NCBI GenBank assembly: GCA_036488875.1
Contig: DASXGW010000001.1
Span: forward strand, 310,001-374,000
Source: Candidatus Baltobacteraceae bacterium
Lineage (GTDB): Bacteria; Vulcanimicrobiota; Vulcanimicrobiia; Vulcanimicrobiales; Vulcanimicrobiaceae
Reading direction: 5' to 3'
Length of the DNA: 64,000 bases
In this document: piece after piece, positions 1 through 64,000 of the stretch
How positions within the stretch are numbered: position 1 is the first letter of the stretch
How the letters are laid out: every line of letters begins with the position of its first letter
Program-made: the position numbers and the translations under genes
Notes under the pieces: model-generated
Databases searched by the model: none
What the model saw: the letters and a program-made list of their open reading frames with translations, nothing else
Told to the model about the DNA's origin: nothing

Positions 1-2
1 CG

Positions 3-1139
3 ACGTTAGCCGATACGTTGGGCTACACGCTCATGATTCCGCTGCTGCCGTCGCTGGTGCGCCAGTTTCACGTTTCGGACCTGATGGTGGGAGCGCTATT
101 GAGCGTGCCGGCGTTTTGCTCGACGATCGCTGCGCCGGTGTGGGGCAAAGTAAGCGACCGGATCGGCAGAAAGCCCATTATCATCGGCTCCCAGGTGCTC
201 ACATTGCTGGGGTACCTCGTCCTGGCGACGGCGCACTCGTTCGTGATCATCTTCGCGTCGCGAATCGCGTCGGGATTGGGCGCGGGCGGCTTGGGAGCGG
301 TGCAATCCTATATCGCCGACGTCACCGAGCCCAAACAGCGCGATATCGCTTATTCGCTCTACGGTGCGGTTTTCGGCGTCGCGTTCATCATCGGTCCGCT
401 CATCTCGGGCTTTCTCGCAAAAGAGGGATATTCGATTCCGTTTTTCGTTGCGTCGGGACTCGCGGCGGCGAACATCGTCTTTACGTGGTACTTCATTCCG
501 TCATTCGGTAAAAAAGACAAGCCGAGCAGCGTGCAGGAGTCGGTCAAAGCTGCGAGCGCCCCAGGTGTGCGATTGGTTTTGATCCGGCAGTTTTTGGCGA
601 TTCTCGCGATCGTCTGCTTCTTGTCGAACTTCGGACTGTTTTTGGAACACGTGCTGCGGACGAACGTTTCTGCGATCGGCTGGCTCTTGGCGCTGGCAGG
701 CGCCGTCGGCGGCGCGGCCATGATCTTCGTCGTTACGCCGTTGGCGGCTCGCATCGGGGATCGCCGGGTCGCGCGGCTCGGGTTGTTCTTTAGCTTCATC
801 GCCTACGGAATGTTGTGGTTCTCCGATAATATGCCGCTGTTTTGCGTGATGCTCGTGTTTTGGGCCGTCGGCTCGGCGATGGTCGAGCCGACGCTGACGT
901 CGCTGCTTTCCGTGCGCGCGAAGGCCAGCGAACGCGGGGCGGTGATGGGCGTCAGCGATTCGGTGAACAGCTTAGCCATGATCGTGGGGCCGGCGGCCGG
1001 CGCGGCAATCATCGGCCTCAATCCACGGCTTTTGGGCGTCATTCCCGCCGTAGCAGCGTTGGCGGCCATCGTCATACCGCAGTGGCGGCAGGACGACGCG
1101 AAAGAAGAGAAGGAGCGCAAGCGCGCTAAAGCAAGCTGA
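3..1139 (+). CDS. MFS transporter, 5' end outside window
   Basis: A major facilitator superfamily permease, probably a multidrug or metabolite exporter of the inner membrane. The reading frame is open to the left edge, and the residues before the first possible internal start (TTG at 18) already read as MFS helix 1, ending in GYTLMIPLLP, so the true start lies outside the window. The loop 2-3 signature GKVSDRIGRKP is present near residues 40-50, and about eleven further hydrophobic helices follow. The C-terminal tail is short and very basic (KEEKERKRAKAS). The last 14 bases overlap the convergent radical SAM gene. Substrate cannot be told from sequence. Confidence 0.9.
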   Translation, partial: TLADTLGYTLMIPLLPSLVRQFHVSDLMVGALLSVPAFCSTIAAPVWGKVSDRIGRKPIIIGSQVLTLLGYLVLATAHSFVIIFASRIASGLGAGGLGAVQSYIADVTEPKQRDIAYSLYGAVFGVAFIIGPLISGFLAKEGYSIPFFVASGLAAANIVFTWYFIPSFGKKDKPSSVQESVKAASAPGVRLVLIRQFLAILAIVCFLSNFGLFLEHVLRTNVSAIGWLLALAGAVGGAAMIFVVTPLAARIGDRRVARLGLFFSFIAYGMLWFSDNMPLFCVMLVFWAVGSAMVEPTLTSLLSVRAKASERGAVMGVSDSVNSLAMIVGPAAGAAIIGLNPRLLGVIPAVAALAAIVIPQWRQDDAKEEKERKRAKAS

Positions 1140-2010
1140 TCTGGCGCTGCCCTTGGGGCACAATGCGATCCGCTTCGCGCGCCGGGTGCGTGCGCAGCGC
1201 GGCGCGGACGTCGCGATCGATAACCGACGAAACCGAGTACGGAGCGTATGTGCCGCAATACATGCGCTCGTAGCGTTCGACCAGTTCGGGCCGGTGTTCG
1301 CGTGCGTAGGCAAAGAAGGCCTCGCGCGTGACGTCGCCCAGATATAACGTACTCGACCACACGTTGGCGGCCCCTGCGTCGCGCGCCGCGCGCACGACGG
1401 CCTCGAGACTCTCGGGCGTATCGGTCAGATGCGGGATCACCGGCGCCAGCGCGACATTGACTTTGATGCCGGCTGACGCAAGCATCGCAACGGCGCGTAA
1501 CCGTTGGCGCGGCGGAGCGACGGTCGGTTCGATCTCGCGCGCGAGTGCGTCGTCGAGCGTCGCAATGCTGATCGATACGCCCACGCCCACGTTATGCGCG
1601 AGCGTTTGCAAAACATCGACGTCGCGAACGACCAGGGGCGAGCGCGTGATGATGCCGGCCGGCGTATCGTAATCGTTGAACGCCTCCAAGATGCGGCGGG
1701 TCAGTCGATAGCGGCCTTCGAGCGGCTGGTACGGGTCGGTTACCGTTCCGACCGCGACGTATTCGCGCCGCCAAGCGGCCCGAGCCAGTTCGCGCCGCAC
1801 GATCGCCGGCGCGTTGACCTTCACGAAGATCCGGCTGCCCCAGCGATCGACGCCGTCTTCGTCGAGGAACCAGTGCGTGCGCCGGGCGTAGCAGAAGACG
1901 CATTGGTGGTAGCAGCCGCGGTACGGATTGACGGACCAGTTGAAGGGCATGCCCTTGACCGGGTTGATGACCGATTTCGCGATCTGCTCGACCACCTCGA
2001 CGCCCCGCAT
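1126..2010 (-). CDS. SPL-like radical SAM protein (Rv2578c type)
   Basis: A radical S-adenosylmethionine protein of the spore photoproduct lyase-like group. The CX3CX2C cluster motif is at residues 33-40 (CYHQCVFC), and the family sequence NPYRGC lies just before it. The group is named after a DNA-lesion repair enzyme, but most members, this one included, have no proven substrate. I start it at the ATG at 2010 (294 residues). A TTG 36 bases further out would also be in frame, but it coincides with the predicted -35 box. The gene stands alone, convergent with the MFS gene. A LexA-type operator covers its promoter, so DNA-damage induction is likely (inference). Confidence 0.85.
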   Translation of the reverse strand: MRGVEVVEQIAKSVINPVKGMPFNWSVNPYRGCYHQCVFCYARRTHWFLDEDGVDRWGSRIFVKVNAPAIVRRELARAAWRREYVAVGTVTDPYQPLEGRYRLTRRILEAFNDYDTPAGIITRSPLVVRDVDVLQTLAHNVGVGVSISIATLDDALAREIEPTVAPPRQRLRAVAMLASAGIKVNVALAPVIPHLTDTPESLEAVVRAARDAGAANVWSSTLYLGDVTREAFFAYAREHRPELVERYERMYCGTYAPYSVSSVIDRDVRAALRTHPAREADRIVPQGQRQISLL

Positions 2011-2017
2011 GGGGTCC

Positions 2018-2046
2018 AGTATAATACGAACATATGTTCGATACAA
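2018..2046 (-). promoter_or_regulatory. Promoter of the radical SAM gene, leaderless
   Basis: Read on the minus strand: TTGTAT (2046-2041) as -35, a 17-base spacer, then TATACT (2023-2018) as -10. Only 7 bases separate the -10 box from the ATG at 2010, so transcription should start on or just before the start codon. The plus strand also reads TATAAT at 2020-2025, which could serve the divergent gene at 2094. Confidence 0.6.
2027..2040. promoter_or_regulatory. LexA-type SOS box
   Basis: CGAACATATGTTCG is a perfect 14-bp palindrome and fits the Gram-positive/actinobacterial LexA consensus CGAACRNRYGTTYG at every position. It fills the spacer between the -35 and -10 boxes of the radical SAM promoter, the classical place for repression. 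No lexA gene is in the window, so the regulator is inferred. Confidence 0.65.
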
Positions 2047-2093
2047 GGGGCGGGTGTAACTTCGCGGCCGAACGGTGGTTAAGTAAGAACGTC

Positions 2094-2768
2094 ATGGCAT
2101 ATCGATTTCAGCCTCAAAACGCCTACGGCGGCACGATGGCTCCCGCCATCCCGACGGCGTCGCTGCTCGGGCAAGTCCTAGGCATCACCGCGCTCGGTTT
2201 GTGCATCACAGCCGGCGCCGCGTGGCTTCTGGGACCGTATGTATCGTACGGCGTCGGTCTCATCGCGATGATCGTGGGTTTCGTCATGCTCTTCGTGATT
2301 CGCGCGCAGTGGCGAAATGAAGCGCTGTCGCTTACGTTATTTTATGTCTTTACGTTCTTAGAAGGCGTCGGCATCGCGCCGGTCGTTTCGAATTACGTGC
2401 ACGCATTCGGTCCTTCCGTCGTGGTCAACGCAGCGCTGACGACCGGATTGGGGATGTTTGCACTCGCGGCGATCGTGTATGCGACCGGGCTGGATCTGCG
2501 CCGTTTTCAGGGCATCTTCATGCTTGCGTTGCTGGGCTTGATCGTCGTCGGCATCGTCTCGATGTTCGTGCGCTTCATTCACCCCGAGACGTACGCTTGG
2601 CTAACGCTCGTCATCTTCGCGGGCCTCGTCCTCATCGATTTTGCGCGGATTCGCGCCGGCGGAGACGGCCTGACGCCCGTCCTCATGGCCACGAGCATCT
2701 ACCTTGACGCGATCAACATCTTCTTGGCCCTGCTGCAGATCTTTGGGGGTAGGCGGTCCTCCGATTAA
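2094..2768 (+). CDS. Bax inhibitor-1 family membrane protein
   Basis: A 224-residue polytopic protein of the Bax inhibitor-1/YccA/YetJ family with about seven transmembrane helices. Bacterial relatives include a pH-sensitive calcium leak channel (YetJ) and an FtsH modulator (YccA). The typical C-terminal helix YLDAINIFLALLQIFG and the short soluble N-terminus are present. I chose the ATG at 2094 (MAYRFQPQ) because the family starts there; an in-frame ATG at 2034 would lie inside the LexA-type palindrome. No strong Shine-Dalgarno is seen. purF follows after 18 bases but has its own -10 box. Confidence 0.88.
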   Translation: MAYRFQPQNAYGGTMAPAIPTASLLGQVLGITALGLCITAGAAWLLGPYVSYGVGLIAMIVGFVMLFVIRAQWRNEALSLTLFYVFTFLEGVGIAPVVSNYVHAFGPSVVVNAALTTGLGMFALAAIVYATGLDLRRFQGIFMLALLGLIVVGIVSMFVRFIHPETYAWLTLVIFAGLVLIDFARIRAGGDGLTPVLMATSIYLDAINIFLALLQIFGGRRSSD

Positions 2769-2772
2769 CCCC

Positions 2773-2778
2773 TATACT
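2773..2778 (+). promoter_or_regulatory. -10 box of purF, leaderless arrangement
   Basis: TATACT ends 8 bases before the purF ATG at 2787 and no Shine-Dalgarno lies between, so a leaderless purF transcript is predicted. No convincing -35 is seen at 17 bases. Confidence 0.45.
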
Positions 2779-2786
2779 AGAGTCAG

Positions 2787-4151
2787 ATGTGCGGGATAAC
2801 GGGGGTCTACGCGCCGGGGCGCGACGCAGCGCGCTTGGCGTACTTCGCCCTGTACGCGCTGCAGCACCGCGGGCAAGAGTCCGCGGGCATCGCCGCAGCC
2901 GACGGCGGGACGATCCGTTCGCATAAGGCCATGGGTCTGCTCGGTGCGATCTTCGACGAAGACGTGCTCAGCGACCTCAGCGGCCACATTGCCGTCGGCC
3001 ACACGCGGTACTCGACGACGGGGTCCTCGATCGTCGTCAACGCGCAGCCCCTGCTCGAACGCACCGAGCTCGGCGACTTCTCGTTCGCGCATAACGGCAA
3101 TCTCACCAATACCGACGATTTGCGCGAAACACTTTCGCCGACGACCGTGCTGCAGGCCACCACGGATTCCGAAGTGATGGCCAAGCTTATCGTCGAGTCG
3201 AAGGGCACGATGCTCGAACGCATCGCTGCGGTACTGAAGGTTGCGCGCGGCGCATATTCGATCGTCCTTTCCACGCAAGACGAGCTCTACGCGTTTCGCG
3301 ATCCGTGGGGCGTGCGGCCGCTCTGTCTCGGTACGCTACCCGACGGCGGCTACGTGGTCGTGTCGGAGTCGTGCGCGCTCGGAACGATCGGCGCGCAATA
3401 TTTGCGCGAGGTCGCGCGCGGCGAGATCGTGCGCATCTCGGCCGACGGGCTCGAGTCGCATCAGACGCCGGTGGACGCCGCGATTCCCGCGCTATGCATG
3501 TTCGAGTACATCTACTTTTCGCGCCCCGACTCCAAGCTCGACGAGCGCTCGATCTACATGGCGCGCTACGCGATGGGCGGCCAACTCGCAAAAGAGCACC
3601 CGGTGATCGCCGACGTGGTGATGGCCGTTCCGGACTCGGCGATTCCCGGCGGCATCGGCTACGCCGCCGCCAGCGGATTGCCCTACGTCGAGGGTCTGAT
3701 CAAGAACCGGTACATTGGGCGCACGTTCATCAGCCCGGATCAGAAGATGCGCTCGCGCGGCGTCCATTTGAAGTTCAATCCGGTGGTCGAGAATCTACGC
3801 GGGCAGCGCGTCGTGGTCGTCGACGACTCGATCGTGCGCGGCACGACGACGCCGCGCATCGTCGCATTGCTGCGCGAAGCCGGCGCGCGCGAGGTGCATT
3901 TGCGCATCACGTCACCGCCGATCAAACACCCGTGTTACTTGGGCGTCGACATGGCGACCTACGACGAACTGATTGCGGCCAACTACACGGTCGAAGAGAT
4001 TCGTGCCAAGACGGGAGCCGATTCGCTGGGATATCTCAGTCTCAAAGGGCTCTTCAAGGCGGTAGGGCGCGAACGCGAGGAGATGTGCGTCGGCTGTCTG
4101 ACCGGCGAATATCCCAACGTGCCCCCGACCCATCAATCGCGCGCTAGCTAA
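2787..4151 (+). CDS. purF: Amidophosphoribosyltransferase
   Basis: Catalyses the first committed step of purine synthesis: PRPP plus glutamine to 5-phosphoribosylamine, in the cytoplasm. The protein (454 residues) starts MCGITGVY, so Cys2 becomes the N-terminal nucleophile after Met removal, with no propeptide to cleave. LQHRGQESAG follows at about residues 25-34. The PRPP loop VVVDDSIVRGTT is at about 343-354. Cys237, Cys383, Cys434 and Cys437 match the four 4Fe-4S ligands of the Bacillus-type enzyme, so an oxygen-sensitive cluster is expected. purM and purN are 7 kb away in another operon; purL and purQ are not in the window. Confidence 0.97.
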   Translation: MCGITGVYAPGRDAARLAYFALYALQHRGQESAGIAAADGGTIRSHKAMGLLGAIFDEDVLSDLSGHIAVGHTRYSTTGSSIVVNAQPLLERTELGDFSFAHNGNLTNTDDLRETLSPTTVLQATTDSEVMAKLIVESKGTMLERIAAVLKVARGAYSIVLSTQDELYAFRDPWGVRPLCLGTLPDGGYVVVSESCALGTIGAQYLREVARGEIVRISADGLESHQTPVDAAIPALCMFEYIYFSRPDSKLDERSIYMARYAMGGQLAKEHPVIADVVMAVPDSAIPGGIGYAAASGLPYVEGLIKNRYIGRTFISPDQKMRSRGVHLKFNPVVENLRGQRVVVVDDSIVRGTTTPRIVALLREAGAREVHLRITSPPIKHPCYLGVDMATYDELIAANYTVEEIRAKTGADSLGYLSLKGLFKAVGREREEMCVGCLTGEYPNVPPTHQSRAS

Positions 4152-4166
4152 TCGACGCCGAGGAGT

Positions 4167-4358
4167 TCAGCGGTCGCGTTCGGCCGCGTGCGCTTCCAAC
4201 TCCGATAGCCGCACAACGCACTCTCCGAGCAAGTCGCGAATGTCGCACAGCAACTCGACGACGACGTCGTTCGACGCCGGCTGTGCTTCGAGTTCGGCGC
4301 GCGGTCGCGGCGGGCGCGCGAGGCTGGGATCCATGCTTCGTCCATTCGGTTCAACCAA
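4167..4358 (-). CDS. Small hypothetical protein
   Basis: A 63-residue frame that I do not recognise. The N-terminal half is Pro/Arg rich. The C-terminal half is a plausible amphipathic helix (VVELLCDIRDLLGECVVRLSELEAH), which could oligomerise. It lies convergent to purF and divergent from the XRE regulator gene at 4416, a layout seen for regulator-linked small genes. An internal ATG at 4329 gives a 53-residue version. No clear Shine-Dalgarno. It may be spurious. Confidence 0.35.
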   Translation of the reverse strand: MVEPNGRSMDPSLARPPRPRAELEAQPASNDVVVELLCDIRDLLGECVVRLSELEAHAAERDR

Positions 4359-4415
4359 TCGGCAAGACCTGTTGGTTCAAGGCTTCCGGGCGCGCGGTGC
4401 TACAGTTCAAAAACC

Positions 4416-4775
4416 GTGACGCTGGGAGAGAGAATCACCGCTCGCCGTAAGGCTTTGGGATGGTCGCAAAACGAATTGGCGCGCCGCGCCGGCGTAAACC
4501 ATCCGACGCTCTTTAAGATCGAATCCGGTCAGCGCAGCAATCCGTCGATCGGAACGATCGTCAAGATTGCTCGGGCGCTCGGCACGACGGCGGAGTCGCT
4601 CGTCGGCGCGGAACCGTCGGAGCCTCGCCGGCGGACGAAAGCCGAGGCCGAGCGTTTGGCGCAGGGCGGGATTGCGCTGGTTGAGGAGCTGGCGGCGCTG
4701 CGCAAGCGCGTCGACGCGTTGGAGGCCTGGCGTCGAGATCAAGAAGGACGCTCTCGAAAGCGCGCAACGCGGTAA
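4416..4775 (+). CDS. XRE-family transcriptional regulator
   Basis: A 119-residue DNA-binding protein. A Cro/C1-type helix-turn-helix occupies about residues 3-60 (ARRKALGWSQNELARRAGV, then the recognition helix HPTLFKIESGQRSNPS). The tail is charged and coiled-coil-like (residues 75-110, VEELAALRKRVDALEAW) and probably dimerises. Start is GTG; a TACAGT -10-like box (4401-4406) lies 9 bases before it, so the mRNA may be leaderless. The upstream region holds ACCAA...TTGGT half-sites (4353-4376) that could be its own operator. Targets unknown. Confidence 0.85.
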   Translation: MTLGERITARRKALGWSQNELARRAGVNHPTLFKIESGQRSNPSIGTIVKIARALGTTAESLVGAEPSEPRRRTKAEAERLAQGGIALVEELAALRKRVDALEAWRRDQEGRSRKRATR

Positions 4776-4853
4776 TCAGGGGATCGGGCGTTTCGTCGAC
4801 GTACATCATGGGCGCAGCGTAGCATTGCGTAGTGCCACACGTATGGCATTGTG

Positions 4854-6344
4854 CTATATCGAGTAGTCGAAAACGGCGCTATTACAGCTTTGGCAGCGAT
4901 AGTGAACGACGTTCTTCCCGCGCTTCAAGTCGAAAATGAGTACCGTGGCGGCGCGTCCGGCGACGATCGTTCCGCCGCCGCGGAGATTCGTGTTCGCGGG
5001 ATTCGCCCATATGGCGGCTCCCCCGCGAATAGCGGCGGGCGCATAAATGTAAAGCGTCAGCCATCCGTTGGCCGCACGAATGCCGGTAAGCGCCGGCATC
5101 TGCGCCTTGGGAATGGGACGGTTGAAGCGCGATACCGGATAGTCTGCATAGCGGAACATGCGTGTGGGCATCGTGCGTCCGCCGATGAACGTCATGCCGA
5201 TCTTCGCGTCGTGATAGTCGATCGTCGCTGGATAGACCGTGCTGCCGCCAAGGGGCGCTGACTCCATCGCTTTTCCGCCCGGGATATACGGGAACGCGAC
5301 AGCGCGCGGCGCAGCGGAAAAAGTGCGCGCGTCCGAAGCGGCTTGGCCCAGCGTTTCGACCTTCATGCCGTCGCGCACGGCCTGCGCGTAGATCGCGTCC
5401 ATAATCGGCGCGCTGCCGGCAGAGGTCTCGTCGCGGGATTCCTGTTGCGAGATCATGACGATCGGCTGCGTTTGCCCGGCGGCGGCGTAGGCATCGACGA
5501 GCGATCGCACGTAGCGCACTGCCGTCGAGACGGTGAAGCCGCCGCGCTGCAGTAGATCGTCGGGATCGGTCGAGTAGGCATCCTCGCGTCCGCTCATATA
5601 CGCGCGGGTCAAATCGCGCGCGGTCCATTCGAACGCAAGCAGATCGCAGCCGCCGTTGGGCTGCGGGCGCTTGTACGACTTGACGTCGGCGCAGTACGTG
5701 CCCCACGGCGCGCCGAGATCCCACGTGCCGTCGGTGCCGCGGCTGTTCCACGTAATTCCCCAGAACGCGTGCTCGCCGGGATAGAGCCCCTGCGGAATGA
5801 GCCGCTCCGTTCCCGCCGACATGACGCTGACTTTGGGCATATACCATGGGAGATTCTTGGCGATGAGGACGTGCAAGCTCGGGAAGTACGCGGACTGGAC
5901 GTCGTCGCCGTTGCTCGCGTGATAGGCATTGTAGGTCGAAGCAAACGGAATGTACGCCATGTTTCCGATCATCCACGTCATCGGAATGTGATGACTCGAC
6001 GCGACACGTTCGAGGCTCTGCATGCCCGGAAGCGAAACGGCTTGCTGTAGCGACGTGGCGATGAAGCGCGTCTGCGTCGGTCCCCTTGGGATCGCCCAGC
6101 GCGGCAGCGGCGGCCGTGCATCTTGGCTCAGTTTATCGAGCCCGCATCTCGCGTATCGCAATAGGATCGGCGGAAACGCTCCGCTGCGAACGCGATACCA
6201 AACGAAGGCGTCCTCACTGACGACGCACGTTTGCGAACTGCGGTCGGCAACGACTGGCGGCGCGGGCGACGGCGGTGAGTTCGTGCTCGAGCAGCCGGCG
6301 ATCGAAACGACCGCCAGCAGCGCCGGGATCTTGAGGCGGTCTAC
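4854..6344 (-). CDS. Secreted hypothetical lipoprotein, start unclear
   Basis: About 490 residues, directly behind panB and overlapping its stop codon. The N-terminus looks like a lipoprotein signal: basic residues, PALLAVVSIAG, then Cys in a lipobox context followed by Ser/Pro. No ATG, GTG or TTG lies in frame near it; the nearest options are ATC at 6329 or CTG at 6320, so I give the outer limit. The body has blocks such as HIPMTWMIGNMAY, FWGITWNSRGTDGTWDLG and a QQESRDE stretch, which loosely recall the polysaccharide deacetylase/glycosidase barrel, but I cannot name the family. The last residues include a CQSC pair. Confidence 0.6.
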   Translation of the reverse strand, partial: VDRLKIPALLAVVSIAGCSSTNSPPSPAPPVVADRSSQTCVVSEDAFVWYRVRSGAFPPILLRYARCGLDKLSQDARPPLPRWAIPRGPTQTRFIATSLQQAVSLPGMQSLERVASSHHIPMTWMIGNMAYIPFASTYNAYHASNGDDVQSAYFPSLHVLIAKNLPWYMPKVSVMSAGTERLIPQGLYPGEHAFWGITWNSRGTDGTWDLGAPWGTYCADVKSYKRPQPNGGCDLLAFEWTARDLTRAYMSGREDAYSTDPDDLLQRGGFTVSTAVRYVRSLVDAYAAAGQTQPIVMISQQESRDETSAGSAPIMDAIYAQAVRDGMKVETLGQAASDARTFSAAPRAVAFPYIPGGKAMESAPLGGSTVYPATIDYHDAKIGMTFIGGRTMPTRMFRYADYPVSRFNRPIPKAQMPALTGIRAANGWLTLYIYAPAAIRGGAAIWANPANTNLRGGGTIVAGRAATVLIFDLKRGKNVVHYRCQSCNSAVFDYSI

Positions 6345-7192
6345 TCTGCGGGGAACGTTTTTTCTCTTACGTCGCGCGCGTAAGCGGCGAGTGCTTCGGT
6401 GGCGAGCTTTCCGACCTCGGCGTAGCGCTTGGCAAACCGCGGCGAGTGCGGATACATGCCGAGGATATCGTGCAGCACCAGCACTTGCGAGTCGCAGTGC
6501 GGCCCCGAACCGATACCGATGGTCGGAATCGAAAGCATCTCGGTGATCTCGCGCGAGATCTCGTGGTCGACGACTTCCAGCACGATCGCATACGCGCCGG
6601 CCTCCTCGATCGCGCGTGCGTCGTCGACGAGGCGGTCGCGGTGCGTGCGCATTTTGAAGCCGGGACCGAGGCCGGCGGTTTGCGGCGTGACGCCGATATG
6701 TCCGACGACCGGAATGCCGCTGCGCGCGATCGCGCGCACGCGCTCGGATTCGTAAACGCCGCCCTCGAGTTTGACCGAACACGCTCCGCCTTCTTTGACG
6801 AAGCGAATCGCAGAGCGCACCGCGTCTTCGTTGCTCACCTGATACGAACCGAACGGCATGTCGGCGATGACGTGCGCGCGACACGTGCCGCGCACGACGG
6901 CTTGCGTATGGTGCACGATTTGTTCGATCGTGACCGGCGTCGTTTCGTCGTAACCAAGTACGACGTTGCCGAGGCTGTCGCCGACGAGAATGACGTCGAT
7001 GCCGGCCTCTTCGACGAACTGGCCGAATGCGGCGTCGTATGCCGTGGCGATGGGGAAGATCGTCTTGCCTTTACGGCGTTTAATCGCTCCGGCGGGCAGC
7101 CGGCGAATCGCCGGGTTCTTTTCAGGCTCGTAGGGGCGCGCTTCACCGGCGCCATTTTGCCCCGCAGGCTGACTGGACTTTGACGTATACAC
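6341..7192 (-). CDS. panB: Ketopantoate hydroxymethyltransferase
   Basis: Transfers a hydroxymethyl group from methylene-tetrahydrofolate to alpha-ketoisovalerate, the first step of pantothenate and coenzyme A synthesis, in the cytoplasm. 283 residues with a GTG start. The N-terminal 40 residues are extra and low-complexity compared with the family, so an internal start is possible. Diagnostic blocks: ATAYDAAFG, DVILVGDSLGNVVLGYDETTPVT (Mg-binding Asp), ADMPFGSYQ, KLEGG, and a C-terminal IGIGSGPHCDSQVLVLHDILG. panC and panD are not adjacent. The reading frame of the following lipoprotein overlaps its stop, suggesting translational coupling. Confidence 0.96.
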   Translation of the reverse strand: MYTSKSSQPAGQNGAGEARPYEPEKNPAIRRLPAGAIKRRKGKTIFPIATAYDAAFGQFVEEAGIDVILVGDSLGNVVLGYDETTPVTIEQIVHHTQAVVRGTCRAHVIADMPFGSYQVSNEDAVRSAIRFVKEGGACSVKLEGGVYESERVRAIARSGIPVVGHIGVTPQTAGLGPGFKMRTHRDRLVDDARAIEEAGAYAIVLEVVDHEISREITEMLSIPTIGIGSGPHCDSQVLVLHDILGMYPHSPRFAKRYAEVGKLATEALAAYARDVREKTFPAE

Positions 7193-7219
7193 GGTAGGAA
7201 AGGCCTTCGCGCCCTCCCC

Positions 7220-7687
7220 CTAGTTCACCCGGCGGTCGACCCGAAAGAGAAAGCATCCGTGCGTGAACGAGCGGGCGTGGACGAAGGCAATCTCGGGATT
7301 GGCGAGGAGTTCCTCGACGCGCCGTTCGGTGGTGCCGTCAACCACAACCGCGACCTGATCGATGCGTTGTGCGGCGTCGTAGCCGCGCAGCGTAATCGGG
7401 CGGTTGAGAAAATCTTCGGGAAGATGGTCGTTTTGCGCGTAGCGCTCGCAGCCGTCGGCGTGCACGAAGATCGGGCCGACTTCTTTATACGGGTTGCGCG
7501 TGTCGAACGGACTGAATGAGAAGAGCACGAGGCGCTCGCCTTCCTTGGCGCGGCGTAAGCAGTGGCGGCACGGATTACCCGGCGCGGTCTGCATCTCTGC
7601 GTGGAGTGCGTTGCCGTACGCGTCTTGCGACGCGTTGCGCATCTCGTCCGCGACGGCGGTGTCGAGGGAAGTCACGATAAGACTCAT
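7220..7687 (-). CDS. DUF1203 domain protein
   Basis: A 155-residue soluble protein covering the whole DUF1203 family. Family features visible are PCRHCLRRAKEGERLVLFSFSPF, then NPYKEVGPIFVHADGC and ITLRGYDAAQRI. Function of the family is unknown. It lies 27 bases before panB on the same strand and 68 bases behind the DoxX-like gene, so it may be cotranscribed with either. Start is ATG. Confidence 0.8.
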   Translation of the reverse strand: MSLIVTSLDTAVADEMRNASQDAYGNALHAEMQTAPGNPCRHCLRRAKEGERLVLFSFSPFDTRNPYKEVGPIFVHADGCERYAQNDHLPEDFLNRPITLRGYDAAQRIDQVAVVVDGTTERRVEELLANPEIAFVHARSFTHGCFLFRVDRRVN

Positions 7688-7755
7688 GAGCCCAGCTTAG
7701 CCTTCGGTCTATATTTCGTGCCATCCGAATCTTGCCATACGTTGCCGAAAGCGCT

Positions 7756-8166
7756 TTAGACCCGTTGGATCGGGATCAGCGAGCGGACCCGCTCATTGAG
7801 AAGGTAAATCGGGATCCAAACGATCACGCCGAAGATTACCGGAAAAAGTGTTTCAAAGGCGCTGAAACCGGCGCGAAGATTGCATGCGCATGCGCCGCCA
7901 AAGTAGCCCGTCAGCAGCACTGCGCCAAATATGGACGTACGCGGAATGACGTACAACGCGGTAAGGACTAGGAGCAGAGCTGCGATGACCGGAGCAAGCG
8001 AGAGGGGCATACCTTGACGGTGGAAGGCGTCGGCAACACCCGGCGCGATGAAGATTTTTCCAGCCGCGTCGAACAGCATGAAGAGCGTTGCAAGGGCGTA
8101 TAGGCCTCGGGCGGTCCAAAGAGTTGGGCGAGAGCGGGCAGCCGTACCTGCCGTTGGGGATTCCAC
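7756..8166 (-). CDS. DoxX-like membrane protein
   Basis: A 136-residue, four-helix inner-membrane protein of the DoxX-like group. The family block ALYVIPRTSIFGAVLLTGYFGGA is at about residues 90-112. Relatives are often linked to redox stress or quinone functions, but a precise role is not known. The start is GTG with a good Shine-Dalgarno (TAGGAGG, 7 bases upstream). It lies 33 bases behind an AraC-family regulator gene, an arrangement typical of a regulator with its target. Confidence 0.82.
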   Translation of the reverse strand: MESPTAGTAARSRPTLWTARGLYALATLFMLFDAAGKIFIAPGVADAFHRQGMPLSLAPVIAALLLVLTALYVIPRTSIFGAVLLTGYFGGACACNLRAGFSAFETLFPVIFGVIVWIPIYLLNERVRSLIPIQRV

Positions 8167-8199
8167 GATGAGCCTCCTACCTCAGAAGTTCTTGCAATC

Positions 8200-9084
8200 T
8201 CATTCCTCGCGGAAGGGAGGCTCCTTTTGGACAATATTGCTATAATTTCGAGGGTTTACGCTACGACGGAATGTCTGAGGTGGGACACCAGCCTCTTTCG
8301 AGAACCATCGCGTGAAGTAAAACCGGTCCCGGATTCCCACGCGTTGCGCAATCTCTGCAATTGATAATCTGCTTTTTGCCAATAGTCGCTTGGTTTGTTC
8401 GAGACGAATCCGGCTTAAGTAACGTTGCGGCGTAATGCCCATCGCGCCGCTAAATTGTCGTATACAACCGAACGGCGACATTCCGACCGAGCTCGCGATG
8501 TCTCTAAGAGCGATTCTCTCAAAAGCATGCCGTTCGATAAAGCGTTTCATTCGCTGCACGCGAAGGCGTCCACGCTGCGAACGGTCGCCAATGGAGGCTC
8601 GCGACACGTGCTCGAAAGCTTCGAATACGAAAGAGTCGAAGGCGTCGTCGTCCTCGAGCGACCCCGCCCGCTCCAGGTCTGGGAGTCGAAGTCCCCTCGG
8701 TATCTGCTGGTCAAAGAGAGGCTCGTCCGATTCGTCGATCGCTCCCGGCCTTAAATATAAGATATGGGTGGTTTCGGCCCCGCTTGCCTCGTGGCGGCAT
8801 CCGAAATGCTGACCGGGCCACCCGGCAATGACCGTGCCGTCTTCGACCGGTATGCGACCTCGCGCACCGTGAAATTCCCAACGGCCGACTAGGGTTTGAG
8901 CCACCGTTGGTGTCTCAAAGATCTTGTCATCCACGTGCCTCGCCATTGGGAGTTTTGGAACGTACGTGTAGAGCGCGCACAAACTCGACCAGCGAAGTGG
9001 CACATGCGTGCCGCACCCTCGGTCCATTGACCTTTGCTCTTGGGAGTGAAGGTCGTCGATCACGAACCGGAAAACCGTTCCCAC
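8200..9084 (-). CDS. AraC-family transcriptional regulator
   Basis: 294 residues. The C-terminal 100 residues carry two helix-turn-helix motifs of AraC type: IALRDIASSVGMSPFGCIRQFSGAMGI, and IAEIAQRVGIRDRFYFTRWF with the usual FSKEAGVPPQTFR end. The N-terminal 190 residues look like a cupin-type sensing domain (GWPGQHFGCRHEASGAETTHILYLRPG). The chosen start overlaps the lipocalin gene by 25 bases; ATG at 9027 (residue 20) is an alternative that avoids it. The last 15 codons are strikingly AT-rich, perhaps doubling as promoter for the DoxX gene downstream. Confidence 0.88.
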   Translation of the reverse strand: MGTVFRFVIDDLHSQEQRSMDRGCGTHVPLRWSSLCALYTYVPKLPMARHVDDKIFETPTVAQTLVGRWEFHGARGRIPVEDGTVIAGWPGQHFGCRHEASGAETTHILYLRPGAIDESDEPLFDQQIPRGLRLPDLERAGSLEDDDAFDSFVFEAFEHVSRASIGDRSQRGRLRVQRMKRFIERHAFERIALRDIASSVGMSPFGCIRQFSGAMGITPQRYLSRIRLEQTKRLLAKSRLSIAEIAQRVGIRDRFYFTRWFSKEAGVPPQTFRRSVNPRNYSNIVQKEPPFREE

Positions 9085-9491
9085 ACTAGTGTGACGCGCC
9101 CTAAAGACGATTCGGCGGTCAACGACAGCGCGCTTCCGTCGAACGCAAACCGTCTCGACTGATCGGTGCCGATGAGATTGGGGAACCAGCTGCCTTCGAC
9201 ATGATGCGTTACGGTCTCGGCAACCTCGTCAACGCTGAACGTGCCGAAATAGCAGAAGTAGCCAAGCCACGCGGACGCCTTCTCTTCATCGGATGCCAAT
9301 CGCCAATCGTCACTGACGAAAGTCGATTGATTCGGGCGCATGAGCTGCACTGAGACCGCGCCGGACTCTCCATACATCAGCAGCCCAACTGGTTCCGAGC
9401 TCAGGGGAGATTCTACGGCGCCGTTTGTGTCGTACCACTCCGACGCCCTTAGGCGCCAGCTCCCAATTAAATTATCTCGCAGCGTCGACAT
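9060..9491 (-). CDS. Lipocalin-like domain protein
   Basis: A 143-residue protein with the lipocalin-like fold seen in many soil bacteria. Family blocks are LIGSWRLRASEW, PVGLLMYGESGAVSVQLMRPNQ, LGYFCYFGTFSVDE, VTHHVEGSWFPNLIGTDQSRRF and a final LVWERF. It probably binds a small hydrophobic ligand; no enzyme activity is known. No signal peptide, so cytoplasmic. It begins 13 bases behind pepA and overlaps the AraC regulator gene, so pepA, lipocalin, AraC and DoxX may form one transcript. Confidence 0.83.
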   Translation of the reverse strand: MSTLRDNLIGSWRLRASEWYDTNGAVESPLSSEPVGLLMYGESGAVSVQLMRPNQSTFVSDDWRLASDEEKASAWLGYFCYFGTFSVDEVAETVTHHVEGSWFPNLIGTDQSRRFAFDGSALSLTAESSLGRVTLVWERFSGS

Positions 9492-9504
9492 GCCGGCGTG
9501 CTTT

Positions 9505-11040
9505 TTACGCCGGCGCGGTCACTGCCTTTGCGCCGTTGCTGTGGACGCCGGCGATCGGCGTTCCCGCGAGCGTTTCCGTCAGAGAAACGAGCGCGCGCAC
9601 CGGCATCCCGGTGGGACCCTTTGCCTGCCATGCCGTTTCCGTGTCGACGTACGCGGTGCCGGCGACGTCGAGGTGCAGCCACGGCGTGTCCTCGACGAAC
9701 GCTCTCAAGAACGCTGCCGCGGTCAAGGTTCCCGCCGCGCGGCCGCCGGTGTTCTTGAGATCGGCGATGTCGCTCTTCATTTGATTGGAATATTCTTCGT
9801 AGTAAGGCATCTGCCAATAACGCTCGCCGGTCGATTTCGCGGCGCCGAGAAACTGATTGGCAAAGTCTTCGTCATTGGCGACGAGCGCCGCAGCGGCGTG
9901 TCCGAGCGCGATAACGCACGCGCCGGTCAACGTTGCGGTATCGACCAGTTTGGTGACGCCGGCTTTGCGTGCGTAGCACAGCCCGTCGGCGAGGATAAGA
10001 CGGCCTTCGGCATCGGTGTTGATCACTTCGATTGTTTTGCCGTTCATGGCTTTAACGATGTCGCCGGGCTTGGTGGCTTTGCCGCCCGGCATGTTTTCGG
10101 TGGCCGGAACGATGCCGATGACGTTCACTTTCGGCTTGAGCTTAGCGATCGCGCTCATCGCGGCGATCACCGCCGCGCCGCCCGACATGTCGTACTTCAT
10201 CTCTTCCATGCGATCGGCAGGCTTGATCGAGATGCCGCCCGTGTCGAACGTGATGCCCTTGCCGACCAACCCCAACAACTCTTTGCTGGAGGGATCGCCG
10301 TTGTAGCGTATGACGATGAACTTCGGCGGCTGAATGCTGCCCGCAGCAACGGAGAGGAACGACCCCATGCCTTCTTTGCGCGCGCGCGCTTCATCGAGCA
10401 CGTCGATGTCGAGGCCGTTGTTCTTGGCCATCTTCGTGGCTTCGTCGGCGAGGTGCGTCGGCGTCATGTCGTTGGCCGGCGTGATCGCCAAACGGCGCGC
10501 GAAGTTCACCGCTTCGCCCAGAATCGTTCCGCGCGCGAGTCCGCGCTCCAGCGCGGCGAGATCGAATCCCGACGCGACTATCGACAGGGTATCGACGACC
10601 ACTTTCTTTTCGGGTTTCTCCTGATAGAGCGACGTCTCGAACGTCGCCGCGATCGCGCCTTCGGCGACGAACGATGCCGCGGCCGTCTCCAGTCCGCGAG
10701 CTTGCGGCGGCAACAGGATCGCGATATCGGCGATGTTCCGGCGCCCGAGATAACGGATTGCTGCACCGGCGTACCGCGCGAGCAGCATCGGCTCGAACTT
10801 CGCCCGTTCGCCCAAACCCACCGCGAGGACGCGACGGAACGCGTGATCCTTCGCGTGCACCATCATGCACTCGCCGATCTTGCCTTTAAACTCGCCCGAT
10901 GCGAGCGCTTCGGCGATCGTGCCGCCGAGGGCGTCATCGACGTCCTTGGAGACTTCTTCGGCGCCGTCGGTGAAGATGGGCAGGACGAGTGCTCCGGTGC
11001 GAACGCCGAGCGGGGCGTCGCTGGTGAGACGAACTTGCAT
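9505..11040 (-). CDS. pepA: Leucyl aminopeptidase
   Basis: An M17 family cytosolic aminopeptidase that removes N-terminal residues, using two metal ions. 511 residues from the ATG at 11040; the frame is open 150 bases further but the family begins at MQVRL, and GAAAGG lies 8 bases upstream as Shine-Dalgarno. The catalytic domain shows GKGITFDTGGISIKPADRMEEMKYDM (metal-binding Asp and Lys) and the family signature NTDAEGRL with metal-binding Asp and Glu. The N-terminal 160 residues form the usual macro-like domain. It diverges from purM with 82 bases between. Confidence 0.96.
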   Translation of the reverse strand: MQVRLTSDAPLGVRTGALVLPIFTDGAEEVSKDVDDALGGTIAEALASGEFKGKIGECMMVHAKDHAFRRVLAVGLGERAKFEPMLLARYAGAAIRYLGRRNIADIAILLPPQARGLETAAASFVAEGAIAATFETSLYQEKPEKKVVVDTLSIVASGFDLAALERGLARGTILGEAVNFARRLAITPANDMTPTHLADEATKMAKNNGLDIDVLDEARARKEGMGSFLSVAAGSIQPPKFIVIRYNGDPSSKELLGLVGKGITFDTGGISIKPADRMEEMKYDMSGGAAVIAAMSAIAKLKPKVNVIGIVPATENMPGGKATKPGDIVKAMNGKTIEVINTDAEGRLILADGLCYARKAGVTKLVDTATLTGACVIALGHAAAALVANDEDFANQFLGAAKSTGERYWQMPYYEEYSNQMKSDIADLKNTGGRAAGTLTAAAFLRAFVEDTPWLHLDVAGTAYVDTETAWQAKGPTGMPVRALVSLTETLAGTPIAGVHSNGAKAVTAPA

Positions 11041-11122
11041 GGTGAGCCTTTCGGGCGGTGAACTACTGACCGGTGATTTTTCTTCGAGTGAAGCGCCGTG
11101 CCCGCCTGGCGGGGTCCTCGTC

Positions 11123-12169
11123 GTGAGCAGCGACCAAAGTCGCTCTCGCGACGCGTACGCGGCAGCCGGCGTCGATATTGCCGCCGGCAATGAGGCGGTG
11201 GCTCGTTACAAGCAGGTTCTCGGGCAGTGGCGACACCCCGATCAGCTCGACGCCATCGGCGGCTTCGGCGGCCTATTTCGCATGCCCGGCGACGATCGCC
11301 GCGCGCTGGCGGCCTCAACCGACGGCGTCGGCACCAAGATCCTGATTGCAGCCGCGCTCAAGCGATACGGCAGCGTCGGCGCGGATTTGGTGAACCACTG
11401 CGTCAACGACATTCTCGTCGTCAATGCAACGCCGCTGTTCTTTCTCGATTACTTTGCGACGGGGCGGTTGGAGCCCGAGGTCGCGGCCGAAGTCGTGAGC
11501 GGCTGTGCCGCGGCATGCCGCGCGCACAACTGCGCGCTGCTCGGCGGCGAAACTGCCGAGATGCCCGGTTTGTATTCACCGGGCGATTTCGATCTCGCGG
11601 GAACGATCGTCGGGGTCGTCGACGTCGCGAATGTGCCCAAGCCCGAAGAAGTCGTGGCAGGCGACGCGATTCTCGGTTTGCCCGCCGTCGGACTGCACAC
11701 CAACGGCTATTCGCTCGCGCGCAACTTGATCTCGAGCGACGAATGGGCGGTTCCGTTCGCAGATGGGATGACGTACGGCGACGCGTTGCTCGCGCCGCAT
11801 CCGTCGTACTACGACGCCGTGCGCGCGATCCAAAAGGTTGCGCGCGTGAAGACGATGGCACACATCACCGGCGGCGGTTTGCTCGAGAACGTGAACCGCA
11901 CGCTGCCGGAAAACGTCAAAGCCGTCTTCGAGGCGGCGCGCTGGGACGTTCCGCCGATTCAACGCGAGCTGGTGCGACGCGGCGATTTGACGCACGAGGA
12001 ACGCTATCGCACGCTCAACATGGGCATCGGATACACGCTCGTGGTGTCGATGGGCGATGCCGGTCGCGCGCTGACGGAAGTTCCCGGCGTGAAGGTGGTG
12101 GGCTGGATCGAAGCGCGCAACGACGGCGATCCGCCGGTCGTGATTCATCCCGCACGGACGGATTCGTGA
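11123..12169 (+). CDS. purM: Phosphoribosylformylglycinamidine cyclo-ligase
   Basis: AIR synthetase: closes the imidazole ring of the purine precursor using ATP. With the GTG at 11123 it has 348 residues, the usual family length. A longer in-frame extension runs antisense into pepA and is ignored. Blocks seen: STDGVGTKILIA, DLVNHCVNDILVVNATPLFFLDYF, LLGGETAEMPGLY, AVGLHTNGYSLAR and HITGGGLLENVNRTLP. It heads an operon whose next gene overlaps by 4 bases. No purF, purL or purH follows here, so purine genes are dispersed. Confidence 0.96.
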   Translation: MSSDQSRSRDAYAAAGVDIAAGNEAVARYKQVLGQWRHPDQLDAIGGFGGLFRMPGDDRRALAASTDGVGTKILIAAALKRYGSVGADLVNHCVNDILVVNATPLFFLDYFATGRLEPEVAAEVVSGCAAACRAHNCALLGGETAEMPGLYSPGDFDLAGTIVGVVDVANVPKPEEVVAGDAILGLPAVGLHTNGYSLARNLISSDEWAVPFADGMTYGDALLAPHPSYYDAVRAIQKVARVKTMAHITGGGLLENVNRTLPENVKAVFEAARWDVPPIQRELVRRGDLTHEERYRTLNMGIGYTLVVSMGDAGRALTEVPGVKVVGWIEARNDGDPPVVIHPARTDS

Positions 12170-12564
12170 GCGCCGAAGTCATCGCGCGCATCGGTGCCAT
12201 TCTCGACACTACCGAAATGCGGGAGTTGCGCGCGCGGCATGCCGCCGAGGCGGTGCGCGCGGCGCGCGGCTACCGGTGGGTCGGCATCCACGAGATCGAC
12301 GACAACGAGATGGAGCTGATCGGGCACACCGGCGTCCAAGCACCGGTTGAGGTGCGCGGTTCGGTCGACGACGGTCCCAACGGTAAAGCGATTGCGTTGC
12401 GCGAGACAGTCGTGTCGGGCGATACGGCGATCGTTCCGATCTTAGGCGCGGAGACCGGCATCGTCATCGGCACGCTCGACGTCGAAAGCGACGACGCGTT
12501 CGGCGACGAGGACAAACGGTTCTTGGAAACGTGCGCGCAAGCGCTGATGCCGCTTTTCGAATAG
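12166..12564 (+). CDS. Stand-alone GAF domain protein
   Basis: 132 residues consisting of a single GAF fold: an N-terminal helix, YRWVGIHEIDDNEMELIGHTG, the middle SVDDGPNGKAIALRETVVSGD, and the end IVPILGAETGIVIGTLDVESDDAFGDEDKRFLETCAQAL. GAF domains bind nucleotides or small metabolites. It resembles free-methionine sulfoxide reductases in layout but lacks their cysteine set, so it is likely a sensor. GTG start overlaps the purM stop by 4 bases (GTGA), so it is translated with purM. Its stop overlaps the GTG of the next gene by one base (TAGTG). Confidence 0.8.
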   Translation: MSAEVIARIGAILDTTEMRELRARHAAEAVRAARGYRWVGIHEIDDNEMELIGHTGVQAPVEVRGSVDDGPNGKAIALRETVVSGDTAIVPILGAETGIVIGTLDVESDDAFGDEDKRFLETCAQALMPLFE

Positions 12565-13703
12565 TGCGCGAACTGTTCAATCTCGTTGTAGATTTGGGGC
12601 GCCTCCCCTTCGACTTCGCCTGTCCTGAGCGTAGCGAGCTACGCGAGCGAAGTCGAAGGGCTCAGGATGACAGTGTTGCAATTGACGAGCGAACGTTAGC
12701 CTGGATCGACGACGAGTTCGGGGGGACGTGGAGCTCGGAAGCACATGCCGGGAGCACTGTCGTCGCGCGCGACGATGCGGGTACGCCGAGCGGCTTCGCG
12801 ACCTACGATGCGAAAGGCATGCGGTTTCGGTGGCTGCGCGGGTTGGCGCTGGAACCGGGCGTCGGCGTCTTTGGGCCGATCGGCGTCGCGCGCGATCGGC
12901 GCCGGAACGGTATCGGGACCGAACTGCTCTTCGCCGCGCTTAACGGGCTGCGTGGGCGGGGATACTCACGAGCGTTGATTGCGGCGGTAGGAGAAGAGAA
13001 GATCATCGACTGGTATCGTCATGCTGCCGGTGCCGAGATCGCCGAGCGCTACGACGTTGCAGCGCTCGTGCCGCGACGTCCGCGCGTCACCGTGATGGTG
13101 TCGGGCAGCGGAACCAATCTCCAATCGGTGCTCGATCGTTCGCGCAGCGGCGAGCTGCCGATCGACGTCGTTGCGGTCGTTTCGAATAACGCCGGCGCCT
13201 TCGCACTCGAACGTGCAAAGAAGGCCGGCGTACCGTCGCGACGCGTCGTTACCTGGAAACGAAAGGAAGAGGCGCGCGAAGCGTACGATCTGCGGCTGCT
13301 CGAGGAGGTGCGCGCCGACGAGCCGGATCTCGTGCTGATGCTCGGGTGGATGCATCTGTTATCGGAACCATTCGTGCGGGCATTCCCGTCGTTGTTGAAC
13401 GTGCATCCGGCGTTCTTGCCGCTCGAACCGGCGCGCGACGACGTCGTGATGCCCGACGGTACGAAAATGCCGGCGTATCGTGGGCCCGACGCCGTCGGCG
13501 ACGCGCTGCGCGACAAACAGCTTTGGACTGGCGCGACCGTACACACGGTGACTGCCGACACCGACCGCGGACCGGTCGTCGCGCGTAAGCCGTTACCCGT
13601 TACCGCGGGTGAAACGCGGGATCAACTGATGCAGCGCCTGCATCCGCTCGAGCACGACCTGGTCGCGACGGCGATTCGGCGCTGGCTCTACGAGCAACCG
13701 TGA
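12564..13703 (+). CDS. purN: GNAT acetyltransferase-PurN fusion
   Basis: A 379-residue two-domain protein. Residues about 40-170 form an N-acetyltransferase: FATYDAKGMRFRWLRG, GPIGVARDRRRNGIGTELL (acetyl-CoA loop) and a WYRHAAG end. Residues about 172-379 are glycinamide ribonucleotide formyltransferase: VMVSGSGTNLQSVL, catalytic Asn and His in LNVHPAFLP, and Asp in TADTDRGPVV. PurN has a family variant insertion between HPAFLP and YRGPDA. Residues 12-37 are encoded by a palindromic repeat (12599-12672) and carry no domain. The GTG start is the only one that fits the operon; the first 12 residues have no clear homology. Confidence 0.88.
   Translation: MRELFNLVVDLGRLPFDFACPERSELRERSRRAQDDSVAIDERTLAWIDDEFGGTWSSEAHAGSTVVARDDAGTPSGFATYDAKGMRFRWLRGLALEPGVGVFGPIGVARDRRRNGIGTELLFAALNGLRGRGYSRALIAAVGEEKIIDWYRHAAGAEIAERYDVAALVPRRPRVTVMVSGSGTNLQSVLDRSRSGELPIDVVAVVSNNAGAFALERAKKAGVPSRRVVTWKRKEEAREAYDLRLLEEVRADEPDLVLMLGWMHLLSEPFVRAFPSLLNVHPAFLPLEPARDDVVMPDGTKMPAYRGPDAVGDALRDKQLWTGATVHTVTADTDRGPVVARKPLPVTAGETRDQLMQRLHPLEHDLVATAIRRWLYEQP
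12599..12672. repeat. Palindromic repeat, copy A, inside a gene
   Basis: A 74-bp element with a 14-bp perfect inverted repeat: CCCTTCGACTTCGC at 12606-12619 against GCGAAGTCGAAGGG at 12647-12660. An inner arm CCTGAGC (12624-12630) also matches GCTCAGG (12660-12666). It starts GCGCCTCCCC and ends GGATGACA, as in copies B and C. It is read in frame in the GNAT-PurN gene and encodes FACPERSELRERSRRAQDD. Confidence 0.8.
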
Positions 13704-14827
13704 CGACCGTTGTCATCGCTCCCGATAAGTTCAAAGGCGCGCTGACCGCGATGCAGGCGGCGCAGGCGATCGAGCGCGGCGTCAAGCGCGCGTCGGCGGA
13801 TATTGAGTGTAAGCTTTGTCCTATGGCCGACGGCGGCGAAGGCACCGTCGAAACGTTTCTCGACCGCGGCGCGAAGCGCATGACCGCGCGCGTGCGCGGA
13901 CCGCTCGGCAAGCCGGTCCAAGCCGCCTTCGCGATCGACGATCGTACCGCGATCGTCGAGATGTCGAGCGCATCGGGCTTGGGATTGCTCGATACATCGC
14001 AGTACGATCCGACGAAGACGGACACGTTCGGCACGGGCGGTTTGATTACGGCGGCGTTGAGCGCCGGCGCGCGACGCATTATCGTGGGCTTGGGCGGCAG
14101 CGCGACCAACGACGCCGGAACCGGGATGCTCCGCGCGCTGGGCGTGCGGTTTCTCGACAAAAACGGCGACGAACTGCGCGAGGGCATCCTCACGTACGAG
14201 CGTTTGGCTTCCATCGATATCGAAGGCCTCGACGATCGCGTGCGCGACGTGCAGATCGATGCTGCGGTCGACGTCGACAATCCGTTGTGCGGTTCTGATG
14301 GTGCGTCGTACACGTTTGCGAAGCAGAAAGGCGCGACACCCGAACAGATCGAGCGCCTCGATGCGGTGCTGGAACACATCGCCGACGTCGCGGCGCGCGC
14401 GCTAGGTCACGACGAACGCAACACGCCAGGCGCCGGTGCGGCGGGCGGTTTGGGATTCGCGCTCGTTGCGTTTCTGGATGCAAAGCTCGAGCGCGGGGTC
14501 AAGTTGATTGCCGACGAGGTGGGTCTGCCGGAGATGATGCGCGGCGCGTCGTTGTGCATGACCGGTGAAGGCAAGGTCGACATGCAGACGTTGCATGGAA
14601 AGACCGTTGCCGGCGTCGCGGAGATCGCGCGCGACTGCGAGGTGCCCGTGATTGCGTTTGGCGGCAAGGTCGAAGACGACGCAAAGGCCGCGCTTTCGGA
14701 GCGCGGGATTGAGGCCGTGCAGACGGCGCCACCGGAAATGCCGGCCGAGCAAGCGATGGGGAAAGCCGGGGAATGTTTGGAAGAGGCCGCGGCAAGCGCC
14801 GCGAATGCCTTCTTCCATGGCCGCTGA
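13700..14827 (+). CDS. Glycerate kinase
   Basis: A glycerate 2-kinase of the GlxK/GarK family (375 residues) that phosphorylates D-glycerate with ATP, feeding it into lower glycolysis. Diagnostic blocks: VVIAPDKFKGALTAMQAAQAI at the start, MADGGEGTVETF, VEMSSASGLGLL, DTFGTGGLITAAL, VGLGGSATNDAGTGML and PGAGAAGGLGFAL. GTG start overlaps the purN stop by 4 bases. Its C-terminus overlaps the following sensor gene by 11 bases. Why it sits in a purine operon is unclear; a link through glycine, serine and one-carbon metabolism is possible (inference). Confidence 0.93.
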   Translation: MTTVVIAPDKFKGALTAMQAAQAIERGVKRASADIECKLCPMADGGEGTVETFLDRGAKRMTARVRGPLGKPVQAAFAIDDRTAIVEMSSASGLGLLDTSQYDPTKTDTFGTGGLITAALSAGARRIIVGLGGSATNDAGTGMLRALGVRFLDKNGDELREGILTYERLASIDIEGLDDRVRDVQIDAAVDVDNPLCGSDGASYTFAKQKGATPEQIERLDAVLEHIADVAARALGHDERNTPGAGAAGGLGFALVAFLDAKLERGVKLIADEVGLPEMMRGASLCMTGEGKVDMQTLHGKTVAGVAEIARDCEVPVIAFGGKVEDDAKAALSERGIEAVQTAPPEMPAEQAMGKAGECLEEAAASAANAFFHGR

Positions 14828-16511
14828 CGGGGCGTTCGCACCCCGGCGTTTTATATTACCGGCATTCAGCCTGGTATGGCTCGTGCTGTTGTGGATCAGC
14901 CTCTTTCACGGTCCCGTGTACGAACCGTCTAAGATCGAGTGGAACGGCTGGGGGACCGCGGCGGTCATCGTTGCGCCCGATCCCGACTTAGCGAGCCAAG
15001 GCGTCAAACCCGGCACGGAAATCGACGTCGCGCACATGTCGATCGCCCAAAGAACGCGTCTGGAGTTCGGGGTACCCGCGGGGACTTTGCTGTCGATACC
15101 GATCGAAGAAGCCGCCGGGACGCGAGTCGTTTGGGCTCGAGCGCACGAGCTGTGGACGAATGCGAAATCGACCTCGCCACTCGAAATCTGGACCGAGTGC
15201 GTTACTTTGACGTTCTCGTTGGTCCTGGCCGGATATCTAGGTTATCGAAGGCCGGGCGTGATGGTTCTTGCGCTCATACTGTTCATCGCCGGCGGCGGGA
15301 TCGATTGGGCGGAGATCGCACAAGCTTTGACGGCAATGCCGGATTGGGTTCTCGAGCCGGTCGACGTTTTGATGAATGCGCTTTGCGGCGTCTTTCCCGC
15401 GCTCGCGCTGGCCTCATTTGCGATTCGATTGCCGGGCGGCGAGACGTCGCCGGAGAAACGCAAAATCATTCCTTTCATCGACGGCATCGTCGTGCTAGGT
15501 CTCGTACTGGCGCCGTTCGTCCTCTCCGATGCAGCCGTAAGAACCTATCTAGCCTTTTCCGCCGTCATCGTAATCGTCGCATCCATTTTGTCGCTCCGGT
15601 ATGCCCGGGCCGCCGATCGCGCGCGAGTCGCGATCGTATTCGCGGCGGTCATGATCGGTGGCGTCGCCTATGCGTTGGCGGTGATCGGGTTGACGTTCGC
15701 CGGAGCAACGGCTTTCTTATTCTCGTTGGGGAACCTCTCGGTCGTCATCGTCCCGGTTGCACTCGCCTACGCGATTCTGCGGCATCGCGTGTTCGACGTC
15801 GTCTTCGTTTTGAATCGCACGATCGTCTACGTTCTGACGTCGGCGTTCTTGATCGTGCTGTTGGCGGCGCTCGAGTTCGGCGCGGAACGCTACATCGATA
15901 CGATGACGCGAGCCGAGGGCATCGCGCTTCAGTTCCTCATCGCGCTGGCGGTTACCGTCAGCGCGGGGTTCGCGCATCGCCGCATCGATCAGGCCGTCGA
16001 TCGCGTGCTCTTCCGTACGCGGCATCAGCAAGAGGAGGCGCTGCGCAAGTTTGCGACCACGGCGCAGTTCTATACGGCCGAAGAGCCGTTGATTCGCGAC
16101 ACGGTCGATGCGTTGACGCGGTTTGGGCGCGTTGAAGGCGCGGCAGTGTACTTGGCGACGATGAGCGACATGCGGTGCGCGGCGTCGGCATTTCGCGATG
16201 CGACCGCGGCGGTCGACGAAAACGATCCGGCCTACGTTGCGCTGCGCGCGCACCGTGACGAGCTCGACACGCACGACGTGCAGACGGCGTTTCCCGGCGA
16301 GCGCTTATATCCGATGGTATTGGCGGGGCGACTGGCCGGCACGCTTGCGACGGGCCGCCGCGAGAACGGTGAGGCCATGCCACCCGACATCGACGATGCG
16401 ATTCGCCGCGTTGCGTCGGCTGTTGCCATTGCGTTGGCAGCGATCGAAAGCGATCGTGTTCGTGAAGAGAACGCAACTCTGCGACAGCGCCTGGGCGTTC
16501 AGGTGGTGTAG
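14817..16511 (+). CDS. PDZ/multi-TM/GAF-like sensor protein, paralogue 1
   Basis: 564 residues. Order: one N-terminal TM helix (residues 10-25), a PDZ-like external domain (about 30-115, with ASQGVKPGTEI), about eight TM helices (120-385), a helical linker (RRIDQAVDRVLFRTRHQQEEALRKFA) and a C-terminal GAF-like domain (about 420-560). The segment LAYAILRHRVFDVVFVLNRTIVYVLTSA is the hallmark of sensor modules that usually precede a histidine kinase, but no HisKA or HATPase domain follows. It probably senses a signal and acts through another protein. I choose ATG 14817; ATG 14805 is also in frame. Only 2 bases separate it from its paralogue. Confidence 0.75.
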   Translation: MAADGAFAPRRFILPAFSLVWLVLLWISLFHGPVYEPSKIEWNGWGTAAVIVAPDPDLASQGVKPGTEIDVAHMSIAQRTRLEFGVPAGTLLSIPIEEAAGTRVVWARAHELWTNAKSTSPLEIWTECVTLTFSLVLAGYLGYRRPGVMVLALILFIAGGGIDWAEIAQALTAMPDWVLEPVDVLMNALCGVFPALALASFAIRLPGGETSPEKRKIIPFIDGIVVLGLVLAPFVLSDAAVRTYLAFSAVIVIVASILSLRYARAADRARVAIVFAAVMIGGVAYALAVIGLTFAGATAFLFSLGNLSVVIVPVALAYAILRHRVFDVVFVLNRTIVYVLTSAFLIVLLAALEFGAERYIDTMTRAEGIALQFLIALAVTVSAGFAHRRIDQAVDRVLFRTRHQQEEALRKFATTAQFYTAEEPLIRDTVDALTRFGRVEGAAVYLATMSDMRCAASAFRDATAAVDENDPAYVALRAHRDELDTHDVQTAFPGERLYPMVLAGRLAGTLATGRRENGEAMPPDIDDAIRRVASAVAIALAAIESDRVREENATLRQRLGVQVV

Positions 16512-16513
16512 AA

Positions 16514-18181
16514 GTGGAACGAACCAACAGAATTGCTTCCTACGCGCTGGCTCTCTTTGCGTTCCTCTGGCTAACGGCGATTTTGGCGTTAGATGTTTTG
16601 CCGACGGCTTACGCAGTCGACCTCCGCTCCAAAGTGGTCGGACGGGAGGTCGTCGTTACGTCGGTAGGGCCGGACGCCGCGCGCGCCGGACTCCAAGTTG
16701 GGGACGCGATTCCGTTCGACGCGTTGTGGTACGCCCGCCAATTTGGGCCTGAGGGTGGAATGCTGCGGCTGCCCGTGCGCCGGGGATCTCAGACGCTTGC
16801 GTTGACATTGCCGCTCACGAGGCCGATTCGGGCGATCCCGGTATTCCAGAGCGTGTTGACCGACGTCGCTATAACGTTTGCGCTGCTGCTCGCCGCGTAT
16901 CTGGGATTCCGAAAGCCGAGCGTAATGATAGCGGCGTTGATTTTATTCTTGGGCGGCGGCGCTTTGTCGTGGCCAGATTTCGTCGCGCTGTTTTCTGCGT
17001 TACCGGATTCCATTTACGTTCCGTTCGCCTGGACGATGATCGTATTGTGCGAATGGTTCCCAGTCATGGCGCTGGCCTCGTTTGCGATCCGGCTTCCCGG
17101 CAGTGCACCCTCAAAATCGCAGCAATCGGCGATACGAATCGTCGATGGCATCGTGATCGGCTCGTTCTGTACCGCTTTTGGGCTGCTGGCAGCGGGGGTG
17201 TACCGCCAGACAGACCTCCCGTGTACCGCGCTTTCCGGAATCGTCGTGCTGCTTGCGAGCATGGCCGCGCTGTTGCTTGCGCGTCCGGCGGACCGCGGCC
17301 GAACCGGCATCGTCTTTGGCGGCGTGGTGTTCGGCGGCGTCGGCTACGCTGCCAATATGGTCGGGCTCCGATTAGGTGAGCCCTATTGGCTGTTCACCGT
17401 CTACGCAAACCTGTCGGTCGTCGTCGTACCTTTAGCGTTGGCTTATGCGATTCTACGTCACCGCGTTTTCGACGTCGCCTTCGTACTGAACCGTACGATG
17501 GTATTTGCTCTGACGTCGGCCCTCGTGATCGTCCTCTTCGCGGCCTTAGAGTTTTTGGTCGAACGCTTTTTGAGCGACGTGACGCACGTCGCAGGGATCA
17601 TTCTGCAGTTCGGAATCGCACTCGCCGTTACGCTCAGCGTCCGGTTGATGCATCGGAGGGTCGATTCTCTGGTCGATAACGTCCTCTTCCGGTCACGGCA
17701 CGAACAGGAAAATGCCTTACGGCGGTTCGCGTCGACCCTCCAGTTCTATACGGAGGAAGGGCCGCTGGTGCGCGACACCATTGACGTGCTTCTTCGGTAC
17801 GGACGCGTCGAGGGTGCGGCGATCTATTTAGCTGGGGAGACGGGCCTCAAGCAGGTTCAGTCTTCGTTTTCCGTGGCCGCTCCGGAGATCGAGCATAACG
17901 ACATGGCGTACGTCGAGCTGCGAGCGCACCACGAGCCGCTGCACGTCCATAAGATGCCGACGGCCCTTCCGGGCGACCGGCTTTATCCGATGGTCCGCGC
18001 TGGTCGAATCGTCGGCGTGGTCGCGACCGGCGAACGGGAAAGCGGCGAAGAAATGCCGCCCGATATCGACGAAGCCATCATTCGCATCGCCCATGCGGCG
18101 GCAACGTCGCTAGGCGCGATTGAGAGCGATCGCATTCGTTCCGAGCTGACTGCATTGCGAGTACGGCTGGGATTTAGCTAG
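16514..18181 (+). CDS. PDZ/multi-TM/GAF-like sensor protein, paralogue 2
   Basis: 555 residues with the same architecture as the preceding gene and clear similarity along the whole length: PDZ-like region with AARAGLQVGDAIPF, TM region with GYAANMVGLRLGEPYWLF and YAILRHRVFDVAFVLNRTMVFALTSA, linker VDSLVDNVLFRSRHEQENALRRFAS, and the GAF-like C-terminus ending RLYPMVRAGRIVGVVATGERESGEEMPP. It also has no kinase domain. GTG start, 2 bases behind paralogue 1, so the pair arose by tandem duplication and the products may pair. It is the last gene of the purM operon. Confidence 0.75.
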   Translation: MERTNRIASYALALFAFLWLTAILALDVLPTAYAVDLRSKVVGREVVVTSVGPDAARAGLQVGDAIPFDALWYARQFGPEGGMLRLPVRRGSQTLALTLPLTRPIRAIPVFQSVLTDVAITFALLLAAYLGFRKPSVMIAALILFLGGGALSWPDFVALFSALPDSIYVPFAWTMIVLCEWFPVMALASFAIRLPGSAPSKSQQSAIRIVDGIVIGSFCTAFGLLAAGVYRQTDLPCTALSGIVVLLASMAALLLARPADRGRTGIVFGGVVFGGVGYAANMVGLRLGEPYWLFTVYANLSVVVVPLALAYAILRHRVFDVAFVLNRTMVFALTSALVIVLFAALEFLVERFLSDVTHVAGIILQFGIALAVTLSVRLMHRRVDSLVDNVLFRSRHEQENALRRFASTLQFYTEEGPLVRDTIDVLLRYGRVEGAAIYLAGETGLKQVQSSFSVAAPEIEHNDMAYVELRAHHEPLHVHKMPTALPGDRLYPMVRAGRIVGVVATGERESGEEMPPDIDEAIIRIAHAAATSLGAIESDRIRSELTALRVRLGFS

Positions 18182-18193
18182 CAGCGCAACGAG

Positions 18194-18222
18194 TTTCTCG
18201 CTTTCGGCGCTACGCTCAGGAT
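18194..18222. repeat. Palindromic repeat, copy D, partial
   Basis: TTTCTCGCTTTCGGCGCTACGCTCAGGATG-like stretch matching the right half of copies A-C (CTACGCTCAGGATG is shared), with the left end missing. It lies 12 bases behind the last gene of the purM operon, in non-coding DNA. Confidence 0.5.
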
Positions 18223-18373
18223 GCGTCAAGCGCTTGTAAAAGCGAAGAACCCCGCGTAATCCTTACACGGGGCTCGTCGGGTTCCCAAAAACTCGCTATC
18301 GGTGAAGCAAAAATAGCAGTCGAAAGGTACTCCGGTCAAGGATGCTTTCCATTTCTTTGCCGAAGAACGCCGT

Positions 18374-18697
18374 GTGTTAAGCGCAAGTAATTTGGAAGTC
18401 AACTCCGTGCAAAGAGCGTACGTTCTGTACGTCCCGGAACATCGCGCCGCGCGGATGCCGCTGGTATTGGTGTTCCACGGCGGCGGCGGGGCCGGCCGGC
18501 GGGGCCGGCCGGCGCGGCCCATCTCGGTCATCCTTTTAACGGCGGGGACGTGATCAGCCCGCGAATGGGCAAGGTGCTCTCGGCCCCCGGCACCGTCGCG
18601 TTCTGGGCGAAGGTCGACGGCTGCAAGCCGAGGCCCCGCCACGGCGGCGACGTTCTACCGGGTGGACGGCGGCGGTCACACCTGGCCGATGCGTTGA
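18374..18697 (+). pseudogene. PHB-depolymerase-type esterase remnant (LpqC family)
   Basis: The only sizeable gap without an intact gene (18182-18782) holds pieces of a secreted esterase of the PHB depolymerase/LpqC family. The N-terminal piece reads RAYVLYVPEH then MPLVLVFHGGGGAG, the oxyanion region. About 45 bases later a second frame reads FWAKVDGCK, and then the first frame resumes with FYRVDGGGHTWP, the catalytic-His end, before a stop at 18695. The middle with the Ser nucleophile (about 150 residues) is missing. A GC-rich doubled 13-mer at 18484-18510 marks the junction. So the gene was destroyed by internal deletion plus frameshift. Confidence 0.72.
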
Positions 18698-18782
18698 ATA
18701 AATCGCACGTATCGTGAAGAGTGGTTACGGGGGCAGGCCGGAGGGTAAGTAGGCATGGGGTGGCCCCTTTAGGAGGTGGCGC

Positions 18783-19184
18783 ATGGAACCCGTCGTCGTC
18801 GTCTTTGCCGGTGAATATAATCTTGGTTCTAAGGGCAAGCTCCACCGCGAGTTGAGCCGCCTTGCAACCAAACCGCGTCTAGTGCTCGACTTCAGCGAAG
18901 TGACCTACATGGACTCGACGTGTATCGCCGAGCTCATGCGAATGGAGCAGCGGCGTAGCGCCGCCGGCTTCGACGCCGCACACGTCGTGATGCAGGCGCC
19001 GGTGCTGTTGCGCATCTTTACGGTGCTGACGCTCGATCGCGTCTTTCGCGTCGTGTCGACGCTCGCTCAGGCCATCGACGCCGACCTCGAGGGATTGCAC
19101 GTCGAATACGCGTTTTGCGGTGACGATGGAACCGCGAAGGTTCCAGTCGACTTCGAGCGCGAGCGCCTCGCAGCTACGGGCTAG
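18783..19184 (+). CDS. STAS-domain anti-sigma factor antagonist
   Basis: A 133-residue protein of the SpoIIAA/RsbV type. The phosphorylation-site block LVLDFSEVTYMDSTCIAELMRM is at about residues 38-59, with Ser in DST as the likely phosphorylated residue. Such proteins, when unphosphorylated, bind an anti-sigma kinase and free a sigma factor. No partner kinase or sigma factor gene is adjacent. A near-perfect Shine-Dalgarno (AGGAGGT) lies 5 bases before the ATG. The C-terminal 35 residues go beyond the STAS fold. The last 11 bases overlap the convergent glycosidase-like gene. Confidence 0.85.
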   Translation: MEPVVVVFAGEYNLGSKGKLHRELSRLATKPRLVLDFSEVTYMDSTCIAELMRMEQRRSAAGFDAAHVVMQAPVLLRIFTVLTLDRVFRVVSTLAQAIDADLEGLHVEYAFCGDDGTAKVPVDFERERLAATG

Positions 19185-20067
19185 TCACGCGCTTCCACGC
19201 GCGAATGACCGCGTTATACAAGGCCGGATCGTCCTTTAGCGCGTAGCCTGGATCGTCGCCGGGCTGCCGTGCGTATTCAAAGATCGTCAGCGCCGGCGTT
19301 TTGTGCGCCAGATTCACGATTGCATTGTAGAGATCAGTAGGGTTCCTTTCGCCAAGCTCGGTCACGTAGATATCGTTCGCGCCCCGCGTTCCTGGAAAAA
19401 ATGACGTGACTTGACGCACGGCGTTGAGTGCCCCGGCCATCTCCGACGGCGGTACGCCGTAGGGATGAAAGCCGAACCCGTCGACCGCCGGACGCGGGGA
19501 AGCACCGGCGAGCAGCGATGCAAGCGCATAGGACCACGGCAAGTCCTTGCCCGACGTCCCGGTCGTCACGACTTTGATTCCGTACCGCGCGACAATGGGC
19601 GCGACGCGCTCGTAGAAGCTCGCGTACTCTTCCACATTGGCAAATCCGTTGAACGGAAGATCGGCCTCGTTGGCTATTTCGGCGTAGACGATGCAGCCGG
19701 GTTCGCGCCGTTCGGACCGCCTAAAAAACTCTTCGATGTTGGCGACGAGATGGTCTTCGCCTTTCTTGTCTTCGCGCAAGGTCGGCGTCGTGGCCATCAC
19801 TTTAAGCCCTGCGCGGCAAAGACGATGCATGCTGACATCTTCGCGCTGCCACGGCACCTTGTCGTGTTTCGACAACACCGGTAACCAGCCGACGCGAACG
19901 AAGCTGGCGTGCAGGTTGTCGCGGATGTCCGCAAGCGCGCTTTTCGTGTACGCGCCCAGGTCACCCAGCGGCGGAAATTGTACGCCGAGCTGGGCCACGG
20001 GCGGCGTCTGCGCGGTCAATGATAGTGCGGCGGCGACGGCGACGACAGGGCGCCTGAGGGCGTTCAA
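19174..20067 (-). CDS. Secreted clan-A glycosidase-like protein
   Basis: 297 residues with a signal peptide (LRRPVVAVAAALSLTAQTPPVAQ) followed by a (beta/alpha)8 barrel resembling GH39/GH5 enzymes. The putative acid/base Glu134 lies in AEIANEADLPF and the putative nucleophile Glu237 in YVTELGER, the expected spacing for clan A. Other barrel blocks are HASFVRVGWLP and FGFHPYGVPP. Substrate unknown. The TTG at 20067 is the start that gives a proper signal peptide; the longer frame to 20286 runs antisense into the next gene. It diverges from the DUF2079 gene with only 15 bases between, so promoters must overlap coding DNA. Confidence 0.72.
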   Translation of the reverse strand: MNALRRPVVAVAAALSLTAQTPPVAQLGVQFPPLGDLGAYTKSALADIRDNLHASFVRVGWLPVLSKHDKVPWQREDVSMHRLCRAGLKVMATTPTLREDKKGEDHLVANIEEFFRRSERREPGCIVYAEIANEADLPFNGFANVEEYASFYERVAPIVARYGIKVVTTGTSGKDLPWSYALASLLAGASPRPAVDGFGFHPYGVPPSEMAGALNAVRQVTSFFPGTRGANDIYVTELGERNPTDLYNAIVNLAHKTPALTIFEYARQPGDDPGYALKDDPALYNAVIRAWKRVTSP

Positions 20068-20082
20068 CGTAAGGCCGAAGAG

Positions 20083-21420
20083 ATGACGGCCACCTCGAAG
20101 ACCGGCATGTGGTTCGCGGTGTGCATTGCCGCGAGCTTTGCCGCTGCATCGGTCGCAATCGTCGAATGGCGCTACCTGATTTTCCGCAACGACGTCGACC
20201 TGGGTATCTTCACGCAAGTCGTCGCGAGCGTCGGCAGCGGCTTTTCGAGTACGGCCGAAGGCGGAGTCAATCATCTGCTCGTGCATTGGTCGCCGCTTAT
20301 CGTTCTGGGCTGGCCGTTCGTACGCATTTTTGGTCCCGTCGGTCTGGAGATTTTTCAGGCGCTATTAATCTCGCTGACGCTGGTCCCGATTTGGGGCCTG
20401 GCGCGCGCGCGATTCGCGCCGCTGCCGGCCGCAGGCATCACGGCAGTGTGCGCGCTGTACCCGATATTGTGCGCCAACGCCGTCGATGACTTTCACGAAA
20501 TGGCCTTCGTTCCGTTCCTGTCGGCGACGCTCGTATACGCGCTCGACCGGCGGCGCTACGCGCTGGGCGTGGCCGCCGCGATCTTGCTGGCCTGCACGAA
20601 GGAGGACCAGTTCGTCGTGTTGGCGGTCAACGGCGTCATCATCATGCTGTTTGCCAAGGGCGACGCGTTCGAGCGGCGCTTTGGGCAGATGGCGCTACTC
20701 GTCGCGGGAGCGGGCGCGGCGGTGTATTTCGCCATCGTGCGCAACGTCATCGGGCCGCACTTGGCGTATAGTTCGCTGCATTTTTATAACTGGCGGGAAG
20801 CGCCGCCCTCGCCCCTGGGTGCGCTGGTCGCGGCGCGCGTGCATTACGTGCTGCATGTTCTCGCGCCGCTAGCGTTTTTGCCGCTAATCTCGCGGTATGG
20901 CCTATTTCTCATCGTGGGTTTCGTCGAAGCGTTGGCATCGCACGAACCGGTGACGGTTGCGCCGGGCGCGCACTACAGCGCGCTGCTCTCGGGTTACGCG
21001 CTGGCGGCATTCGTCGACGGCCTGGGGCGGCTGGCCACGGCGCGGCTGCGTGTCGCCGCCGCTGCGCTCGCGGCCGTGGTCTCGATTGCGATTGCCATCT
21101 ATGCCAGTCCGATGGAGTACTGGTACTATCTGTACCGCGCCCCGAACGCGCACGACGCACTGCTGCAGCGCACTATCGACGCATTGCCGCCGGGCGCCGA
21201 GGTGGGCACCGAGGACGAAATCTTCTCGCACCTCGGGCTGGATCGCAACGCGTCGATCCAGCTCGCCGGCAAGCAATGGATTCTGTTCGATCGTACGCAC
21301 TACAGCGACCAATGGCACAACGTGGACGAGCCGGTCGTGCGGCGATTGCTCGCGCAGAAGCAGTATACCGTCGTGACCGATCGCGACGGCATCGTACTGC
21401 TGCAGAGGTTAGGGCGGTGA
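20083..21420 (+). CDS. DUF2079 polytopic membrane protein
   Basis: 445 residues with about ten TM helices. Family blocks: FRNDVDLGIFTQVV near residue 35, VNHLLVHWSPLIVLGWPF, FQALLISLTLVPIWGLA, YPILCANAVDDFHEMAF and ACTKEDQF. DUF2079 proteins look like GT-C glycosyltransferase relatives that use lipid-linked sugars, with the Asp in DLG and the DFHE motif as candidate catalytic residues; no substrate is established. A C-terminal soluble region (about 340-445) is external. Next to a secreted glycosidase-like gene, an envelope-sugar role is plausible. Converges with the flavin oxidase gene, overlapping 12 bases. Confidence 0.82.
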   Translation: MTATSKTGMWFAVCIAASFAAASVAIVEWRYLIFRNDVDLGIFTQVVASVGSGFSSTAEGGVNHLLVHWSPLIVLGWPFVRIFGPVGLEIFQALLISLTLVPIWGLARARFAPLPAAGITAVCALYPILCANAVDDFHEMAFVPFLSATLVYALDRRRYALGVAAAILLACTKEDQFVVLAVNGVIIMLFAKGDAFERRFGQMALLVAGAGAAVYFAIVRNVIGPHLAYSSLHFYNWREAPPSPLGALVAARVHYVLHVLAPLAFLPLISRYGLFLIVGFVEALASHEPVTVAPGAHYSALLSGYALAAFVDGLGRLATARLRVAAAALAAVVSIAIAIYASPMEYWYYLYRAPNAHDALLQRTIDALPPGAEVGTEDEIFSHLGLDRNASIQLAGKQWILFDRTHYSDQWHNVDEPVVRRLLAQKQYTVVTDRDGIVLLQRLGR

Positions 21421-22884
21421 AATACTCTGAGCGTAGTGGAACAAGTTGTTTGGATCGTATTTCTGCTTTATCGCGAGGAGCTGATTGAAGGCGCTGCCCC
21501 AATACGCCGAGCGATAGTCATACTCAGCGTCTAGGCGAGGATAGTTCTGGTACATCTCGCCGTTGAGGTACTGCTGCATCATCTCCATGTACCCGTTCAA
21601 GCCGGCGCGCGCCTTTTGCCCGTCCGGGTCTTGACTTTGCATCCAAAAGACGTCGAGAAAGAAGTCCATTGAAGACGTGCGATGGATGAACGCGTTCGCA
21701 CCCATGGGGTAAGCGTTGATCGCGCCGCCGTACGGCTCGATGACGACGCCGTTCCATCCGTTATTGATCGGCAGGAACTGATTGATGACGTTCGTCCAGT
21801 CGTCGACGCCGAGCATGGCCGAAATATATCCGCACTGCTTGTCCTCGCAGGCGCCGTCGGGCGGATTGGGGATCGGATACGGATTGTTATCGAGGTATTG
21901 ATCCATCTGCCCGTACGTTCCGGTGGCGTCGGCGTTGAGCACCGCTCCGGGCATTTGGAGAAGCGACTGCAGCGCGGCCAGACCATCGTCGCGCGATCCC
22001 GCGTACATGCCCTGCAGCAATAACACGGGCTTGCCGCTCGGATCCGCGCCGATGTTGCCCATATAACCGAGTTGCGGAGGCGCACCACTGGCCATGTAGT
22101 TCGTTTGCAGCTCGACCAGCGCTTGAGCGGCCTGAGCGATCGACGACGGGTCGTCCGGGTTGATGCTCCATTGAATCGCCCATGCCCATACCGAGGGCAG
22201 GACGTAGAGCTGGTATTGGACCTCGAGGACGATCCCGAAGTTGCAGCCCGTTCCACCCCGCACGGCCCAAAACAGATCCGAGTACGGACCGTCGGCGGTC
22301 GCCGTAACGAGGGCAGTCCCATTAATGGGCTGGGCCAGCAGCAGCGTGACGCCGATCACGTTGTCGCAGTTCATGCCGTACATGCGCGAGGTGTAACCGT
22401 ACCCACCGCCCTGCATGAAGCCGGCAACGTTGACGCTGCCGCACGCACCGCTTGGGACGTGCAGCCCATACCGATCCAGCTCCTGGTTGAGGATGTCGAA
22501 GTCCGTTCCGGGCCCCACCGCGGCCGTTCGCGCGACCGGGTCCACGCGAACGTACCGGATCGCGCTGGTATCAATCACCATGCCGTCGTTCACCGAGAAC
22601 CCGGCGGTACTATGTCCGCCGCTGCGAAGAGTAACCCACAAGCTCAGCGATTTCGCCCAGCCCAGCGCAGCGAAGACGTCGGCCCACGTTACGCAGTAGA
22701 CGATCACGCGCGGATACGATTGAAACCATGGATTGGATTCCTGACGATCCTTGTCGTATTCGGCCATTCCCGGAACCACGATATATCCCGAGATTCCAAG
22801 CTCCAAATCGATTAGGGTTTTATCGCTCCACCCGGCGACTTTGCGTTCTTTTTCGATGCGTCTGCGGCTTTTGCGGTATCCCAT
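21409..22884 (-). CDS. FAD-linked oxidase, berberine-bridge type
   Basis: A PCMH-type FAD oxidase (491 residues from ATG 22884). The FAD domain shows PRVIVYCVTWADV, LRSGGHSTAGFS (the His is the usual covalent FAD attachment site), AAVGPGTDFDILNQEL and GGGYGYTSRMYGMNCDNVIG. A second FAD-attaching Cys as in bicovalent enzymes is not in the expected GxxCPTV form. The C-terminal BBE segment YDPNNLFHYAQSI is complete. Substrates of relatives are sugars or alkaloids. The chosen start overlaps the upstream regulator by 73 bases; TTG 22806, 6 bases outside it, would lose about 26 residues and is a fair alternative. Confidence 0.87.
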   Translation of the reverse strand: MGYRKSRRRIEKERKVAGWSDKTLIDLELGISGYIVVPGMAEYDKDRQESNPWFQSYPRVIVYCVTWADVFAALGWAKSLSLWVTLRSGGHSTAGFSVNDGMVIDTSAIRYVRVDPVARTAAVGPGTDFDILNQELDRYGLHVPSGACGSVNVAGFMQGGGYGYTSRMYGMNCDNVIGVTLLLAQPINGTALVTATADGPYSDLFWAVRGGTGCNFGIVLEVQYQLYVLPSVWAWAIQWSINPDDPSSIAQAAQALVELQTNYMASGAPPQLGYMGNIGADPSGKPVLLLQGMYAGSRDDGLAALQSLLQMPGAVLNADATGTYGQMDQYLDNNPYPIPNPPDGACEDKQCGYISAMLGVDDWTNVINQFLPINNGWNGVVIEPYGGAINAYPMGANAFIHRTSSMDFFLDVFWMQSQDPDGQKARAGLNGYMEMMQQYLNGEMYQNYPRLDAEYDYRSAYWGSAFNQLLAIKQKYDPNNLFHYAQSISPP

Positions 22885-25800
22885 GAACTCTCGCTTTCTG
22901 CTATCGCGCGTTGCGCGCGCTCGGTGAACTCGTCGAGGTTGTCCCTCCGCGCAGTCTCGAGCGCTCGTCGAAACGACTCGAGCGCGCCGGCCGTGTCCGG
23001 CGGATCTTTGCGTGAGAGCAGTTCGCCTTCGAGACGATGCAGCTCGGACTCCCACCAGCGTTCGCCCCAATGGGTCACTCCTGCGAGTCCTTGACGCGCC
23101 GAATCGAGCCCTTCGTCGACGCGACCTTCATTCAAGCGCGCCTGTGCGAGCATGGTCAGCACGCGCGATTTAACCATGAGCGCGCTGTGCTCCTCGACCA
23201 TCGCAAGCGCCGAAACGAGCATGTCCTCACCCGTGCTCTCATGGCCGTCGGCTGAGAGGAGCACACCGAGCTGCGCCTTGCAGGTCGCAAGCCACAGCGC
23301 AAACCCGTGCTCCTTCGCGAGGTCGTGCGCCTGTTGGACTTCGGCGAGCGCGCGCTTCATATCGCCGCGTAAGTAATGAAACAGGGCGCTCCACGAGAGC
23401 ATCGCCGCCATCTGAAACGGCGAGTTTAAGGATTTGGCGATCCTTGCCGCGGAATCGATATGGTCCTGCGCCGTGTCGGACCGCTTTGCCAGCCATAACG
23501 TAATCGCAATGCCGAGCTCGCACGTCATCCCAGGATTCTGTCCCGCAAGCGCCATCGCCGATTCGCGTTCGCCGGCTTCGAGCATTTCGTAGATCTCGAT
23601 GCCGCGTTCAAATGCGGGAAGCGCGTCGGTGAGGCGAGAGGCATGGAAAAGGGTCAATCCGCGCGCCAGATGTGCCGCCAAAACGAGCACTCGGTTATCG
23701 AGCCGATCCGCGATTTCTACGAGTCGTGCCGAGATTTCTTGGGCTTCGTCGATCGACGCGTGTGCCAGATAGAACCGGACCAGACCAAACAACAGCAGCC
23801 ATCGCTGCGGATCCATCGAGTCGTCGCGCAAGTTGCGCGTCACGCGCTCGAGCCAGTAGCGTCCCTCCCGCCACTGTCCGCGTTCGTACCAGTATCGGTG
23901 CAAGACGCCGGCCAGCGATAGAGCGGCGGGTGCATCGTCCTCCCGCGAAAGCGCCCATTGGAAAACGGCGCGAAACTCCGCATAGTCGCGTTCGACGGCT
24001 GCGAACATCGCCTTCGATTCCGACGCCGCCGCTGCGTAGGCGGCGTCGGCCGCACGGCAAAAGTGATCGGCACGGCGTTGCTGCATCGCATCCCACTCGG
24101 CGGCGTCTGCGAGACGTTCGAGTGCGAACTCTTTGGTCGAGTCGAGCAGCCAATAGCGCGCCACGTCACCGCCGGGCTCGAACTGAACGAGCGACTTGTC
24201 GACGAGATGGCCGAGCAGGGTAACGATGTCTCGCTCGTCGAGCGGCTCGCCGGCGCACACCGCGCATGCGGCATCCATCGAGAAGTCGCCGGCGAATACC
24301 GCCAGCCGTCGCAACAGCGCCTTTTCGTTTTCGTCGAGCAGGTTATAACTCCAGCCGATCAGCCCGCGCAAGGTCTGCTGACGCGGCAATGACGTTCGCC
24401 CGCCGGTCAGAACGCGAAACCGGTCGTCGAGACGCCCGCGCAGTTCGGTTACGGTCATCGTCTTTACGCGCGCGGCGGCCAATTCGATGGCCAAGGGGAT
24501 GCCGTCGAGCCGCCGACAGATTTCCTTGATCGCGCTCATGGTTTCGGGGGTCGGGTCGAACGTTCTAACGACGGCGCGCGCACGACTGACGAATAATGCG
24601 ACCGATTCCTCTTCTCTGAACGTGGAAACGCGAAAGAGGCTCTCGCCGGGGATATCGAGCATCTCGCGGCTCGTGGCGATCACTTGGAGCCAAGGACACT
24701 GCTCCAACAGGCGATCGACCAGCACCGCAGCCTCACCGATCAGATGCTCGCAGTTGTCGAGAACGATCAAAGCCTTTCGTTCGCTCAGATGAGCGGCGAG
24801 TGTGTCGTCGGTGTCGCGACCGGCGGCCTCGCGTACGCCCATCGTCGCAAGTGCGGTGGCTGAAAGAAATACGCCTTCGGCGATCGGTGCGAGATCGATA
24901 AACCACACGCCGTCGGGGAACTGCTCGAGGTTTCGCTGGCCGTACTCGATGGCCAATCGCGTCTTTCCGACGCCGCCCGGTCCGACGATGGTAACCAGAC
25001 GCGCGCCGGTCAGCAGCGCTCCGATCTCGGCGATCTCGTCTTCCCGGCCCAGAAACGACGTGCGCATTGACGGCAAATTGTGGCGAAGTGTCGCTTGCCG
25101 TACGGCCGGAGGCGCTTCGGACGAGTAACCGTCGCTTGTAACGCGATTGCGCCCCGCTGCCTTGGCGCCGTACAGGTGAAGGTCGGCTGAGGCCGTGAGT
25201 GATTGCGGCTCGGTCTCGGTGTCGGGAATCACGCTGGCGCAGCCGACGCTTACCGTCACGTGACCCAGCGACGATCCTTGATGCGGAATCTGGAGCTCGC
25301 GCACGGCGACGCACGCGGTTTCAGCGACTTGTCGTGCGTTGGCGAGCGTCGTTTCCGGAAGCACGATCGAAAACTCTTCGCCGCCGTAGCGTGCCACCAC
25401 GTCGCCGGGCCGGCTCGCGCAGCGTCCGATTGCTTCAGCGATCTGCCGTAAGCACCCGTCGCCGGCAATATGTCCGTACGTGTCGTTGAAGAGCTTAAAG
25501 AGGTCGACATCGAAGAGCAGCACGCTGAGCGGAGATTTGCTGCGCGCGCAGCGTTGCCACTCGCGCGCCAACGCTTCGTCAAAGCCGCGGCGGTTGCCGA
25601 CGCCGGTTAACGGATCGGTCGTGGCTTGGTGTTTGAGGTTGGCCATTTCAAGACGTTCGTGCTCGTCGTGAATGCGAGCGCCGAGGTAGATCGCGCAGCT
25701 CTCCAGCATCGCGACGTCCTCGATATCGTATGCGCTGCTTTGGTGCGATCTCACGGACAGCGCTCCGACGATGTTGCCGCCAAAGGCGACCGGGACCAAG

Positions 25801-26108
25801 ACCGCCGAGGGGGGCCCCTCGTACAGGATCGATTCGCCACCGCTGAGGACTTGGCGCATCCGGCTATCTTCGGCCATCTTTGCGTCTTCCGGGCGGAGAC
25901 CGACGCCGTCTTCAAAGATGTACTCGATCCGGGCATCGCTGGCATCGCCGATGGCTAGCAACACGCTCTTCGCCTCGACGAACTCAGAAAGAAGCGCGGC
26001 AAGCTGCACCATGGTTTCCTGTAAGGGAAGCGCCGACGCAAGCAGCTGTGCCGAGCGCCGAATCAGGTCGCGTCGTTGATGGGGCCGCTGCTCGCGCGAC
26101 GATCGCAA
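22812..26108 (-). CDS. GAF-GGDEF-STAND ATPase-TPR signalling protein
   Basis: 1098 residues from TTG 26108 (AAGG 9 bases upstream, just behind DUF5069). Domains: GAF about 20-165; GGDEF about 175-335 with active-site GGEEF at 242-246 and an inhibitory-site RPGD exactly 5 residues before it; STAND/NB-ARC ATPase about 350-620 with Walker A GPGGVGKT (Lys382) and Walker B KALIVLDNCEHL; a winged-helix-like segment (GWSYNLLDENEKALLRRLAVF); then TPR-type helices from about 700 to 1060. It should make cyclic di-GMP under control of a ligand, with the ATPase/TPR part as a switch. Such ATPases are more usually fused to nucleotide cyclases or DNA-binding domains. Confidence 0.9.
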   Translation of the reverse strand: MRSSREQRPHQRRDLIRRSAQLLASALPLQETMVQLAALLSEFVEAKSVLLAIGDASDARIEYIFEDGVGLRPEDAKMAEDSRMRQVLSGGESILYEGPPSAVLVPVAFGGNIVGALSVRSHQSSAYDIEDVAMLESCAIYLGARIHDEHERLEMANLKHQATTDPLTGVGNRRGFDEALAREWQRCARSKSPLSVLLFDVDLFKLFNDTYGHIAGDGCLRQIAEAIGRCASRPGDVVARYGGEEFSIVLPETTLANARQVAETACVAVRELQIPHQGSSLGHVTVSVGCASVIPDTETEPQSLTASADLHLYGAKAAGRNRVTSDGYSSEAPPAVRQATLRHNLPSMRTSFLGREDEIAEIGALLTGARLVTIVGPGGVGKTRLAIEYGQRNLEQFPDGVWFIDLAPIAEGVFLSATALATMGVREAAGRDTDDTLAAHLSERKALIVLDNCEHLIGEAAVLVDRLLEQCPWLQVIATSREMLDIPGESLFRVSTFREEESVALFVSRARAVVRTFDPTPETMSAIKEICRRLDGIPLAIELAAARVKTMTVTELRGRLDDRFRVLTGGRTSLPRQQTLRGLIGWSYNLLDENEKALLRRLAVFAGDFSMDAACAVCAGEPLDERDIVTLLGHLVDKSLVQFEPGGDVARYWLLDSTKEFALERLADAAEWDAMQQRRADHFCRAADAAYAAAASESKAMFAAVERDYAEFRAVFQWALSREDDAPAALSLAGVLHRYWYERGQWREGRYWLERVTRNLRDDSMDPQRWLLLFGLVRFYLAHASIDEAQEISARLVEIADRLDNRVLVLAAHLARGLTLFHASRLTDALPAFERGIEIYEMLEAGERESAMALAGQNPGMTCELGIAITLWLAKRSDTAQDHIDSAARIAKSLNSPFQMAAMLSWSALFHYLRGDMKRALAEVQQAHDLAKEHGFALWLATCKAQLGVLLSADGHESTGEDMLVSALAMVEEHSALMVKSRVLTMLAQARLNEGRVDEGLDSARQGLAGVTHWGERWWESELHRLEGELLSRKDPPDTAGALESFRRALETARRDNLDEFTERAQRAIAESESSWDTAKAADASKKNAKSPGGAIKP

Positions 26109-26116
26109 GATGACCC

Positions 26117-26554
26117 TTACTTCGCGCGCCGGCGGCGATCGTCGGCGTCGACGATGTCGATAATAATCTCGAGCTCCGGATGCAGCGCCAGCGTCTCGGC
26201 GTATTCTTCGCGGAACCAGGCTTCGTCCTCGGCGTGTTTGGGCTTGATCCGCTTCAGCGTCTCCTTGATCGCCGGGTATTGCGACGCATCGGTGTGCCCG
26301 CGCAGCCACGCGGCGACGCCATCTTCGGTATCGCACGCGGTGACCGCTTCGAATAACGCTTGTTCGGTGACGCCCAGGCGCTCGAGCAAATAGCCCGAGA
26401 TCCCTTTGATTTTACCGTTGATGAAGTAGATACCAGGATCGCCGCCGGGTAATCGTCCGCGCAGCTTGTCGATCGTTCGCGGCATGAGCATGAGGCCGTC
26501 GAGCTCCGCGTAGCAACTGCGCGGTGGTCCGTTACGAAGATCGAGTGGTTGCAT
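26117..26554 (-). CDS. DUF5069 domain protein
   Basis: A 145-residue soluble protein of the DUF5069 family: MQPLDLRNGPPRSCYAELDGLMLMPRTIDKLRG at the start, a short variable loop, then the helical LLERLGVTEQALFEAVTACDTEDGVAAWL. Its function is unknown. ATG start. It lies between tsaD and the GGDEF-STAND gene, 8 bases before the latter, so they are probably cotranscribed. The C-terminal 20 residues are highly charged (DADDRRRRAK). Confidence 0.8.
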   Translation of the reverse strand: MQPLDLRNGPPRSCYAELDGLMLMPRTIDKLRGRLPGGDPGIYFINGKIKGISGYLLERLGVTEQALFEAVTACDTEDGVAAWLRGHTDASQYPAIKETLKRIKPKHAEDEAWFREEYAETLALHPELEIIIDIVDADDRRRRAK

Positions 26555-26564
26555 GATACTCCTT

Positions 26565-27581
26565 TTAGGATGCGGGTTCCAGCTCGAACGCCAGATTCGG
26601 ATCGGCGGAGAGCGTCAGCGGATCGACACGGGTCGCGTCGCGTTGATGGTACGCAGCGGCAGCGATCATGGCCGCGTTGTCGGTGCAGTACTTGGGCGGC
26701 GGAACGAACGCCGTGACGTTATTGCGTTCGCTCCATCGGCGAAACGCCGTCTGCAGCGCGGAGTTGGCCGCGACGCCGCCGGAGAGCACGACCGCGTTGT
26801 AGCTATCGCGTGCAAATGCGGCTTCGAGGCGCGCCATGAGCACGTCGACGACGGCGGCTTGAAACGATGCGGCGACGTCTTCGGGCTTTGCGTTTTGCCC
26901 GGCGTCGGATTCTAGAAAATACCGGACGGACGTTTTGAGGCCGGAAAACGAGAGGTCGAGCGAATCGCCGCTGGGACGATGGCGCGGAAAGGCGTGCGCG
27001 CGGGGATTCCCGCGCTGCGCCATGCGATCGAGCTGTGGACCGCCGGGGTATGGGATGCCGAGCAGTCGTGCCGTTTTATCGTACGCTTCGCCGGCGGCAT
27101 CGTCGTGCGTGCGGCCGACGATCGACATGCGCGTGGCGGATTCCACCTTCACGAGTTGCGAGTGACCACCCGAAACGAGCAACGCGAGGAACGGATAGGG
27201 CGGCGCTTCGGGCTGGTCCAGAAATGCGGCAAAAATGTGGCCGTGTAAATGATTGATGCCGTAGAGCGGCTTGTCGAGTGCGAAGGCGAGCGCCTTGGCC
27301 GATGCAACCCCGACGACGAGACTGCCGATGAGTCCCGGTCCGCGCGTGACCGCGAGTGCGTCGACGTCGTCGAACGTCGTCCCGGCCCGGCCGAGCGCAT
27401 CCTCGACCGCCGCTGAGAGCAGCGCAACGTGCTGGCGGCTGGCGATTTCGGGCACGATGCCGCCGTACTTCGCGTGGAACGCGTCTTGATTCGTCGAGAC
27501 CGAGGCGAGCACGTCGCGGCCGTCGCGCACCAGCGCGGTGGCCGTGTCGTCGCACGACGTCTCGATCCCCAGCACCAACAT
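26565..27581 (-). CDS. tsaD: tRNA threonylcarbamoyladenosine transferase
   Basis: Catalytic subunit for the t6A37 modification of ANN-decoding tRNAs, acting with TsaB, TsaC and TsaE. 338 residues from ATG 27581 (MLVLGIETSCDDTA). ASKHA-fold blocks: KYGGIVPEIASRQH, VTRGPGLIGSLVVG, the metal-binding His pair in INHLHGHIFAAF, LLVSGGHSQLV, GEAYDKTARLLGIPYPGGP and VLSGGVAANSALQ. tsaB, tsaC and tsaE are not in the window. The downstream DUF5069 gene starts 10 bases later. Confidence 0.97.
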   Translation of the reverse strand: MLVLGIETSCDDTATALVRDGRDVLASVSTNQDAFHAKYGGIVPEIASRQHVALLSAAVEDALGRAGTTFDDVDALAVTRGPGLIGSLVVGVASAKALAFALDKPLYGINHLHGHIFAAFLDQPEAPPYPFLALLVSGGHSQLVKVESATRMSIVGRTHDDAAGEAYDKTARLLGIPYPGGPQLDRMAQRGNPRAHAFPRHRPSGDSLDLSFSGLKTSVRYFLESDAGQNAKPEDVAASFQAAVVDVLMARLEAAFARDSYNAVVLSGGVAANSALQTAFRRWSERNNVTAFVPPPKYCTDNAAMIAAAAYHQRDATRVDPLTLSADPNLAFELEPAS

Positions 27582-27624
27582 TAAGAGGCGGGGGTTATCG
27601 TTGCGGCGGCTCGAAGCCTTCGGC

Positions 27625-28269
27625 ATGCAAGACGTAAACGAAGCAATGCGGCTGCCCTCTCCGGCGCCGCGCCCTCAGTCCATTGCCTTTGACGGGGAGT
27701 GGCTTTGGATGGGCTCGATTGAGACCAGTCGCGTGTACGCGATCGATCCGCACCAGTGGCGCGTGATGGAAGAAGACCGGGCGCCTGGAAAACCGTGGGG
27801 CATGGCCGTGGTCGGCGACGAGCTGCGCGTGATCTGCGGCGAAGGCGACGGCGATAGTCGGTTCATTCGACGGCTGGTTCCCGGCCACGGTTTCAAGACG
27901 CAAGAGACGATCCAATGTCCCGACGATACCGGATCGCAGCTCAGTTACGACGGCGTGCGGCTGTACGTGAGTCAGTGGTACAACAAGCGCATCCTCGGAA
28001 TCGACGAGCAGGGCAACGTCGTGCGCACGATCGAGGTGCCGCGCGGCGTCTGCGGTCAATGCTTCGTCGACGGAGCGTTCTACGTACTGACCACCGACGA
28101 CGAAGAGACCGACGACTATTTTTTGATGAAAGCACACGTCAACGGCGGAACGCCGAAGTTCGAAGACATCGCTCGCGTGCCTTTCCACGCACGTGCCTTG
28201 GCCTTCGACGGATCGCGGTTCTGGACGAACCATCGCGAAAACAACGAAATCGTTGCTTTCACCCCGTAG
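27625..28269 (+). CDS. Beta-propeller-like protein
   Basis: 214 residues with repeated blade-like units: QSIAFDGEWLWMGSIETSRVYAID, SQLSYDGVRLYVSQWYNKRILGID, GQCFVDGAFYVLTTDD, RALAFDGSRFWTNHRENNEIVAF. Each blade has the pattern hydrophobic-DG-x-LW. This recalls six-bladed NHL or glutaminyl-cyclase-like propellers, though at 214 residues it holds only about five blades. No signal peptide. ATG 27625 or the ATG at 27646 could be the start. It diverges from tsaD with 43 bases between. Function unknown. Confidence 0.68.
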   Translation: MQDVNEAMRLPSPAPRPQSIAFDGEWLWMGSIETSRVYAIDPHQWRVMEEDRAPGKPWGMAVVGDELRVICGEGDGDSRFIRRLVPGHGFKTQETIQCPDDTGSQLSYDGVRLYVSQWYNKRILGIDEQGNVVRTIEVPRGVCGQCFVDGAFYVLTTDDEETDDYFLMKAHVNGGTPKFEDIARVPFHARALAFDGSRFWTNHRENNEIVAFTP

Positions 28270-28918
28270 GGAGTCCGGCGAGAGAGACCTGATCTCGGCG
28301 ATACGCGATATCGTCGAGATCGTCGCCATTATCGCCGCCGGCTGCTGGGCATTCTACGTGTTCGCCTACGAAAATCGCATCAAACCGTCGTTTGCAGAGC
28401 CGGAAGTCAACGTTACGGCGTCTATGCGGCTGCTGAGCGTGCACAACGGTTTGATCGGCATCGGGATTCACACGCAGTTTCATAACGTCGGTACGGTGCC
28501 GGCGCACTTCTTAGCTTACGCGGTGAGCGTTTACGGGCAACGCGTCACGCCTCAAGTTCCGTCAGCGCACAAAACGAATCCCGGCCTAAAAATCGACGAT
28601 GCGATGTTTTCGCGGATCGACAAGCCAACAGCCGTCTACACGTGGGGCTACATCACGAAACAGGGCAACCCGGCATCAACACAAGAAAGCGGCCTCGACC
28701 CGGGTAGCAGTTTGGAGAACGATCAGATCTTTTACGTGCCGCAAGGCCGGTTCGATTTGCTCACAATGGCCATCGATGCTCCGTACACGAAGTATGACGA
28801 TACCATGCCGGCAAGTCTTGTGTATCAACCCGACGGTGGACTCAAGGTCAATATCGCGATCTCGGACCGGATGGATCAATTCAACATCCGTCCGGTGACC
28901 TCGCTCGATATCCGCTAA
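28253..28918 (+). CDS. Single-TM hypothetical protein
   Basis: 221 residues that I do not recognise. One TM helix near the N-terminus (IVEIVAIIAAGCWAFYVFAYE) is followed by a probably external domain rich in beta strands (VNVTASMRLLSVHNGLIGIGIHTQFHNVGTVPAHFLAYAVSVYG). The layout suggests a membrane-anchored beta-sandwich. The TTG at 28253 is the first start before the helix and overlaps the propeller gene by 17 bases. It ends 4 bases short of the convergent phosphoesterase gene. Confidence 0.62.
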   Translation: MLSPRRESGERDLISAIRDIVEIVAIIAAGCWAFYVFAYENRIKPSFAEPEVNVTASMRLLSVHNGLIGIGIHTQFHNVGTVPAHFLAYAVSVYGQRVTPQVPSAHKTNPGLKIDDAMFSRIDKPTAVYTWGYITKQGNPASTQESGLDPGSSLENDQIFYVPQGRFDLLTMAIDAPYTKYDDTMPASLVYQPDGGLKVNIAISDRMDQFNIRPVTSLDIR

Positions 28919-28922
28919 ACCG

Positions 28923-30413
28923 CTATTCGGTGTCGGGCGGAACCGCGTCTGCGTTCGAGTTGGTAAATTTCGACGGCGGATACTTCGTCTTTATCGGCGT
29001 GAAGGCGCGCGGCGTTTGACGGAAATCGAAGCCCCCGAGGACGTTCGCGCGACAATCCGTGTAACCGAAACCGTTGGCCGGCGCTGCGGGACAGCTCCCA
29101 CCGATCGGCGGCAACTTGAACACCGTCTCGATGAACTTCAATATACTGCCGGGCTCGTAGAGCGTCTTGTCGACTTTATTTCGTAGCGCGTACGGAGAAA
29201 TCACCATCAGCGGCGTGCGGATTCCGAGTCCCCGGAAATCCATTTGCGGCGGTGGAATGGGGTCGTACAATCCGCCCCAGTCGTCCCACAGCACGACGAT
29301 GGCCGTCGAGTTCCACTGCGGCCCTTTTCCAATCGCGTTAACAATGGCGGAAACCCACGACGGTCCTTCGTCTGTGACGTAGGGGCCGGCGTGATCGGAA
29401 TACGTGCCGTCCGGTACAACCCACGTGACGCCTTTGAGCTTACCGTTTTGCGCGGCGGCAAGAACGTTGGTCTGCGGCGAGATGACGTTTGACCAGTCCG
29501 GGCCGTGTCGGACCGCGTCGATAGCGGAAAACGGCGACCAAATGTAGTCGCCTGGTTTAAAGTTCTTCGTCGTCGGCGTATAGAATTGCCAAGACACACC
29601 GCGGGCGTCCAGCGAATCGGCAATCGTCCGGTACTGCGTGAAACACGGGTACGGACCCGCCGCCGGCTTTACCGTTCTCTGCGCGTCGAGCAGTGACGTT
29701 CGCGCAAAAGCGGGAGAATCGCAGCTCCAGGACGAGCTTGAGCTGACTTCGACAACGCCGTCCTTGTTGAGCAGCCCGGGGTAGTTGACGATCGCCAAGT
29801 TTCGCGCTACGTCCGTCGTGCCGGCGACGAGGTACTGGTGCGCGGTAAAGCTGGGGCCGAAGTCGGTCGGGAAATAGTGGTCCGCGAGGACGTACTGCAT
29901 CGCCATTTTCCAGTATGGGCCGGCTTCGTCGACATAGTTTGGCGCGTCGTTCGGAACGTAGACGTATGGCGAATGTACTCCCGACGTTCCGACCGCAGGG
30001 CGGGCGAGGCTGGGGCAGCTGGTGAGAGGCCATTTCTCGGGATACTCGAGATAAAAGCCGTCCATCTTTCCGTGATCCCACGAGACCATAGCTTCGTCCC
30101 AACAATGCGAGATGTCCGCGATCGACTGCTGGAAGCCTCGCGGACGAAGCGGAACGATACGCGAGCCCGCCTTACCGGTCGACCGCGTCTCGGCCCCCGG
30201 ATAGCCCATGAACAGATTGTTGAAGCTGCGGTTTTCCTGGATGATGATGACGATGTGCTGGATGCACGTGTAGTTGGCGGCCGGACAGGGCGTTGGCCCG
30301 CTTGGAATCGGAGTGTGCGAGCCATGCGGCATCGTCGACGCGGTTCCCGAGCACCCGGTGACGATTGCACAGCCAAAGAGTAATACGAACAACGAACAGA
30401 GCAAAGCGCGCAT
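28923..30413 (-). CDS. Phosphoesterase (phospholipase C-type) lipoprotein
   Basis: 496 residues of the phosphoesterase family that includes bacterial phospholipase C and acid phosphatases. The lipoprotein signal ends in AIVTGC. The metal-binding start of the enzyme is IQHIVIIIQENRSFNNLFMGYPGA (Glu and Asn ligands). Other family blocks: DHYFPTDFGPSFTAHQYLVAGT, ITWVVPDGTYSDHAGP-like region and STAIVVLWDDWGGLYDP, where the Asp pair would complete the site. It probably releases phosphate from lipids or other esters outside the cell. A GGGGAGG Shine-Dalgarno lies 5 bases before the ATG. It follows a MFS-VOC pair on the same strand. Confidence 0.88.
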   Translation of the reverse strand: MRALLCSLFVLLFGCAIVTGCSGTASTMPHGSHTPIPSGPTPCPAANYTCIQHIVIIIQENRSFNNLFMGYPGAETRSTGKAGSRIVPLRPRGFQQSIADISHCWDEAMVSWDHGKMDGFYLEYPEKWPLTSCPSLARPAVGTSGVHSPYVYVPNDAPNYVDEAGPYWKMAMQYVLADHYFPTDFGPSFTAHQYLVAGTTDVARNLAIVNYPGLLNKDGVVEVSSSSSWSCDSPAFARTSLLDAQRTVKPAAGPYPCFTQYRTIADSLDARGVSWQFYTPTTKNFKPGDYIWSPFSAIDAVRHGPDWSNVISPQTNVLAAAQNGKLKGVTWVVPDGTYSDHAGPYVTDEGPSWVSAIVNAIGKGPQWNSTAIVVLWDDWGGLYDPIPPPQMDFRGLGIRTPLMVISPYALRNKVDKTLYEPGSILKFIETVFKLPPIGGSCPAAPANGFGYTDCRANVLGGFDFRQTPRAFTPIKTKYPPSKFTNSNADAVPPDTE

Positions 30414-30442
30414 GCTGTCCTCCCCTTTTTGAGGTCTTCGGC

Positions 30443-30651
30443 TTACTCAGCGATCAATTCGATGCGATTGCCGAAAGGATCGCCAACATAGCAGTGAGAG
30501 TGCCCGTCTTGCAGCGCCATGTCTTCGACGATTTCGTAACCGGCGTCTCTTATGCGTTTCACAAACGTTTCGTAGCGCAGTAGAACCGGCGGGCCGCGTC
30601 GTCACCACCAGCCGGCATGGCTAGCTGGACGTGATCGATTTCGGTGATCAT
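30443..30651 (-). pseudogene. VOC/glyoxalase family gene with internal deletion
   Basis: The 5' part reads MITEIDHVQLAMPAGGDDAARRFYC, the standard start of a vicinal-oxygen-chelate protein. It then runs out of frame to a stop at residue 31. In another frame the 3' part continues FVKRIRDAGYEIVEDMALQDGH, then YVGDPFGNRIELIAE and a proper TAA. The central 40-50 residues of a normal 120-130-residue protein are missing. The ATG overlaps the MFS stop by 4 bases (ATGA), showing the intact gene was translated with the transporter. Now presumed non-functional. Confidence 0.75.
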
Positions 30652-31973
30652 GGTGCTTCGGGTACGAAGGCGGCGTCGCGGTTTTCGGGTTTCACGAAAT
30701 AGCCGATTGCGGTGAAGACGAGGACGGCGGCAAACATGATTAGCGAGATGATGGCCATCGCGCGCCCGTAATCGGCGGTGCCGTTGGCCAACGGGAAGTT
30801 CTTCGTGGCGAAGTGGGCTTCCATTTGGGCGGCACCCGCGCTGATGAGGTTGCCGATCTGATACGTGAAACCGGGGAACGTGCCGCGTGAGCCGGCGGGA
30901 GAGAGTTCGTTGAGGTGCGCCGGAATGACGCCCCACGCCCCCTGCACCATGAACTGTATGGCGAACGCACCGATGGCAAGCGCGACCATCGTCTGACTGA
31001 ACGCCCAAAGCGGCACGCATACGGCGCCGAGAAGCGCGGCGATCAATAGTGCCGGGCGCCGTCCGATGCGTTGCGAGAATGCACCGAATGCAATGCCGCC
31101 GGCGATCGCACCGAGCGCAGCAATTATCGATAACGACGACGTCATTCCGGTCGAAAAACCGTGCTGCACTTGCAGGAACGTCGCGTACAGGTCTTGCGTG
31201 CCGTGCGACATGAAGTTCATCGCCGCCATAAACAACACGGTGTAAATAAAGAGGGGAAGGTTGGCCGCGATTGATGCGCCTGCCCTTCTACTTCGCTCGC
31301 TCCGCTCGCTACGCTCAGGATGACAAAGCGGATCGCTACCCCTATTACGATGGGAGGCGAGCCAGGCGGGGGATTCGGGGACGTGGCTGCGGATGTAGAA
31401 GATGAGCAGCGCCGGCAGCGTGCCGACGACGAAGAGAATGCGCCATGCGTAGTGCGCCGCGCCGAACTGATCGGCGAAGTGGAAGACGATGAAATACGCG
31501 GCCGCCGCCAGCAAGTAGCCGACCATGTAGCCTTCTTGCAGCAATCCGCTAAAGAAGCCGCGCTTTTGCGGCGGGAGTGCTTCCATCGCCATCGCCGCGC
31601 CGAGCCCCCATTCGCCGCCCATGGCGACGCCGTAGAGCGCGCGCAGCACTAAGAAGATCGTGAAGTTCGGCGAGAACGCGGTCAGCAGCTCGATGACGGA
31701 ATAAAATGCGATGTCGATCATCAACGGAGTGCGCCGGCCGTAACGATCGCCGATCCAGCCGAAAATCAGCGCGCCGAGTGGGCGGCATGCCAGCGTGAGC
31801 GTAATGGCGGCTGTGACTTCAACGATCCCGCTCTTGAAGTCGGCCGCGATCTTCGAGACAACAAAGGTCAGGAGAAAGAAATCGAACGCGTCGAGCGTCC
31901 AACCTAAGAAGCTCGCAATGAAGGTTCTGCGAGCTGCGGGCGATAGAGTGGAGTCGGTTTGCGACAGGCTCAA
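30648..31973 (-). CDS. MFS transporter, carboxylate/SHS-like, with repeat insertion
   Basis: 441 residues from TTG 31973, 12 TM helices. Blocks FLGWTLDAFDFFLLTFVV (helix 1), GWIGDRYGRRTPLM (loop 2-3), FLVLRALYGVAMGGEWGLG and WRILFVVGTLPALL-VRSHVPESPAW resemble proton symporters for lactate, sialic acid or aromatic acids. The cytoplasmic loop between helices 6 and 7 contains CHPERSERSERSRRAG, encoded by palindromic repeat copy B. The frame extends a further 28 codons upstream through repeat copy C, which I exclude because helix 1 begins soon after TTG. Translationally coupled to the VOC pseudogene downstream. Confidence 0.86.
   Translation of the reverse strand: MSLSQTDSTLSPAARRTFIASFLGWTLDAFDFFLLTFVVSKIAADFKSGIVEVTAAITLTLACRPLGALIFGWIGDRYGRRTPLMIDIAFYSVIELLTAFSPNFTIFLVLRALYGVAMGGEWGLGAAMAMEALPPQKRGFFSGLLQEGYMVGYLLAAAAYFIVFHFADQFGAAHYAWRILFVVGTLPALLIFYIRSHVPESPAWLASHRNRGSDPLCHPERSERSERSRRAGASIAANLPLFIYTVLFMAAMNFMSHGTQDLYATFLQVQHGFSTGMTSSLSIIAALGAIAGGIAFGAFSQRIGRRPALLIAALLGAVCVPLWAFSQTMVALAIGAFAIQFMVQGAWGVIPAHLNELSPAGSRGTFPGFTYQIGNLISAGAAQMEAHFATKNFPLANGTADYGRAMAIISLIMFAAVLVFTAIGYFVKPENRDAAFVPEAP
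31273..31325. repeat. Palindromic repeat, copy B, inside the MFS gene
   Basis: A 53-bp element beginning GATGCGCCTGCCC and ending CTCAGGATGACA on the plus strand, with CGCTCGCTCCGCTCGC in the centre. Its first 13 bases are identical to copy C and its end matches copies A and C. Translated on the minus strand it gives CHPERSERSERSRRAG in the loop between TM6 and TM7. Confidence 0.8.
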
Positions 31974-32000
31974 CGTGGAACGGGTACTACGCCGCGTTTT

Positions 32001-32051
32001 GATGCGCCTGCCCGTCGACTTCGGCGCTTCGCGCCTACGCTCGGGATGACA
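32001..32051. repeat. Palindromic repeat, copy C, upstream of the MFS gene
   Basis: A 51-bp element: GATGCGCCTGCCC, GTCGACTTCGGCG, a small hairpin GGCGCTTCGCGCC (32023-32035), and CTCGGGATGACA at the end. It lies 28 bases before the TTG start of the MFS gene and just after a terminator hairpin, so it could influence the 5' leader. Confidence 0.78.
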
Positions 32052-32061
32052 ACACAAAGAA

Positions 32062-32090
32062 GGCCGCGCGTTAGCGCGGCCAACCTTTTT
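32062..32090. terminator. Rho-independent terminator, bidirectional
   Basis: Perfect 8-bp stem GGCCGCGC/GCGCGGCC with loop GTTA (32062-32081). A T-run follows on the plus strand (32086-32090) and TTCTTTG follows on the minus strand. The direction needed is minus, ending the thrS-lipoprotein transcript. Confidence 0.82.
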
Positions 32091-32094
32091 GATG

Positions 32095-33057
32095 TTACGT
32101 CGGACTAGGCGATGGTCCGGGGGTGAATGTGGAGCTCGACGGTGAGCCCGACGCGGCGGGCGTGGGCGAGGGCGTAGCGGTTGCGTTCGGCGGATACGTC
32201 AATCCGTACATCGCCAGCAGCCAGATTTGTCCGCGCTTCACGGTAATCTTGGGCGTCGGGAAGTTGAAGTTGATGATCTGCCCGTTGCTAACGTACTTGG
32301 TGTACGATCCGAGGAACTGATCGATGCGCTTACCGCGCAGCACGCCTTCGTTATAAAGCTGGATCCAGAAGCCGCGGCTGGGAAGCTGTTGGCGCGGTAT
32401 GACGTATTGCACCGACGCCAAGCCGTTGAGGTTGAAGTTCGAGTCGCTTTGCAGGCGAATCGCCACCAGCGGCGTGACGCTTAACGCACGCCGATCGGGA
32501 TTGGTCATCGGCGGAGCGTCTTTGGGCATGGCCTCGACTTGCAGCGTTATCGTGCCGGGCGGCGTCGGTGACGGCGACGCTCCCGAGTCTGAATCGTCCT
32601 CGTCGTCGGATGACGAGCTCGGCGACGGTGAGGGCGAGGGCGTTGGTGTCGGCGTCGATTTCGCGGCCGTCGAACCCGGCGACGGTGACGGCGACGGCGG
32701 CGGAATGTTGAAGCTGAGCGTGCAGTTGAACTGCTGCATTTGCACCGAGATTTGCGGGCACTTCATGCCGCTGGGACCTTGGCCGACGGGATACTGCGCC
32801 TCGTTGGGCGCCAACGTCGACCCGGGCACCGTCAATGCCGGCTGACCGTTGGGACCGATCTCGGGACCTTGCATGTCACCGCCGGGACCCATGCCGCCCG
32901 GCGATGCGCCGAGTTGGCCCGGATTGCCGACCGGTGGGCCGACGTCGCCCGGCATGCCGCCGCCACCACTATCTAATCCGCCCTGGCACGCAGCGAGCGC
33001 TAAAGCAATAGCGGCAACCCCAAATGCAAAGTACGGCTTGCGCCGATGAAAGTTCAT
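32095..33057 (-). CDS. Pro/Ser-rich lipoprotein
   Basis: 320 residues that I do not recognise as a family. The signal peptide ends in ALALAAC (lipobox Cys24). A Gly/Pro/Met-rich low-complexity stretch follows (25-70), then CPQISVQMQQFNCTL, a long PSPSP/PTPTP linker with an acidic DDEDDSD patch (about 125-165), and a C-terminal beta-rich domain (about 170-290) with VIPRQQLPSRGFWIQLYNEG. It ends in another PTP-rich tail. The linker suggests a cell-wall-spanning anchor. It begins 3 bases after the thrS stop, so the two are cotranscribed. Confidence 0.72.
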   Translation of the reverse strand: MNFHRRKPYFAFGVAAIALALAACQGGLDSGGGGMPGDVGPPVGNPGQLGASPGGMGPGGDMQGPEIGPNGQPALTVPGSTLAPNEAQYPVGQGPSGMKCPQISVQMQQFNCTLSFNIPPPSPSPSPGSTAAKSTPTPTPSPSPSPSSSSDDEDDSDSGASPSPTPPGTITLQVEAMPKDAPPMTNPDRRALSVTPLVAIRLQSDSNFNLNGLASVQYVIPRQQLPSRGFWIQLYNEGVLRGKRIDQFLGSYTKYVSNGQIINFNFPTPKITVKRGQIWLLAMYGLTYPPNATATPSPTPAASGSPSSSTFTPGPSPSPT

Positions 33058-33060
33058 TAC

Positions 33061-34788
33061 TTACCTTTTAGCCTCTATTGCTGCGTGCAGTTCCTCGGCA
33101 AAAGTGCCAACGGAGACCGTCCGTTTCTCCTCGGTGCCGCGCTCGTTGACGTTCACCGTCCCCTCCGCGGCCTCTTGTTTACCTACCACGAGAATGTAGG
33201 GAACTTTCTGAGTTTTCCAGTGCCGGATCTTATAACCGAGCTTTTCGTTGCTCGAATCGACGTCTACTCGGTAGCCCATGCCGTGCAAGCGAGCCGCCAC
33301 CTCACGCGCGTATTCGACCTGATGCTCGGAGATCGGCGTGACGACGGCCTGGACAGGAGCAAGCCAAGCGGGGAACGCGCCGCCGAAGTGCTCGATGGCG
33401 ATGCCGAAAAAGCGCTCCAACGAGCCCGCCAGTGCCCGGTGAATCATGACCGGCGGGTGATCGCCGCCGTCGCTGCCGCGATACTTGAGCTCGAACCGTT
33501 TGGGGAGCACGAAGTCGACCTGCACGGTGCCGAGCTGCCATTTCCGGCCGATCGCGTCACACAGGTTGATGTCGAGCTTGGGACCGTAGAACGCGCCGCC
33601 GCCCGGATCGGTGCCGTAGGGAAGATCGTAGCGCTCGAGCGCGCGCACGATCGCGTCTTCGGCGATCGGATCGGTTTGCGTGCGTAAGTGTTCTTCGCGC
33701 GTTGACAGCACGTATTCGAAGTCCGTGAAGTTGAACGCTTTCATCAGGCGCAGCGCTTCGTCGAGCGTTTGCTCGAACTCACCCTGCAGCTGGTCGGGCG
33801 CGCAAAATAGGTGGGCGTCGTCTTGCGTGAAGCCGCGAACGCGCGTGAGTCCGTGCAACACGCCGGAACGTTCGAAACGATAGACCGTACCGAATTCGGA
33901 AAACCGCAACGGCAAATCGCGATAGCTGCGCAGCCGGCTCTGATAGATGAGAATGTGCCCGGGACAGTTCATCGGCTTGAGACGGAAGCGTTGTTCCTCG
34001 ACCTCGAGCGGTCCGAACATGTTCTGCGAATAGTTTTCGAGATGCCCTGAGATGTCGTAGAGCTTCTCGCTCACGACGTGCGGGGTGACGACCGGCTGAT
34101 AGCCGCGCTCGCGCAGTCCCTGACGGATAAAGTCTTCGATGATTTCGCGGACGATGGCGCCTTTGGGATGCCAGAAGATCAACCCGCCGCCGGCGGCTTC
34201 CTCGACCGAGTAGAGGTCGAGCTCGACGCCGAGCTTGCGATGGTCGCGTTTTTGCGCCTCTTCGATTTGATGCAAGTACGCATCGAGCTCCGTTTGGTCG
34301 TACCAAGCGGTGCCGTAAATGCGTTGGAGCATTGGGTTGTGCTCGTCGCCGCGCCAGTAGGCGCCGGCGACCGACGTCAACTTGACCGCCCCGATCTCGC
34401 CGGTGCTGTGGGCGTGGCCGCCGCGGCAGAGGTCAGTGAACTCGCCGATCGTGTAGAGCGTAATTGGTTCGTCTTCCGGAATGGCGCGCGCGAGTTCTAC
34501 TTTAAATTGGTTGCGTCCGAAAGCGGCGATCGCTTCTTCGCGCGTCACCTCGCGGCCGGTCATTGGGTAGTCGGCCTTGACGATCTCCCGCATGCGCGCC
34601 TCGAGCCGCTCGAGATCCTCGGGCGTGAACGGCTCGGCCCGGTCGAAATCGTAGTAGAACCCGTTCTCGATGGCCGGTCCAATGGTCGGCTTGGCATCGG
34701 GAAAGAGATCTTGGACGGCGTAGGCCAGCACGTGGGCGGCCGTATGGCGCAGCTCGGGCAGCGGCGTGTGCGCTTCAGTTTCGGGCAT
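33061..34788 (-). CDS. thrS: Threonyl-tRNA synthetase without TGS domain
   Basis: Charges tRNA-Thr. 575 residues, about 60-70 shorter than the E. coli enzyme because the N-terminal TGS domain is absent; the protein starts at the editing domain (HTAAHVLAYAVQDLF, with the HxxxH motif, and CRGGHA). The class II core is complete: motif 1 region, motif 2 FSEFGTVYRFERSG, zinc ligands Cys in PMNCPGH, His in DDAH and His in VMIHRALAGS (motif 3). The anticodon-binding domain ends with KIRHWKTQKVPYILVVGKQEA. No T-box leader is seen in the 145 bases before it. Downstream lipoprotein follows after 3 bases. Confidence 0.96.
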   Translation of the reverse strand: MPETEAHTPLPELRHTAAHVLAYAVQDLFPDAKPTIGPAIENGFYYDFDRAEPFTPEDLERLEARMREIVKADYPMTGREVTREEAIAAFGRNQFKVELARAIPEDEPITLYTIGEFTDLCRGGHAHSTGEIGAVKLTSVAGAYWRGDEHNPMLQRIYGTAWYDQTELDAYLHQIEEAQKRDHRKLGVELDLYSVEEAAGGGLIFWHPKGAIVREIIEDFIRQGLRERGYQPVVTPHVVSEKLYDISGHLENYSQNMFGPLEVEEQRFRLKPMNCPGHILIYQSRLRSYRDLPLRFSEFGTVYRFERSGVLHGLTRVRGFTQDDAHLFCAPDQLQGEFEQTLDEALRLMKAFNFTDFEYVLSTREEHLRTQTDPIAEDAIVRALERYDLPYGTDPGGGAFYGPKLDINLCDAIGRKWQLGTVQVDFVLPKRFELKYRGSDGGDHPPVMIHRALAGSLERFFGIAIEHFGGAFPAWLAPVQAVVTPISEHQVEYAREVAARLHGMGYRVDVDSSNEKLGYKIRHWKTQKVPYILVVGKQEAAEGTVNVNERGTEEKRTVSVGTFAEELHAAIEAKR

Positions 34789-34861
34789 GGAACGTGGCGC
34801 TTTCGTGGTCTGGGCTGCGCCCGCCCTTCGCGCAGCAGAGTTTAAGGGGCTGCCTATGTCG

Positions 34862-34879
34862 CCTTAATCTGGCCTTAGC
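34862..34879 (+). promoter_or_regulatory. Possible 11-bp-phased direct repeat before pstS
   Basis: CCTTAAT and CCTTAGC, 7-mers separated by CTGG, give an 11-bp period like PhoB/PhoP sites, 63 bases before the pstS ATG. The sequence does not match the enterobacterial Pho-box core GTCAT. Weak evidence. Confidence 0.3.
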
Positions 34880-34941
34880 ATTGGCTCGCCAGAATGGGGG
34901 TGGCTTCCCCTTTGTTACGCTTTTGCCTAATAGGAGATTTC

Positions 34942-35970
34942 ATGCGCAAGACGCTGGCGCTAACGTTCGCGGCGCTCCTCGTTTCGGCTCTGCCGAGCCC
35001 CGCGGCGACGATGCTCACCGGTGCGGGCTCGACGTGGGACTTCCCGTTCTTCTCGAAGGCCTTCTTCGAGTACAGCAAGTCGCACGGCGACGTGCAGGTT
35101 AACTACCAGTCGATCGGAAGCGGCGGCGGCATCCAGCAGTTCACGCAGCGCACCGTCGATTTCGGTGCGACCGACGTTCCGATGAACCCCAAGGAAATCG
35201 CCGCGGCGGAAGCCGGCGGTAACGGCCCAGTGCTGCAAGTGCCCGTCGTGCTCGGCGGCGTCTCGGTCGCCTACAATCTTCCGGGCGTCAACTCGCTGAA
35301 GTTGACGCCGGCCGTGATCGCCGACATCTATCTCGGCAAGATCACCACCTGGAACGATCCCGCCATTGCCAAGCTCAACGCGGGCGAGAAGCTCCCGAGC
35401 CAGGCGATCGTCGTGGTGCACCGCTCGGACGGTTCGGGCACGACCTACACGTTTACGGACTATCTGAGCCACGTCTCGGCCGAATGGAAGGCCAAAGTCG
35501 GCACCGGCAAGAGCGTGACGTGGCCGGCCCCCAGCGCCGTCGGCGGTAAGGGCAACGAAGGCGTCGCGGGTCAGGTGACCAACAGCCCGGGCGCGATCGG
35601 TTACGTCGAGCTCGCCTACGTCGTGCAGAATCACATGCCGGCAGCCACGCTCCAGAACGCCGCCGGTAAGTGGATTGCCGATGCTCCCAACGGCGTGCGC
35701 GCCGCTGCGGCTACGCGCCCGGACGTTTCGCCGACCGAGTTCTCGATCGTCGATACGAAGTGCGCGACGTGCTATCCGATCGCCGGATACAGCTGGGTGG
35801 TGCTTTATAGCAACCCGGCCGACAAAGCCCGTGCGAAGACGCTCCAGGAGCTCTTCCGCTGGGTGTCGAGCCCCGACGGTCAAAAGATCGCGGCGTCGCT
35901 CGACTATGTGCCTTTGCCGGAAAACGTCCAAGCGTTGGCGTCGAAGACGCTGGCGCAAATGCACGTCTAG
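34942..35970 (+). CDS. pstS: Phosphate-binding protein PstS
   Basis: Periplasmic or surface phosphate receptor of the Pst ABC importer. 342 residues with a Sec signal (MRKTLALTFAALLVSALPSPAA; no lipobox Cys, so probably soluble). Phosphate-binding loops are visible: GAGSTWDFPFF at about residue 26, YQSIGSGGGIQQF, DFGATDVPM, and VVVHRSDGSGTTYTFTDYLS. TAGGAGA lies 5 bases before the ATG. It heads pstSCAB; a hairpin after its stop probably lets it be made in excess over the membrane subunits. A C-terminal Cys pair (CATC) may form a disulfide. Confidence 0.95.
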   Translation: MRKTLALTFAALLVSALPSPAATMLTGAGSTWDFPFFSKAFFEYSKSHGDVQVNYQSIGSGGGIQQFTQRTVDFGATDVPMNPKEIAAAEAGGNGPVLQVPVVLGGVSVAYNLPGVNSLKLTPAVIADIYLGKITTWNDPAIAKLNAGEKLPSQAIVVVHRSDGSGTTYTFTDYLSHVSAEWKAKVGTGKSVTWPAPSAVGGKGNEGVAGQVTNSPGAIGYVELAYVVQNHMPAATLQNAAGKWIADAPNGVRAAAATRPDVSPTEFSIVDTKCATCYPIAGYSWVVLYSNPADKARAKTLQELFRWVSSPDGQKIAASLDYVPLPENVQALASKTLAQMHV

Positions 35971-36006
35971 CAATCGCACGTCAACTTCGCTAAGGAACGA
36001 CAGGTG

Positions 36007-36039
36007 AGGGACGCCCGGATACTGTATTCAGGCGTCCTT
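36007..36039 (+). other. Hairpin between pstS and pstC
   Basis: GGACGCC (36009-36015) pairs with GGCGTCC (36031-36037), extended by two further pairs, with a 15-base loop. No T-run follows, so it is more likely an mRNA stabiliser or partial attenuator than a full terminator. Confidence 0.5.
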
Positions 36040-36069
36040 CGCCCCACTCAGGATTGACAGCGTAATCAT

Positions 36070-37017
36070 ATGCAGCGAGTGAGCAAGGGACGCAACTACA
36101 GCACTATCGCCGCGATCGATCGGCTGTTCCTCATAGCCATCTACGCGGCAGTCGGGCTGTTCGTGCTGCTCGTCACGCTGCTCTTCGCGTCGCTCGTCAA
36201 AGGCTCGTGGCCGTCACTGGTCAAGTTTGGGCTCGCTTTCCTGTGGACGTCGCAGTGGAATCCGGTGACCGAAACGTTCGGCGCGCTCCCGCTGATTTTC
36301 GGCACCGTCGTGAGCTCGCTCATCGCCATCGTGCTCGCCGGCGTCGTCGGCATTTTGGCAGCGGCGTATTTGGCGGAGTTCGCTCCCCGCTGGCTCGCGC
36401 GTCCGCTCAGTTTCGTGATCGAACTGCTCGCTGCGGTACCCAGCGTGGTCTTTGGATTGTGGGGCCTCTTCGTGCTCGCACCGTTCGTGCGCACGGCACT
36501 CGGGCCGTTCTTGCAACACACGCTCGGCTTCTTGCCGATTTTCTCCGGACCGATTCTCAACGGCACGGGCATGTTGACCGCCGGTCTGATTTTAGCGCTT
36601 ATGATTTTACCGACCGTGACCGCGATTAGCCGCGAGGTGATCGTCGCGATCGCGCAGGATCTCCGCGAAGCCTCGATGTCGCTGGGCGCGACGCGGTGGG
36701 AGACGGTCGCGCGCATCGTCTTGCCGGCAGCACGCGTCGGAATCTTCGGTGCGATCGTGCTCGCGCTCGGACGCGCGATCGGCGAAACGATCGCGACGAC
36801 GATGGTCATTGGCAATCGCCCTGAGATCGCCGTGTCGCTCTTCGCACCGTCGTACACGCTGGCCAGCGTGATCGCCAACGAGTTTACCGAAGCCAATGGA
36901 AACTTGTACATCGGGGCGTTGCTCGAGTTAGGCTTATTGCTCTTTATCGTGAGCTTCATCATCAACGGCGCGGCACGGCTGCTGCTGTTTGCGGTGCTGA
37001 AAGGCGAACGGACATGA
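36070..37017 (+). CDS. pstC: Phosphate ABC transporter permease PstC
   Basis: 315-residue inner-membrane permease, six TM helices. The coupling EAA-type loop is EVIVAIAQDLREASMSLGATRWETVARIVLPAARVGIFGAIVLALGRAIGET, which contacts PstB. The large loop after helix 1 (SLVKFGLAFLWTSQWNPVTETFGALPLIFGTV) is typical of PstC. ATG start with a weak Shine-Dalgarno. The gene begins 99 bases after pstS and overlaps pstA by 4 bases. Confidence 0.95.
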   Translation: MQRVSKGRNYSTIAAIDRLFLIAIYAAVGLFVLLVTLLFASLVKGSWPSLVKFGLAFLWTSQWNPVTETFGALPLIFGTVVSSLIAIVLAGVVGILAAAYLAEFAPRWLARPLSFVIELLAAVPSVVFGLWGLFVLAPFVRTALGPFLQHTLGFLPIFSGPILNGTGMLTAGLILALMILPTVTAISREVIVAIAQDLREASMSLGATRWETVARIVLPAARVGIFGAIVLALGRAIGETIATTMVIGNRPEIAVSLFAPSYTLASVIANEFTEANGNLYIGALLELGLLLFIVSFIINGAARLLLFAVLKGERT

Positions 37018-37892
37018 TGGCGGTCGCCGAACAGCCGCCGTTCGAACGCAAATCGCACAAGTTAGCGTTTCGGCACGCGCTCAGCTTCATGGGCACCGCG
37101 ATGACCGCCGTGTGCGCGTCGATTGGCGCCGCGTGCTTGATCATTATTTTGGGTTACGTCGCCGTTCAAGGTGCGGGTGCGGTGAACTGGTCGTTCCTGA
37201 CGCAGTTGCCGGCGCCGGTGGGCGAGCCGGGCGGCGGCGTTGCCAACGGCATCATCGGCAGCCTCATTACGGTCGGCTTGGCGACGGTTATTGCGACGCC
37301 GCTCGGCTTGCTGTGCGGGCTGTTCCTGGCGCTCTTCGGGCGCGGCTGGTTCCCCGAGGTCGTGCGATTCTTATCGGACGTGCTTTCGGGTATTCCGAGC
37401 ATCGCCATCGGCTTGTTCGCGTACATTCTGCTCGTCGCGCCGTTCCGGCACTTCTCGGCGATCGCGGCGTCGTTTGCTTTTGCCCTGTTGATGTTGCCGA
37501 TTATCTTGCGCACGTCCGAGGAAGCGATTCGCTCGGTTCCGCGTACGATTCGCGAAGGTGCGCTAGCGCTGGGTCTGTCGGAAGTTGTGACGACCTTGCG
37601 CATCGTCGTTCCGGCCGCGCGTACGGCGATCATCACGGGTTTGCTGCTCTCGATCGCACGCGTCACCGGCGAAACGGCACCGCTGCTGTTCACCGCGTTC
37701 GGCAGCCCGTTCTGGGAAGCCAATCCGGCCAACCCGATGGCGCAGCTTCCGCTGCAAGTCTTCAACTACGCGATCTCGCCGTACCAGAGCTGGCATCAAC
37801 AGGCCTGGGGCGGTGCGCTCGTCTTGATTTTGGCGGTGCTAATTCTGAACATCTCCGCGCGTCTCGTGCTCACGGCACGGTGGCGCCGATGA
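37014..37892 (+). CDS. pstA: Phosphate ABC transporter permease PstA
   Basis: 292-residue second permease of the importer. The N-terminal 25 residues are cytoplasmic, then six TM helices. PstA blocks: GGVANGIIGSLITVGLATVIATPLG, FLSDVLSGIPSIAIGLFAYIL, and the coupling loop SEEAIRSVPRTIREGALALGLSEVVTTLRIVVPAARTAIITG, ending in ARVTGETAPLLFTAFG. ATG overlaps the pstC stop by 4 bases; the next gene overlaps in the same way. Confidence 0.95.
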   Translation: MMAVAEQPPFERKSHKLAFRHALSFMGTAMTAVCASIGAACLIIILGYVAVQGAGAVNWSFLTQLPAPVGEPGGGVANGIIGSLITVGLATVIATPLGLLCGLFLALFGRGWFPEVVRFLSDVLSGIPSIAIGLFAYILLVAPFRHFSAIAASFAFALLMLPIILRTSEEAIRSVPRTIREGALALGLSEVVTTLRIVVPAARTAIITGLLLSIARVTGETAPLLFTAFGSPFWEANPANPMAQLPLQVFNYAISPYQSWHQQAWGGALVLILAVLILNISARLVLTARWRR

Positions 37893-38674
37893 ACGCGACG
37901 GCAGTCGAGGCTCCGCTCGAGGTCAAGAACCTCTCGGCGTATTACAACAACGACCGCTTAGCGGTCGCTAACGTTTCCATGCGCTTCGCGCATCGCGCCG
38001 TAACGGCGCTGATGGGTCCGTCGGGCTGCGGAAAGACGACCTTGCTGCGCTGCCTCAATCGCATTCATGAGATTCTGCCGGGCGCGCGGGCCGAGGGCGA
38101 AGTCCTGCTCGACGGCGAGAACGTCTACGAAGGCGAGATCAGCGTGACCGAGCTGCGCCGGCGCGTCGGCATGGTGTTTCAGCGGGCCAATCCGTTTCCG
38201 ACGATGTCGATTCTCGGTAACGTCGTTTCGGGGCTGAGCAGTTCGGTTTCCAAAGCCGACAAAACGGTGCTGGCCGAAAAGGCGCTGCGTTCGGCGGTGC
38301 TGTGGGACGAGGTCAAAGACAAGCTCAGTCATCCGGCGACCACGTTATCGGGCGGCCAGCAGCAGCGGTTGTGCATCGCGCGGGCGCTTGCCGTTGAACC
38401 GGAAGTATTATTGATGGACGAGCCGACGTCGGCGCTCGATCCGATCTCGACGCTCAGCGTCGAAGAACTGATGACCAAGCTCGCGCACGAATACACGATC
38501 GTCGTCGTGACGCACAATATGCAGCAAGCGGCCCGAGTGTCGAATTACGCGGCGTTCATGCTGGCCGACGAAACCCGGGCGGGGAAGCTGATCGAGATGG
38601 ACGAGACGTCGAAGATGTTTACCAAGCCGTCCGATCGCCGAACCGAGGACTATATTACCGGCCGCTTCGGCTGA
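37889..38674 (+). CDS. pstB: Phosphate ABC transporter ATPase PstB
   Basis: 261-residue ATPase that drives phosphate import. Walker A GPSGCGKTTLLRCLNR (about residues 45-60), Q-loop VFQRANPFPTMSILGNVV, signature LSGGQQQRLCIARAL, Walker B VLLMDEPTSALDP and switch His in VVTHNMQQAARVS. All match PstB rather than generic importers. ATG overlaps pstA by 4 bases. phoU and the PhoB/PhoR pair, which often follow, are absent; the PHA genes come next instead. Confidence 0.95.
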   Translation: MNATAVEAPLEVKNLSAYYNNDRLAVANVSMRFAHRAVTALMGPSGCGKTTLLRCLNRIHEILPGARAEGEVLLDGENVYEGEISVTELRRRVGMVFQRANPFPTMSILGNVVSGLSSSVSKADKTVLAEKALRSAVLWDEVKDKLSHPATTLSGGQQQRLCIARALAVEPEVLLMDEPTSALDPISTLSVEELMTKLAHEYTIVVVTHNMQQAARVSNYAAFMLADETRAGKLIEMDETSKMFTKPSDRRTEDYITGRFG

Positions 38675-38700
38675 TCTTTCTCTGGCGGAGATACCATCCC

Positions 38701-38736
38701 CATGGCCGAAAGGGCCATGTCCATTTGCTTTTAGAG
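38701..38736 (+). terminator. Terminator-like hairpin after pstB
   Basis: CATGGCC (38701-38707) pairs with GGCCATG (38713-38719) around a GAAAG loop, followed by TCCATTTGCTTTT. Likely separates pstSCAB from the PHA genes, perhaps incompletely. The Shine-Dalgarno of the next gene begins right behind. Confidence 0.55.
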
Positions 38737-38748
38737 GAGGCTCCAATC

Positions 38749-39489
38749 GTGTTTGAAGGCCGAGTCGCAGTGGTTACAGGCGGAACGCGGGGCATCGGCG
38801 CCGCGATCACCAAGATGCTCGTGGAAAACGGCGCATCGGTGGCTGCGGGCTACAGTAAAGGCAAAGAGAGCGCCGAGAAGTTCAAGACCGACATGGAGTC
38901 AAAGGGCGCCAAGATTTCCGTTCACCAAGGGCAGATCGACCACGTTGACGACTGCAATCGCGTGGTGAAGGAAGTGATGGATCACTTCGGTCGCATCGAC
39001 TACCTGGTGAACAACGCCGGTATCACGATCGACAAGACGGTGCGCAAGATGACGAGCGACGACTGGCGCCACGTGCTCGACGTAAATCTTTCGGGCGCGT
39101 TCAATATGACCAAAGCCGTGCTCGAGCACATGATCGAGCGTGGGTCGGGCCGTATCGTCAACATCAGCTCGGTCATCGGCGAGACCGGTAACATCGGACA
39201 GGCGAACTACGCCGCATCGAAAGCGGGTTTGTTCGGCTTCTCGAAGAGTCTTGCGCTCGAGATGGCGCAGCGCGGCATCACCGTCAACACCGTCGCACCA
39301 GGATTCATCGAAACCGAAATGGTTGCTGCGATTCCGGCCGCCGCACTGGAAAAAGTCGTGGAGAAGATTCCGATGCGCCGCTTGGGACAACCGGGAGAAG
39401 TCGCGCGCGTCGTGCGATTCTTGCTTGAAGACGACGCCAGCTACATCACCGGCGCCGCCTTCCACGTCAACGGCGGCTTGGATATGTAG
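38749..39489 (+). CDS. phaB: Acetoacetyl-CoA reductase-type SDR, first copy
   Basis: A short-chain dehydrogenase (246 residues) that probably reduces acetoacetyl-CoA to (R)-3-hydroxybutyryl-CoA with NADPH. Nucleotide-binding TGGTRGIGAAI (residues 10-20), NNAGIT, catalytic Ser in NISSV, and YAASK with Tyr and Lys. The C-terminus ITGAAFHVNGGLDM is typical of PhaB/FabG. The GTG start has an excellent Shine-Dalgarno (AGAGGAGG, 8 bases upstream). FabG-type activity in fatty acid synthesis cannot be excluded. The context with phaC favours PhaB. Confidence 0.85.
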   Translation: MFEGRVAVVTGGTRGIGAAITKMLVENGASVAAGYSKGKESAEKFKTDMESKGAKISVHQGQIDHVDDCNRVVKEVMDHFGRIDYLVNNAGITIDKTVRKMTSDDWRHVLDVNLSGAFNMTKAVLEHMIERGSGRIVNISSVIGETGNIGQANYAASKAGLFGFSKSLALEMAQRGITVNTVAPGFIETEMVAAIPAAALEKVVEKIPMRRLGQPGEVARVVRFLLEDDASYITGAAFHVNGGLDM

Positions 39490-39490
39490 C

Positions 39491-39850
39491 GTGCTCAAGC
39501 ATGTTGCGCCGGTCTTTCATGTCGCCGACTTGCAGCGATCGATTGTATTCTACCAAGACCGGCTGGGGTTTGAAGTCAATTTCAAATATGGCGACTTCTA
39601 CGCAGGACTCGTGCGCTATGGATGCCACCTGCATCTTCGTCTGGCCGACGAGCAACGCGAGCGCGTTGCGGTCGAACCCGATGAGAACGTCGATGCGTGC
39701 TTCACGGTCAGTGACGCATCGGCTCTTGCTTCGGAGTTCTCAAAGGCGGATGTGCGGTTTGCGATTCCACTCCGGGAGATGCCGTACGGCACGGAGTTTT
39801 ACGTTAGTGATCCCGACGGAAACGTGCTCGTGTTCCTGCAGGCTGGCTGA
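39491..39850 (+). CDS. VOC family (glyoxalase-like) protein
   Basis: 119 residues forming one complete vicinal-oxygen-chelate module pair: KHVAPVFHVADLQRSIVFYQDRLGFEV, GDFYAGLVRYGCHLHLRLAD, and the end PYGTEFYVSDPDGNVLVFLQ with the terminal Glu position replaced by Val/Phe context. Possibly a bleomycin-resistance-like binding protein rather than an enzyme. GTG starts 1 base after the stop of the first reductase, so the two are cotranscribed. Its presence between the two PHA reductases is unusual. Confidence 0.8.
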   Translation: MLKHVAPVFHVADLQRSIVFYQDRLGFEVNFKYGDFYAGLVRYGCHLHLRLADEQRERVAVEPDENVDACFTVSDASALASEFSKADVRFAIPLREMPYGTEFYVSDPDGNVLVFLQAG

Positions 39851-39898
39851 AGCACGCGGTGCTTGGCCGAACCAAGCTGGCGCTTGAAAGAGGTAAAC

Positions 39899-39912
39899 CG
39901 AACACGTGTTGG
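39899..39912. promoter_or_regulatory. Palindromic operator candidate before second phaB
   Basis: CGAACACGTGTTGG contains the perfect 10-bp palindrome AACACGTGTT, 14 bases before the next start codon. It fits the LexA-type consensus except at one position. A second CACGTG lies at 39923-39928. An XRE regulator from the same cluster is another possible binder. Confidence 0.35.
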
Positions 39913-39925
39913 GTAAATCTAGCAC

Positions 39926-40681
39926 GTGAACAATTTACCACTTCAGGACCGCGTCGGCATCGTGACCGGCGGCTCGCGCGGAATCGGCGGGGCCATCAGC
40001 CGGCTGCTCGCCGAAGACGGGGCAACCGTCGCCGTGCTCGGATTGCCGGTTGACCGGGAGCGCACCGAGAAGCTGCGCACCCACCTCAACGGAAGCGCAT
40101 CGCGCGTCCACTTTTACGAAGGCAACGTCGGGGAGTTCGACCAGTGTCAAGCGGCAGTGGCGAACATTCTTAAAGAACACGGACGGATCGACTATCTGAT
40201 TAACAACGCGGGAATCACCCGCGATCACACCGTCCGCAAGATGACGGTCGACGAATGGCAAGCGGTTCTGCAAATCAATCTTTCAGGGCCGTTTTTTATG
40301 ACCAAAGCCGTGCTCGATACAATGGTCGATCAAAGCTTCGGCCGTATCGTCAACATCAGCTCGGTGGTGGGCCAGAGCGGCAACTTCGGCCAGGCCAACT
40401 ACGCGTCGGCCAAAGCCGGCCTGATCGGCCTGACCAAGACGGTCGCGCTGGAAGTCGCCAAACGCGGCGTCACGGTCAACGCGATCGCGCCGGGGTTCAT
40501 CGAGACCGAGATGACCAAGGCGATGCCCAGCGAGGCGATCGAGATGGCCATCGAACAGACGCCCAAGCGGCGCCTGGGCCAACCCCTGGAAGTGGCCCGC
40601 GTGGTGCGGTTCCTCGTTGACGACAACTCGGGCTATATTACCGGCTCAGTTTACAACGTCAACGGCGGATGGTACATGTGA
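39926..40681 (+). CDS. phaB: Acetoacetyl-CoA reductase-type SDR, second copy
   Basis: 251 residues, a clear paralogue of the SDR at 38749. TGGSRGIGGAI, NNAGITRDHTVRKM, NISSVVGQSGNFGQANYASAK and ITGSVYNVNGGWYM are all present, with catalytic Ser, Tyr and Lys. The end NVNGGWYM is close to known PhaB proteins. GTG start, no good Shine-Dalgarno. phaC starts 4 bases after its stop. Having two reductases may separate different chain lengths or cofactors (inference). Confidence 0.86.
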   Translation: MNNLPLQDRVGIVTGGSRGIGGAISRLLAEDGATVAVLGLPVDRERTEKLRTHLNGSASRVHFYEGNVGEFDQCQAAVANILKEHGRIDYLINNAGITRDHTVRKMTVDEWQAVLQINLSGPFFMTKAVLDTMVDQSFGRIVNISSVVGQSGNFGQANYASAKAGLIGLTKTVALEVAKRGVTVNAIAPGFIETEMTKAMPSEAIEMAIEQTPKRRLGQPLEVARVVRFLVDDNSGYITGSVYNVNGGWYM

Positions 40682-40685
40682 GATT

Positions 40686-42437
40686 ATGTACGACCACAAG
40701 AACGGGTCGCCGCTAGGCGTCATGTCTCCCGACGATTTTAGTTACGGCATCGACGTGACGGGCCTCGATCCGGCGTCGCTCAACGACGCGGTGCGCGCGG
40801 TCATCGCCGATGCGATGGCCGATCCGCTGCGCATGACGACGTGGATGTCCACCTTCGCGATGGCCCAACAGAATGTCGGATTGAACATGATGCGGCGGCT
40901 GAGCGGACAAGAACCGCTCGCACCGCTCGGCTCGTCGGACGGTGACAAGCGTTTTTCCGATCCCGAATGGACGAGCAATCCGATGCTCGCCGGCATTGTC
41001 GAGGATTATCGCGTGCGCACGCAGGCTGCCCTGCAGCTCGTCGATTCGGCGCGCCTGCCCGAAGCAACGCGGCGCAAAGCGCGCTTTGCGATGCAGTTGA
41101 TGTGCGACGCTTTCGCGCCCAGCAATCTGCCGTGGCTCAATCCCGGCGTCGTCAAAGAGGCGATGGATTCGCAGGGCATGAGCCTGGTCAAGGGCATGCA
41201 AAACTTCGTCGACGACGTGCAAAACAACGGCGGGTATCCGCGCCAAGTCGACAAGAGCGGCTTCGAGCTCGGTAAGAACATCGGTGCCACACCAGGGCGC
41301 GTGGTGATGCGCAACGAGCTGATCGAGCTGATCGCCTACGATCCGCAGACGCCGCAAGTGCACGAGATTCCGTTGCTGTGTTCGCCGCCGTGGATCAACA
41401 AGTACTACATCATGGATCTGGCGCCGGGCCGATCGTTCGTAGAGTGGGCCGTTCAACACGGCCATCAGACGTTCATGATCAGCTATCGTAATCCCGACGC
41501 GTCGATGTCGAACCTCAAGATGGACGACTACTTGCGTTCGGGCGTGCTGGCCGCACTCGATGCGGTCCAAGAGATTACCGGCGCAAAGAAAGTCAACATG
41601 GCGTCGCTCTGCTTGGGCGGCACCTTGACCGGCATTGCGCTGGCATACCTGGCCAAGCACGGTCAGGGCGATCGCGTCAACAGCGCGACGATGACCAACA
41701 CCTTGCTCGACTTCAGCATTCCGGGCGATCTCGGCGTGTTTACCGATGAAGACACGATCACGCGGCTCGAGCAGCGCATGCGTGAGAAGGGCTATCTGGA
41801 TTCCAACGAGATGGCCAAGACGTTTGACTGGATGCGCTCGCACGATTTGATCTGGAGCTACGTCGTCAACAGCTGGTATAAGGGCAAGAATCCGCCGGCG
41901 TTCGACATTCTGGCGTGGAACAGCGACTCGACGCGCATGCCGGTGGAGATGCACTCGCAGTATCTGCGGGCGTGCTACCTGCATAACGCGATCGTCAAGC
42001 CGGGCGAGTTCGTGATTGACGATACGCCGATCGACCTCGGGCAGATTCAGACGCCGCTCTACGTGCTGGGCGCCGAGAACGATCACATCGCGCCGTGGCG
42101 CGCGACGTATCTCACGACGCAGCATGTCGGCGGCGAATCGAAGTACACGCTGACCAACTCCGGGCATATCGCCGGCATCGTCAATCCGCCGGGCGGGAAG
42201 AAGACCTGGCACTTTACGCGGGAAAAGGCTAACCGCGGCGAGAGCGCCGACGCGTGGCTCGAAGGCGCCGACAAGCATCAGGGCAGCTGGTGGGAAGATT
42301 GGGCCTGGTGGATCGGGCCGCGGGCTGGTGCGATGCATGCGCCGTATACGTTGCCGCAAGGCGAACCGGCGCCAGGGCGCTACGTGAAGAACGAAAGCGG
42401 GCCACTGTTCGGCGTTGCGACCGGAGCGGCGAAGTGA
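40686..42437 (+). CDS. phaC: Polyhydroxyalkanoate synthase
   Basis: Polymerises (R)-3-hydroxyacyl-CoA into PHA on granules. 583 residues, within the class I range. The alpha/beta-hydrolase core has catalytic Cys309 in SLCLGGT, Asp466 in GAENDHIAPW and His494 in SGHIAGIVNPP. The lipase-like box is normally GxCxGG; here the first Gly is Ser. Other family blocks are PLLCSPPWINKYYIMDL, GHQTFMISYRNPDASM and WNSDSTRMP. A single-subunit synthase is likely because no phaE or phaR partner is seen. The XRE gene overlaps its stop by 4 bases. Confidence 0.95.
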   Translation: MYDHKNGSPLGVMSPDDFSYGIDVTGLDPASLNDAVRAVIADAMADPLRMTTWMSTFAMAQQNVGLNMMRRLSGQEPLAPLGSSDGDKRFSDPEWTSNPMLAGIVEDYRVRTQAALQLVDSARLPEATRRKARFAMQLMCDAFAPSNLPWLNPGVVKEAMDSQGMSLVKGMQNFVDDVQNNGGYPRQVDKSGFELGKNIGATPGRVVMRNELIELIAYDPQTPQVHEIPLLCSPPWINKYYIMDLAPGRSFVEWAVQHGHQTFMISYRNPDASMSNLKMDDYLRSGVLAALDAVQEITGAKKVNMASLCLGGTLTGIALAYLAKHGQGDRVNSATMTNTLLDFSIPGDLGVFTDEDTITRLEQRMREKGYLDSNEMAKTFDWMRSHDLIWSYVVNSWYKGKNPPAFDILAWNSDSTRMPVEMHSQYLRACYLHNAIVKPGEFVIDDTPIDLGQIQTPLYVLGAENDHIAPWRATYLTTQHVGGESKYTLTNSGHIAGIVNPPGGKKTWHFTREKANRGESADAWLEGADKHQGSWWEDWAWWIGPRAGAMHAPYTLPQGEPAPGRYVKNESGPLFGVATGAAK

Positions 42438-42796
42438 CGGACAACGAGCGCAACAACGGCCCATGGAGCAGCTTGGGTGCGTTCATTCGCGGGCAGCGCG
42501 AGCTTGCGAATCTGTCGATGCGCCAGCTCGCCGAGATCGCGAAGATTTCGAACCCGTATCTGAGTCAGGTCGAGCGCGGGTTGTATAAGCCGTCAGCGGA
42601 CGTGTTGAAGCAGATCGCCAACGCTTTACAGATCTCAGCCGAGACGATGTACACGCAAGCCGGCTTGTTGGACGACTCCACTAAGGACGATCATCATGGC
42701 GTGGAGCACGCGATTAAGTTGGATCCGCGGCTCTCGGTGGATCAAAAAGAAGCGATAATTCGGATCTACCGGAGTTTTGTCGCCGGGGGCGGCTAG
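42434..42796 (+). CDS. XRE-family regulator coupled to phaC
   Basis: 120 residues. A helix-turn-helix domain covers about residues 15-70 (IRGQRELANLSMRQLAEIAKISNPYLSQVERGLYKPS). The C-terminal helix LDPRLSVDQKEAIIRIYRSFV may dimerise. Similar small regulators accompany phaC in several actinobacterial-type clusters and are thought to control PHA genes; here direct control is inferred. GTG start overlaps the phaC stop by 4 bases, so it is made with the synthase. Confidence 0.83.
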   Translation: MTDNERNNGPWSSLGAFIRGQRELANLSMRQLAEIAKISNPYLSQVERGLYKPSADVLKQIANALQISAETMYTQAGLLDDSTKDDHHGVEHAIKLDPRLSVDQKEAIIRIYRSFVAGGG

Positions 42797-42815
42797 CGGC
42801 TCGACTCCCGTAACC

Positions 42816-42849
42816 GGGTCTCAATTCGAGATCCGCCCGTGGGCTTTTT
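42816..42849 (+). terminator. Terminator-like structure after the PHA genes
   Basis: GGGTCTC (42816-42822) pairs with GAGATCC (42828-42834) with one G-T pair, followed by a second small GCC/GGC hairpin and five T (42845-42849). It lies between convergent genes. Confidence 0.5.
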
Positions 42850-42891
42850 CGCCGAGATGGCCCTCACGTTATGGCTGCTGGTGCACGGCGT

Positions 42892-44508
42892 TCACGGGCC
42901 GTTGCGCGCGCCGCGCGTGAATTCGCGCGCCTTCAGCCGGTAACGCAGATCGTGCGTAACGGTGGCGGCGGTCTTATAGACCAGCGCCGCAGCCCGCGGG
43001 TACACGTCTTGCACGTCGGAAGATGACAGTGTGAACAGCGCTTCTCCGATCGCTTCGCGCGCACGTAGGTCGCGGCCGCGACGCATGTGGCAGTTGGCGA
43101 GCAGCACGAGCGAGCGCAGGTAGCACCACCGGTGGAAGCGCTTGCGCGACTCGGCAGCCACTAGCGAAGCCATTTCGCTTGCATGTTGATAATCGTGCTT
43201 GCGGAACAGCGCCATGCTCGCTGAGAGCGGCGCGGCAATCCCGAAATATCCGCTAGGCGCCAAATACTCCACGGGTTTGGCTGAAAGCCTCAGAGCAACG
43301 TCAGGATCGCCGCTCTGGCCTTCGACGAGAGCGAGCTGCAACTCTGTAACGCGCTTTCGGTGTTTGTTGCCGGCAAGTTCGTACGAATCGATGGAGCGAC
43401 GTATGAATTGGCGGGCACTTTTCAGATCGTAACGCAGTAGCCGGTACCAGGAAAGGCGCAGGTAGGTGAGCGCCACGAGTCCAGGCTCCCTGAGGCGAAT
43501 GGCCGCATTGAGGTACTCGCGAAGGCGTCGTTCGCCGTCTTCTGCGGCTCCAAAGTTGGCAACGGTAGTTTCGACGTTCAGGTGAAGCTGGGTGCTCTCG
43601 ATCGGCCCCGCAGCAAGTAACGCTTGACGTGCACGCTCGTACAACGTGAGCTCGGCACGCTGTTCGCCAAAAATGTTGTGCCACTCTGCGACGGAGATGC
43701 ACTGCGCGGCGTAGGTTTCAGCCGCAACGGGGTCGCACAGCGGCATCGAACCGTTCATTTTCAGAAGGGCACGTTCGGCCAGACCAAGGGCCTCGCGCTC
43801 GCGGCCGCCGAGAAAAAGCCGTCTGGCCTCGAGCATTGCAATACATTCGCGCTCGAACGCTACCGAGGCATCGTCGCCGAGCTCCGAAAGGGCATGGCGA
43901 GCGGCGTTCATCGTTGCATCGGCAGCCCGGTGATCTTCTGCGTCGAGAAACGCATCCGCGGCCCGAAACCAGGCGAAAATGCGCTGCGCCGGCTTTTCGG
44001 TGGCGTCCCCAAGCGCACGCAGGAGGGCTCCGGCGCCAGCGGGGTTGCCGATTCGGCGCATCATCTCGCAATAGTCGTACTCGTGCCGGTACGCGTCGAC
44101 CACGCAGGCCGATTGTCGCGCAGAAGCAGCGAGTTGCGCTTGGAGTAGCGGTCTTAGGCGCTTGCATCCAAGATTGCGGTCGCGGAACATCTGCCGTTCG
44201 GAAATGCCCAGGTCGGAAGCGACGGCATGACGCGATTCGCCGCGGACGTCGTACCTGAGAAGGATCGAATAGCAGCGGCGCGCGGTGTCACGCTCCGACT
44301 CCGAACTCAGGGTGAGCAGCTCGCCAAGGGCGCGATCGACGGCGGCTCTTATCACTGCGAGTACTTGGTGACGAGAGCGCCCGTTCGAGACGTCCAGCAG
44401 GTGCGCGACGAGCGGATTGTTGTGAAGCGCGTCGGCATCACCAAGATTCGCCAGCAAGTGACGCGTCGCGCCCTCGGTAGTTTCGGCGACGTGACGGCGA
44501 TACCTCAT
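42892..44508 (-). CDS. HTH-TPR regulator
   Basis: 538 residues that I cannot place in a named family. Residues about 65-125 hold a sigma-region-4-like helix-turn-helix: SSESERDTARRCYSILLRY, then RHAVASDLGISERQMFRDRNLGCKRL. The remaining 400 residues are alpha-helical repeats resembling TPRs (EREALGLAERALL, YLRLSWYRLLRYDLKSARQFIRRSI, YQHASEMASLVAAES). It may be a DNA-binding regulator with a ligand- or partner-sensing helical domain. Start ATG 44508. It diverges from the propeller lipoprotein gene at 44672, whose promoter region contains phased repeats. Confidence 0.68.
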   Translation of the reverse strand: MRYRRHVAETTEGATRHLLANLGDADALHNNPLVAHLLDVSNGRSRHQVLAVIRAAVDRALGELLTLSSESERDTARRCYSILLRYDVRGESRHAVASDLGISERQMFRDRNLGCKRLRPLLQAQLAASARQSACVVDAYRHEYDYCEMMRRIGNPAGAGALLRALGDATEKPAQRIFAWFRAADAFLDAEDHRAADATMNAARHALSELGDDASVAFERECIAMLEARRLFLGGREREALGLAERALLKMNGSMPLCDPVAAETYAAQCISVAEWHNIFGEQRAELTLYERARQALLAAGPIESTQLHLNVETTVANFGAAEDGERRLREYLNAAIRLREPGLVALTYLRLSWYRLLRYDLKSARQFIRRSIDSYELAGNKHRKRVTELQLALVEGQSGDPDVALRLSAKPVEYLAPSGYFGIAAPLSASMALFRKHDYQHASEMASLVAAESRKRFHRWCYLRSLVLLANCHMRRGRDLRAREAIGEALFTLSSSDVQDVYPRAAALVYKTAATVTHDLRYRLKAREFTRGARNGP

Positions 44509-44576
44509 AGGAGCCCTTGGGGTTCCATTCTATGAATCCCGATCCTGTGATGGCCTGGCAATCCCTTGGTTGCCTC

Positions 44577-44605
44577 GCGTCATAACTTCGTCATAACTCT
44601 GTGCG
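44577..44605 (+). promoter_or_regulatory. Pho-box-like direct repeats
   Basis: Three 7-mers GCGTCAT, TCGTCAT, CTGTGCG, each followed by AACT (the first two), give an exact 11-bp period. The enterobacterial Pho box is two CTGTCAT units with 4-base spacers; the core GTCAT is identical in the first two units. It sits 67 bases before the ATG of the propeller lipoprotein gene. Confidence 0.5.
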
Positions 44606-44671
44606 CGCCGGTTGCGTGTAAACATCGTTTCCGTGATGTAATGCAAATGTTTGCAAATCGGAGGAACTCTA

Positions 44672-45616
44672 ATGTCCAGAACCTTGGCAGTTTTGATCGC
44701 GGCTATGGCCGGCGGTGCAGCCGTTCTCCTCAGCGGCTGCACGGCCGGCAGTTCTCAGGGAGACGCCGAAACGATTCCCGTCGCGCGCCCTATGGCGCAG
44801 TTGAGCGGGCGAAAGGCAATCCCTAAAGATCTGTTTATCGCCAACTATACGTCTTCAACGGCCGACGGCGTACAAGTTTACGGGAACCGTCACTATCGGC
44901 AGCGCCGAACGATCACCAACGGTATCAAGGGGGCTCAAGGGCTCTGGATCGATACGTCCGGAAACCTCTACGTTGCCAACTCGGACACGGCGAACGTCAC
45001 GGAGTACGCACCGGGCGGGACTTCGCCGATGTGTACCTATTCAAAGAAGCTCGGCGGCCCGACCACCGAGACCACCGATAGCGCCGGGAACGTCTACGTC
45101 GTCGACTTCAACCACTTTAAGGTCCCTGGCTACATCGACGAATATCGGCAGTGCGGCAACTCGGTCGTGAAGCGTTATTCGATTATAACGCCGCCGACGG
45201 GTGTAGCAATCGATTCCAAAGGCGACATCTTCGTGGCGTATATTACGGTCGCCGGGGGTGCATTCGAGGAGTTCAAGAAGGGCGAAAAGACGCCAACCGA
45301 ACTAAACGCTCGAATCGGCTCGCCGGCGGGCCTGTTGATCGATGGTAAAGGCAACCTCATTGCCGACGACCAGCGCGGAAACATTGACGTGATCCCTCCC
45401 CCCTACAAGAAGGTGAACACCTTGGTTTCAGGGCTCTACAACCCGTTCCGCGCGGCGCTCAACAAAGACCAAACGCTCCTTTATAACGTCGACTCCGGCG
45501 AAGGTACGGTATCGGTCTATCAATATCCGTCGGGAAAACTCGTCAAGGTGCTCGGCACCGCGGAAGGCGTGACGAATCCTAGCGGTGTCGCGATCTCGCC
45601 GAACGCGGTATTCTAG
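44672..45616 (+). CDS. NHL-type beta-propeller lipoprotein
   Basis: 314 residues. The lipoprotein signal ends in LLSGC (Cys23). The rest is built of propeller blades with the pattern xGLWIDTSGNLYVANS, DSAGNVYVVDF, TGVAIDSKGDIFVAYI, AGLLIDGKGNLIADDQ and VTNPSGVAISPN. Such proteins are outside the membrane and bind proteins or sugars; no enzyme motif is seen. Shine-Dalgarno GGAGGA 7 bases before the ATG. The S53 peptidase gene follows after 8 bases, so both are probably cotranscribed, under the Pho-box-like repeats. Confidence 0.82.
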   Translation: MSRTLAVLIAAMAGGAAVLLSGCTAGSSQGDAETIPVARPMAQLSGRKAIPKDLFIANYTSSTADGVQVYGNRHYRQRRTITNGIKGAQGLWIDTSGNLYVANSDTANVTEYAPGGTSPMCTYSKKLGGPTTETTDSAGNVYVVDFNHFKVPGYIDEYRQCGNSVVKRYSIITPPTGVAIDSKGDIFVAYITVAGGAFEEFKKGEKTPTELNARIGSPAGLLIDGKGNLIADDQRGNIDVIPPPYKKVNTLVSGLYNPFRAALNKDQTLLYNVDSGEGTVSVYQYPSGKLVKVLGTAEGVTNPSGVAISPNAVF

Positions 45617-45624
45617 GGCGGCCG

Positions 45625-47361
45625 GTGAAGAGTTTCGCTGGGCCAATGGCCGCCATTATCTGCTGCGCGATCGTATCCGGCTGTGCAGGTTCGAGAGTGA
45701 TCCCTGCAACTGCCGTCGCCGACCAGAGTCGTTTTGCCGCCGAGCCGTTTCAGGAAGCGCCAAGATCTATCGCGGCCGTGCCGGCTTTTCACGGTATCCA
45801 CCTTACCGATCTTGGTGCGGCGCCCTCGTCGGCCACTCTGAAGCTTGCGATCACGTTGCGCTATCGGAATGAGGCTCGGCTGGACGACCTTATCCGAAGC
45901 CAGATCACTCCGGGTTCTGGGCAGTTCCACCGCTGGCTCTCAAATGCCCAGTTCAAAGCGGCGTTCGCACCGAGCGCCCGCGACTATAAATCAGTTTTAA
46001 ATACCATGACGCGCTCGGGTTTAACGATCGATCGGACTTACGACAATCGCACGGTAATCGATGTGACGGGGAGCGTTGCCGCGATCGATCGATTGTTTCG
46101 AACGTCGATACACCGCGTGAGTCAACGCGGTCACGCTGAGCAATTTATAAACGTGCGACCGGCGCGCGCACCCGAAGCCCTCAAAAGCGTGATTCTTAGC
46201 GTCGACGGGCTGAACACGACGGACGAACTTCGACCGGAGTACGTGCTGCCGACACATGCGAGCGAGCCGCTTCCCCAAACGCACGGCGGCCGTTCCGGGT
46301 TGTTCGGGCCCGTGAGCAAGCAGACTGGAATGGCCGGCTATGCGCCGCGAGCATTTTGGCGAGCATATGACCTTCCAATCAACCACCGAAGCCCATCAGG
46401 GAAGCGTTATGACGGCAGTGGCAGGACGTCGGGCATACTTATAAACGGTGATCCGTCGGCGAGCGATATTGGCGCGTTTCTGCGCTATTTTGGTATCGCG
46501 CGCAACGGACCACCGACTAAGGTCGTGTTAGTTGATACCAAAGTCCCGCCGCAAGCGACCGTTGAATCGGTGCTCGATGCTGAAACGATCCTCGGAAATG
46601 CGCCGGGCACCGCACTGTACATCTACGAGGTGCCGAAACTGTCGTACGCGCCCGTGACCGACGCGTACAACCAGGTCGTCTCGGACAATGCCGTCGACAC
46701 GCTAAACTCGAGCTTCGGGGTCTACGAGCAAGACGCCGGCAACGCGCCTTTGACATGGAATGAAATAGCAAAGCAAGGTGCGGCAAAGGGAATAACGTTT
46801 CACGCGGCTAGCGGAGATTTTAGCGGCCTGGTAGCGCCAAGCGCGCCTGCGGATTGTCCATACTTCGTTTCCGTCGGCGGGACGTCGCTTTCCATCGGGG
46901 CGCGAGGCACGTGGGCCTACGAAACCGGCTGGTCGGGCACAGGCGGAGGCGTCTCTGGCCTCTTCGCACAGCCGCCATGGCAACGCAACGTGGCCGGCAC
47001 GATCGATCGGGGTCGGAACTCGCCCGACGTTTCTTTTGATGGAGACCCTGCGTCCGGAACGGCATTATATATCTTCGGCACCTGGAACTCCACCGCCAAT
47101 CCGGTCGGCGGAACCTCGCTATCGTCACCGATATTCGGCGCTCTGATAACGGAGCTCGACCAGATGAATAACGGACGCTTAGGCCTGCCGTCCGCCAAAA
47201 TCTACTCGATTTGGAAGAGGCGAGGTTACGGTACAATCGAGAAGCCCCTGTTTCACGACATTACCCAAGGCTGCTCGGGAATCTACTGCGCTGGTCGAGG
47301 CTACGACTTAGTTACTGGAATAGGATCGATCGACGGAACGAACTTATCTCGTTTCCTTTAA
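45625..47361 (+). CDS. Sedolisin (S53 family) acid protease
   Basis: 578 residues, a secreted serine-carboxyl peptidase active at low pH. A lipoprotein-like signal ends in IVSGC. A pro-kumamolisin activation domain covers about residues 60-200 (YRNEARLDDLIRSQITPGSGQFHRWLSNAQF). Catalytic residues: Glu314 and Asp318 in ESVLDAET, oxyanion Asp370 in YEQDAG, and Ser498 in GGTSLSSP. The Ca-binding end is HDITQGCSGIYCAGRGYDLVTGIGSID. The family length is usual. GTG start, 8 bases behind the propeller gene. Probably degrades extracellular protein for nutrients. Confidence 0.93.
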   Translation: MKSFAGPMAAIICCAIVSGCAGSRVIPATAVADQSRFAAEPFQEAPRSIAAVPAFHGIHLTDLGAAPSSATLKLAITLRYRNEARLDDLIRSQITPGSGQFHRWLSNAQFKAAFAPSARDYKSVLNTMTRSGLTIDRTYDNRTVIDVTGSVAAIDRLFRTSIHRVSQRGHAEQFINVRPARAPEALKSVILSVDGLNTTDELRPEYVLPTHASEPLPQTHGGRSGLFGPVSKQTGMAGYAPRAFWRAYDLPINHRSPSGKRYDGSGRTSGILINGDPSASDIGAFLRYFGIARNGPPTKVVLVDTKVPPQATVESVLDAETILGNAPGTALYIYEVPKLSYAPVTDAYNQVVSDNAVDTLNSSFGVYEQDAGNAPLTWNEIAKQGAAKGITFHAASGDFSGLVAPSAPADCPYFVSVGGTSLSIGARGTWAYETGWSGTGGGVSGLFAQPPWQRNVAGTIDRGRNSPDVSFDGDPASGTALYIFGTWNSTANPVGGTSLSSPIFGALITELDQMNNGRLGLPSAKIYSIWKRRGYGTIEKPLFHDITQGCSGIYCAGRGYDLVTGIGSIDGTNLSRFL

Positions 47362-47406
47362 GCCCGGTAACCCTCCGACCTTGTCACGTGCGATAGGCGT
47401 CTCTGG

Positions 47407-48552
47407 CTAAAAACTCAATTTCGCGACCGCGTCGCTGGTATCTTCAATAATCCAGAGGTATCGAGGCAGGCTGCCGCCGCACTGAGCGAGACTTAAGCTC
47501 GCGATGCCGTCCGGGCCCGCGTTGGGCGTTGGGAGGGCAAACTCCGTAATCTTACCGTTTCTTCCAATGCTGCCGATTTTGTCGGCCTTGAACTCCGTAA
47601 ACCACAACCTCCGATCGGAGGCCAATGCAATATTGCGCGCGCCGGCGTGAGGCGTTGGAATCGAATATTGCGTGAGCGCTCCGTCCGTCGTCATTCGCGC
47701 TATCTTGTTTATGCCGCTTTCAACGATCCAAAGACGGCCATCGTCGCCCGACGCTATCCCGGAAGCGGTTCCAGAGCTGCTGATGCTGCCGACTGGAAGT
47801 GCGAATCGCTGGAGTATCGCTCCATTGGTGGCGATTCGTGCAACGCTCGATTCACCGCTCGTGCTGACTTCTGTAAGGTAGAGCTTCCCGTCGGGGCCTG
47901 CTGCGATGGAGTTCGGCACGTAGCTGCCGAGCGGATACGCCTGCGGGCCGCTACCGGGCCCGCTGCCGGCTGCGACCAGATTACAGCCGACCGCGCCGGC
48001 GCCGCAGTATGCAAACCAAAGCCGGCCGTCGCCTCCGACAGCGATGTTGCCTACGGGTTTGGTCGCATAGCCGCTGATAACGAGCGCTCCTCCATTTTCG
48101 ATGATGCCGGAGCCGTTCATAAAGACCACGCCGGTACCTAACTGACCGTATGCCGCGATCTGCGTCGTGAACCAAACCGTGTCGTCTCCGCGATACGCGG
48201 CCGAACCTGTTGCGGTGCAAGTAGCGAACCCACACACGCCAGTGGGAACGGGTGCGGCGGTAGCGGAACCCGCGGCCGTAACATGCAGGAGAGCGGAACC
48301 CGCGCCGAGCCAAAGGCTGCCGTCCGGTGTCATTGCGCCATTGCCGGCGGCATTGGGCGCGACGCCGGACAGAGAATATTCCGTAATAGTAACGTGCGGG
48401 CTCGCTCGGTGGCCCACGGACCGCAATGGACGTGCCACACTCCCCGCCGCAGGCAACGGAGCGATGTTTTGCTGACCGCCGCCGCACGCGACTAGCGAAA
48501 GAAGAACGAACGTTGAAATGCACGCGATCGACAGGGCCCGCGTAAAACTCAT
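47407..48552 (-). CDS. Vgb-like beta-propeller lipoprotein
   Basis: 381 residues. The signal ends in LLSLVAC followed by GGG. Seven blade repeats of the virginiamycin-B-lyase type are visible: ITEYSLSGVAPNAAGNGAMTPDGSLWLG, GNIAVGGDGRLWFAYC, NSIAAGPDGKLYLTEVS, SGIASGDDGRLWIVESGINKIARM, RNIALASDRRLWFTEFKADKIGSI and a last DGIASLSLA. True streptogramin lyases have a catalytic His that I cannot assign here, so a binding role is as likely. GGAGGT lies 4 bases before the ATG at 48552. Convergent with the sedolisin. Confidence 0.82.
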   Translation of the reverse strand: MSFTRALSIACISTFVLLSLVACGGGQQNIAPLPAAGSVARPLRSVGHRASPHVTITEYSLSGVAPNAAGNGAMTPDGSLWLGAGSALLHVTAAGSATAAPVPTGVCGFATCTATGSAAYRGDDTVWFTTQIAAYGQLGTGVVFMNGSGIIENGGALVISGYATKPVGNIAVGGDGRLWFAYCGAGAVGCNLVAAGSGPGSGPQAYPLGSYVPNSIAAGPDGKLYLTEVSTSGESSVARIATNGAILQRFALPVGSISSSGTASGIASGDDGRLWIVESGINKIARMTTDGALTQYSIPTPHAGARNIALASDRRLWFTEFKADKIGSIGRNGKITEFALPTPNAGPDGIASLSLAQCGGSLPRYLWIIEDTSDAVAKLSF

Positions 48553-48623
48553 GAGCACCTCCGCGGCTCATGATAAACGCAAGGTGCTCGCGACGACTAC
48601 GAGCGACCGGATGCCTTTTTCGA

Positions 48624-50258
48624 TTAGCGAGCGTCGACGTCCATCATCGTCGATACGTCCAACGGCGTGAGCGAACCCGGTGCGAAACGCTCGACGCGTG
48701 CTGTCATGGCGTAACCGTCAACGGGAATATTCAGCGCAATCATCGGCAGGTCTCGGGCTAAAATCTCGGCAGCGCGCTGCATCGAAGCCTTGCTGCGCGC
48801 GAGATCGTAGCTCGCGGCGTACGCGGCCATTGCTCGATCGAGGCTCGCGTCGCAGAAGCGATCGATATTCTGTCCAGCCGGGGGAAACTGATTGCAGGCG
48901 AGCAAGTTTGAAAGGTCGCCGCTGCTCGGAAACGTCCACGTGACGAACGTTGCATCCCAATTGCCGGAAAGCAGCTCACCACCGGCCGCATACGTATCCC
49001 AAAAACGCGCACTCGCCACCGCTTTCGTCCGTAACTCGATGCCGGCGTCGTGCAGCATCGCGCGCACGTACTCGACGGTGCCGCTTTGCGTCGTGCTCTG
49101 CGCATCGTATGAGACGGCGAGCGACAATCGCGTGCCGCTCTTCGCGCGAATACCGTCGGTCTGCACGCGCCAACCGGCACGATCGAGCAGCGCCCGCGCG
49201 CCGGCGGGATCGTAGCGAACGAGCGGAATCGAAGGAGTGATCGGCAGGCCGGGCGGCACGATAGACTCCTGTATCGAACCGAAGCCGCGGCGGATCTTGC
49301 GCAGCAACGCGCCGCGATCGATCGCCATTTCGACGGCTCGGCGAATGCGAACGTCGGCAACGATTGGGTGGCGTACGTTAAAGGCGAGCACGGCAAACTC
49401 CATCGACGGCTGCCTCAGCACGCGCACGCCCTGCATCAAAGATAGGCGCGCGAGCGACGCGGGCCCAGGGCCGATGAAGAGATCGAGCGCGTGCGTCTGC
49501 AGCATCGTTATCGCGGTCGAGTCGTCGCCCACCACGAGAAATTCGATGCGCGCCAACTTCGGCCGGCCGCGCCAATAGTACGGATTTGCTTCGAGCTCGA
49601 TCCGGTCGCCGCGCACCCACTTCATAAAGCGGAACGGTCCGATCCCAACCGGCAGGGCGTTATACGGCGCTTGGTTCATCGTCGAATAGGCAGCTAGCAC
49701 GTGCTTAGGCAGAATGCACGGATTTGCGCCGGCGCTCCCAAAGAGCGTCGGAATGAACCCCGCGTAGGGATGGCGCAGCCGAAACACCACCGTGAAACGA
49801 TTCGGCTCCTCGACGTTCGTCACGAGGGTTTTGAAGTCGGAGTACGCTAGCGCGTTATTGGCGGGATTCAGAACGGCCTTGACGGTGTAGACGACGTCGT
49901 CGGCGCTAAAGGGGACGCCGTCGGACCAGCGCACGCCTCGCCGCAGATGCCAGACGATCGTCTTCCCGTCGGCGCTGATGCCGCGGTTGGCCTTCGACGG
50001 TAAAACCGTCGCGAGCTCCGGGATCGGTTTATTGTTCCGATCGTACCGAACGAGATAAGCGCTCGTTAGCTGGCTTAGCAAGCTAACGGTGTAGTCGGCC
50101 GACAGATGCCGGTTCAGCGTTGAGACGTCGCCTTCGGCCGTCGTTACGCGCAACACGTGCGCAGAGACTGCCGGCCCCGCGCCGATAACCGGAAGTGGTT
50201 GCGACGCCAGCGTTAGTGCGAGCCCTATCCCAAGGCCCGATAAGATCTGCTTTACCAT
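48624..50258 (-). CDS. ABC transporter substrate-binding protein, family 5
   Basis: 544 residues of the peptide/nickel-binding (SBP_bac_5) family. A signal peptide (residues 1-30, VKQILSGLGIGLALTLA) without lipobox. Family blocks: PELATVLPSKANRGISADGKTIVWHLRRGVRWSDGVPFSADDVVYTV, the ILPKHVLAAY region, LPVGIGPFRFMKW, and VADVRIRRAVEMAIDRGALL. No permease or ATPase gene lies in the window, so it is an orphan receptor, or pairs with a transporter elsewhere. ATG 50258 is preferred; an in-frame TTG 69 bases further out is unlikely. Confidence 0.88.
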   Translation of the reverse strand: MVKQILSGLGIGLALTLASQPLPVIGAGPAVSAHVLRVTTAEGDVSTLNRHLSADYTVSLLSQLTSAYLVRYDRNNKPIPELATVLPSKANRGISADGKTIVWHLRRGVRWSDGVPFSADDVVYTVKAVLNPANNALAYSDFKTLVTNVEEPNRFTVVFRLRHPYAGFIPTLFGSAGANPCILPKHVLAAYSTMNQAPYNALPVGIGPFRFMKWVRGDRIELEANPYYWRGRPKLARIEFLVVGDDSTAITMLQTHALDLFIGPGPASLARLSLMQGVRVLRQPSMEFAVLAFNVRHPIVADVRIRRAVEMAIDRGALLRKIRRGFGSIQESIVPPGLPITPSIPLVRYDPAGARALLDRAGWRVQTDGIRAKSGTRLSLAVSYDAQSTTQSGTVEYVRAMLHDAGIELRTKAVASARFWDTYAAGGELLSGNWDATFVTWTFPSSGDLSNLLACNQFPPAGQNIDRFCDASLDRAMAAYAASYDLARSKASMQRAAEILARDLPMIALNIPVDGYAMTARVERFAPGSLTPLDVSTMMDVDAR

Positions 50259-50311
50259 TCTGTTACCGTAGTTGCATTTAATGTTTACAGAGGGTGCGTG
50301 CGATACGTAGC

Positions 50312-50341
50312 GCTCCTGTTGGAGCAAGCATTACCATGGTA
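50312..50341. promoter_or_regulatory. Inverted repeats in a divergent promoter region
   Basis: GCTCC-TGTT-GGAGC (50312-50325) and the palindrome TACCATGGTA (50332-50341) lie between the divergent solute-binding protein and DUF4382 genes. Either could be an operator. No clear -10/-35 pair found. Confidence 0.35.
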
Positions 50342-50392
50342 GCTCAGCGTTAACATCTGGCCAAGGGGCGTTCGAATTTTGGACGGTCGGAG

Positions 50393-51355
50393 ATGAAACG
50401 GATTTACGGCTTCGGCGCGCTTGTAGCGGTGGTACTTTCCATTTGCGCCTGCTCTTCCTCGAGCAGGCCCATCGGCATCGTCCCCGTGGCGCCGAATGAC
50501 GTGATCGGGGGCGGCCACAACAAGCTGCTCATTCGGCTCGGAGACGTCGCTTTACCGAGCGGCGTGAACCTGACGCAGGTCAATTTGGGAATCGTTGCGA
50601 TCTATCTGACCGATGCGTCGGGCCGGCGCGTGAACGTGGCGCAGTACAGCTCGCCGCAGGTCGTTAACGTGCTGCAATACCAAAACGGCAGTACGTTCCC
50701 GCTCGCTTCAGCGTCGGTGCCCACGACGACCTACTCGTCGATGACGCTCGTCATCGATACGCCATCGAGCTCGGTGTTAACCGCCAGCGGAATGAAGACC
50801 CGCCTCGTATTCCGCACCCTTGCGGATCAGAGTTCCGCGGGCTTCGGGATAACAACGACCACCGCAACGGCCTCATCGTCGTCGTTGTCGGCGGTTGCGA
50901 TTACCTTCCGCCACGGCTTCGCGGTAGCTCAGTCGGGGCAGCCGAGTCTCGACGTGGACTTCAACGCATTCGAATCGCTCCTTCCGGTGCCGTATGCGAG
51001 CGCTGTGTGGACGGCGCGCGCCAGCTTGAGCGTCGCGCAGGCGGGGCTCGAAGGCGCCATCACCGGTCAAGTCGTCAATTCTAGCGATCGTGGCGTCCAA
51101 AACGCCGTGGTCGTAGCGACCGACACAAGCGGGAAAGCCGTCGCTTCGTCGTTTACCAATTCGTACGGCGCCTTTTTGCTGCATACGCTTGCCAGGGGCT
51201 CGTATAAGCTGACCGTCTACAATAAATATACGACTGCCGCCGGATGGCACATCGCTGCATCCGGCAACACGAAGGCGAATACCAGCTTCGTCGTGCCGGC
51301 GAGCGTGCAAGTGGTTCCCGGCCAAACCATCTTCGTAGAAACGATTGCGGATTAA
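50393..51355 (+). CDS. DUF4382 / carboxypeptidase-regulatory-like lipoprotein
   Basis: 320 residues. Lipoprotein signal ends in LSICAC then SSSS. Residues about 40-200 match DUF4382, a beta-sandwich of surface proteins (LLIRLGDVALPSGVNLTQVNLGIVAIYLTDASG, NVLQYQNGSTFPL, YSSMTLVIDTP). Residues about 220-300 form a carboxypeptidase regulatory-like (Ig) domain: GAITGQVVNSSDRGVQNAVVVATDTSGKAVASSFTNSYGAFLLHTLARGSYKLTVY. Probably an external ligand-binding protein. Start ATG 50393. It leads into the LuxR-type regulator (35-base gap) and the GGDEF-EAL gene. Confidence 0.75.
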   Translation: MKRIYGFGALVAVVLSICACSSSSRPIGIVPVAPNDVIGGGHNKLLIRLGDVALPSGVNLTQVNLGIVAIYLTDASGRRVNVAQYSSPQVVNVLQYQNGSTFPLASASVPTTTYSSMTLVIDTPSSSVLTASGMKTRLVFRTLADQSSAGFGITTTTATASSSSLSAVAITFRHGFAVAQSGQPSLDVDFNAFESLLPVPYASAVWTARASLSVAQAGLEGAITGQVVNSSDRGVQNAVVVATDTSGKAVASSFTNSYGAFLLHTLARGSYKLTVYNKYTTAAGWHIAASGNTKANTSFVVPASVQVVPGQTIFVETIAD

Positions 51356-51389
51356 CGGAGTCTTCGAACGTGGCCAAGGGCAGGCGCCG

Positions 51390-52928
51390 ATGACGGATCG
51401 GCTTTCGACGGACCAGTTAACGCAGGCCAAAGCGCTGCGTCAAGCCGGGCAATACTCGCAGGCCTTGCGTCAACTCGAGGGCTGCCAAGATTGGCCGGCG
51501 CCCGACAATGCGCGCGGCACACTGCTCAAGGCGCAGATCCTCGTGCGTCCGGAGCCCGCGCGGACCCTCGAGCTCCTCGCAGCGACGCAAGACCTCTTCG
51601 AGACTCCTGAAGACCGGTTTGGCTACTACGTCGCCTCGGGGCGTGCATACACCTACGTTCGCAACTTCGAAGCGGCCGCGGAAATGGCGCAGCGAGCACA
51701 AGCGCTGGCCGACCGCGTCGAGCCCGCCGCGCGATGCTGGCTGTGGTATCAGCGCGCGCAGCTCCGTCTAGTGCAGCAGCAGTTCGATCCTAAGGACGCC
51801 GACGTCGAGCAGCTGCTCGCGCAGAGCGATCCCAACGGCATGTTCCTCGGACGCATGATTCGCGCGTACATGCACGCGGGCGTGGCGGACTACGTCGCTC
51901 AGAGTGCCGATTTGCAGGCCGCGGTGCAGATCGCTACGACGCATCCGGGTAGGTGCGATTTAGCGCTGCTCGCCCTGCAGGTGCACGCGCTCTTGCGCTT
52001 GGGCCTGGAAACCGGAGACGTCACCGGGATGCAGGCCGGCTCCGACGGCTTTGCGTGGATACCGTGGACCGACGATCTGCAAACCGATCGGTTCTTGTGC
52101 TTGCGCGCTTTAGGCTGGAGCGCATTTTTACGCGGCGAGCCGGCCCAGGCGCAATGGCTCTTCAAAGACTCCAAGGCGTGCGCTACGAACGATGCGTGGC
52201 GCGTCATGGCACACGTCGACCGCGCCTATGTCGCGCGAATGAACGGCAACGAACCGTGGGCGACCGAAGAGCTCGCGGCGGCACACGCGATAGCTCGCAC
52301 CGTCGATTGGGCCGACTTCCGCGGCGAAGAACGGCAAGCGCTGGTCATGCTCGCCACGCTTTTCGCGCCGACCGATATGGCGCGCGCCCAGCACTACGTG
52401 TCGCTCTATATGCAACTTGGAAAAGAGGGGATCAGCCCGAACGTCGCCCTCTCCAACGACCGTCGTGCGGCTGCGTTCGAGAAGTACGCAATGGGACGCG
52501 TGCAGCACGTCATCGGCAACGACGGGCTCGCCATCGCTACGCTGCAGGACGCCTATGACATTTTCTCCGCGGCAGGTTACCGGTTCCGCGCCGCGCTGAC
52601 GGCCTTTGCATTGTTTGAAGCGACGGGCGACGGCCGCTGGGTCGAGCGCGCGCGAACCGACGCCGAGATCTATCCGAACAGCGCGCTCTACAGCCGTCTG
52701 GCGAATCAGCCCGCGGAGCCGGTCGCTCAGCCTCTGCGCGAACTCAGCCCCCTGCAGCGCCAAATCGCGTACGCCCTTTGCGAGGGGTTAGAACTCGGGG
52801 AACTGTCGCAACGCTTCAGCCGCAGCGCCTTTACGCTCGAGCGCCACGTCAACGCCGTCTACGAGCACTTTGGAATCACGAATCGCTCCGCGCTGCGGGC
52901 CTGCATGAAATCGTGGAACCTCGTCTAG
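51390..52928 (+). CDS. TPR-LuxR-type transcriptional regulator
   Basis: 512 residues. Residues 1-440 are alpha-helical TPR-like repeats (AKALRQAGQYSQALRQLEG, FGYYVASGRAYTYVRNFEAAAEMAQRA, ALGWSAFLRGEPAQAQWLF). The C-terminus (about 450-512) is a divergent LuxR-type helix-turn-helix: LSPLQRQIAYALCEGLELGELSQRFSRSAFTLERHVNAVYEHFGI. The architecture recalls MalT-like activators without the ATPase. ATG 51390 chosen; the frame extends 15 codons upstream into the gap. The GGDEF-EAL gene starts 2 bases behind its stop, so they form one operon. Confidence 0.78.
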   Translation: MTDRLSTDQLTQAKALRQAGQYSQALRQLEGCQDWPAPDNARGTLLKAQILVRPEPARTLELLAATQDLFETPEDRFGYYVASGRAYTYVRNFEAAAEMAQRAQALADRVEPAARCWLWYQRAQLRLVQQQFDPKDADVEQLLAQSDPNGMFLGRMIRAYMHAGVADYVAQSADLQAAVQIATTHPGRCDLALLALQVHALLRLGLETGDVTGMQAGSDGFAWIPWTDDLQTDRFLCLRALGWSAFLRGEPAQAQWLFKDSKACATNDAWRVMAHVDRAYVARMNGNEPWATEELAAAHAIARTVDWADFRGEERQALVMLATLFAPTDMARAQHYVSLYMQLGKEGISPNVALSNDRRAAAFEKYAMGRVQHVIGNDGLAIATLQDAYDIFSAAGYRFRAALTAFALFEATGDGRWVERARTDAEIYPNSALYSRLANQPAEPVAQPLRELSPLQRQIAYALCEGLELGELSQRFSRSAFTLERHVNAVYEHFGITNRSALRACMKSWNLV

Positions 52929-52930
52929 CG

Positions 52931-55060
52931 ATGCTCGTGCTCCTGTCTGTAACGGCGCCGGCAATGGCGGTGTGCGCCGCAGCGATCATCTTGCTGCTCC
53001 GGCACAGCGAGCGACGCCGTTCGCTCGATGAACGGCGATACGCACTCCTGGAGAGTCTCCAAGACGCATTCGTCATTCTCGACCGGGAATGGCGATTCAC
53101 GCACGTCAACGAACGGGCCGAGCTCTTGATGCGCAGCAATGCCGCCGATCTGATCGGCAAACGCATCGACCACATTTTCGATCCACTCGCCTCCGAGCTG
53201 TTTCCCGAATTGCAGCGCGCGCGGGAGATGGGGGCGCCTATCGAGTTCGTACAGTCGTTTGTGTCGACCGGCCAGGCAATCGAAGTGCGCATTCAACCCA
53301 CTCCCGACGAAATGCTCATCCACCTGCGCGACGTCACCGAACGCCGAAACGCGGAGAAGCGACTGCAGGACGGCGAGCGGCGTTTGCGCTTGTTACTGCA
53401 GCAGGTTCCCGCGATCGTATGGACGGCCGACCTCGACATGCGGCTGACGTCGGCCTCGGGAACGACGCTCTCGGACTATGCGCTGGTCGAGTCCGAAGTC
53501 ATCGGCAAATCCGTTGACGTCGTGTTCGCTTCTCCGGACGGCGCCTCGCAGGCAAGCGCGGTGCTGGAGCGCGTTTACCGTGGCGAATCGCTGAGCTACG
53601 AAACGGAGCGCAACGAGCGCTGGCTCCAACACGACGTCGAGCCCTTACGCGGCCCGGACGGAACGATTCAAGGCGCGATCGGCGCGGCACTCGACATTAC
53701 CGAGATGAAGCACAGCGCGCGCGAGTTGGCACGGCAAGCGCGCCGCGATGCCCTGACGGGGCTACCAAACCGCTTGGCGCTGGAGGAAACGCTGGATAAC
53801 GTGATGGCGCGTGCGCAGGCGACGAGAGAAACGCTGGCCGTGATGTTCTTGGATTTAGATCGGTTCAAGGTCATCAACGACTCGCTGGGGCATCGTGCCG
53901 GCGATGCGGTTTTGTGCGCGGTGGCGGATCGTTTGCGGATCACGCTCGGCTCGCGCGCACAGGTTTTCCGTCCCGGCGGTGACGAGTTCATTTTGATCGT
54001 ACCGGGGCCTATCCGATCGGAAGACGTGCAAACCATGGCGCTGGAGATTCTCGAAAGCTTCACGCAGCCGTTCGAATTCGAAGGACGCGAGCTGCTCATC
54101 AGTGCCAGCATCGGCGCGAGCCTCTATCCCAACAACGCGTCGCGGGCCGAGGATCTGATCAAGCAGGCCGACTCGGCGATGTATCGGGCAAAAGACGCCG
54201 GCCGCAAAAATGCCATGATGTATAACGACGCATTGCATGCGCGAATTCTCGAGCGTATGGGGTTGGAGCTGGAGCTGCGTCAGGCGACCTCTCGCAATCA
54301 GCTTCGCGTGCTCTACCAGCCAATCGTCGACATTAGCAGCGAGCAAATCATCGGTGCCGAGGCGCTGCTGCGCTGGGAACATCCGCAACTAGCCACGATC
54401 ATGCCCGACCGCTTCATCGACATCGCCGAGGAGACCGGGGCGATCGTCGGCATCACGCAATGGGTGCTGCACCAGGCGTGCACTCACGCAGCGATGATGC
54501 GGGCGAAGGGGTTTGGGGCGTTTCGGATCGCGGTCAACATCTCGGCGCGCGATCTCTGCGAGCCCGGTTTCCATACCAAGGTTTCGGAGATTCTCGCCGA
54601 GCACGGCCTAGGTGAAGATGCGCTCGACGTCGAGGTGACCGAGAGCATCACCCTCAACGAAACCGCGGTAAGGACGATTTCTGCGCTGCAGGTCGCCGGG
54701 GTACGCGTGGTCATCGATGATTTCGGCATCGGCTATAGCTCGCTGGAATACCTCAAGCGGCTGCCCGTCGGAGCGATCAAGATCGATCGGTCATTCGTCG
54801 AGGGAGTGGCGCATAATCCGCAAGACCAGGCGATCGTCAAAGCGATCAGTTCGCTGGCAACCAATCTCGGATTCGGTGTCATCGCCGAAGGAGTGGAGAC
54901 CGCCGCTCAGCGGGATTTCCTGGCGACCATCGATGCGCCGTCGGCACAAGGAAACTATTACAGCAGGCCGATCCCGCAGGGACAGTTCACGTATCTCCTG
55001 CAAAGTCAGCATGCAAAACCGTCGCGCCGCATCGCGAGTCTTTTCGGCAGTTGCCCATAG
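52931..55060 (+). CDS. PAS-GGDEF-EAL cyclic di-GMP enzyme
   Basis: 709 residues. One N-terminal TM helix (residues 3-24), two PAS domains (about 35-140 and 150-265), GGDEF about 275-435 with an intact GGDEF at 349-353, and EAL about 450-700 with intact EAL at 477-479, DDFGIGYSS, KIDRSF and AEGVET. The inhibitory site RxxD is not present before GGDEF. Both synthesis and hydrolysis of cyclic di-GMP are possible. ATG starts 2 bases behind the LuxR-type gene; the antisense-looking upstream extension of the frame is not real. Presumably sets surface or secretion behaviour in step with the regulators. Confidence 0.93.
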   Translation: MLVLLSVTAPAMAVCAAAIILLLRHSERRRSLDERRYALLESLQDAFVILDREWRFTHVNERAELLMRSNAADLIGKRIDHIFDPLASELFPELQRAREMGAPIEFVQSFVSTGQAIEVRIQPTPDEMLIHLRDVTERRNAEKRLQDGERRLRLLLQQVPAIVWTADLDMRLTSASGTTLSDYALVESEVIGKSVDVVFASPDGASQASAVLERVYRGESLSYETERNERWLQHDVEPLRGPDGTIQGAIGAALDITEMKHSARELARQARRDALTGLPNRLALEETLDNVMARAQATRETLAVMFLDLDRFKVINDSLGHRAGDAVLCAVADRLRITLGSRAQVFRPGGDEFILIVPGPIRSEDVQTMALEILESFTQPFEFEGRELLISASIGASLYPNNASRAEDLIKQADSAMYRAKDAGRKNAMMYNDALHARILERMGLELELRQATSRNQLRVLYQPIVDISSEQIIGAEALLRWEHPQLATIMPDRFIDIAEETGAIVGITQWVLHQACTHAAMMRAKGFGAFRIAVNISARDLCEPGFHTKVSEILAEHGLGEDALDVEVTESITLNETAVRTISALQVAGVRVVIDDFGIGYSSLEYLKRLPVGAIKIDRSFVEGVAHNPQDQAIVKAISSLATNLGFGVIAEGVETAAQRDFLATIDAPSAQGNYYSRPIPQGQFTYLLQSQHAKPSRRIASLFGSCP

Positions 55061-55091
55061 CCGGCGGCACAAGCCGCAAGAAATGCTTTAT

Positions 55092-55122
55092 ACCAGGCCC
55101 CCGTGAAAACGGGGGGCCTGGT
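55092..55122. terminator. Bidirectional terminator hairpin
   Basis: ACCAGGCCCCCGT (55092-55104) pairs with ACGGGGGGCCTGGT (55109-55122), one base bulged, around a GAAA loop. It separates the convergent GGDEF-EAL and lmo0937-like genes. No T-run, but the stem is very strong. Confidence 0.7.
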
Positions 55123-55138
55123 GCCGAAGGGGGCGCCG

Positions 55139-55297
55139 TCACACCCTAGCGCCGCGACCCGTCAGAAGATTGAAGATGACGAGTATGATGCAGACGACGA
55201 TGATGAGGTGAATGAGTCCGCCGCCGAAATGCAGCAGAAACCCCAATAACCAGATGATGAACAGAAACACGATTATGGCCCAAATTACCCCTGCCAT
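55139..55297 (-). CDS. lmo0937-family small membrane protein
   Basis: 52 residues, almost wholly hydrophobic: two TM helices (VIWAIIVFLFIIWLLGFLL and LIHLIIVVCIILVIFNLL) around HFGGG. This matches the widespread small lmo0937 family, often stress-induced, function unknown. The start at 55297 (MAGVIWAI) has GGAGGA 5 bases upstream. The longer frame upstream is spurious. It follows the holin-like gene by 32 bases. Confidence 0.8.
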   Translation of the reverse strand: MAGVIWAIIVFLFIIWLLGFLLHFGGGLIHLIIVVCIILVIFNLLTGRGARV

Positions 55298-55329
55298 GTT
55301 GATCCTCCGAACGATAGTAGCTGTTCTGC

Positions 55330-55767
55330 CTACTCTTCCCTTGGCCGGCCCCCCGTAAAACCGCGCACAGCGCCCCCACCTCCGCGAGCCCATTCCACGT
55401 CCTCTTTGATGTTGGCGATCGTCTGTTCGGGAACAAAGGGAGCCGCGTCTTCGACTTTCTTCTTGCCGAGCATGGCGAGAATAGCTGCCGCTGCACCCCA
55501 TAACGCCGTCGTAATCAACATGGAGGCCCAAAGCGGAAGCACCAACGATAGGGCGACCATGATGAGTGCCGTTAGCGACGCTAGGCTAAAGATCGCGGCG
55601 ATTGCCGAGCCGCTAAGCATACCCGCGCCCACGCCGGCCGACTTCGCCTTTTGGGCCATTTCCGATCGCGCCTCGTCGATTTCCGTACGCACGAGTAGGA
55701 TAACGTCGCTCGCAAACTGAGCGGCCGCCGTCGGCATTCCTTCGTTTTCGCGTTGATTGGCAGCCAC
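55330..55767 (-). CDS. Phage holin/YqjE-like membrane protein
   Basis: 145 residues of the putative actinobacterial holin-X/YqjE group: an N-terminal helix (AAAQFASDVILLVRTEIDEARSEMAQKAKSAGVGAGML), then two TM helices (IAAIFSLASLTALIMVALSLVL and WASMLITTALWGAAAAILAML), then a soluble tail with KKKVEDAAPFVPEQTIANIKEDVEWA. There is no phage context, so it is a host envelope protein. GTG 55767 has a fine Shine-Dalgarno (GGAGGT). The tail pattern PEQTIANIKEDVEW is conserved in stress-linked homologues. Confidence 0.78.
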   Translation of the reverse strand: MAANQRENEGMPTAAAQFASDVILLVRTEIDEARSEMAQKAKSAGVGAGMLSGSAIAAIFSLASLTALIMVALSLVLPLWASMLITTALWGAAAAILAMLGKKKVEDAAPFVPEQTIANIKEDVEWARGGGGAVRGFTGGRPREE

Positions 55768-55855
55768 GCAACACCTCCCGCCTGGTGGGAGAGTCAATAC
55801 CCACTTGTTTGGCGCGCGTATCCGGAGGGAAGCTGTAAACCGATTAGGAGGACGT

Positions 55856-56188
55856 ATGGCACGAAAAAAGGCGAAAGCTTCCGGCGCAAAACGTACGGCA
55901 AAGCGCACGGTTAGCCGGGCGAAAAAAACCGCAACGAAAGCGCGCAAGTCGGCGGCAAAAGCAGTCAAGACCACCGGAAAGTCGCTGAAAAAAGCGGCCG
56001 CTAATCCCAAGCGCACCGTGCGTAAGGCGGCCGAGAACGTTCATCAAACCGCCGGTAAAGCCCGAGGCTTAGGTCAAAACGTGATGCAGGCGGGGGAAAT
56101 GCTAACCGAAGCGGCCGACTTCGTGGATTCCATGGCGCAACGGGCGAAAGCGCGAACGAAAAAGACGTCAAGCTCAAAACGCGCCTAG
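55856..56188 (+). CDS. Lys/Ala-rich histone H1-like protein
   Basis: 110 residues. The first 75 are extremely rich in Lys, Ala and Arg (KKAKASGAKRTAKRTV, KKTATKARKSAAKAVK), like histone H1 C-tails and the AlgP/HctB type of bacterial nucleoid proteins. Residues 76-100 form an amphipathic helix (NVMQAGEMLTEAADFVDSMAQ) that may contact a partner or membrane. AGGAGG lies 5 bases before the ATG. It diverges from the holin-like gene with 88 bases between. DNA compaction or condensation under stress is likely but unproven. Confidence 0.7.
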   Translation: MARKKAKASGAKRTAKRTVSRAKKTATKARKSAAKAVKTTGKSLKKAAANPKRTVRKAAENVHQTAGKARGLGQNVMQAGEMLTEAADFVDSMAQRAKARTKKTSSSKRA

Positions 56189-56273
56189 CGCGAGTTGACA
56201 CGTCGACGGCGTTCCGGCCGGGAGCAACCTTGCGAATCGTTCGGTGCTCCCGCTCGGCGACGCTAGCTTCGAC

Positions 56274-56675
56274 TTACATCTTTGGGATATCACCGCACGA
56301 GACGTACGTGCCAAGGTCCGACGCCGATTTATGCACGTTGATCGCAAAGCCGCCGGTTTGTACCGTAGCCAGCGATACGCCCTTGAGCGTTGTCGTGCTC
56401 TTCCCATCGACGACGTTGGTTAGCGGGTACTTCACGCCGCCGAGGCTCGCACAGGATCCGGTGTGAATGTGTGCCGGCTGCGGCGTCGTGGTTCCATTTT
56501 TGAGGGCGATCGTAACGACAAGCGAATCGCCGTTCTGACTCAAGGTCGCGGTACCGTCTTCGCCCGAGCCATGTTGTGCGTTCATTGTTATTTGCACGCC
56601 CGTCGCGGCCTTTACGGACCCGCTTTGAGCGAGCGCCAGCGCAAATATCGCCGCGAGAGCGATGGATGTTCTCAT
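56274..56675 (-). CDS. Secreted CHRD-domain-like protein
   Basis: 133 residues with a Sec signal peptide (MRTSIALAAIFALALAQSGSVKA). The body resembles a CHRD-like beta-sandwich: GSGEDGTATLSQNGDSLVVTIALKNG, PAHIHTGSCASLGGVKYPLTNVVDGKSTT and GFAINVHKSASDLGTYVSCGDIP. The two Cys may form a disulfide, and the HIH and VH positions recall a metal site as in Cu/Zn dismutase-like folds, but catalytic residues cannot be assigned. Monocistronic; diverges from the HAD gene with 102 bases between. Confidence 0.7.
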   Translation of the reverse strand: MRTSIALAAIFALALAQSGSVKAATGVQITMNAQHGSGEDGTATLSQNGDSLVVTIALKNGTTTPQPAHIHTGSCASLGGVKYPLTNVVDGKSTTTLKGVSLATVQTGGFAINVHKSASDLGTYVSCGDIPKM

Positions 56676-56777
56676 GAGAAGCGCTCCTATCGTTTGGTTG
56701 GTTGGTTGCGCGGAGAGGGATCACCGGCATTATGCCCCGGAAAGGACGCCCAAACCGTTGCGCGGTAGCCACGTCTG

Positions 56778-57521
56778 GTGAAAGAGCTCGTCGCATTCGA
56801 TCTAGACGGCACGCTGGCACCCAGTAAATCGCCGATCGACGCCGAGATGGGCTCGCTGCTTCAACGGCTACTGGCCCTCGTGCGCGTCGCGATTATCTCA
56901 GGGGGCGACTTTCCGCAGTTCAAAAAGCAGGTCGTCGACAACGTGCCCGCCGCAAGCAACCTCGCGAATCTTTCGCTGCTGCCGACAACCGGGACGAAGT
57001 TCTTCACCTACGACGGCGATTGGAAAGCGCTCTATTCCGAAGATCTCACCGCCGACGAAAAGACGCGCATCGAACAGGCGATCGAAAAGGCTGTCGGCGC
57101 GTCGGGTTTCCAACCGGCACGGTCGTGGGGGCCGCGGATCGAGGATCGCGGCACGCAGATTACATACTCGGCGCTCGGTCAGCAGGCGCCGCTGGACGAA
57201 AAAGAGCGATGGGATCCCGATTTTCAAAAGCGGCAGAAAATTAAAGCGCTGCTCGACCCGATGCTGCCGCAATTTTCCATTCGACTCGGCGGAACGACGT
57301 CGATCGACGTGACGCGCGCCGGGATCGACAAGGGTTACGCCATTCGCAAGCTCCGCGACGTTCTGAGCGTTCCGATCGAGCGGATGCTGTTTATCGGCGA
57401 CGCCATCTTTCCGGGCGGGAACGACTACGCGGCTTTCGAGGCCGGCGCTCCGAGCATCAAGGTGCGCGATCCCGAGGAAACTAAGCGCGTCATCGAAACG
57501 ATCCTGCTTTGGTCAATGTAG
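56778..57521 (+). CDS. HAD-IIB hydrolase, phosphomannomutase-like
   Basis: 247 residues of the HAD superfamily. Motif I DLDGTLAP (nucleophile Asp8), motif II SGGDF, a C2-type cap in the middle (about 85-190) and motifs III-IV KGYAIRKL and FIGDAIFPGGNDYAA. The layout is that of the eukaryotic-type phosphomannomutase/HAD-IIB group, which acts on sugar phosphates. It could be a phosphatase or a mutase. GTG start. No sugar genes adjoin it. Confidence 0.85.
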   Translation: MKELVAFDLDGTLAPSKSPIDAEMGSLLQRLLALVRVAIISGGDFPQFKKQVVDNVPAASNLANLSLLPTTGTKFFTYDGDWKALYSEDLTADEKTRIEQAIEKAVGASGFQPARSWGPRIEDRGTQITYSALGQQAPLDEKERWDPDFQKRQKIKALLDPMLPQFSIRLGGTTSIDVTRAGIDKGYAIRKLRDVLSVPIERMLFIGDAIFPGGNDYAAFEAGAPSIKVRDPEETKRVIETILLWSM

Positions 57522-57722
57522 CGATGCATGGTTGCCCCACGTAAAGCCGGGCGTGAGTCCGCCGGGCGCGCCGGCCTTTGTTTGTAAGCAATGACCGCGC
57601 CACGCGTGGCCGGCGTTGTCGGGAGAGGCGTTGCACACATAACCGGCGGGACCACCCTTGAGCGACGGGTAGCTCGCCATTCCCGGCTTGCCGTCCTCGT
57701 GCTGGCCCGCGAGCTTTTTCAC
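57513..57722 (-). CDS. Short Cys-containing hypothetical protein
   Basis: 69 residues from a GTG, not recognised: KKLAGQHEDGKPGMASYPSLKGGPAGYVCNASPDNAGHAWRGHCLQTK then a Gly/Pro-rich end. The composition looks coding, and the frame stays open upstream with more Cys-containing residues (LACKESSKPLTC) but no usable start before 57854. So it may be a fragment of a longer secreted protein that lost its 5' end. The interval 57522-57853 holds nothing else I can support. Confidence 0.35.
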   Translation of the reverse strand: MKKLAGQHEDGKPGMASYPSLKGGPAGYVCNASPDNAGHAWRGHCLQTKAGAPGGLTPGFTWGNHASLH

Positions 57723-57853
57723 CCAGCCGGTCGCCTGCGCGCACGTCAGCGGTTTGCTCGACTCTTTGCAAGCGAGCGCTTGCTCTAGGGAGCTAGGACA
57801 ACCGATGGCCCAACGTAATGCTTTCCGGAGCGCATTGTTTGTGGAGGTCCGAT

Positions 57854-58450
57854 ATGTCGTTAGAGCTCGTGAACACCCTTGCCACGCTCGGCACGTTTTT
57901 GGTTATCGCAGCGACGGCGATCGTCGCAATCGTGCAGTTGCGGCACGCGCGGGGCAGCGTCCAGATCACCGCGCTCAACGAACTTCGCGAACAGATGGAA
58001 AGCGAGCAGTTTCAGGCCGCCAGACACTTCGTCGCGACCGAATTGACCGAAAAGCTCAAGGACCCGGTCTTTCGCTATCAGCTGGCTCACCCTACTGCGA
58101 GAACCGGTGAGACTCAAATCTCGAGCACGAAGGTCAGTGCCGTCGGCAACTTCTACGAAGGCATGGGGGTGCTGGTCAAGTCTGGATTGATCGACCGCGA
58201 CATGGCCCTCGAAATGTGGTCGTATCGCATCATTTCAGACTGGAAAGATATTACCCCCGTCATGGCAATCTCTCGACGCCACGCCGGAAGCGCGCTTTGG
58301 GAAAACTTCGAGTACATGACGGTCATGTCGGAGGATTGGATCGCAGCGCATCCTGATGGAACGTACGAGCGTGGAATGCGCCGCGCCACGTACGACGATA
58401 AGTGGCTCGAAGCCGATCGGCAATACGCCGCCTCGCTGGCGACGGCATAG
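57854..58450 (+). CDS. DUF4760-like membrane-anchored protein
   Basis: 198 residues. One TM helix near the N-terminus (LVNTLATLGTFLVIAATAIVAIVQL) with a cytoplasmic helical domain: ALNELREQMESEQFQAARHFVATEL, VSAVGNFYEGMGVLVKSGLIDRDMALEMWSYRIISDW, and WENFEYMTVMSEDW. This is the general pattern of DUF4760 proteins, function unknown. GGAGGT lies 7 bases before the ATG at 57854. Monocistronic, followed convergently by the flavin reductase gene. Confidence 0.72.
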   Translation: MSLELVNTLATLGTFLVIAATAIVAIVQLRHARGSVQITALNELREQMESEQFQAARHFVATELTEKLKDPVFRYQLAHPTARTGETQISSTKVSAVGNFYEGMGVLVKSGLIDRDMALEMWSYRIISDWKDITPVMAISRRHAGSALWENFEYMTVMSEDWIAAHPDGTYERGMRRATYDDKWLEADRQYAASLATA

Positions 58451-58456
58451 CAGGTG

Positions 58457-59209
58457 CTATTTGCCGGTTGGGCCGAAGCGTTCGGTTTTAATGCGCGAAG
58501 CGTCGTAGCCGGCTTGCGTTAACATCCCGGCGACGACTTCGACGAACGCGGTCGGTCCGCAGACATACGCGGTTGGATGTTGCGAAGCGGGTAGCGCGGC
58601 GGTTGCAATGAGTTCGGCACGGACGCGCTGCGGTTTCGCCGGCCAGTTCGGGGGCGCCGTTCGCGTGTACGCAAACGTTATGGCGGCGCCGAAATCAGCC
58701 GCCGCGAGACGCGCCAGCTCATCGGCGTAGTAGATCGACTCCGGGCCGCGCACGGAATACAGCAGATGAAACGGCGCAGTAACGTTGTGCTGCGCGCGCG
58801 TGCGCAGCATGCACATCAACGGAACGATGCCCGAACCTCCGGCAATCAGCTGTATCGGTTCGGTCTGCTCGGGATGCCAGACGAACCACCCGCCGATCGG
58901 TCCGAGAACGTCGACCGGACTCCCCGGCGCGACCGATTCGACGAGATACGGTGACACCTCGCCGTCGGGGAGCAGTTCGATCGTCAGTTCAAGGTTATCT
59001 CCGTCGGGCGCGCTTGCGATGGAATACGTTCGCACGGCGGTATATCCGTCCGCGGCCGTCAGACGGACGTCGACGTGCTGTCCCGCGTCGTGACCGGGCC
59101 AGCCGGCAACGTGCAGCTCTAGGGTGCTCGCGCTATCGGTTTCTTTTCGCCGCTCGACGACTGTAGCGGTGCGCCACTCTACTCGCCGGTGTATCGCTGT
59201 TCTTTCCAC
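58457..59209 (-). CDS. Ferredoxin-NADP reductase-like flavoprotein
   Basis: 250 residues. Flavin domain: VRTYSIASAPDGDNLELTIEL (RxYS motif binding FAD), VLGPIGGWFVW; NAD(P) domain: LIAGGSGIVPLMCMLRTRAQHN and YVCGPTAFVEVVAGML. It lacks a 2Fe-2S domain. Genes of this type regularly follow sulfite-oxidase-like genes and are thought to supply electrons to the molybdoenzyme. The GTG at 59209 overlaps that gene by 31 bases; the longer frame upstream is spurious. Confidence 0.88.
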   Translation of the reverse strand: MERTAIHRRVEWRTATVVERRKETDSASTLELHVAGWPGHDAGQHVDVRLTAADGYTAVRTYSIASAPDGDNLELTIELLPDGEVSPYLVESVAPGSPVDVLGPIGGWFVWHPEQTEPIQLIAGGSGIVPLMCMLRTRAQHNVTAPFHLLYSVRGPESIYYADELARLAAADFGAAITFAYTRTAPPNWPAKPQRVRAELIATAALPASQHPTAYVCGPTAFVEVVAGMLTQAGYDASRIKTERFGPTGK

Positions 59210-59787
59210 GGATCGCCATACATGTGATAACCGTTTTGCTCCCAAAATCCGGGTTCGTCCTCGCCCATGAGCGTCAGTCCGCGAACCCATTTGGCGCTCT
59301 TCCAGAAGTATAAATGCGGGACGAGCAGGCGTGCCGGCCCGCCATGTTCCGGCTCGAGATCTTTTTCGTCGAAGCGGAACGCGATCCAGGCTTTGCCGCC
59401 GCAAAGGTCGGCCAACGGAACGTTGGTGGTGTATCCGGCGTACGAATGCGCCATTGCAAAACCGGCCGACGTTTCAACCCCGGCGAGCAGCGTGTCGAGC
59501 GAGACGCCCTCCCAATGCGTGCCGAGTTTCGACCAGCGCGTGACGCAGTGAATGTCGGTGACGATCGGCTCGCTGGGCAGCGCTCGAAACTGCGACCAGC
59601 TCCACTCTTTGGCAGCACCGGTTTCGGTGACGAGCGAGAACGCCCACTTGTCGAGGGGAATCGGGGGCGTCGGACCGGCCGACAACACCGGGAAATCAGT
59701 CGTCAGATATTGGCCCGGAGGCAGCGCGGCGTGCTCACTGCGCCGCTTGCCCACGAACCCGGGTGTTGCCGGCCGGCGATCGCTCAT
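59179..59787 (-). CDS. Sulfite oxidase-like molybdopterin enzyme
   Basis: 202 residues of the small sulfite oxidase-like (YedY/MsrP-type fold) group. The molybdenum-ligating Cys is in VTDIHCVTRWSKLGTHWEGVSL. Other blocks are DFPVLSAGPTPPIPLDKWAF, YTTNVPLADL, DLEPEHGGPARLLVPHLYFWKSAKWVRGLTLM and the end FWEQNGYHMYGDPWKEQRY. No Tat signal peptide, so it stays in the cytoplasm, unlike MsrP. The flavin reductase gene downstream is its likely partner. It begins 3 bases after the chloroperoxidase-type gene. Confidence 0.9.
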   Translation of the reverse strand: MSDRRPATPGFVGKRRSEHAALPPGQYLTTDFPVLSAGPTPPIPLDKWAFSLVTETGAAKEWSWSQFRALPSEPIVTDIHCVTRWSKLGTHWEGVSLDTLLAGVETSAGFAMAHSYAGYTTNVPLADLCGGKAWIAFRFDEKDLEPEHGGPARLLVPHLYFWKSAKWVRGLTLMGEDEPGFWEQNGYHMYGDPWKEQRYTGE

Positions 59788-59790
59788 TGC

Positions 59791-60636
59791 TTACGTGGAC
59801 ACCGGAACGCGCGATTCGGCTGCGATGAACGCGAGAAGATCGGCGTTCACTTGATCTTTCAACACGGTGGGCGATCCGTGAGGGCCGCCCGGATAGATTT
59901 TCAACGTTCCGTGCCGGACCAGCTTGACGGCCAGCTCGGCCGAGTCGGCGATCGGGACGATTTGATCGTCGTCGCCGTGCAAGAAGAGCACGGGAACGTC
60001 GATTTTTTTGAGGTCCTCGGTAAGGTCGGTTTCAGAGAAGGCTTTGATGCAGAAGTACGACCCCGGCATCCCGCACATCATGCTCTGCAGCCAAAACGAT
60101 TGGCGCACGCCTTCAGAGACCTTCGCGCCGGGACGGTTGTAGCCGTAAAACGGCAGCGAGAGATCCATCCAGAACGCGCTGCGGTCGGTCACAACGCCCT
60201 TACGGAGGCCGTCGAATACGTCGATCGGTAAACCGCCGGGGTTCTTGTCGCTCTTGAGCATCACCGGCGGGATGGCGCCGATGAGCACGGCTTTGGAGAC
60301 GCGGCTCGTCCCGTACTTTCCGAGGTAACGCGCGACCTCGCCGCCGCCGGTTGAATGACCGACGTTGACGATATCGCGAAGGTCGAGATGTTCGATGAGT
60401 TGTGCCAGATCGTCGGCATAGGTCTCGATATCATTGCCATCCCATGGCTGGCTCGAGCGCCCGTGCCCGCGCCGGTCGTGCGCGATGCAGCGATAGCCGT
60501 GCGAGGCCAGGAAAAGCATTTGGTCTTCCCAGGCGTCCGACGAAAGTGGCCAACCGTGGCTAAACACCACGGGCTGTCCCGATCCCCAGTCCTTATAGTA
60601 GAGCTCGGTGTGATCTTTCGTCGTGAAGATTGCCAT
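59791..60636 (-). CDS. Alpha/beta hydrolase, chloroperoxidase type
   Basis: 281 residues close to cofactor-free haloperoxidases and related esterases. Blocks: [27 protein letters not shown], the [19 protein letters not shown] turn, nucleophile Ser in [14 protein letters not shown], Asp in [11 protein letters not shown] and His in GGPHGSPT. Trp, Phe and Met residues around the cap ([22 protein letters not shown]) are typical. The true substrate may be an ester or lactone rather than a halide. AGAGGA lies 9 bases before the ATG. First gene of a three-gene minus-strand operon. Confidence 0.88.
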
Positions 60637-60768
60637 ACATCACTGTCCTCTCGAAGCGTGTGAGCGGGGCCTCTATCGTACGCCAATGCGGAGGCAGGCG
60701 ATAGCACGGATCAAGCGCTTGCCTGCGGGCGTGGGGTTGGAGCCTGTTTCTCGCGTAATCCAGCCGCC

Positions 60769-62715
60769 ATGAACGCTTTACGTGCCGCGACTGCCGCGGC
60801 ATTGGTTCTCGCGCTGACCGGCATCAGCGCGCCGGCCGGAGCGCAGCAAGCTGCGATGGCTCAGGTCCTTCACGTCTACTCGACGCTGGCCGGCTTCCCG
60901 GACATCTCGATTTCGCCCGACGGCTCGCGGATCGCGTTTGCAAAAGAAATCCATCACGAGACGACGCTGTGGATCCAGGCGATCGGTGGACGCACCGCGT
61001 CGCGCCTCACTGCCGGCAACGGCAAGGCGGCCTTCGATGAGTTCGAACCGGCGTGGTCGCCCGACGGCACTTACGTCGCGTTCTTTTCCGACGCGCGCAG
61101 CAAGGATCATCCCGCGCTCTATATTGCCGACGCAAACGGCGGCAGCGTCCGCCGGCTCAACGCGCTTGGCGGCTTACCGCAACGTATGACGTGGTCGCCC
61201 GACGGCCGGTTTCTGAGCTTCCTCTATATCGCGCATCCCCACCGGAAGGCGGGTGCGTTGATGCCGGGTGCGCGACAGGTCGGCGTGATCGGGAGCGTCG
61301 TCGACGAACAACAGCTTGCGACCGTTGACGTGCATACCGGTACGTTGTCGCTGATAACCCCGAGCGACGACTACGTCTATGAATACGCTTGGTCGCCCGA
61401 TAATAAACGCTTTGCACTGACGTATGCGCGCGGCAGCGGTACGAACAACTGGTGGATCGCGAAGCTCGCGACGGTCGACGCCGCGGGCGGCTCACCGCAC
61501 GATGTGCTCGCGCCGTCGTTCCAGATCAACGCGCCGGCATGGTCGCCCGACGGCACGCGCATTGCGTTTATCGGCGGCATCATGAGCGATTTCGGTTCGG
61601 TCGGCGGCGATGTGTATGACGTCAGCGCGGCCGGCGGCGAGCCCACCAACCTCACGCCCAACGCGCATTTCAGCGCGACCGCGATTCATTGGAGCCGGCC
61701 GCAGCAGATTATTGTTGATGCGCACGTCAGCGGTGCGCTGCACTTGCTCGCTCTCGACGTCAGCACCGGCGCGACGACGACCGTCATCGACGGCGACGAC
61801 ACGCTGCGCTCGATTTCGTACGCACACAACGCCGACACGATCGCGCTCGTGCGCAGTTCCTGGTCGCGCCCGGCCGAAATCTGGGCCGGCACGCCGTCGG
61901 ATCTGCGGCAGGTCACCGACGACAACGAGAAGGTTCCCAACCTGGCCGGTCGCGCGGTGTCGCTGACGTGGAAGAGCGATCGGTTCGCGCCGCAAGGCTG
62001 GCTGATCGCGCCGCCGCACGTCGATCCCGGGCGCAAATATCCGATGGTGATGATCGTCCACGGCGGACCCTCGTCGGAGTCGTTGCCTTCGTATGACTCC
62101 CCCTTTGTCGTCGCGCTTACGAGCAGCGGCTATTACGTCTTCGAGCCCAATCCGCGTGGCAGCTACGGTCAGGGCGAAGCCTACACGCAAGCCAATATCA
62201 AGGACTTCGGCTACGGCGATTGGCGCGACGATCTCTCAGGTATCGATGCGGCGATTGCCGCCGCGCCGATCGACGGGAATCGGCTGGGACTGTTCGGCTG
62301 GAGTTACGGCGGCTACATGGCGATGTGGGCGGAAACGCAGACGCAGCGCTTCAAGGCGATCGTCGCCGGTGCGGGTGTCGTCAACTGGCAATCGTATTAC
62401 GGTCAGAACGACATCGATCAGTGGATGATTCCGTTTTTCGGCGCGTCGGTGTACGACGATCCGGCCGTGTACGCCAAGAGCTCGCCGATCACGTTCATCA
62501 AGAACTCGCACACACCGGTTTTGATCTTGCAAGGCGAGCGCGACGAAGAAGTACCGGCACCACAGTCGTTCGAGTTCTACCACGCGATGAAGACGCTGGG
62601 CGTGCCGTCGGAACTGGTCGTCTATGCCGACGAAGGCCACTCCTCACAGAAGCCCAAAGATCGCATCGACACGTTTACGCGAACCGTCGAGTGGTTCGAT
62701 CGCTACTTGAAGTAG
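60769..62715 (+). CDS. S9-family prolyl oligopeptidase
   Basis: 648 residues, secreted. A Sec signal peptide (residues 1-25, ATAAALVLALTGISAPAGA). The N-terminal propeller has blade motifs such as FPDISISPDGSRIAFAK, FEPAWSPDGTYVAFFS and APAWSPDGTRIAFIG. The peptidase domain starts near 410: catalytic Ser512 in GWSYGGYMA, Asp in QGERDEEVP and His in DEGHSSQKP. The family is acylaminoacyl-peptidase/DPP-like. Start ATG 60769, no obvious Shine-Dalgarno. It probably trims peptides released by other proteases such as the sedolisin. Confidence 0.94.
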   Translation: MNALRAATAAALVLALTGISAPAGAQQAAMAQVLHVYSTLAGFPDISISPDGSRIAFAKEIHHETTLWIQAIGGRTASRLTAGNGKAAFDEFEPAWSPDGTYVAFFSDARSKDHPALYIADANGGSVRRLNALGGLPQRMTWSPDGRFLSFLYIAHPHRKAGALMPGARQVGVIGSVVDEQQLATVDVHTGTLSLITPSDDYVYEYAWSPDNKRFALTYARGSGTNNWWIAKLATVDAAGGSPHDVLAPSFQINAPAWSPDGTRIAFIGGIMSDFGSVGGDVYDVSAAGGEPTNLTPNAHFSATAIHWSRPQQIIVDAHVSGALHLLALDVSTGATTTVIDGDDTLRSISYAHNADTIALVRSSWSRPAEIWAGTPSDLRQVTDDNEKVPNLAGRAVSLTWKSDRFAPQGWLIAPPHVDPGRKYPMVMIVHGGPSSESLPSYDSPFVVALTSSGYYVFEPNPRGSYGQGEAYTQANIKDFGYGDWRDDLSGIDAAIAAAPIDGNRLGLFGWSYGGYMAMWAETQTQRFKAIVAGAGVVNWQSYYGQNDIDQWMIPFFGASVYDDPAVYAKSSPITFIKNSHTPVLILQGERDEEVPAPQSFEFYHAMKTLGVPSELVVYADEGHSSQKPKDRIDTFTRTVEWFDRYLK

Positions 62716-62780
62716 GGCGGGAAGCGCCCGCCTGGCGCCGAAGCGTTGGAGAGTTGCTTTTTTTGAAGGGCGGGCGAACG

Positions 62781-64000
62781 ATGCCGTTATCAGTCCGGTG
62801 TAATGCAATTCTCCTATTCGCTGCGATGGCGTTCGCGAGTTGCGCGCCGAGCGGCAGCGGCTCGAGCTTCGGCGTCACGCCTAATGGACCGGCCGAGAGA
62901 CTACCAAGCAAAGCTGCGGCGCCGGTCATCTACGTCGCTAATAAAGCCGGAGAGCCCAACGGCGGGACCGTCACCGTGTACACGACAACCGGAACGTGGC
63001 TGCGAACGATGCATAAGGGCATTACGGCGCCCACGATGCTCGCTTTCGACAAACTGCACAACGTCTACGTGCTCAACGCGCCGAGCAAAGGCGGCGGATC
63101 GGTGGCGATCTTCAGCCGAGGCGGGAAGAAATTCTTAGGACGCATCGCCAGCAAAGCCATCAAGTCACCCACCGGCCTCGCGCTCGATTCAAAGAACAAC
63201 ATCTACGTGCTCAACGCGGCGTCGAAGTCGACCGGAAAAGGCAACGTCCTTGAGTTTGCGGCCGGGACCTCGAACTTAGTCGCAACGATCGTTAAAGGTA
63301 TAGCGAAGCCGACGCAGATCGCCAGCGACTGCCACGGGAACGTGTACGTCCTCAACAGCGGTTCGAAAACCGTGACGGCCTACGGCCAGAAACACAAACT
63401 CAATCTGACGATCCCTGGGATGAGCGCGGCGACGGGGCTAATGGTTACGTGCCCGGGCAACGTGTACGTTTCGCAAAGTTTGGTGACCGCGCCCGAGATT
63501 CGCGGACGCGTTCCATTAAGTGCGACGCCGACGCCGTCGCCGACCCCCTCGTCGGGGCCGCCGACGGGGACGGTGACCGAGTTCGCCGCCGGCAGCACGA
63601 CGGCATCGCTAACGATTCCGCTCACCGAAGGCATCCCGTGCGACATGGCGCCTAACGCGAGCGATACGACGGTGTTTGTGATGGCCTGCCCGGCCTTCTC
63701 GAGCGGCGACGGCATGACGATGCTCAGCTATCCGATGGACATGTCGACTTCGCAACTGACGATCAACGTCGGCGTGACGTTCGATATTTTTGCGGCGTTC
63801 GCACCCACCCCGGGCAACTTCCAGCAGGAAACGCTCGCGCTTCCGCGCACCGCGACACCGCCGCCGGACGCGCTCGGAACGCACGGCGGTTCGTACAACA
63901 ATATGCAACTCGAGATCGTCAGTATCACTTACAGCAGCAGCAGCAGCGGTGCCTATAACGTCGTTGGCGTGGACGAGCCGACGATGGGCGATCCCGTGGC
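62781..64000 (+). CDS. Beta-propeller lipoprotein, cut by window end
   Basis: The frame from the ATG at 62781 is open to the right edge (406 residues so far). A lipoprotein signal ends in FAAMAFASC. Blade repeats follow: PTMLAFDKLHNVYVLNAPSKGGGSVAIF, PTGLALDSKNNIYVLNAASK, PTQIASDCHGNVYVLNSGSKTVTAY and TGLMVTCPGNVYVSQS, then a PTPSPTPSSGPP linker at about residues 253-265. Beyond it lies a beta-rich region with SITYSSSSSG. Similar in design to the propeller at 44672. The T-run at 62758-62764 may be part of the preceding gene's terminator. Confidence 0.82.
   Translation, partial: MPLSVRCNAILLFAAMAFASCAPSGSGSSFGVTPNGPAERLPSKAAAPVIYVANKAGEPNGGTVTVYTTTGTWLRTMHKGITAPTMLAFDKLHNVYVLNAPSKGGGSVAIFSRGGKKFLGRIASKAIKSPTGLALDSKNNIYVLNAASKSTGKGNVLEFAAGTSNLVATIVKGIAKPTQIASDCHGNVYVLNSGSKTVTAYGQKHKLNLTIPGMSAATGLMVTCPGNVYVSQSLVTAPEIRGRVPLSATPTPSPTPSSGPPTGTVTEFAAGSTTASLTIPLTEGIPCDMAPNASDTTVFVMACPAFSSGDGMTMLSYPMDMSTSQLTINVGVTFDIFAAFAPTPGNFQQETLALPRTATPPPDALGTHGGSYNNMQLEIVSITYSSSSSGAYNVVGVDEPTMGDPV

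Follow-up and report, generated by a model that had tools for sequence, protein, structure and literature searches.

A probable REP-like, non-autonomous repeat family with in-frame copies inside protein genes of a Candidatus Baltobacteraceae bacterium

Two superfamilies of REPs have been defined, namely the GTAG and the CGTC REPs, and both are biased towards the 3' ends of genes (Di Nocera et al. 2013, PMC3733652). In-frame intragenic REPs occur in many species, including within repair and tRNA-related genes, and the CGTC REPs, to which the Rickettsia palindromic elements RPE-4 and RPE-6 belong, come without a transposase (PMC3733652). An earlier note on the DNA described below had reported a dispersed palindromic repeat that is translated inside genes and had considered such an equivalent of the Rickettsia elements to be unreported. 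In view of the cited records this holds for the particular sequence and not for the phenomenon: within the literature that we covered (open-licence, and therefore incomplete) there was no paper on this sequence, and the matches listed when the sequence or its peptide strings were searched for were all unrelated.

The stretch of DNA that was analysed (hereafter the window) spans 64,000 nucleotides, i.e. positions 310001-374000 of contig 1 in a 3.7 Mb assembly of 15 contigs that is 97.6% complete and has a G+C content of ~62%. The features that are relevant here are the following (positions are those of the window).

12564..13703, + strand: GNAT plus PurN-like formyltransferase gene that contains copy A; likely start GTG at 12564
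12599..12672, + strand: copy A, a long composite form of the element (CCCTTCGACTTCGCCTGTCC...CGAAGTCGAAGGGCTCAGGATGACA) with a strong hairpin, in frame inside the GNAT-PurN gene
18206..18223, + strand: remnant of the element's right half, an exact 18-mer (GGCGCTACGCTCAGGATG, expected 0.00), intergenic
30648..31973, - strand: MFS transporter gene (Sugar_tr/MFS_1) with an in-frame element
31273..31325, + strand: full element within the MFS gene, in antisense orientation to it and read as CHPERSERSERSRRA, in the cytoplasmic loop between TM6 and TM7
32001..32051, + strand: full element, intergenic, 28 bp before the MFS gene's likely start at 31973

The ends GCGCCT[GC]CCC and GGATGACA, originally proposed to be common to four sites, are indeed present at 12599, 31273 and 32001, and the latter two copies share the identical left end TTGATGCGCCTGCCC that had been pointed out. 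The site at 18194-18222, which had been taken for a related copy with both ends, lacks the left end, terminates in GGATGCGT and amounts to an 18-base remnant outside genes. The placement of the other copies stood up to scrutiny. Copy A is internal to the GNAT-PurN gene and does not merely reflect an over-extended start, because the residues NLVVDL that precede it are conserved in orthologues; the start at GTG 12564, which overlaps the stop of the preceding gene, is supported by the conserved ELFNLVVDL. The copy at 31273, which answers to copy B of the earlier note, lies in frame in the MFS loop, where the 18-residue insert is missing from all 20 orthologues compared, and the copy at 32001, the note's copy C, lies just before the MFS start as described; no element was found in the gap of the same-genus relative that is syntenic with this last site (gap 43).

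Alignment of the copies in 609 kb yielded the consensus GA[TG][GT]CGCCTGCCCTTCGACTTCG, followed by a variable inner arm and CTACGCTCAGGATGACA, together ~50 bp, and the conservation ends abruptly after GACA and ~11 bases before CCTTCG. This detailed set comprises 83 copies and covers ~16% of the genome, in stretches that were picked around copies plus five control stretches. In the genome as a whole, for which the earlier note had proposed a count, the strict pattern GCGCCTSCCC-N0-60-GGATGACA has 43 matches versus 0 for the reversed control, and the 13-base end GCTCAGGATGACA has, with one mismatch allowed, 121 matches versus 1. On the complementary strand nearly all copies terminate in TGTC, the tagged end reading TGTCATCC and the opposite end GGCAGGCGCATC. 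In most copies GTAG adjoins the inner hairpin on one strand, at an internal position 13 bases from the conserved end. Copies are also found in clusters, in tandem arrays with a period of 59-60 bases and as 30-bp partial repeats. One locus (L037:4534-5635; contig 1, 68533-69634) holds two facing tandem arrays of 9 and 4 copies with this period, ~370 bp apart, and a single convergent gap elsewhere (L066:4302-4918) holds seven copies in both orientations, at a place where the gap in the same-genus genome measures only 3 bp.

The inner parts are variable and often self-complementary (CGCCC-TTC-GGGCG, GCGC-TTC-GCGC, CGTCC-TTTT-GGACG, TGCCC-TTC-GGGCA), the changes on the two arms being paired, and the element is predicted to fold with ~4 outer pairs, gaps and then an inner hairpin of 4-6 bp with a 3-base loop. 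Other inner parts are iterated (e.g. CTCGCTGCGCTCG) and fold poorly, and it is to this type that the copy at 31273 belongs, which folds worse than its own shuffles and forms no stable hairpin. The term palindromic is appropriate for copy A (fold z = -4.0) and for the many genome copies with inner hairpins, and inappropriate for the copy at 31273. Strong secondary structure was rejected as a general rule on the basis of the average fold of the copies, which is not stronger than that of mononucleotide shuffles (mean z 0.13), and of DNA folds, and an Rfam search with the elements gave no match to a known RNA family.

How does the element relate to the described repeats? Like the CGTC REPs (including Rickettsia RPE-4 and RPE-6 and Neisseria dRS3) it is a short dispersed repeat that is present in several phyla, has in-frame intragenic units and comes without an associated transposase (here no PF01797 match in the genome), and it has one of the CGTC/TGTC/CCTC ends, namely the TGTC that many CGTC REPs also carry at the tagged end. 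However, the CGTC REPs have a stem of 8-9 bp that starts with A-T pairs, a loop of 4-5 bases and a CCA-like 3-base tail, and they rarely cluster, whereas the element has an interrupted stem, a variable inner hairpin, a 3-base loop and a GCGCATC end, and does form tandem clusters. With the GTAG REPs and REPINs it shares a dispersed and clustered distribution near gene 3' ends and sometimes inside genes; yet in those repeats GTAG is terminal and adjacent to the stem and a RAYT gene resides in the genome or lineage, whereas here GTAG is internal and not constant within the genus, and no Y1/RAYT gene was detected. The in-frame insertion into diverse protein genes resembles that of Rickettsia RPE-1, which is set apart by its description as a longer element. 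As the insertions lie in frame in real genes and are missing from the orthologues, the earlier comparison with the Rickettsia elements, as a dispersed and non-autonomous element with in-frame gene copies, is supported. We call the family nearest to the REPs, especially the transposase-less CGTC REPs, and it fits neither defined superfamily.

Genes were called with a home-made codon-usage caller, and the intragenic cases were backed by Pfam, PDB or orthologues. Only 15 of the 83 copies fall in called genes versus ~75 expected under random placement (90.7% coding, p = 3e-55), which represents a strong depletion. The intergenic copies are located near stop codons, convergent gaps being enriched for the element (odds 5.0, p = 5e-5) and divergent gaps being depleted of it (p = 0.02). 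Together with copy A of the window there are 16 copies in 14 genes, all of them in frame. These genes encode (according to Pfam/PDB) IleRS, Dxr, MiaA, DnaX, a PabB-PabC fusion, an Lhr helicase, PDH E2, hydantoinase A, an SDR, an amine-oxidase family protein, a radical SAM protein, a Rieske oxygenase, the MFS transporter and PurN, and some of them (IleRS, Dxr, DnaX) are generally regarded as essential. Each copy adds ~14 to 20 predicted amino acids and leaves the reading frame intact; the linkers of PDH E2 alone contain three copies (L056:3231-4922).

A preference for a reading frame, which had been suggested as a test, did not emerge from these data. Three frames are in use, and among the 68 intergenic copies three frames are open in nearly all (66, 62 and 61), two more in about half (39 and 31) and the last in 1, which implies that in-frame survival needs no special preference. 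Of the in-gene copies, 12 are read in antisense (as CHPERS... or VILS...) and 4 in sense (as ...AQDD), a difference (p = 0.08) that, with most frames open, establishes no real preference for strand either. The core lengths of the in-gene copies are not uniform modulo 3, and the exact inserted unit therefore varies.

The earlier note had asked whether orthologues lack the insert, and they do. For the 13 carrier genes other than the MFS gene, this element is missing from the orthologues in as many as three other genera of the family, with one exception-like case, the PDH E2 of genome G022, which has a VILSLSKD segment that resembles a copy of the wider family. The comparison with a genome of the same genus (G001), the proteins of which are 55-78% identical to those studied here, is more intricate. 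In six genes (MFS, Dxr, MiaA, DnaX, Rieske and PurN) G001 does not have this element, and in eight others (Lhr, amine oxidase, E2, hydantoinase A, SDR, PabB-PabC, IleRS and radical SAM) the same loop holds its own version, i.e. GTCCTTCGACTNCG...CTGCGCTCAGGATGACA or the short CCCTTCGACA...CAGGGTGACA. At the PabB-PabC site one species has the short and the other the long form. The elements of the two genomes are oppositely oriented in two of these genes, those for the amine oxidase and IleRS, which is most simply explained by independent insertions at a single tolerant position. In many copies of G001 GTAG is replaced by GCAG. Between genes, 18 syntenic gaps could be compared: G001 has no element in 14 of them, a partial motif in one and an element in three. 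A clean junction or target duplication was not seen in 21 pairwise alignments with G001, the flanks being too diverged. Two further G001 loci are of interest: the PDH E2 orthologue contains a run of RASAQDD repeats of its own, which gives the impression that the linkers are built from such repeats, and the loop of the Dxr gene (L219) that corresponds to the insertion site is occupied by a different insertion, which is G+C-rich and palindrome-like (GGGGACCCCGGCGGCTCCGCCGACGGGG...). By these comparisons the elements are real, lineage-specific insertions that are kept where they are tolerated.

Taken together, the four sites in the window are very probably members of a REP-like, non-autonomous family of interspersed repeats that is shaped by insertion, by the loss of copies that break genes and by survival in tolerant places. 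Copies would land at many places, and selection would then remove those that disrupt genes. The survivors would be mostly intergenic, with convergent 3' ends over-represented, in addition to those in protein loops and linkers where the frame stayed intact, and genes would read them as predicted CHPERS..., VILS... or ...AQDD peptides, which may be near-neutral. The spread itself could proceed by copying through a trans-acting enzyme or through a replication or recombination process. The species-specific sequence at shared loops would fit repeated insertion into the few places that tolerate it or the conversion of one copy by another, and in the two cases with opposite orientations repeated insertion is favoured.

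Somewhat doubtful is the possibility that no transposase is involved at all and that the elements arise, spread and are replaced via replication slippage, template switching or recombination among copies. Such processes could account for the tandem arrays with a period of 59-60, the 30-bp partial repeats, the short and long forms at PabB-PabC and the species-specific versions in the same loops; nevertheless, the many unrelated new sites (14 of the 18 comparable intergenic sites being empty in G001) and the opposite orientations at two shared loops are hard to explain in this way. We consider it unlikely that the family is a RAYT/IS200-type REP that was moved by a Y1 tyrosine transposase since lost or missed. 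The REP-like distribution, the 3'-end bias and the tandem clusters agree with such an origin, as does the GTAG next to the inner hairpin, given that the E. coli RAYT cleaves GTAG (PMC3733652), although this GTAG is internal and replaced by GCAG in many G001 copies. A profile search for the Y1 transposase (PF01797, RAYT/IS200), positive for the E. coli control, gave no match in this genome and none in 59 of the order's 61 genomes, among them those that hold 70-237 copies, and the two positive genomes carry only 19 and 1 end motifs. The assembly (15 contigs, 97.6% complete) is such that a mobiliser could be missing from the sequence; the lack of a Y1 match in all high-copy genomes of the order favours a non-autonomous REP-like repeat with another spreading process.

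It is quite improbable that the elements persist because of a function, namely as hairpins that end transcripts or stabilise mRNA, with the intragenic copies as a by-product. The enrichment in convergent gaps, the proximity to stop codons, the conserved ends and the complementary inner arms in many copies could be read in this manner, but purifying selection alone would give the same location bias, the average structure does not exceed that of composition-matched shuffles (mean z 0.13) and the elements are lineage-specific. Virtually no probability remains for chance, for composition or for shared coding sequence of ancient origin, the objections that had been anticipated from the outset, since despite the G+C-rich motif and genome (~62%) base composition is ruled out by the reversed-pattern controls (0-1 versus 43-121 matches) and the shuffles, and ancient coding sequence by the orthologues without the element.

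The repeat family, as we read it, extends well beyond this genome. Of the order's 61 genomes, 39 contain the end motif, the maximum being 237 copies versus 0 in the controls, and within the phylum the matches are almost confined to this family. The two-part pattern occurs, among the matches listed, in Acidobacteria, Fibrobacter, Clostridia, Candidatus Moranbacteria, Peribacteria, Phycisphaerae, Rickettsiales, Dehalococcoidia, Gemmatimonadetes, Balneolaceae and Alistipes, and among the matches listed in the named collection Candidatus Eremiobacterota is a frequent carrier. Tentatively, an insertion process that is independent of Y1 and widespread in bacteria might repeatedly put species-specific versions of such repeats into the same tolerant loops in either orientation; if so, it would continually provide otherwise compact genomes with new segments of protein. 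In-frame insertion of the REP type is hereby extended to a poorly studied, uncultured lineage and to genes that are generally taken to be essential (those for IleRS, Dxr and DnaX). The related genomes offer sites with and without the element, which makes it testable what moves REP-like elements that lack a RAYT and what share short repeats have in new protein sequence. For annotation, the implication is that a CHPERS-, VILS- or AQDD-type peptide in a protein can stem from an inserted repeat and not from conserved sequence. Intragenic copies are found elsewhere as well: G030, a genome from another genus of this family, has 24 distinct copies, 4 of which lie inside genes (including those for Mfd, adenosine deaminase and MazG), and one in-frame copy is found in an HrpB-type helicase of Fibrobacter. 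In the MazG gene of G030 (L314) short-form repeats stand in tandem and are read as VLRQAQDDKG units.
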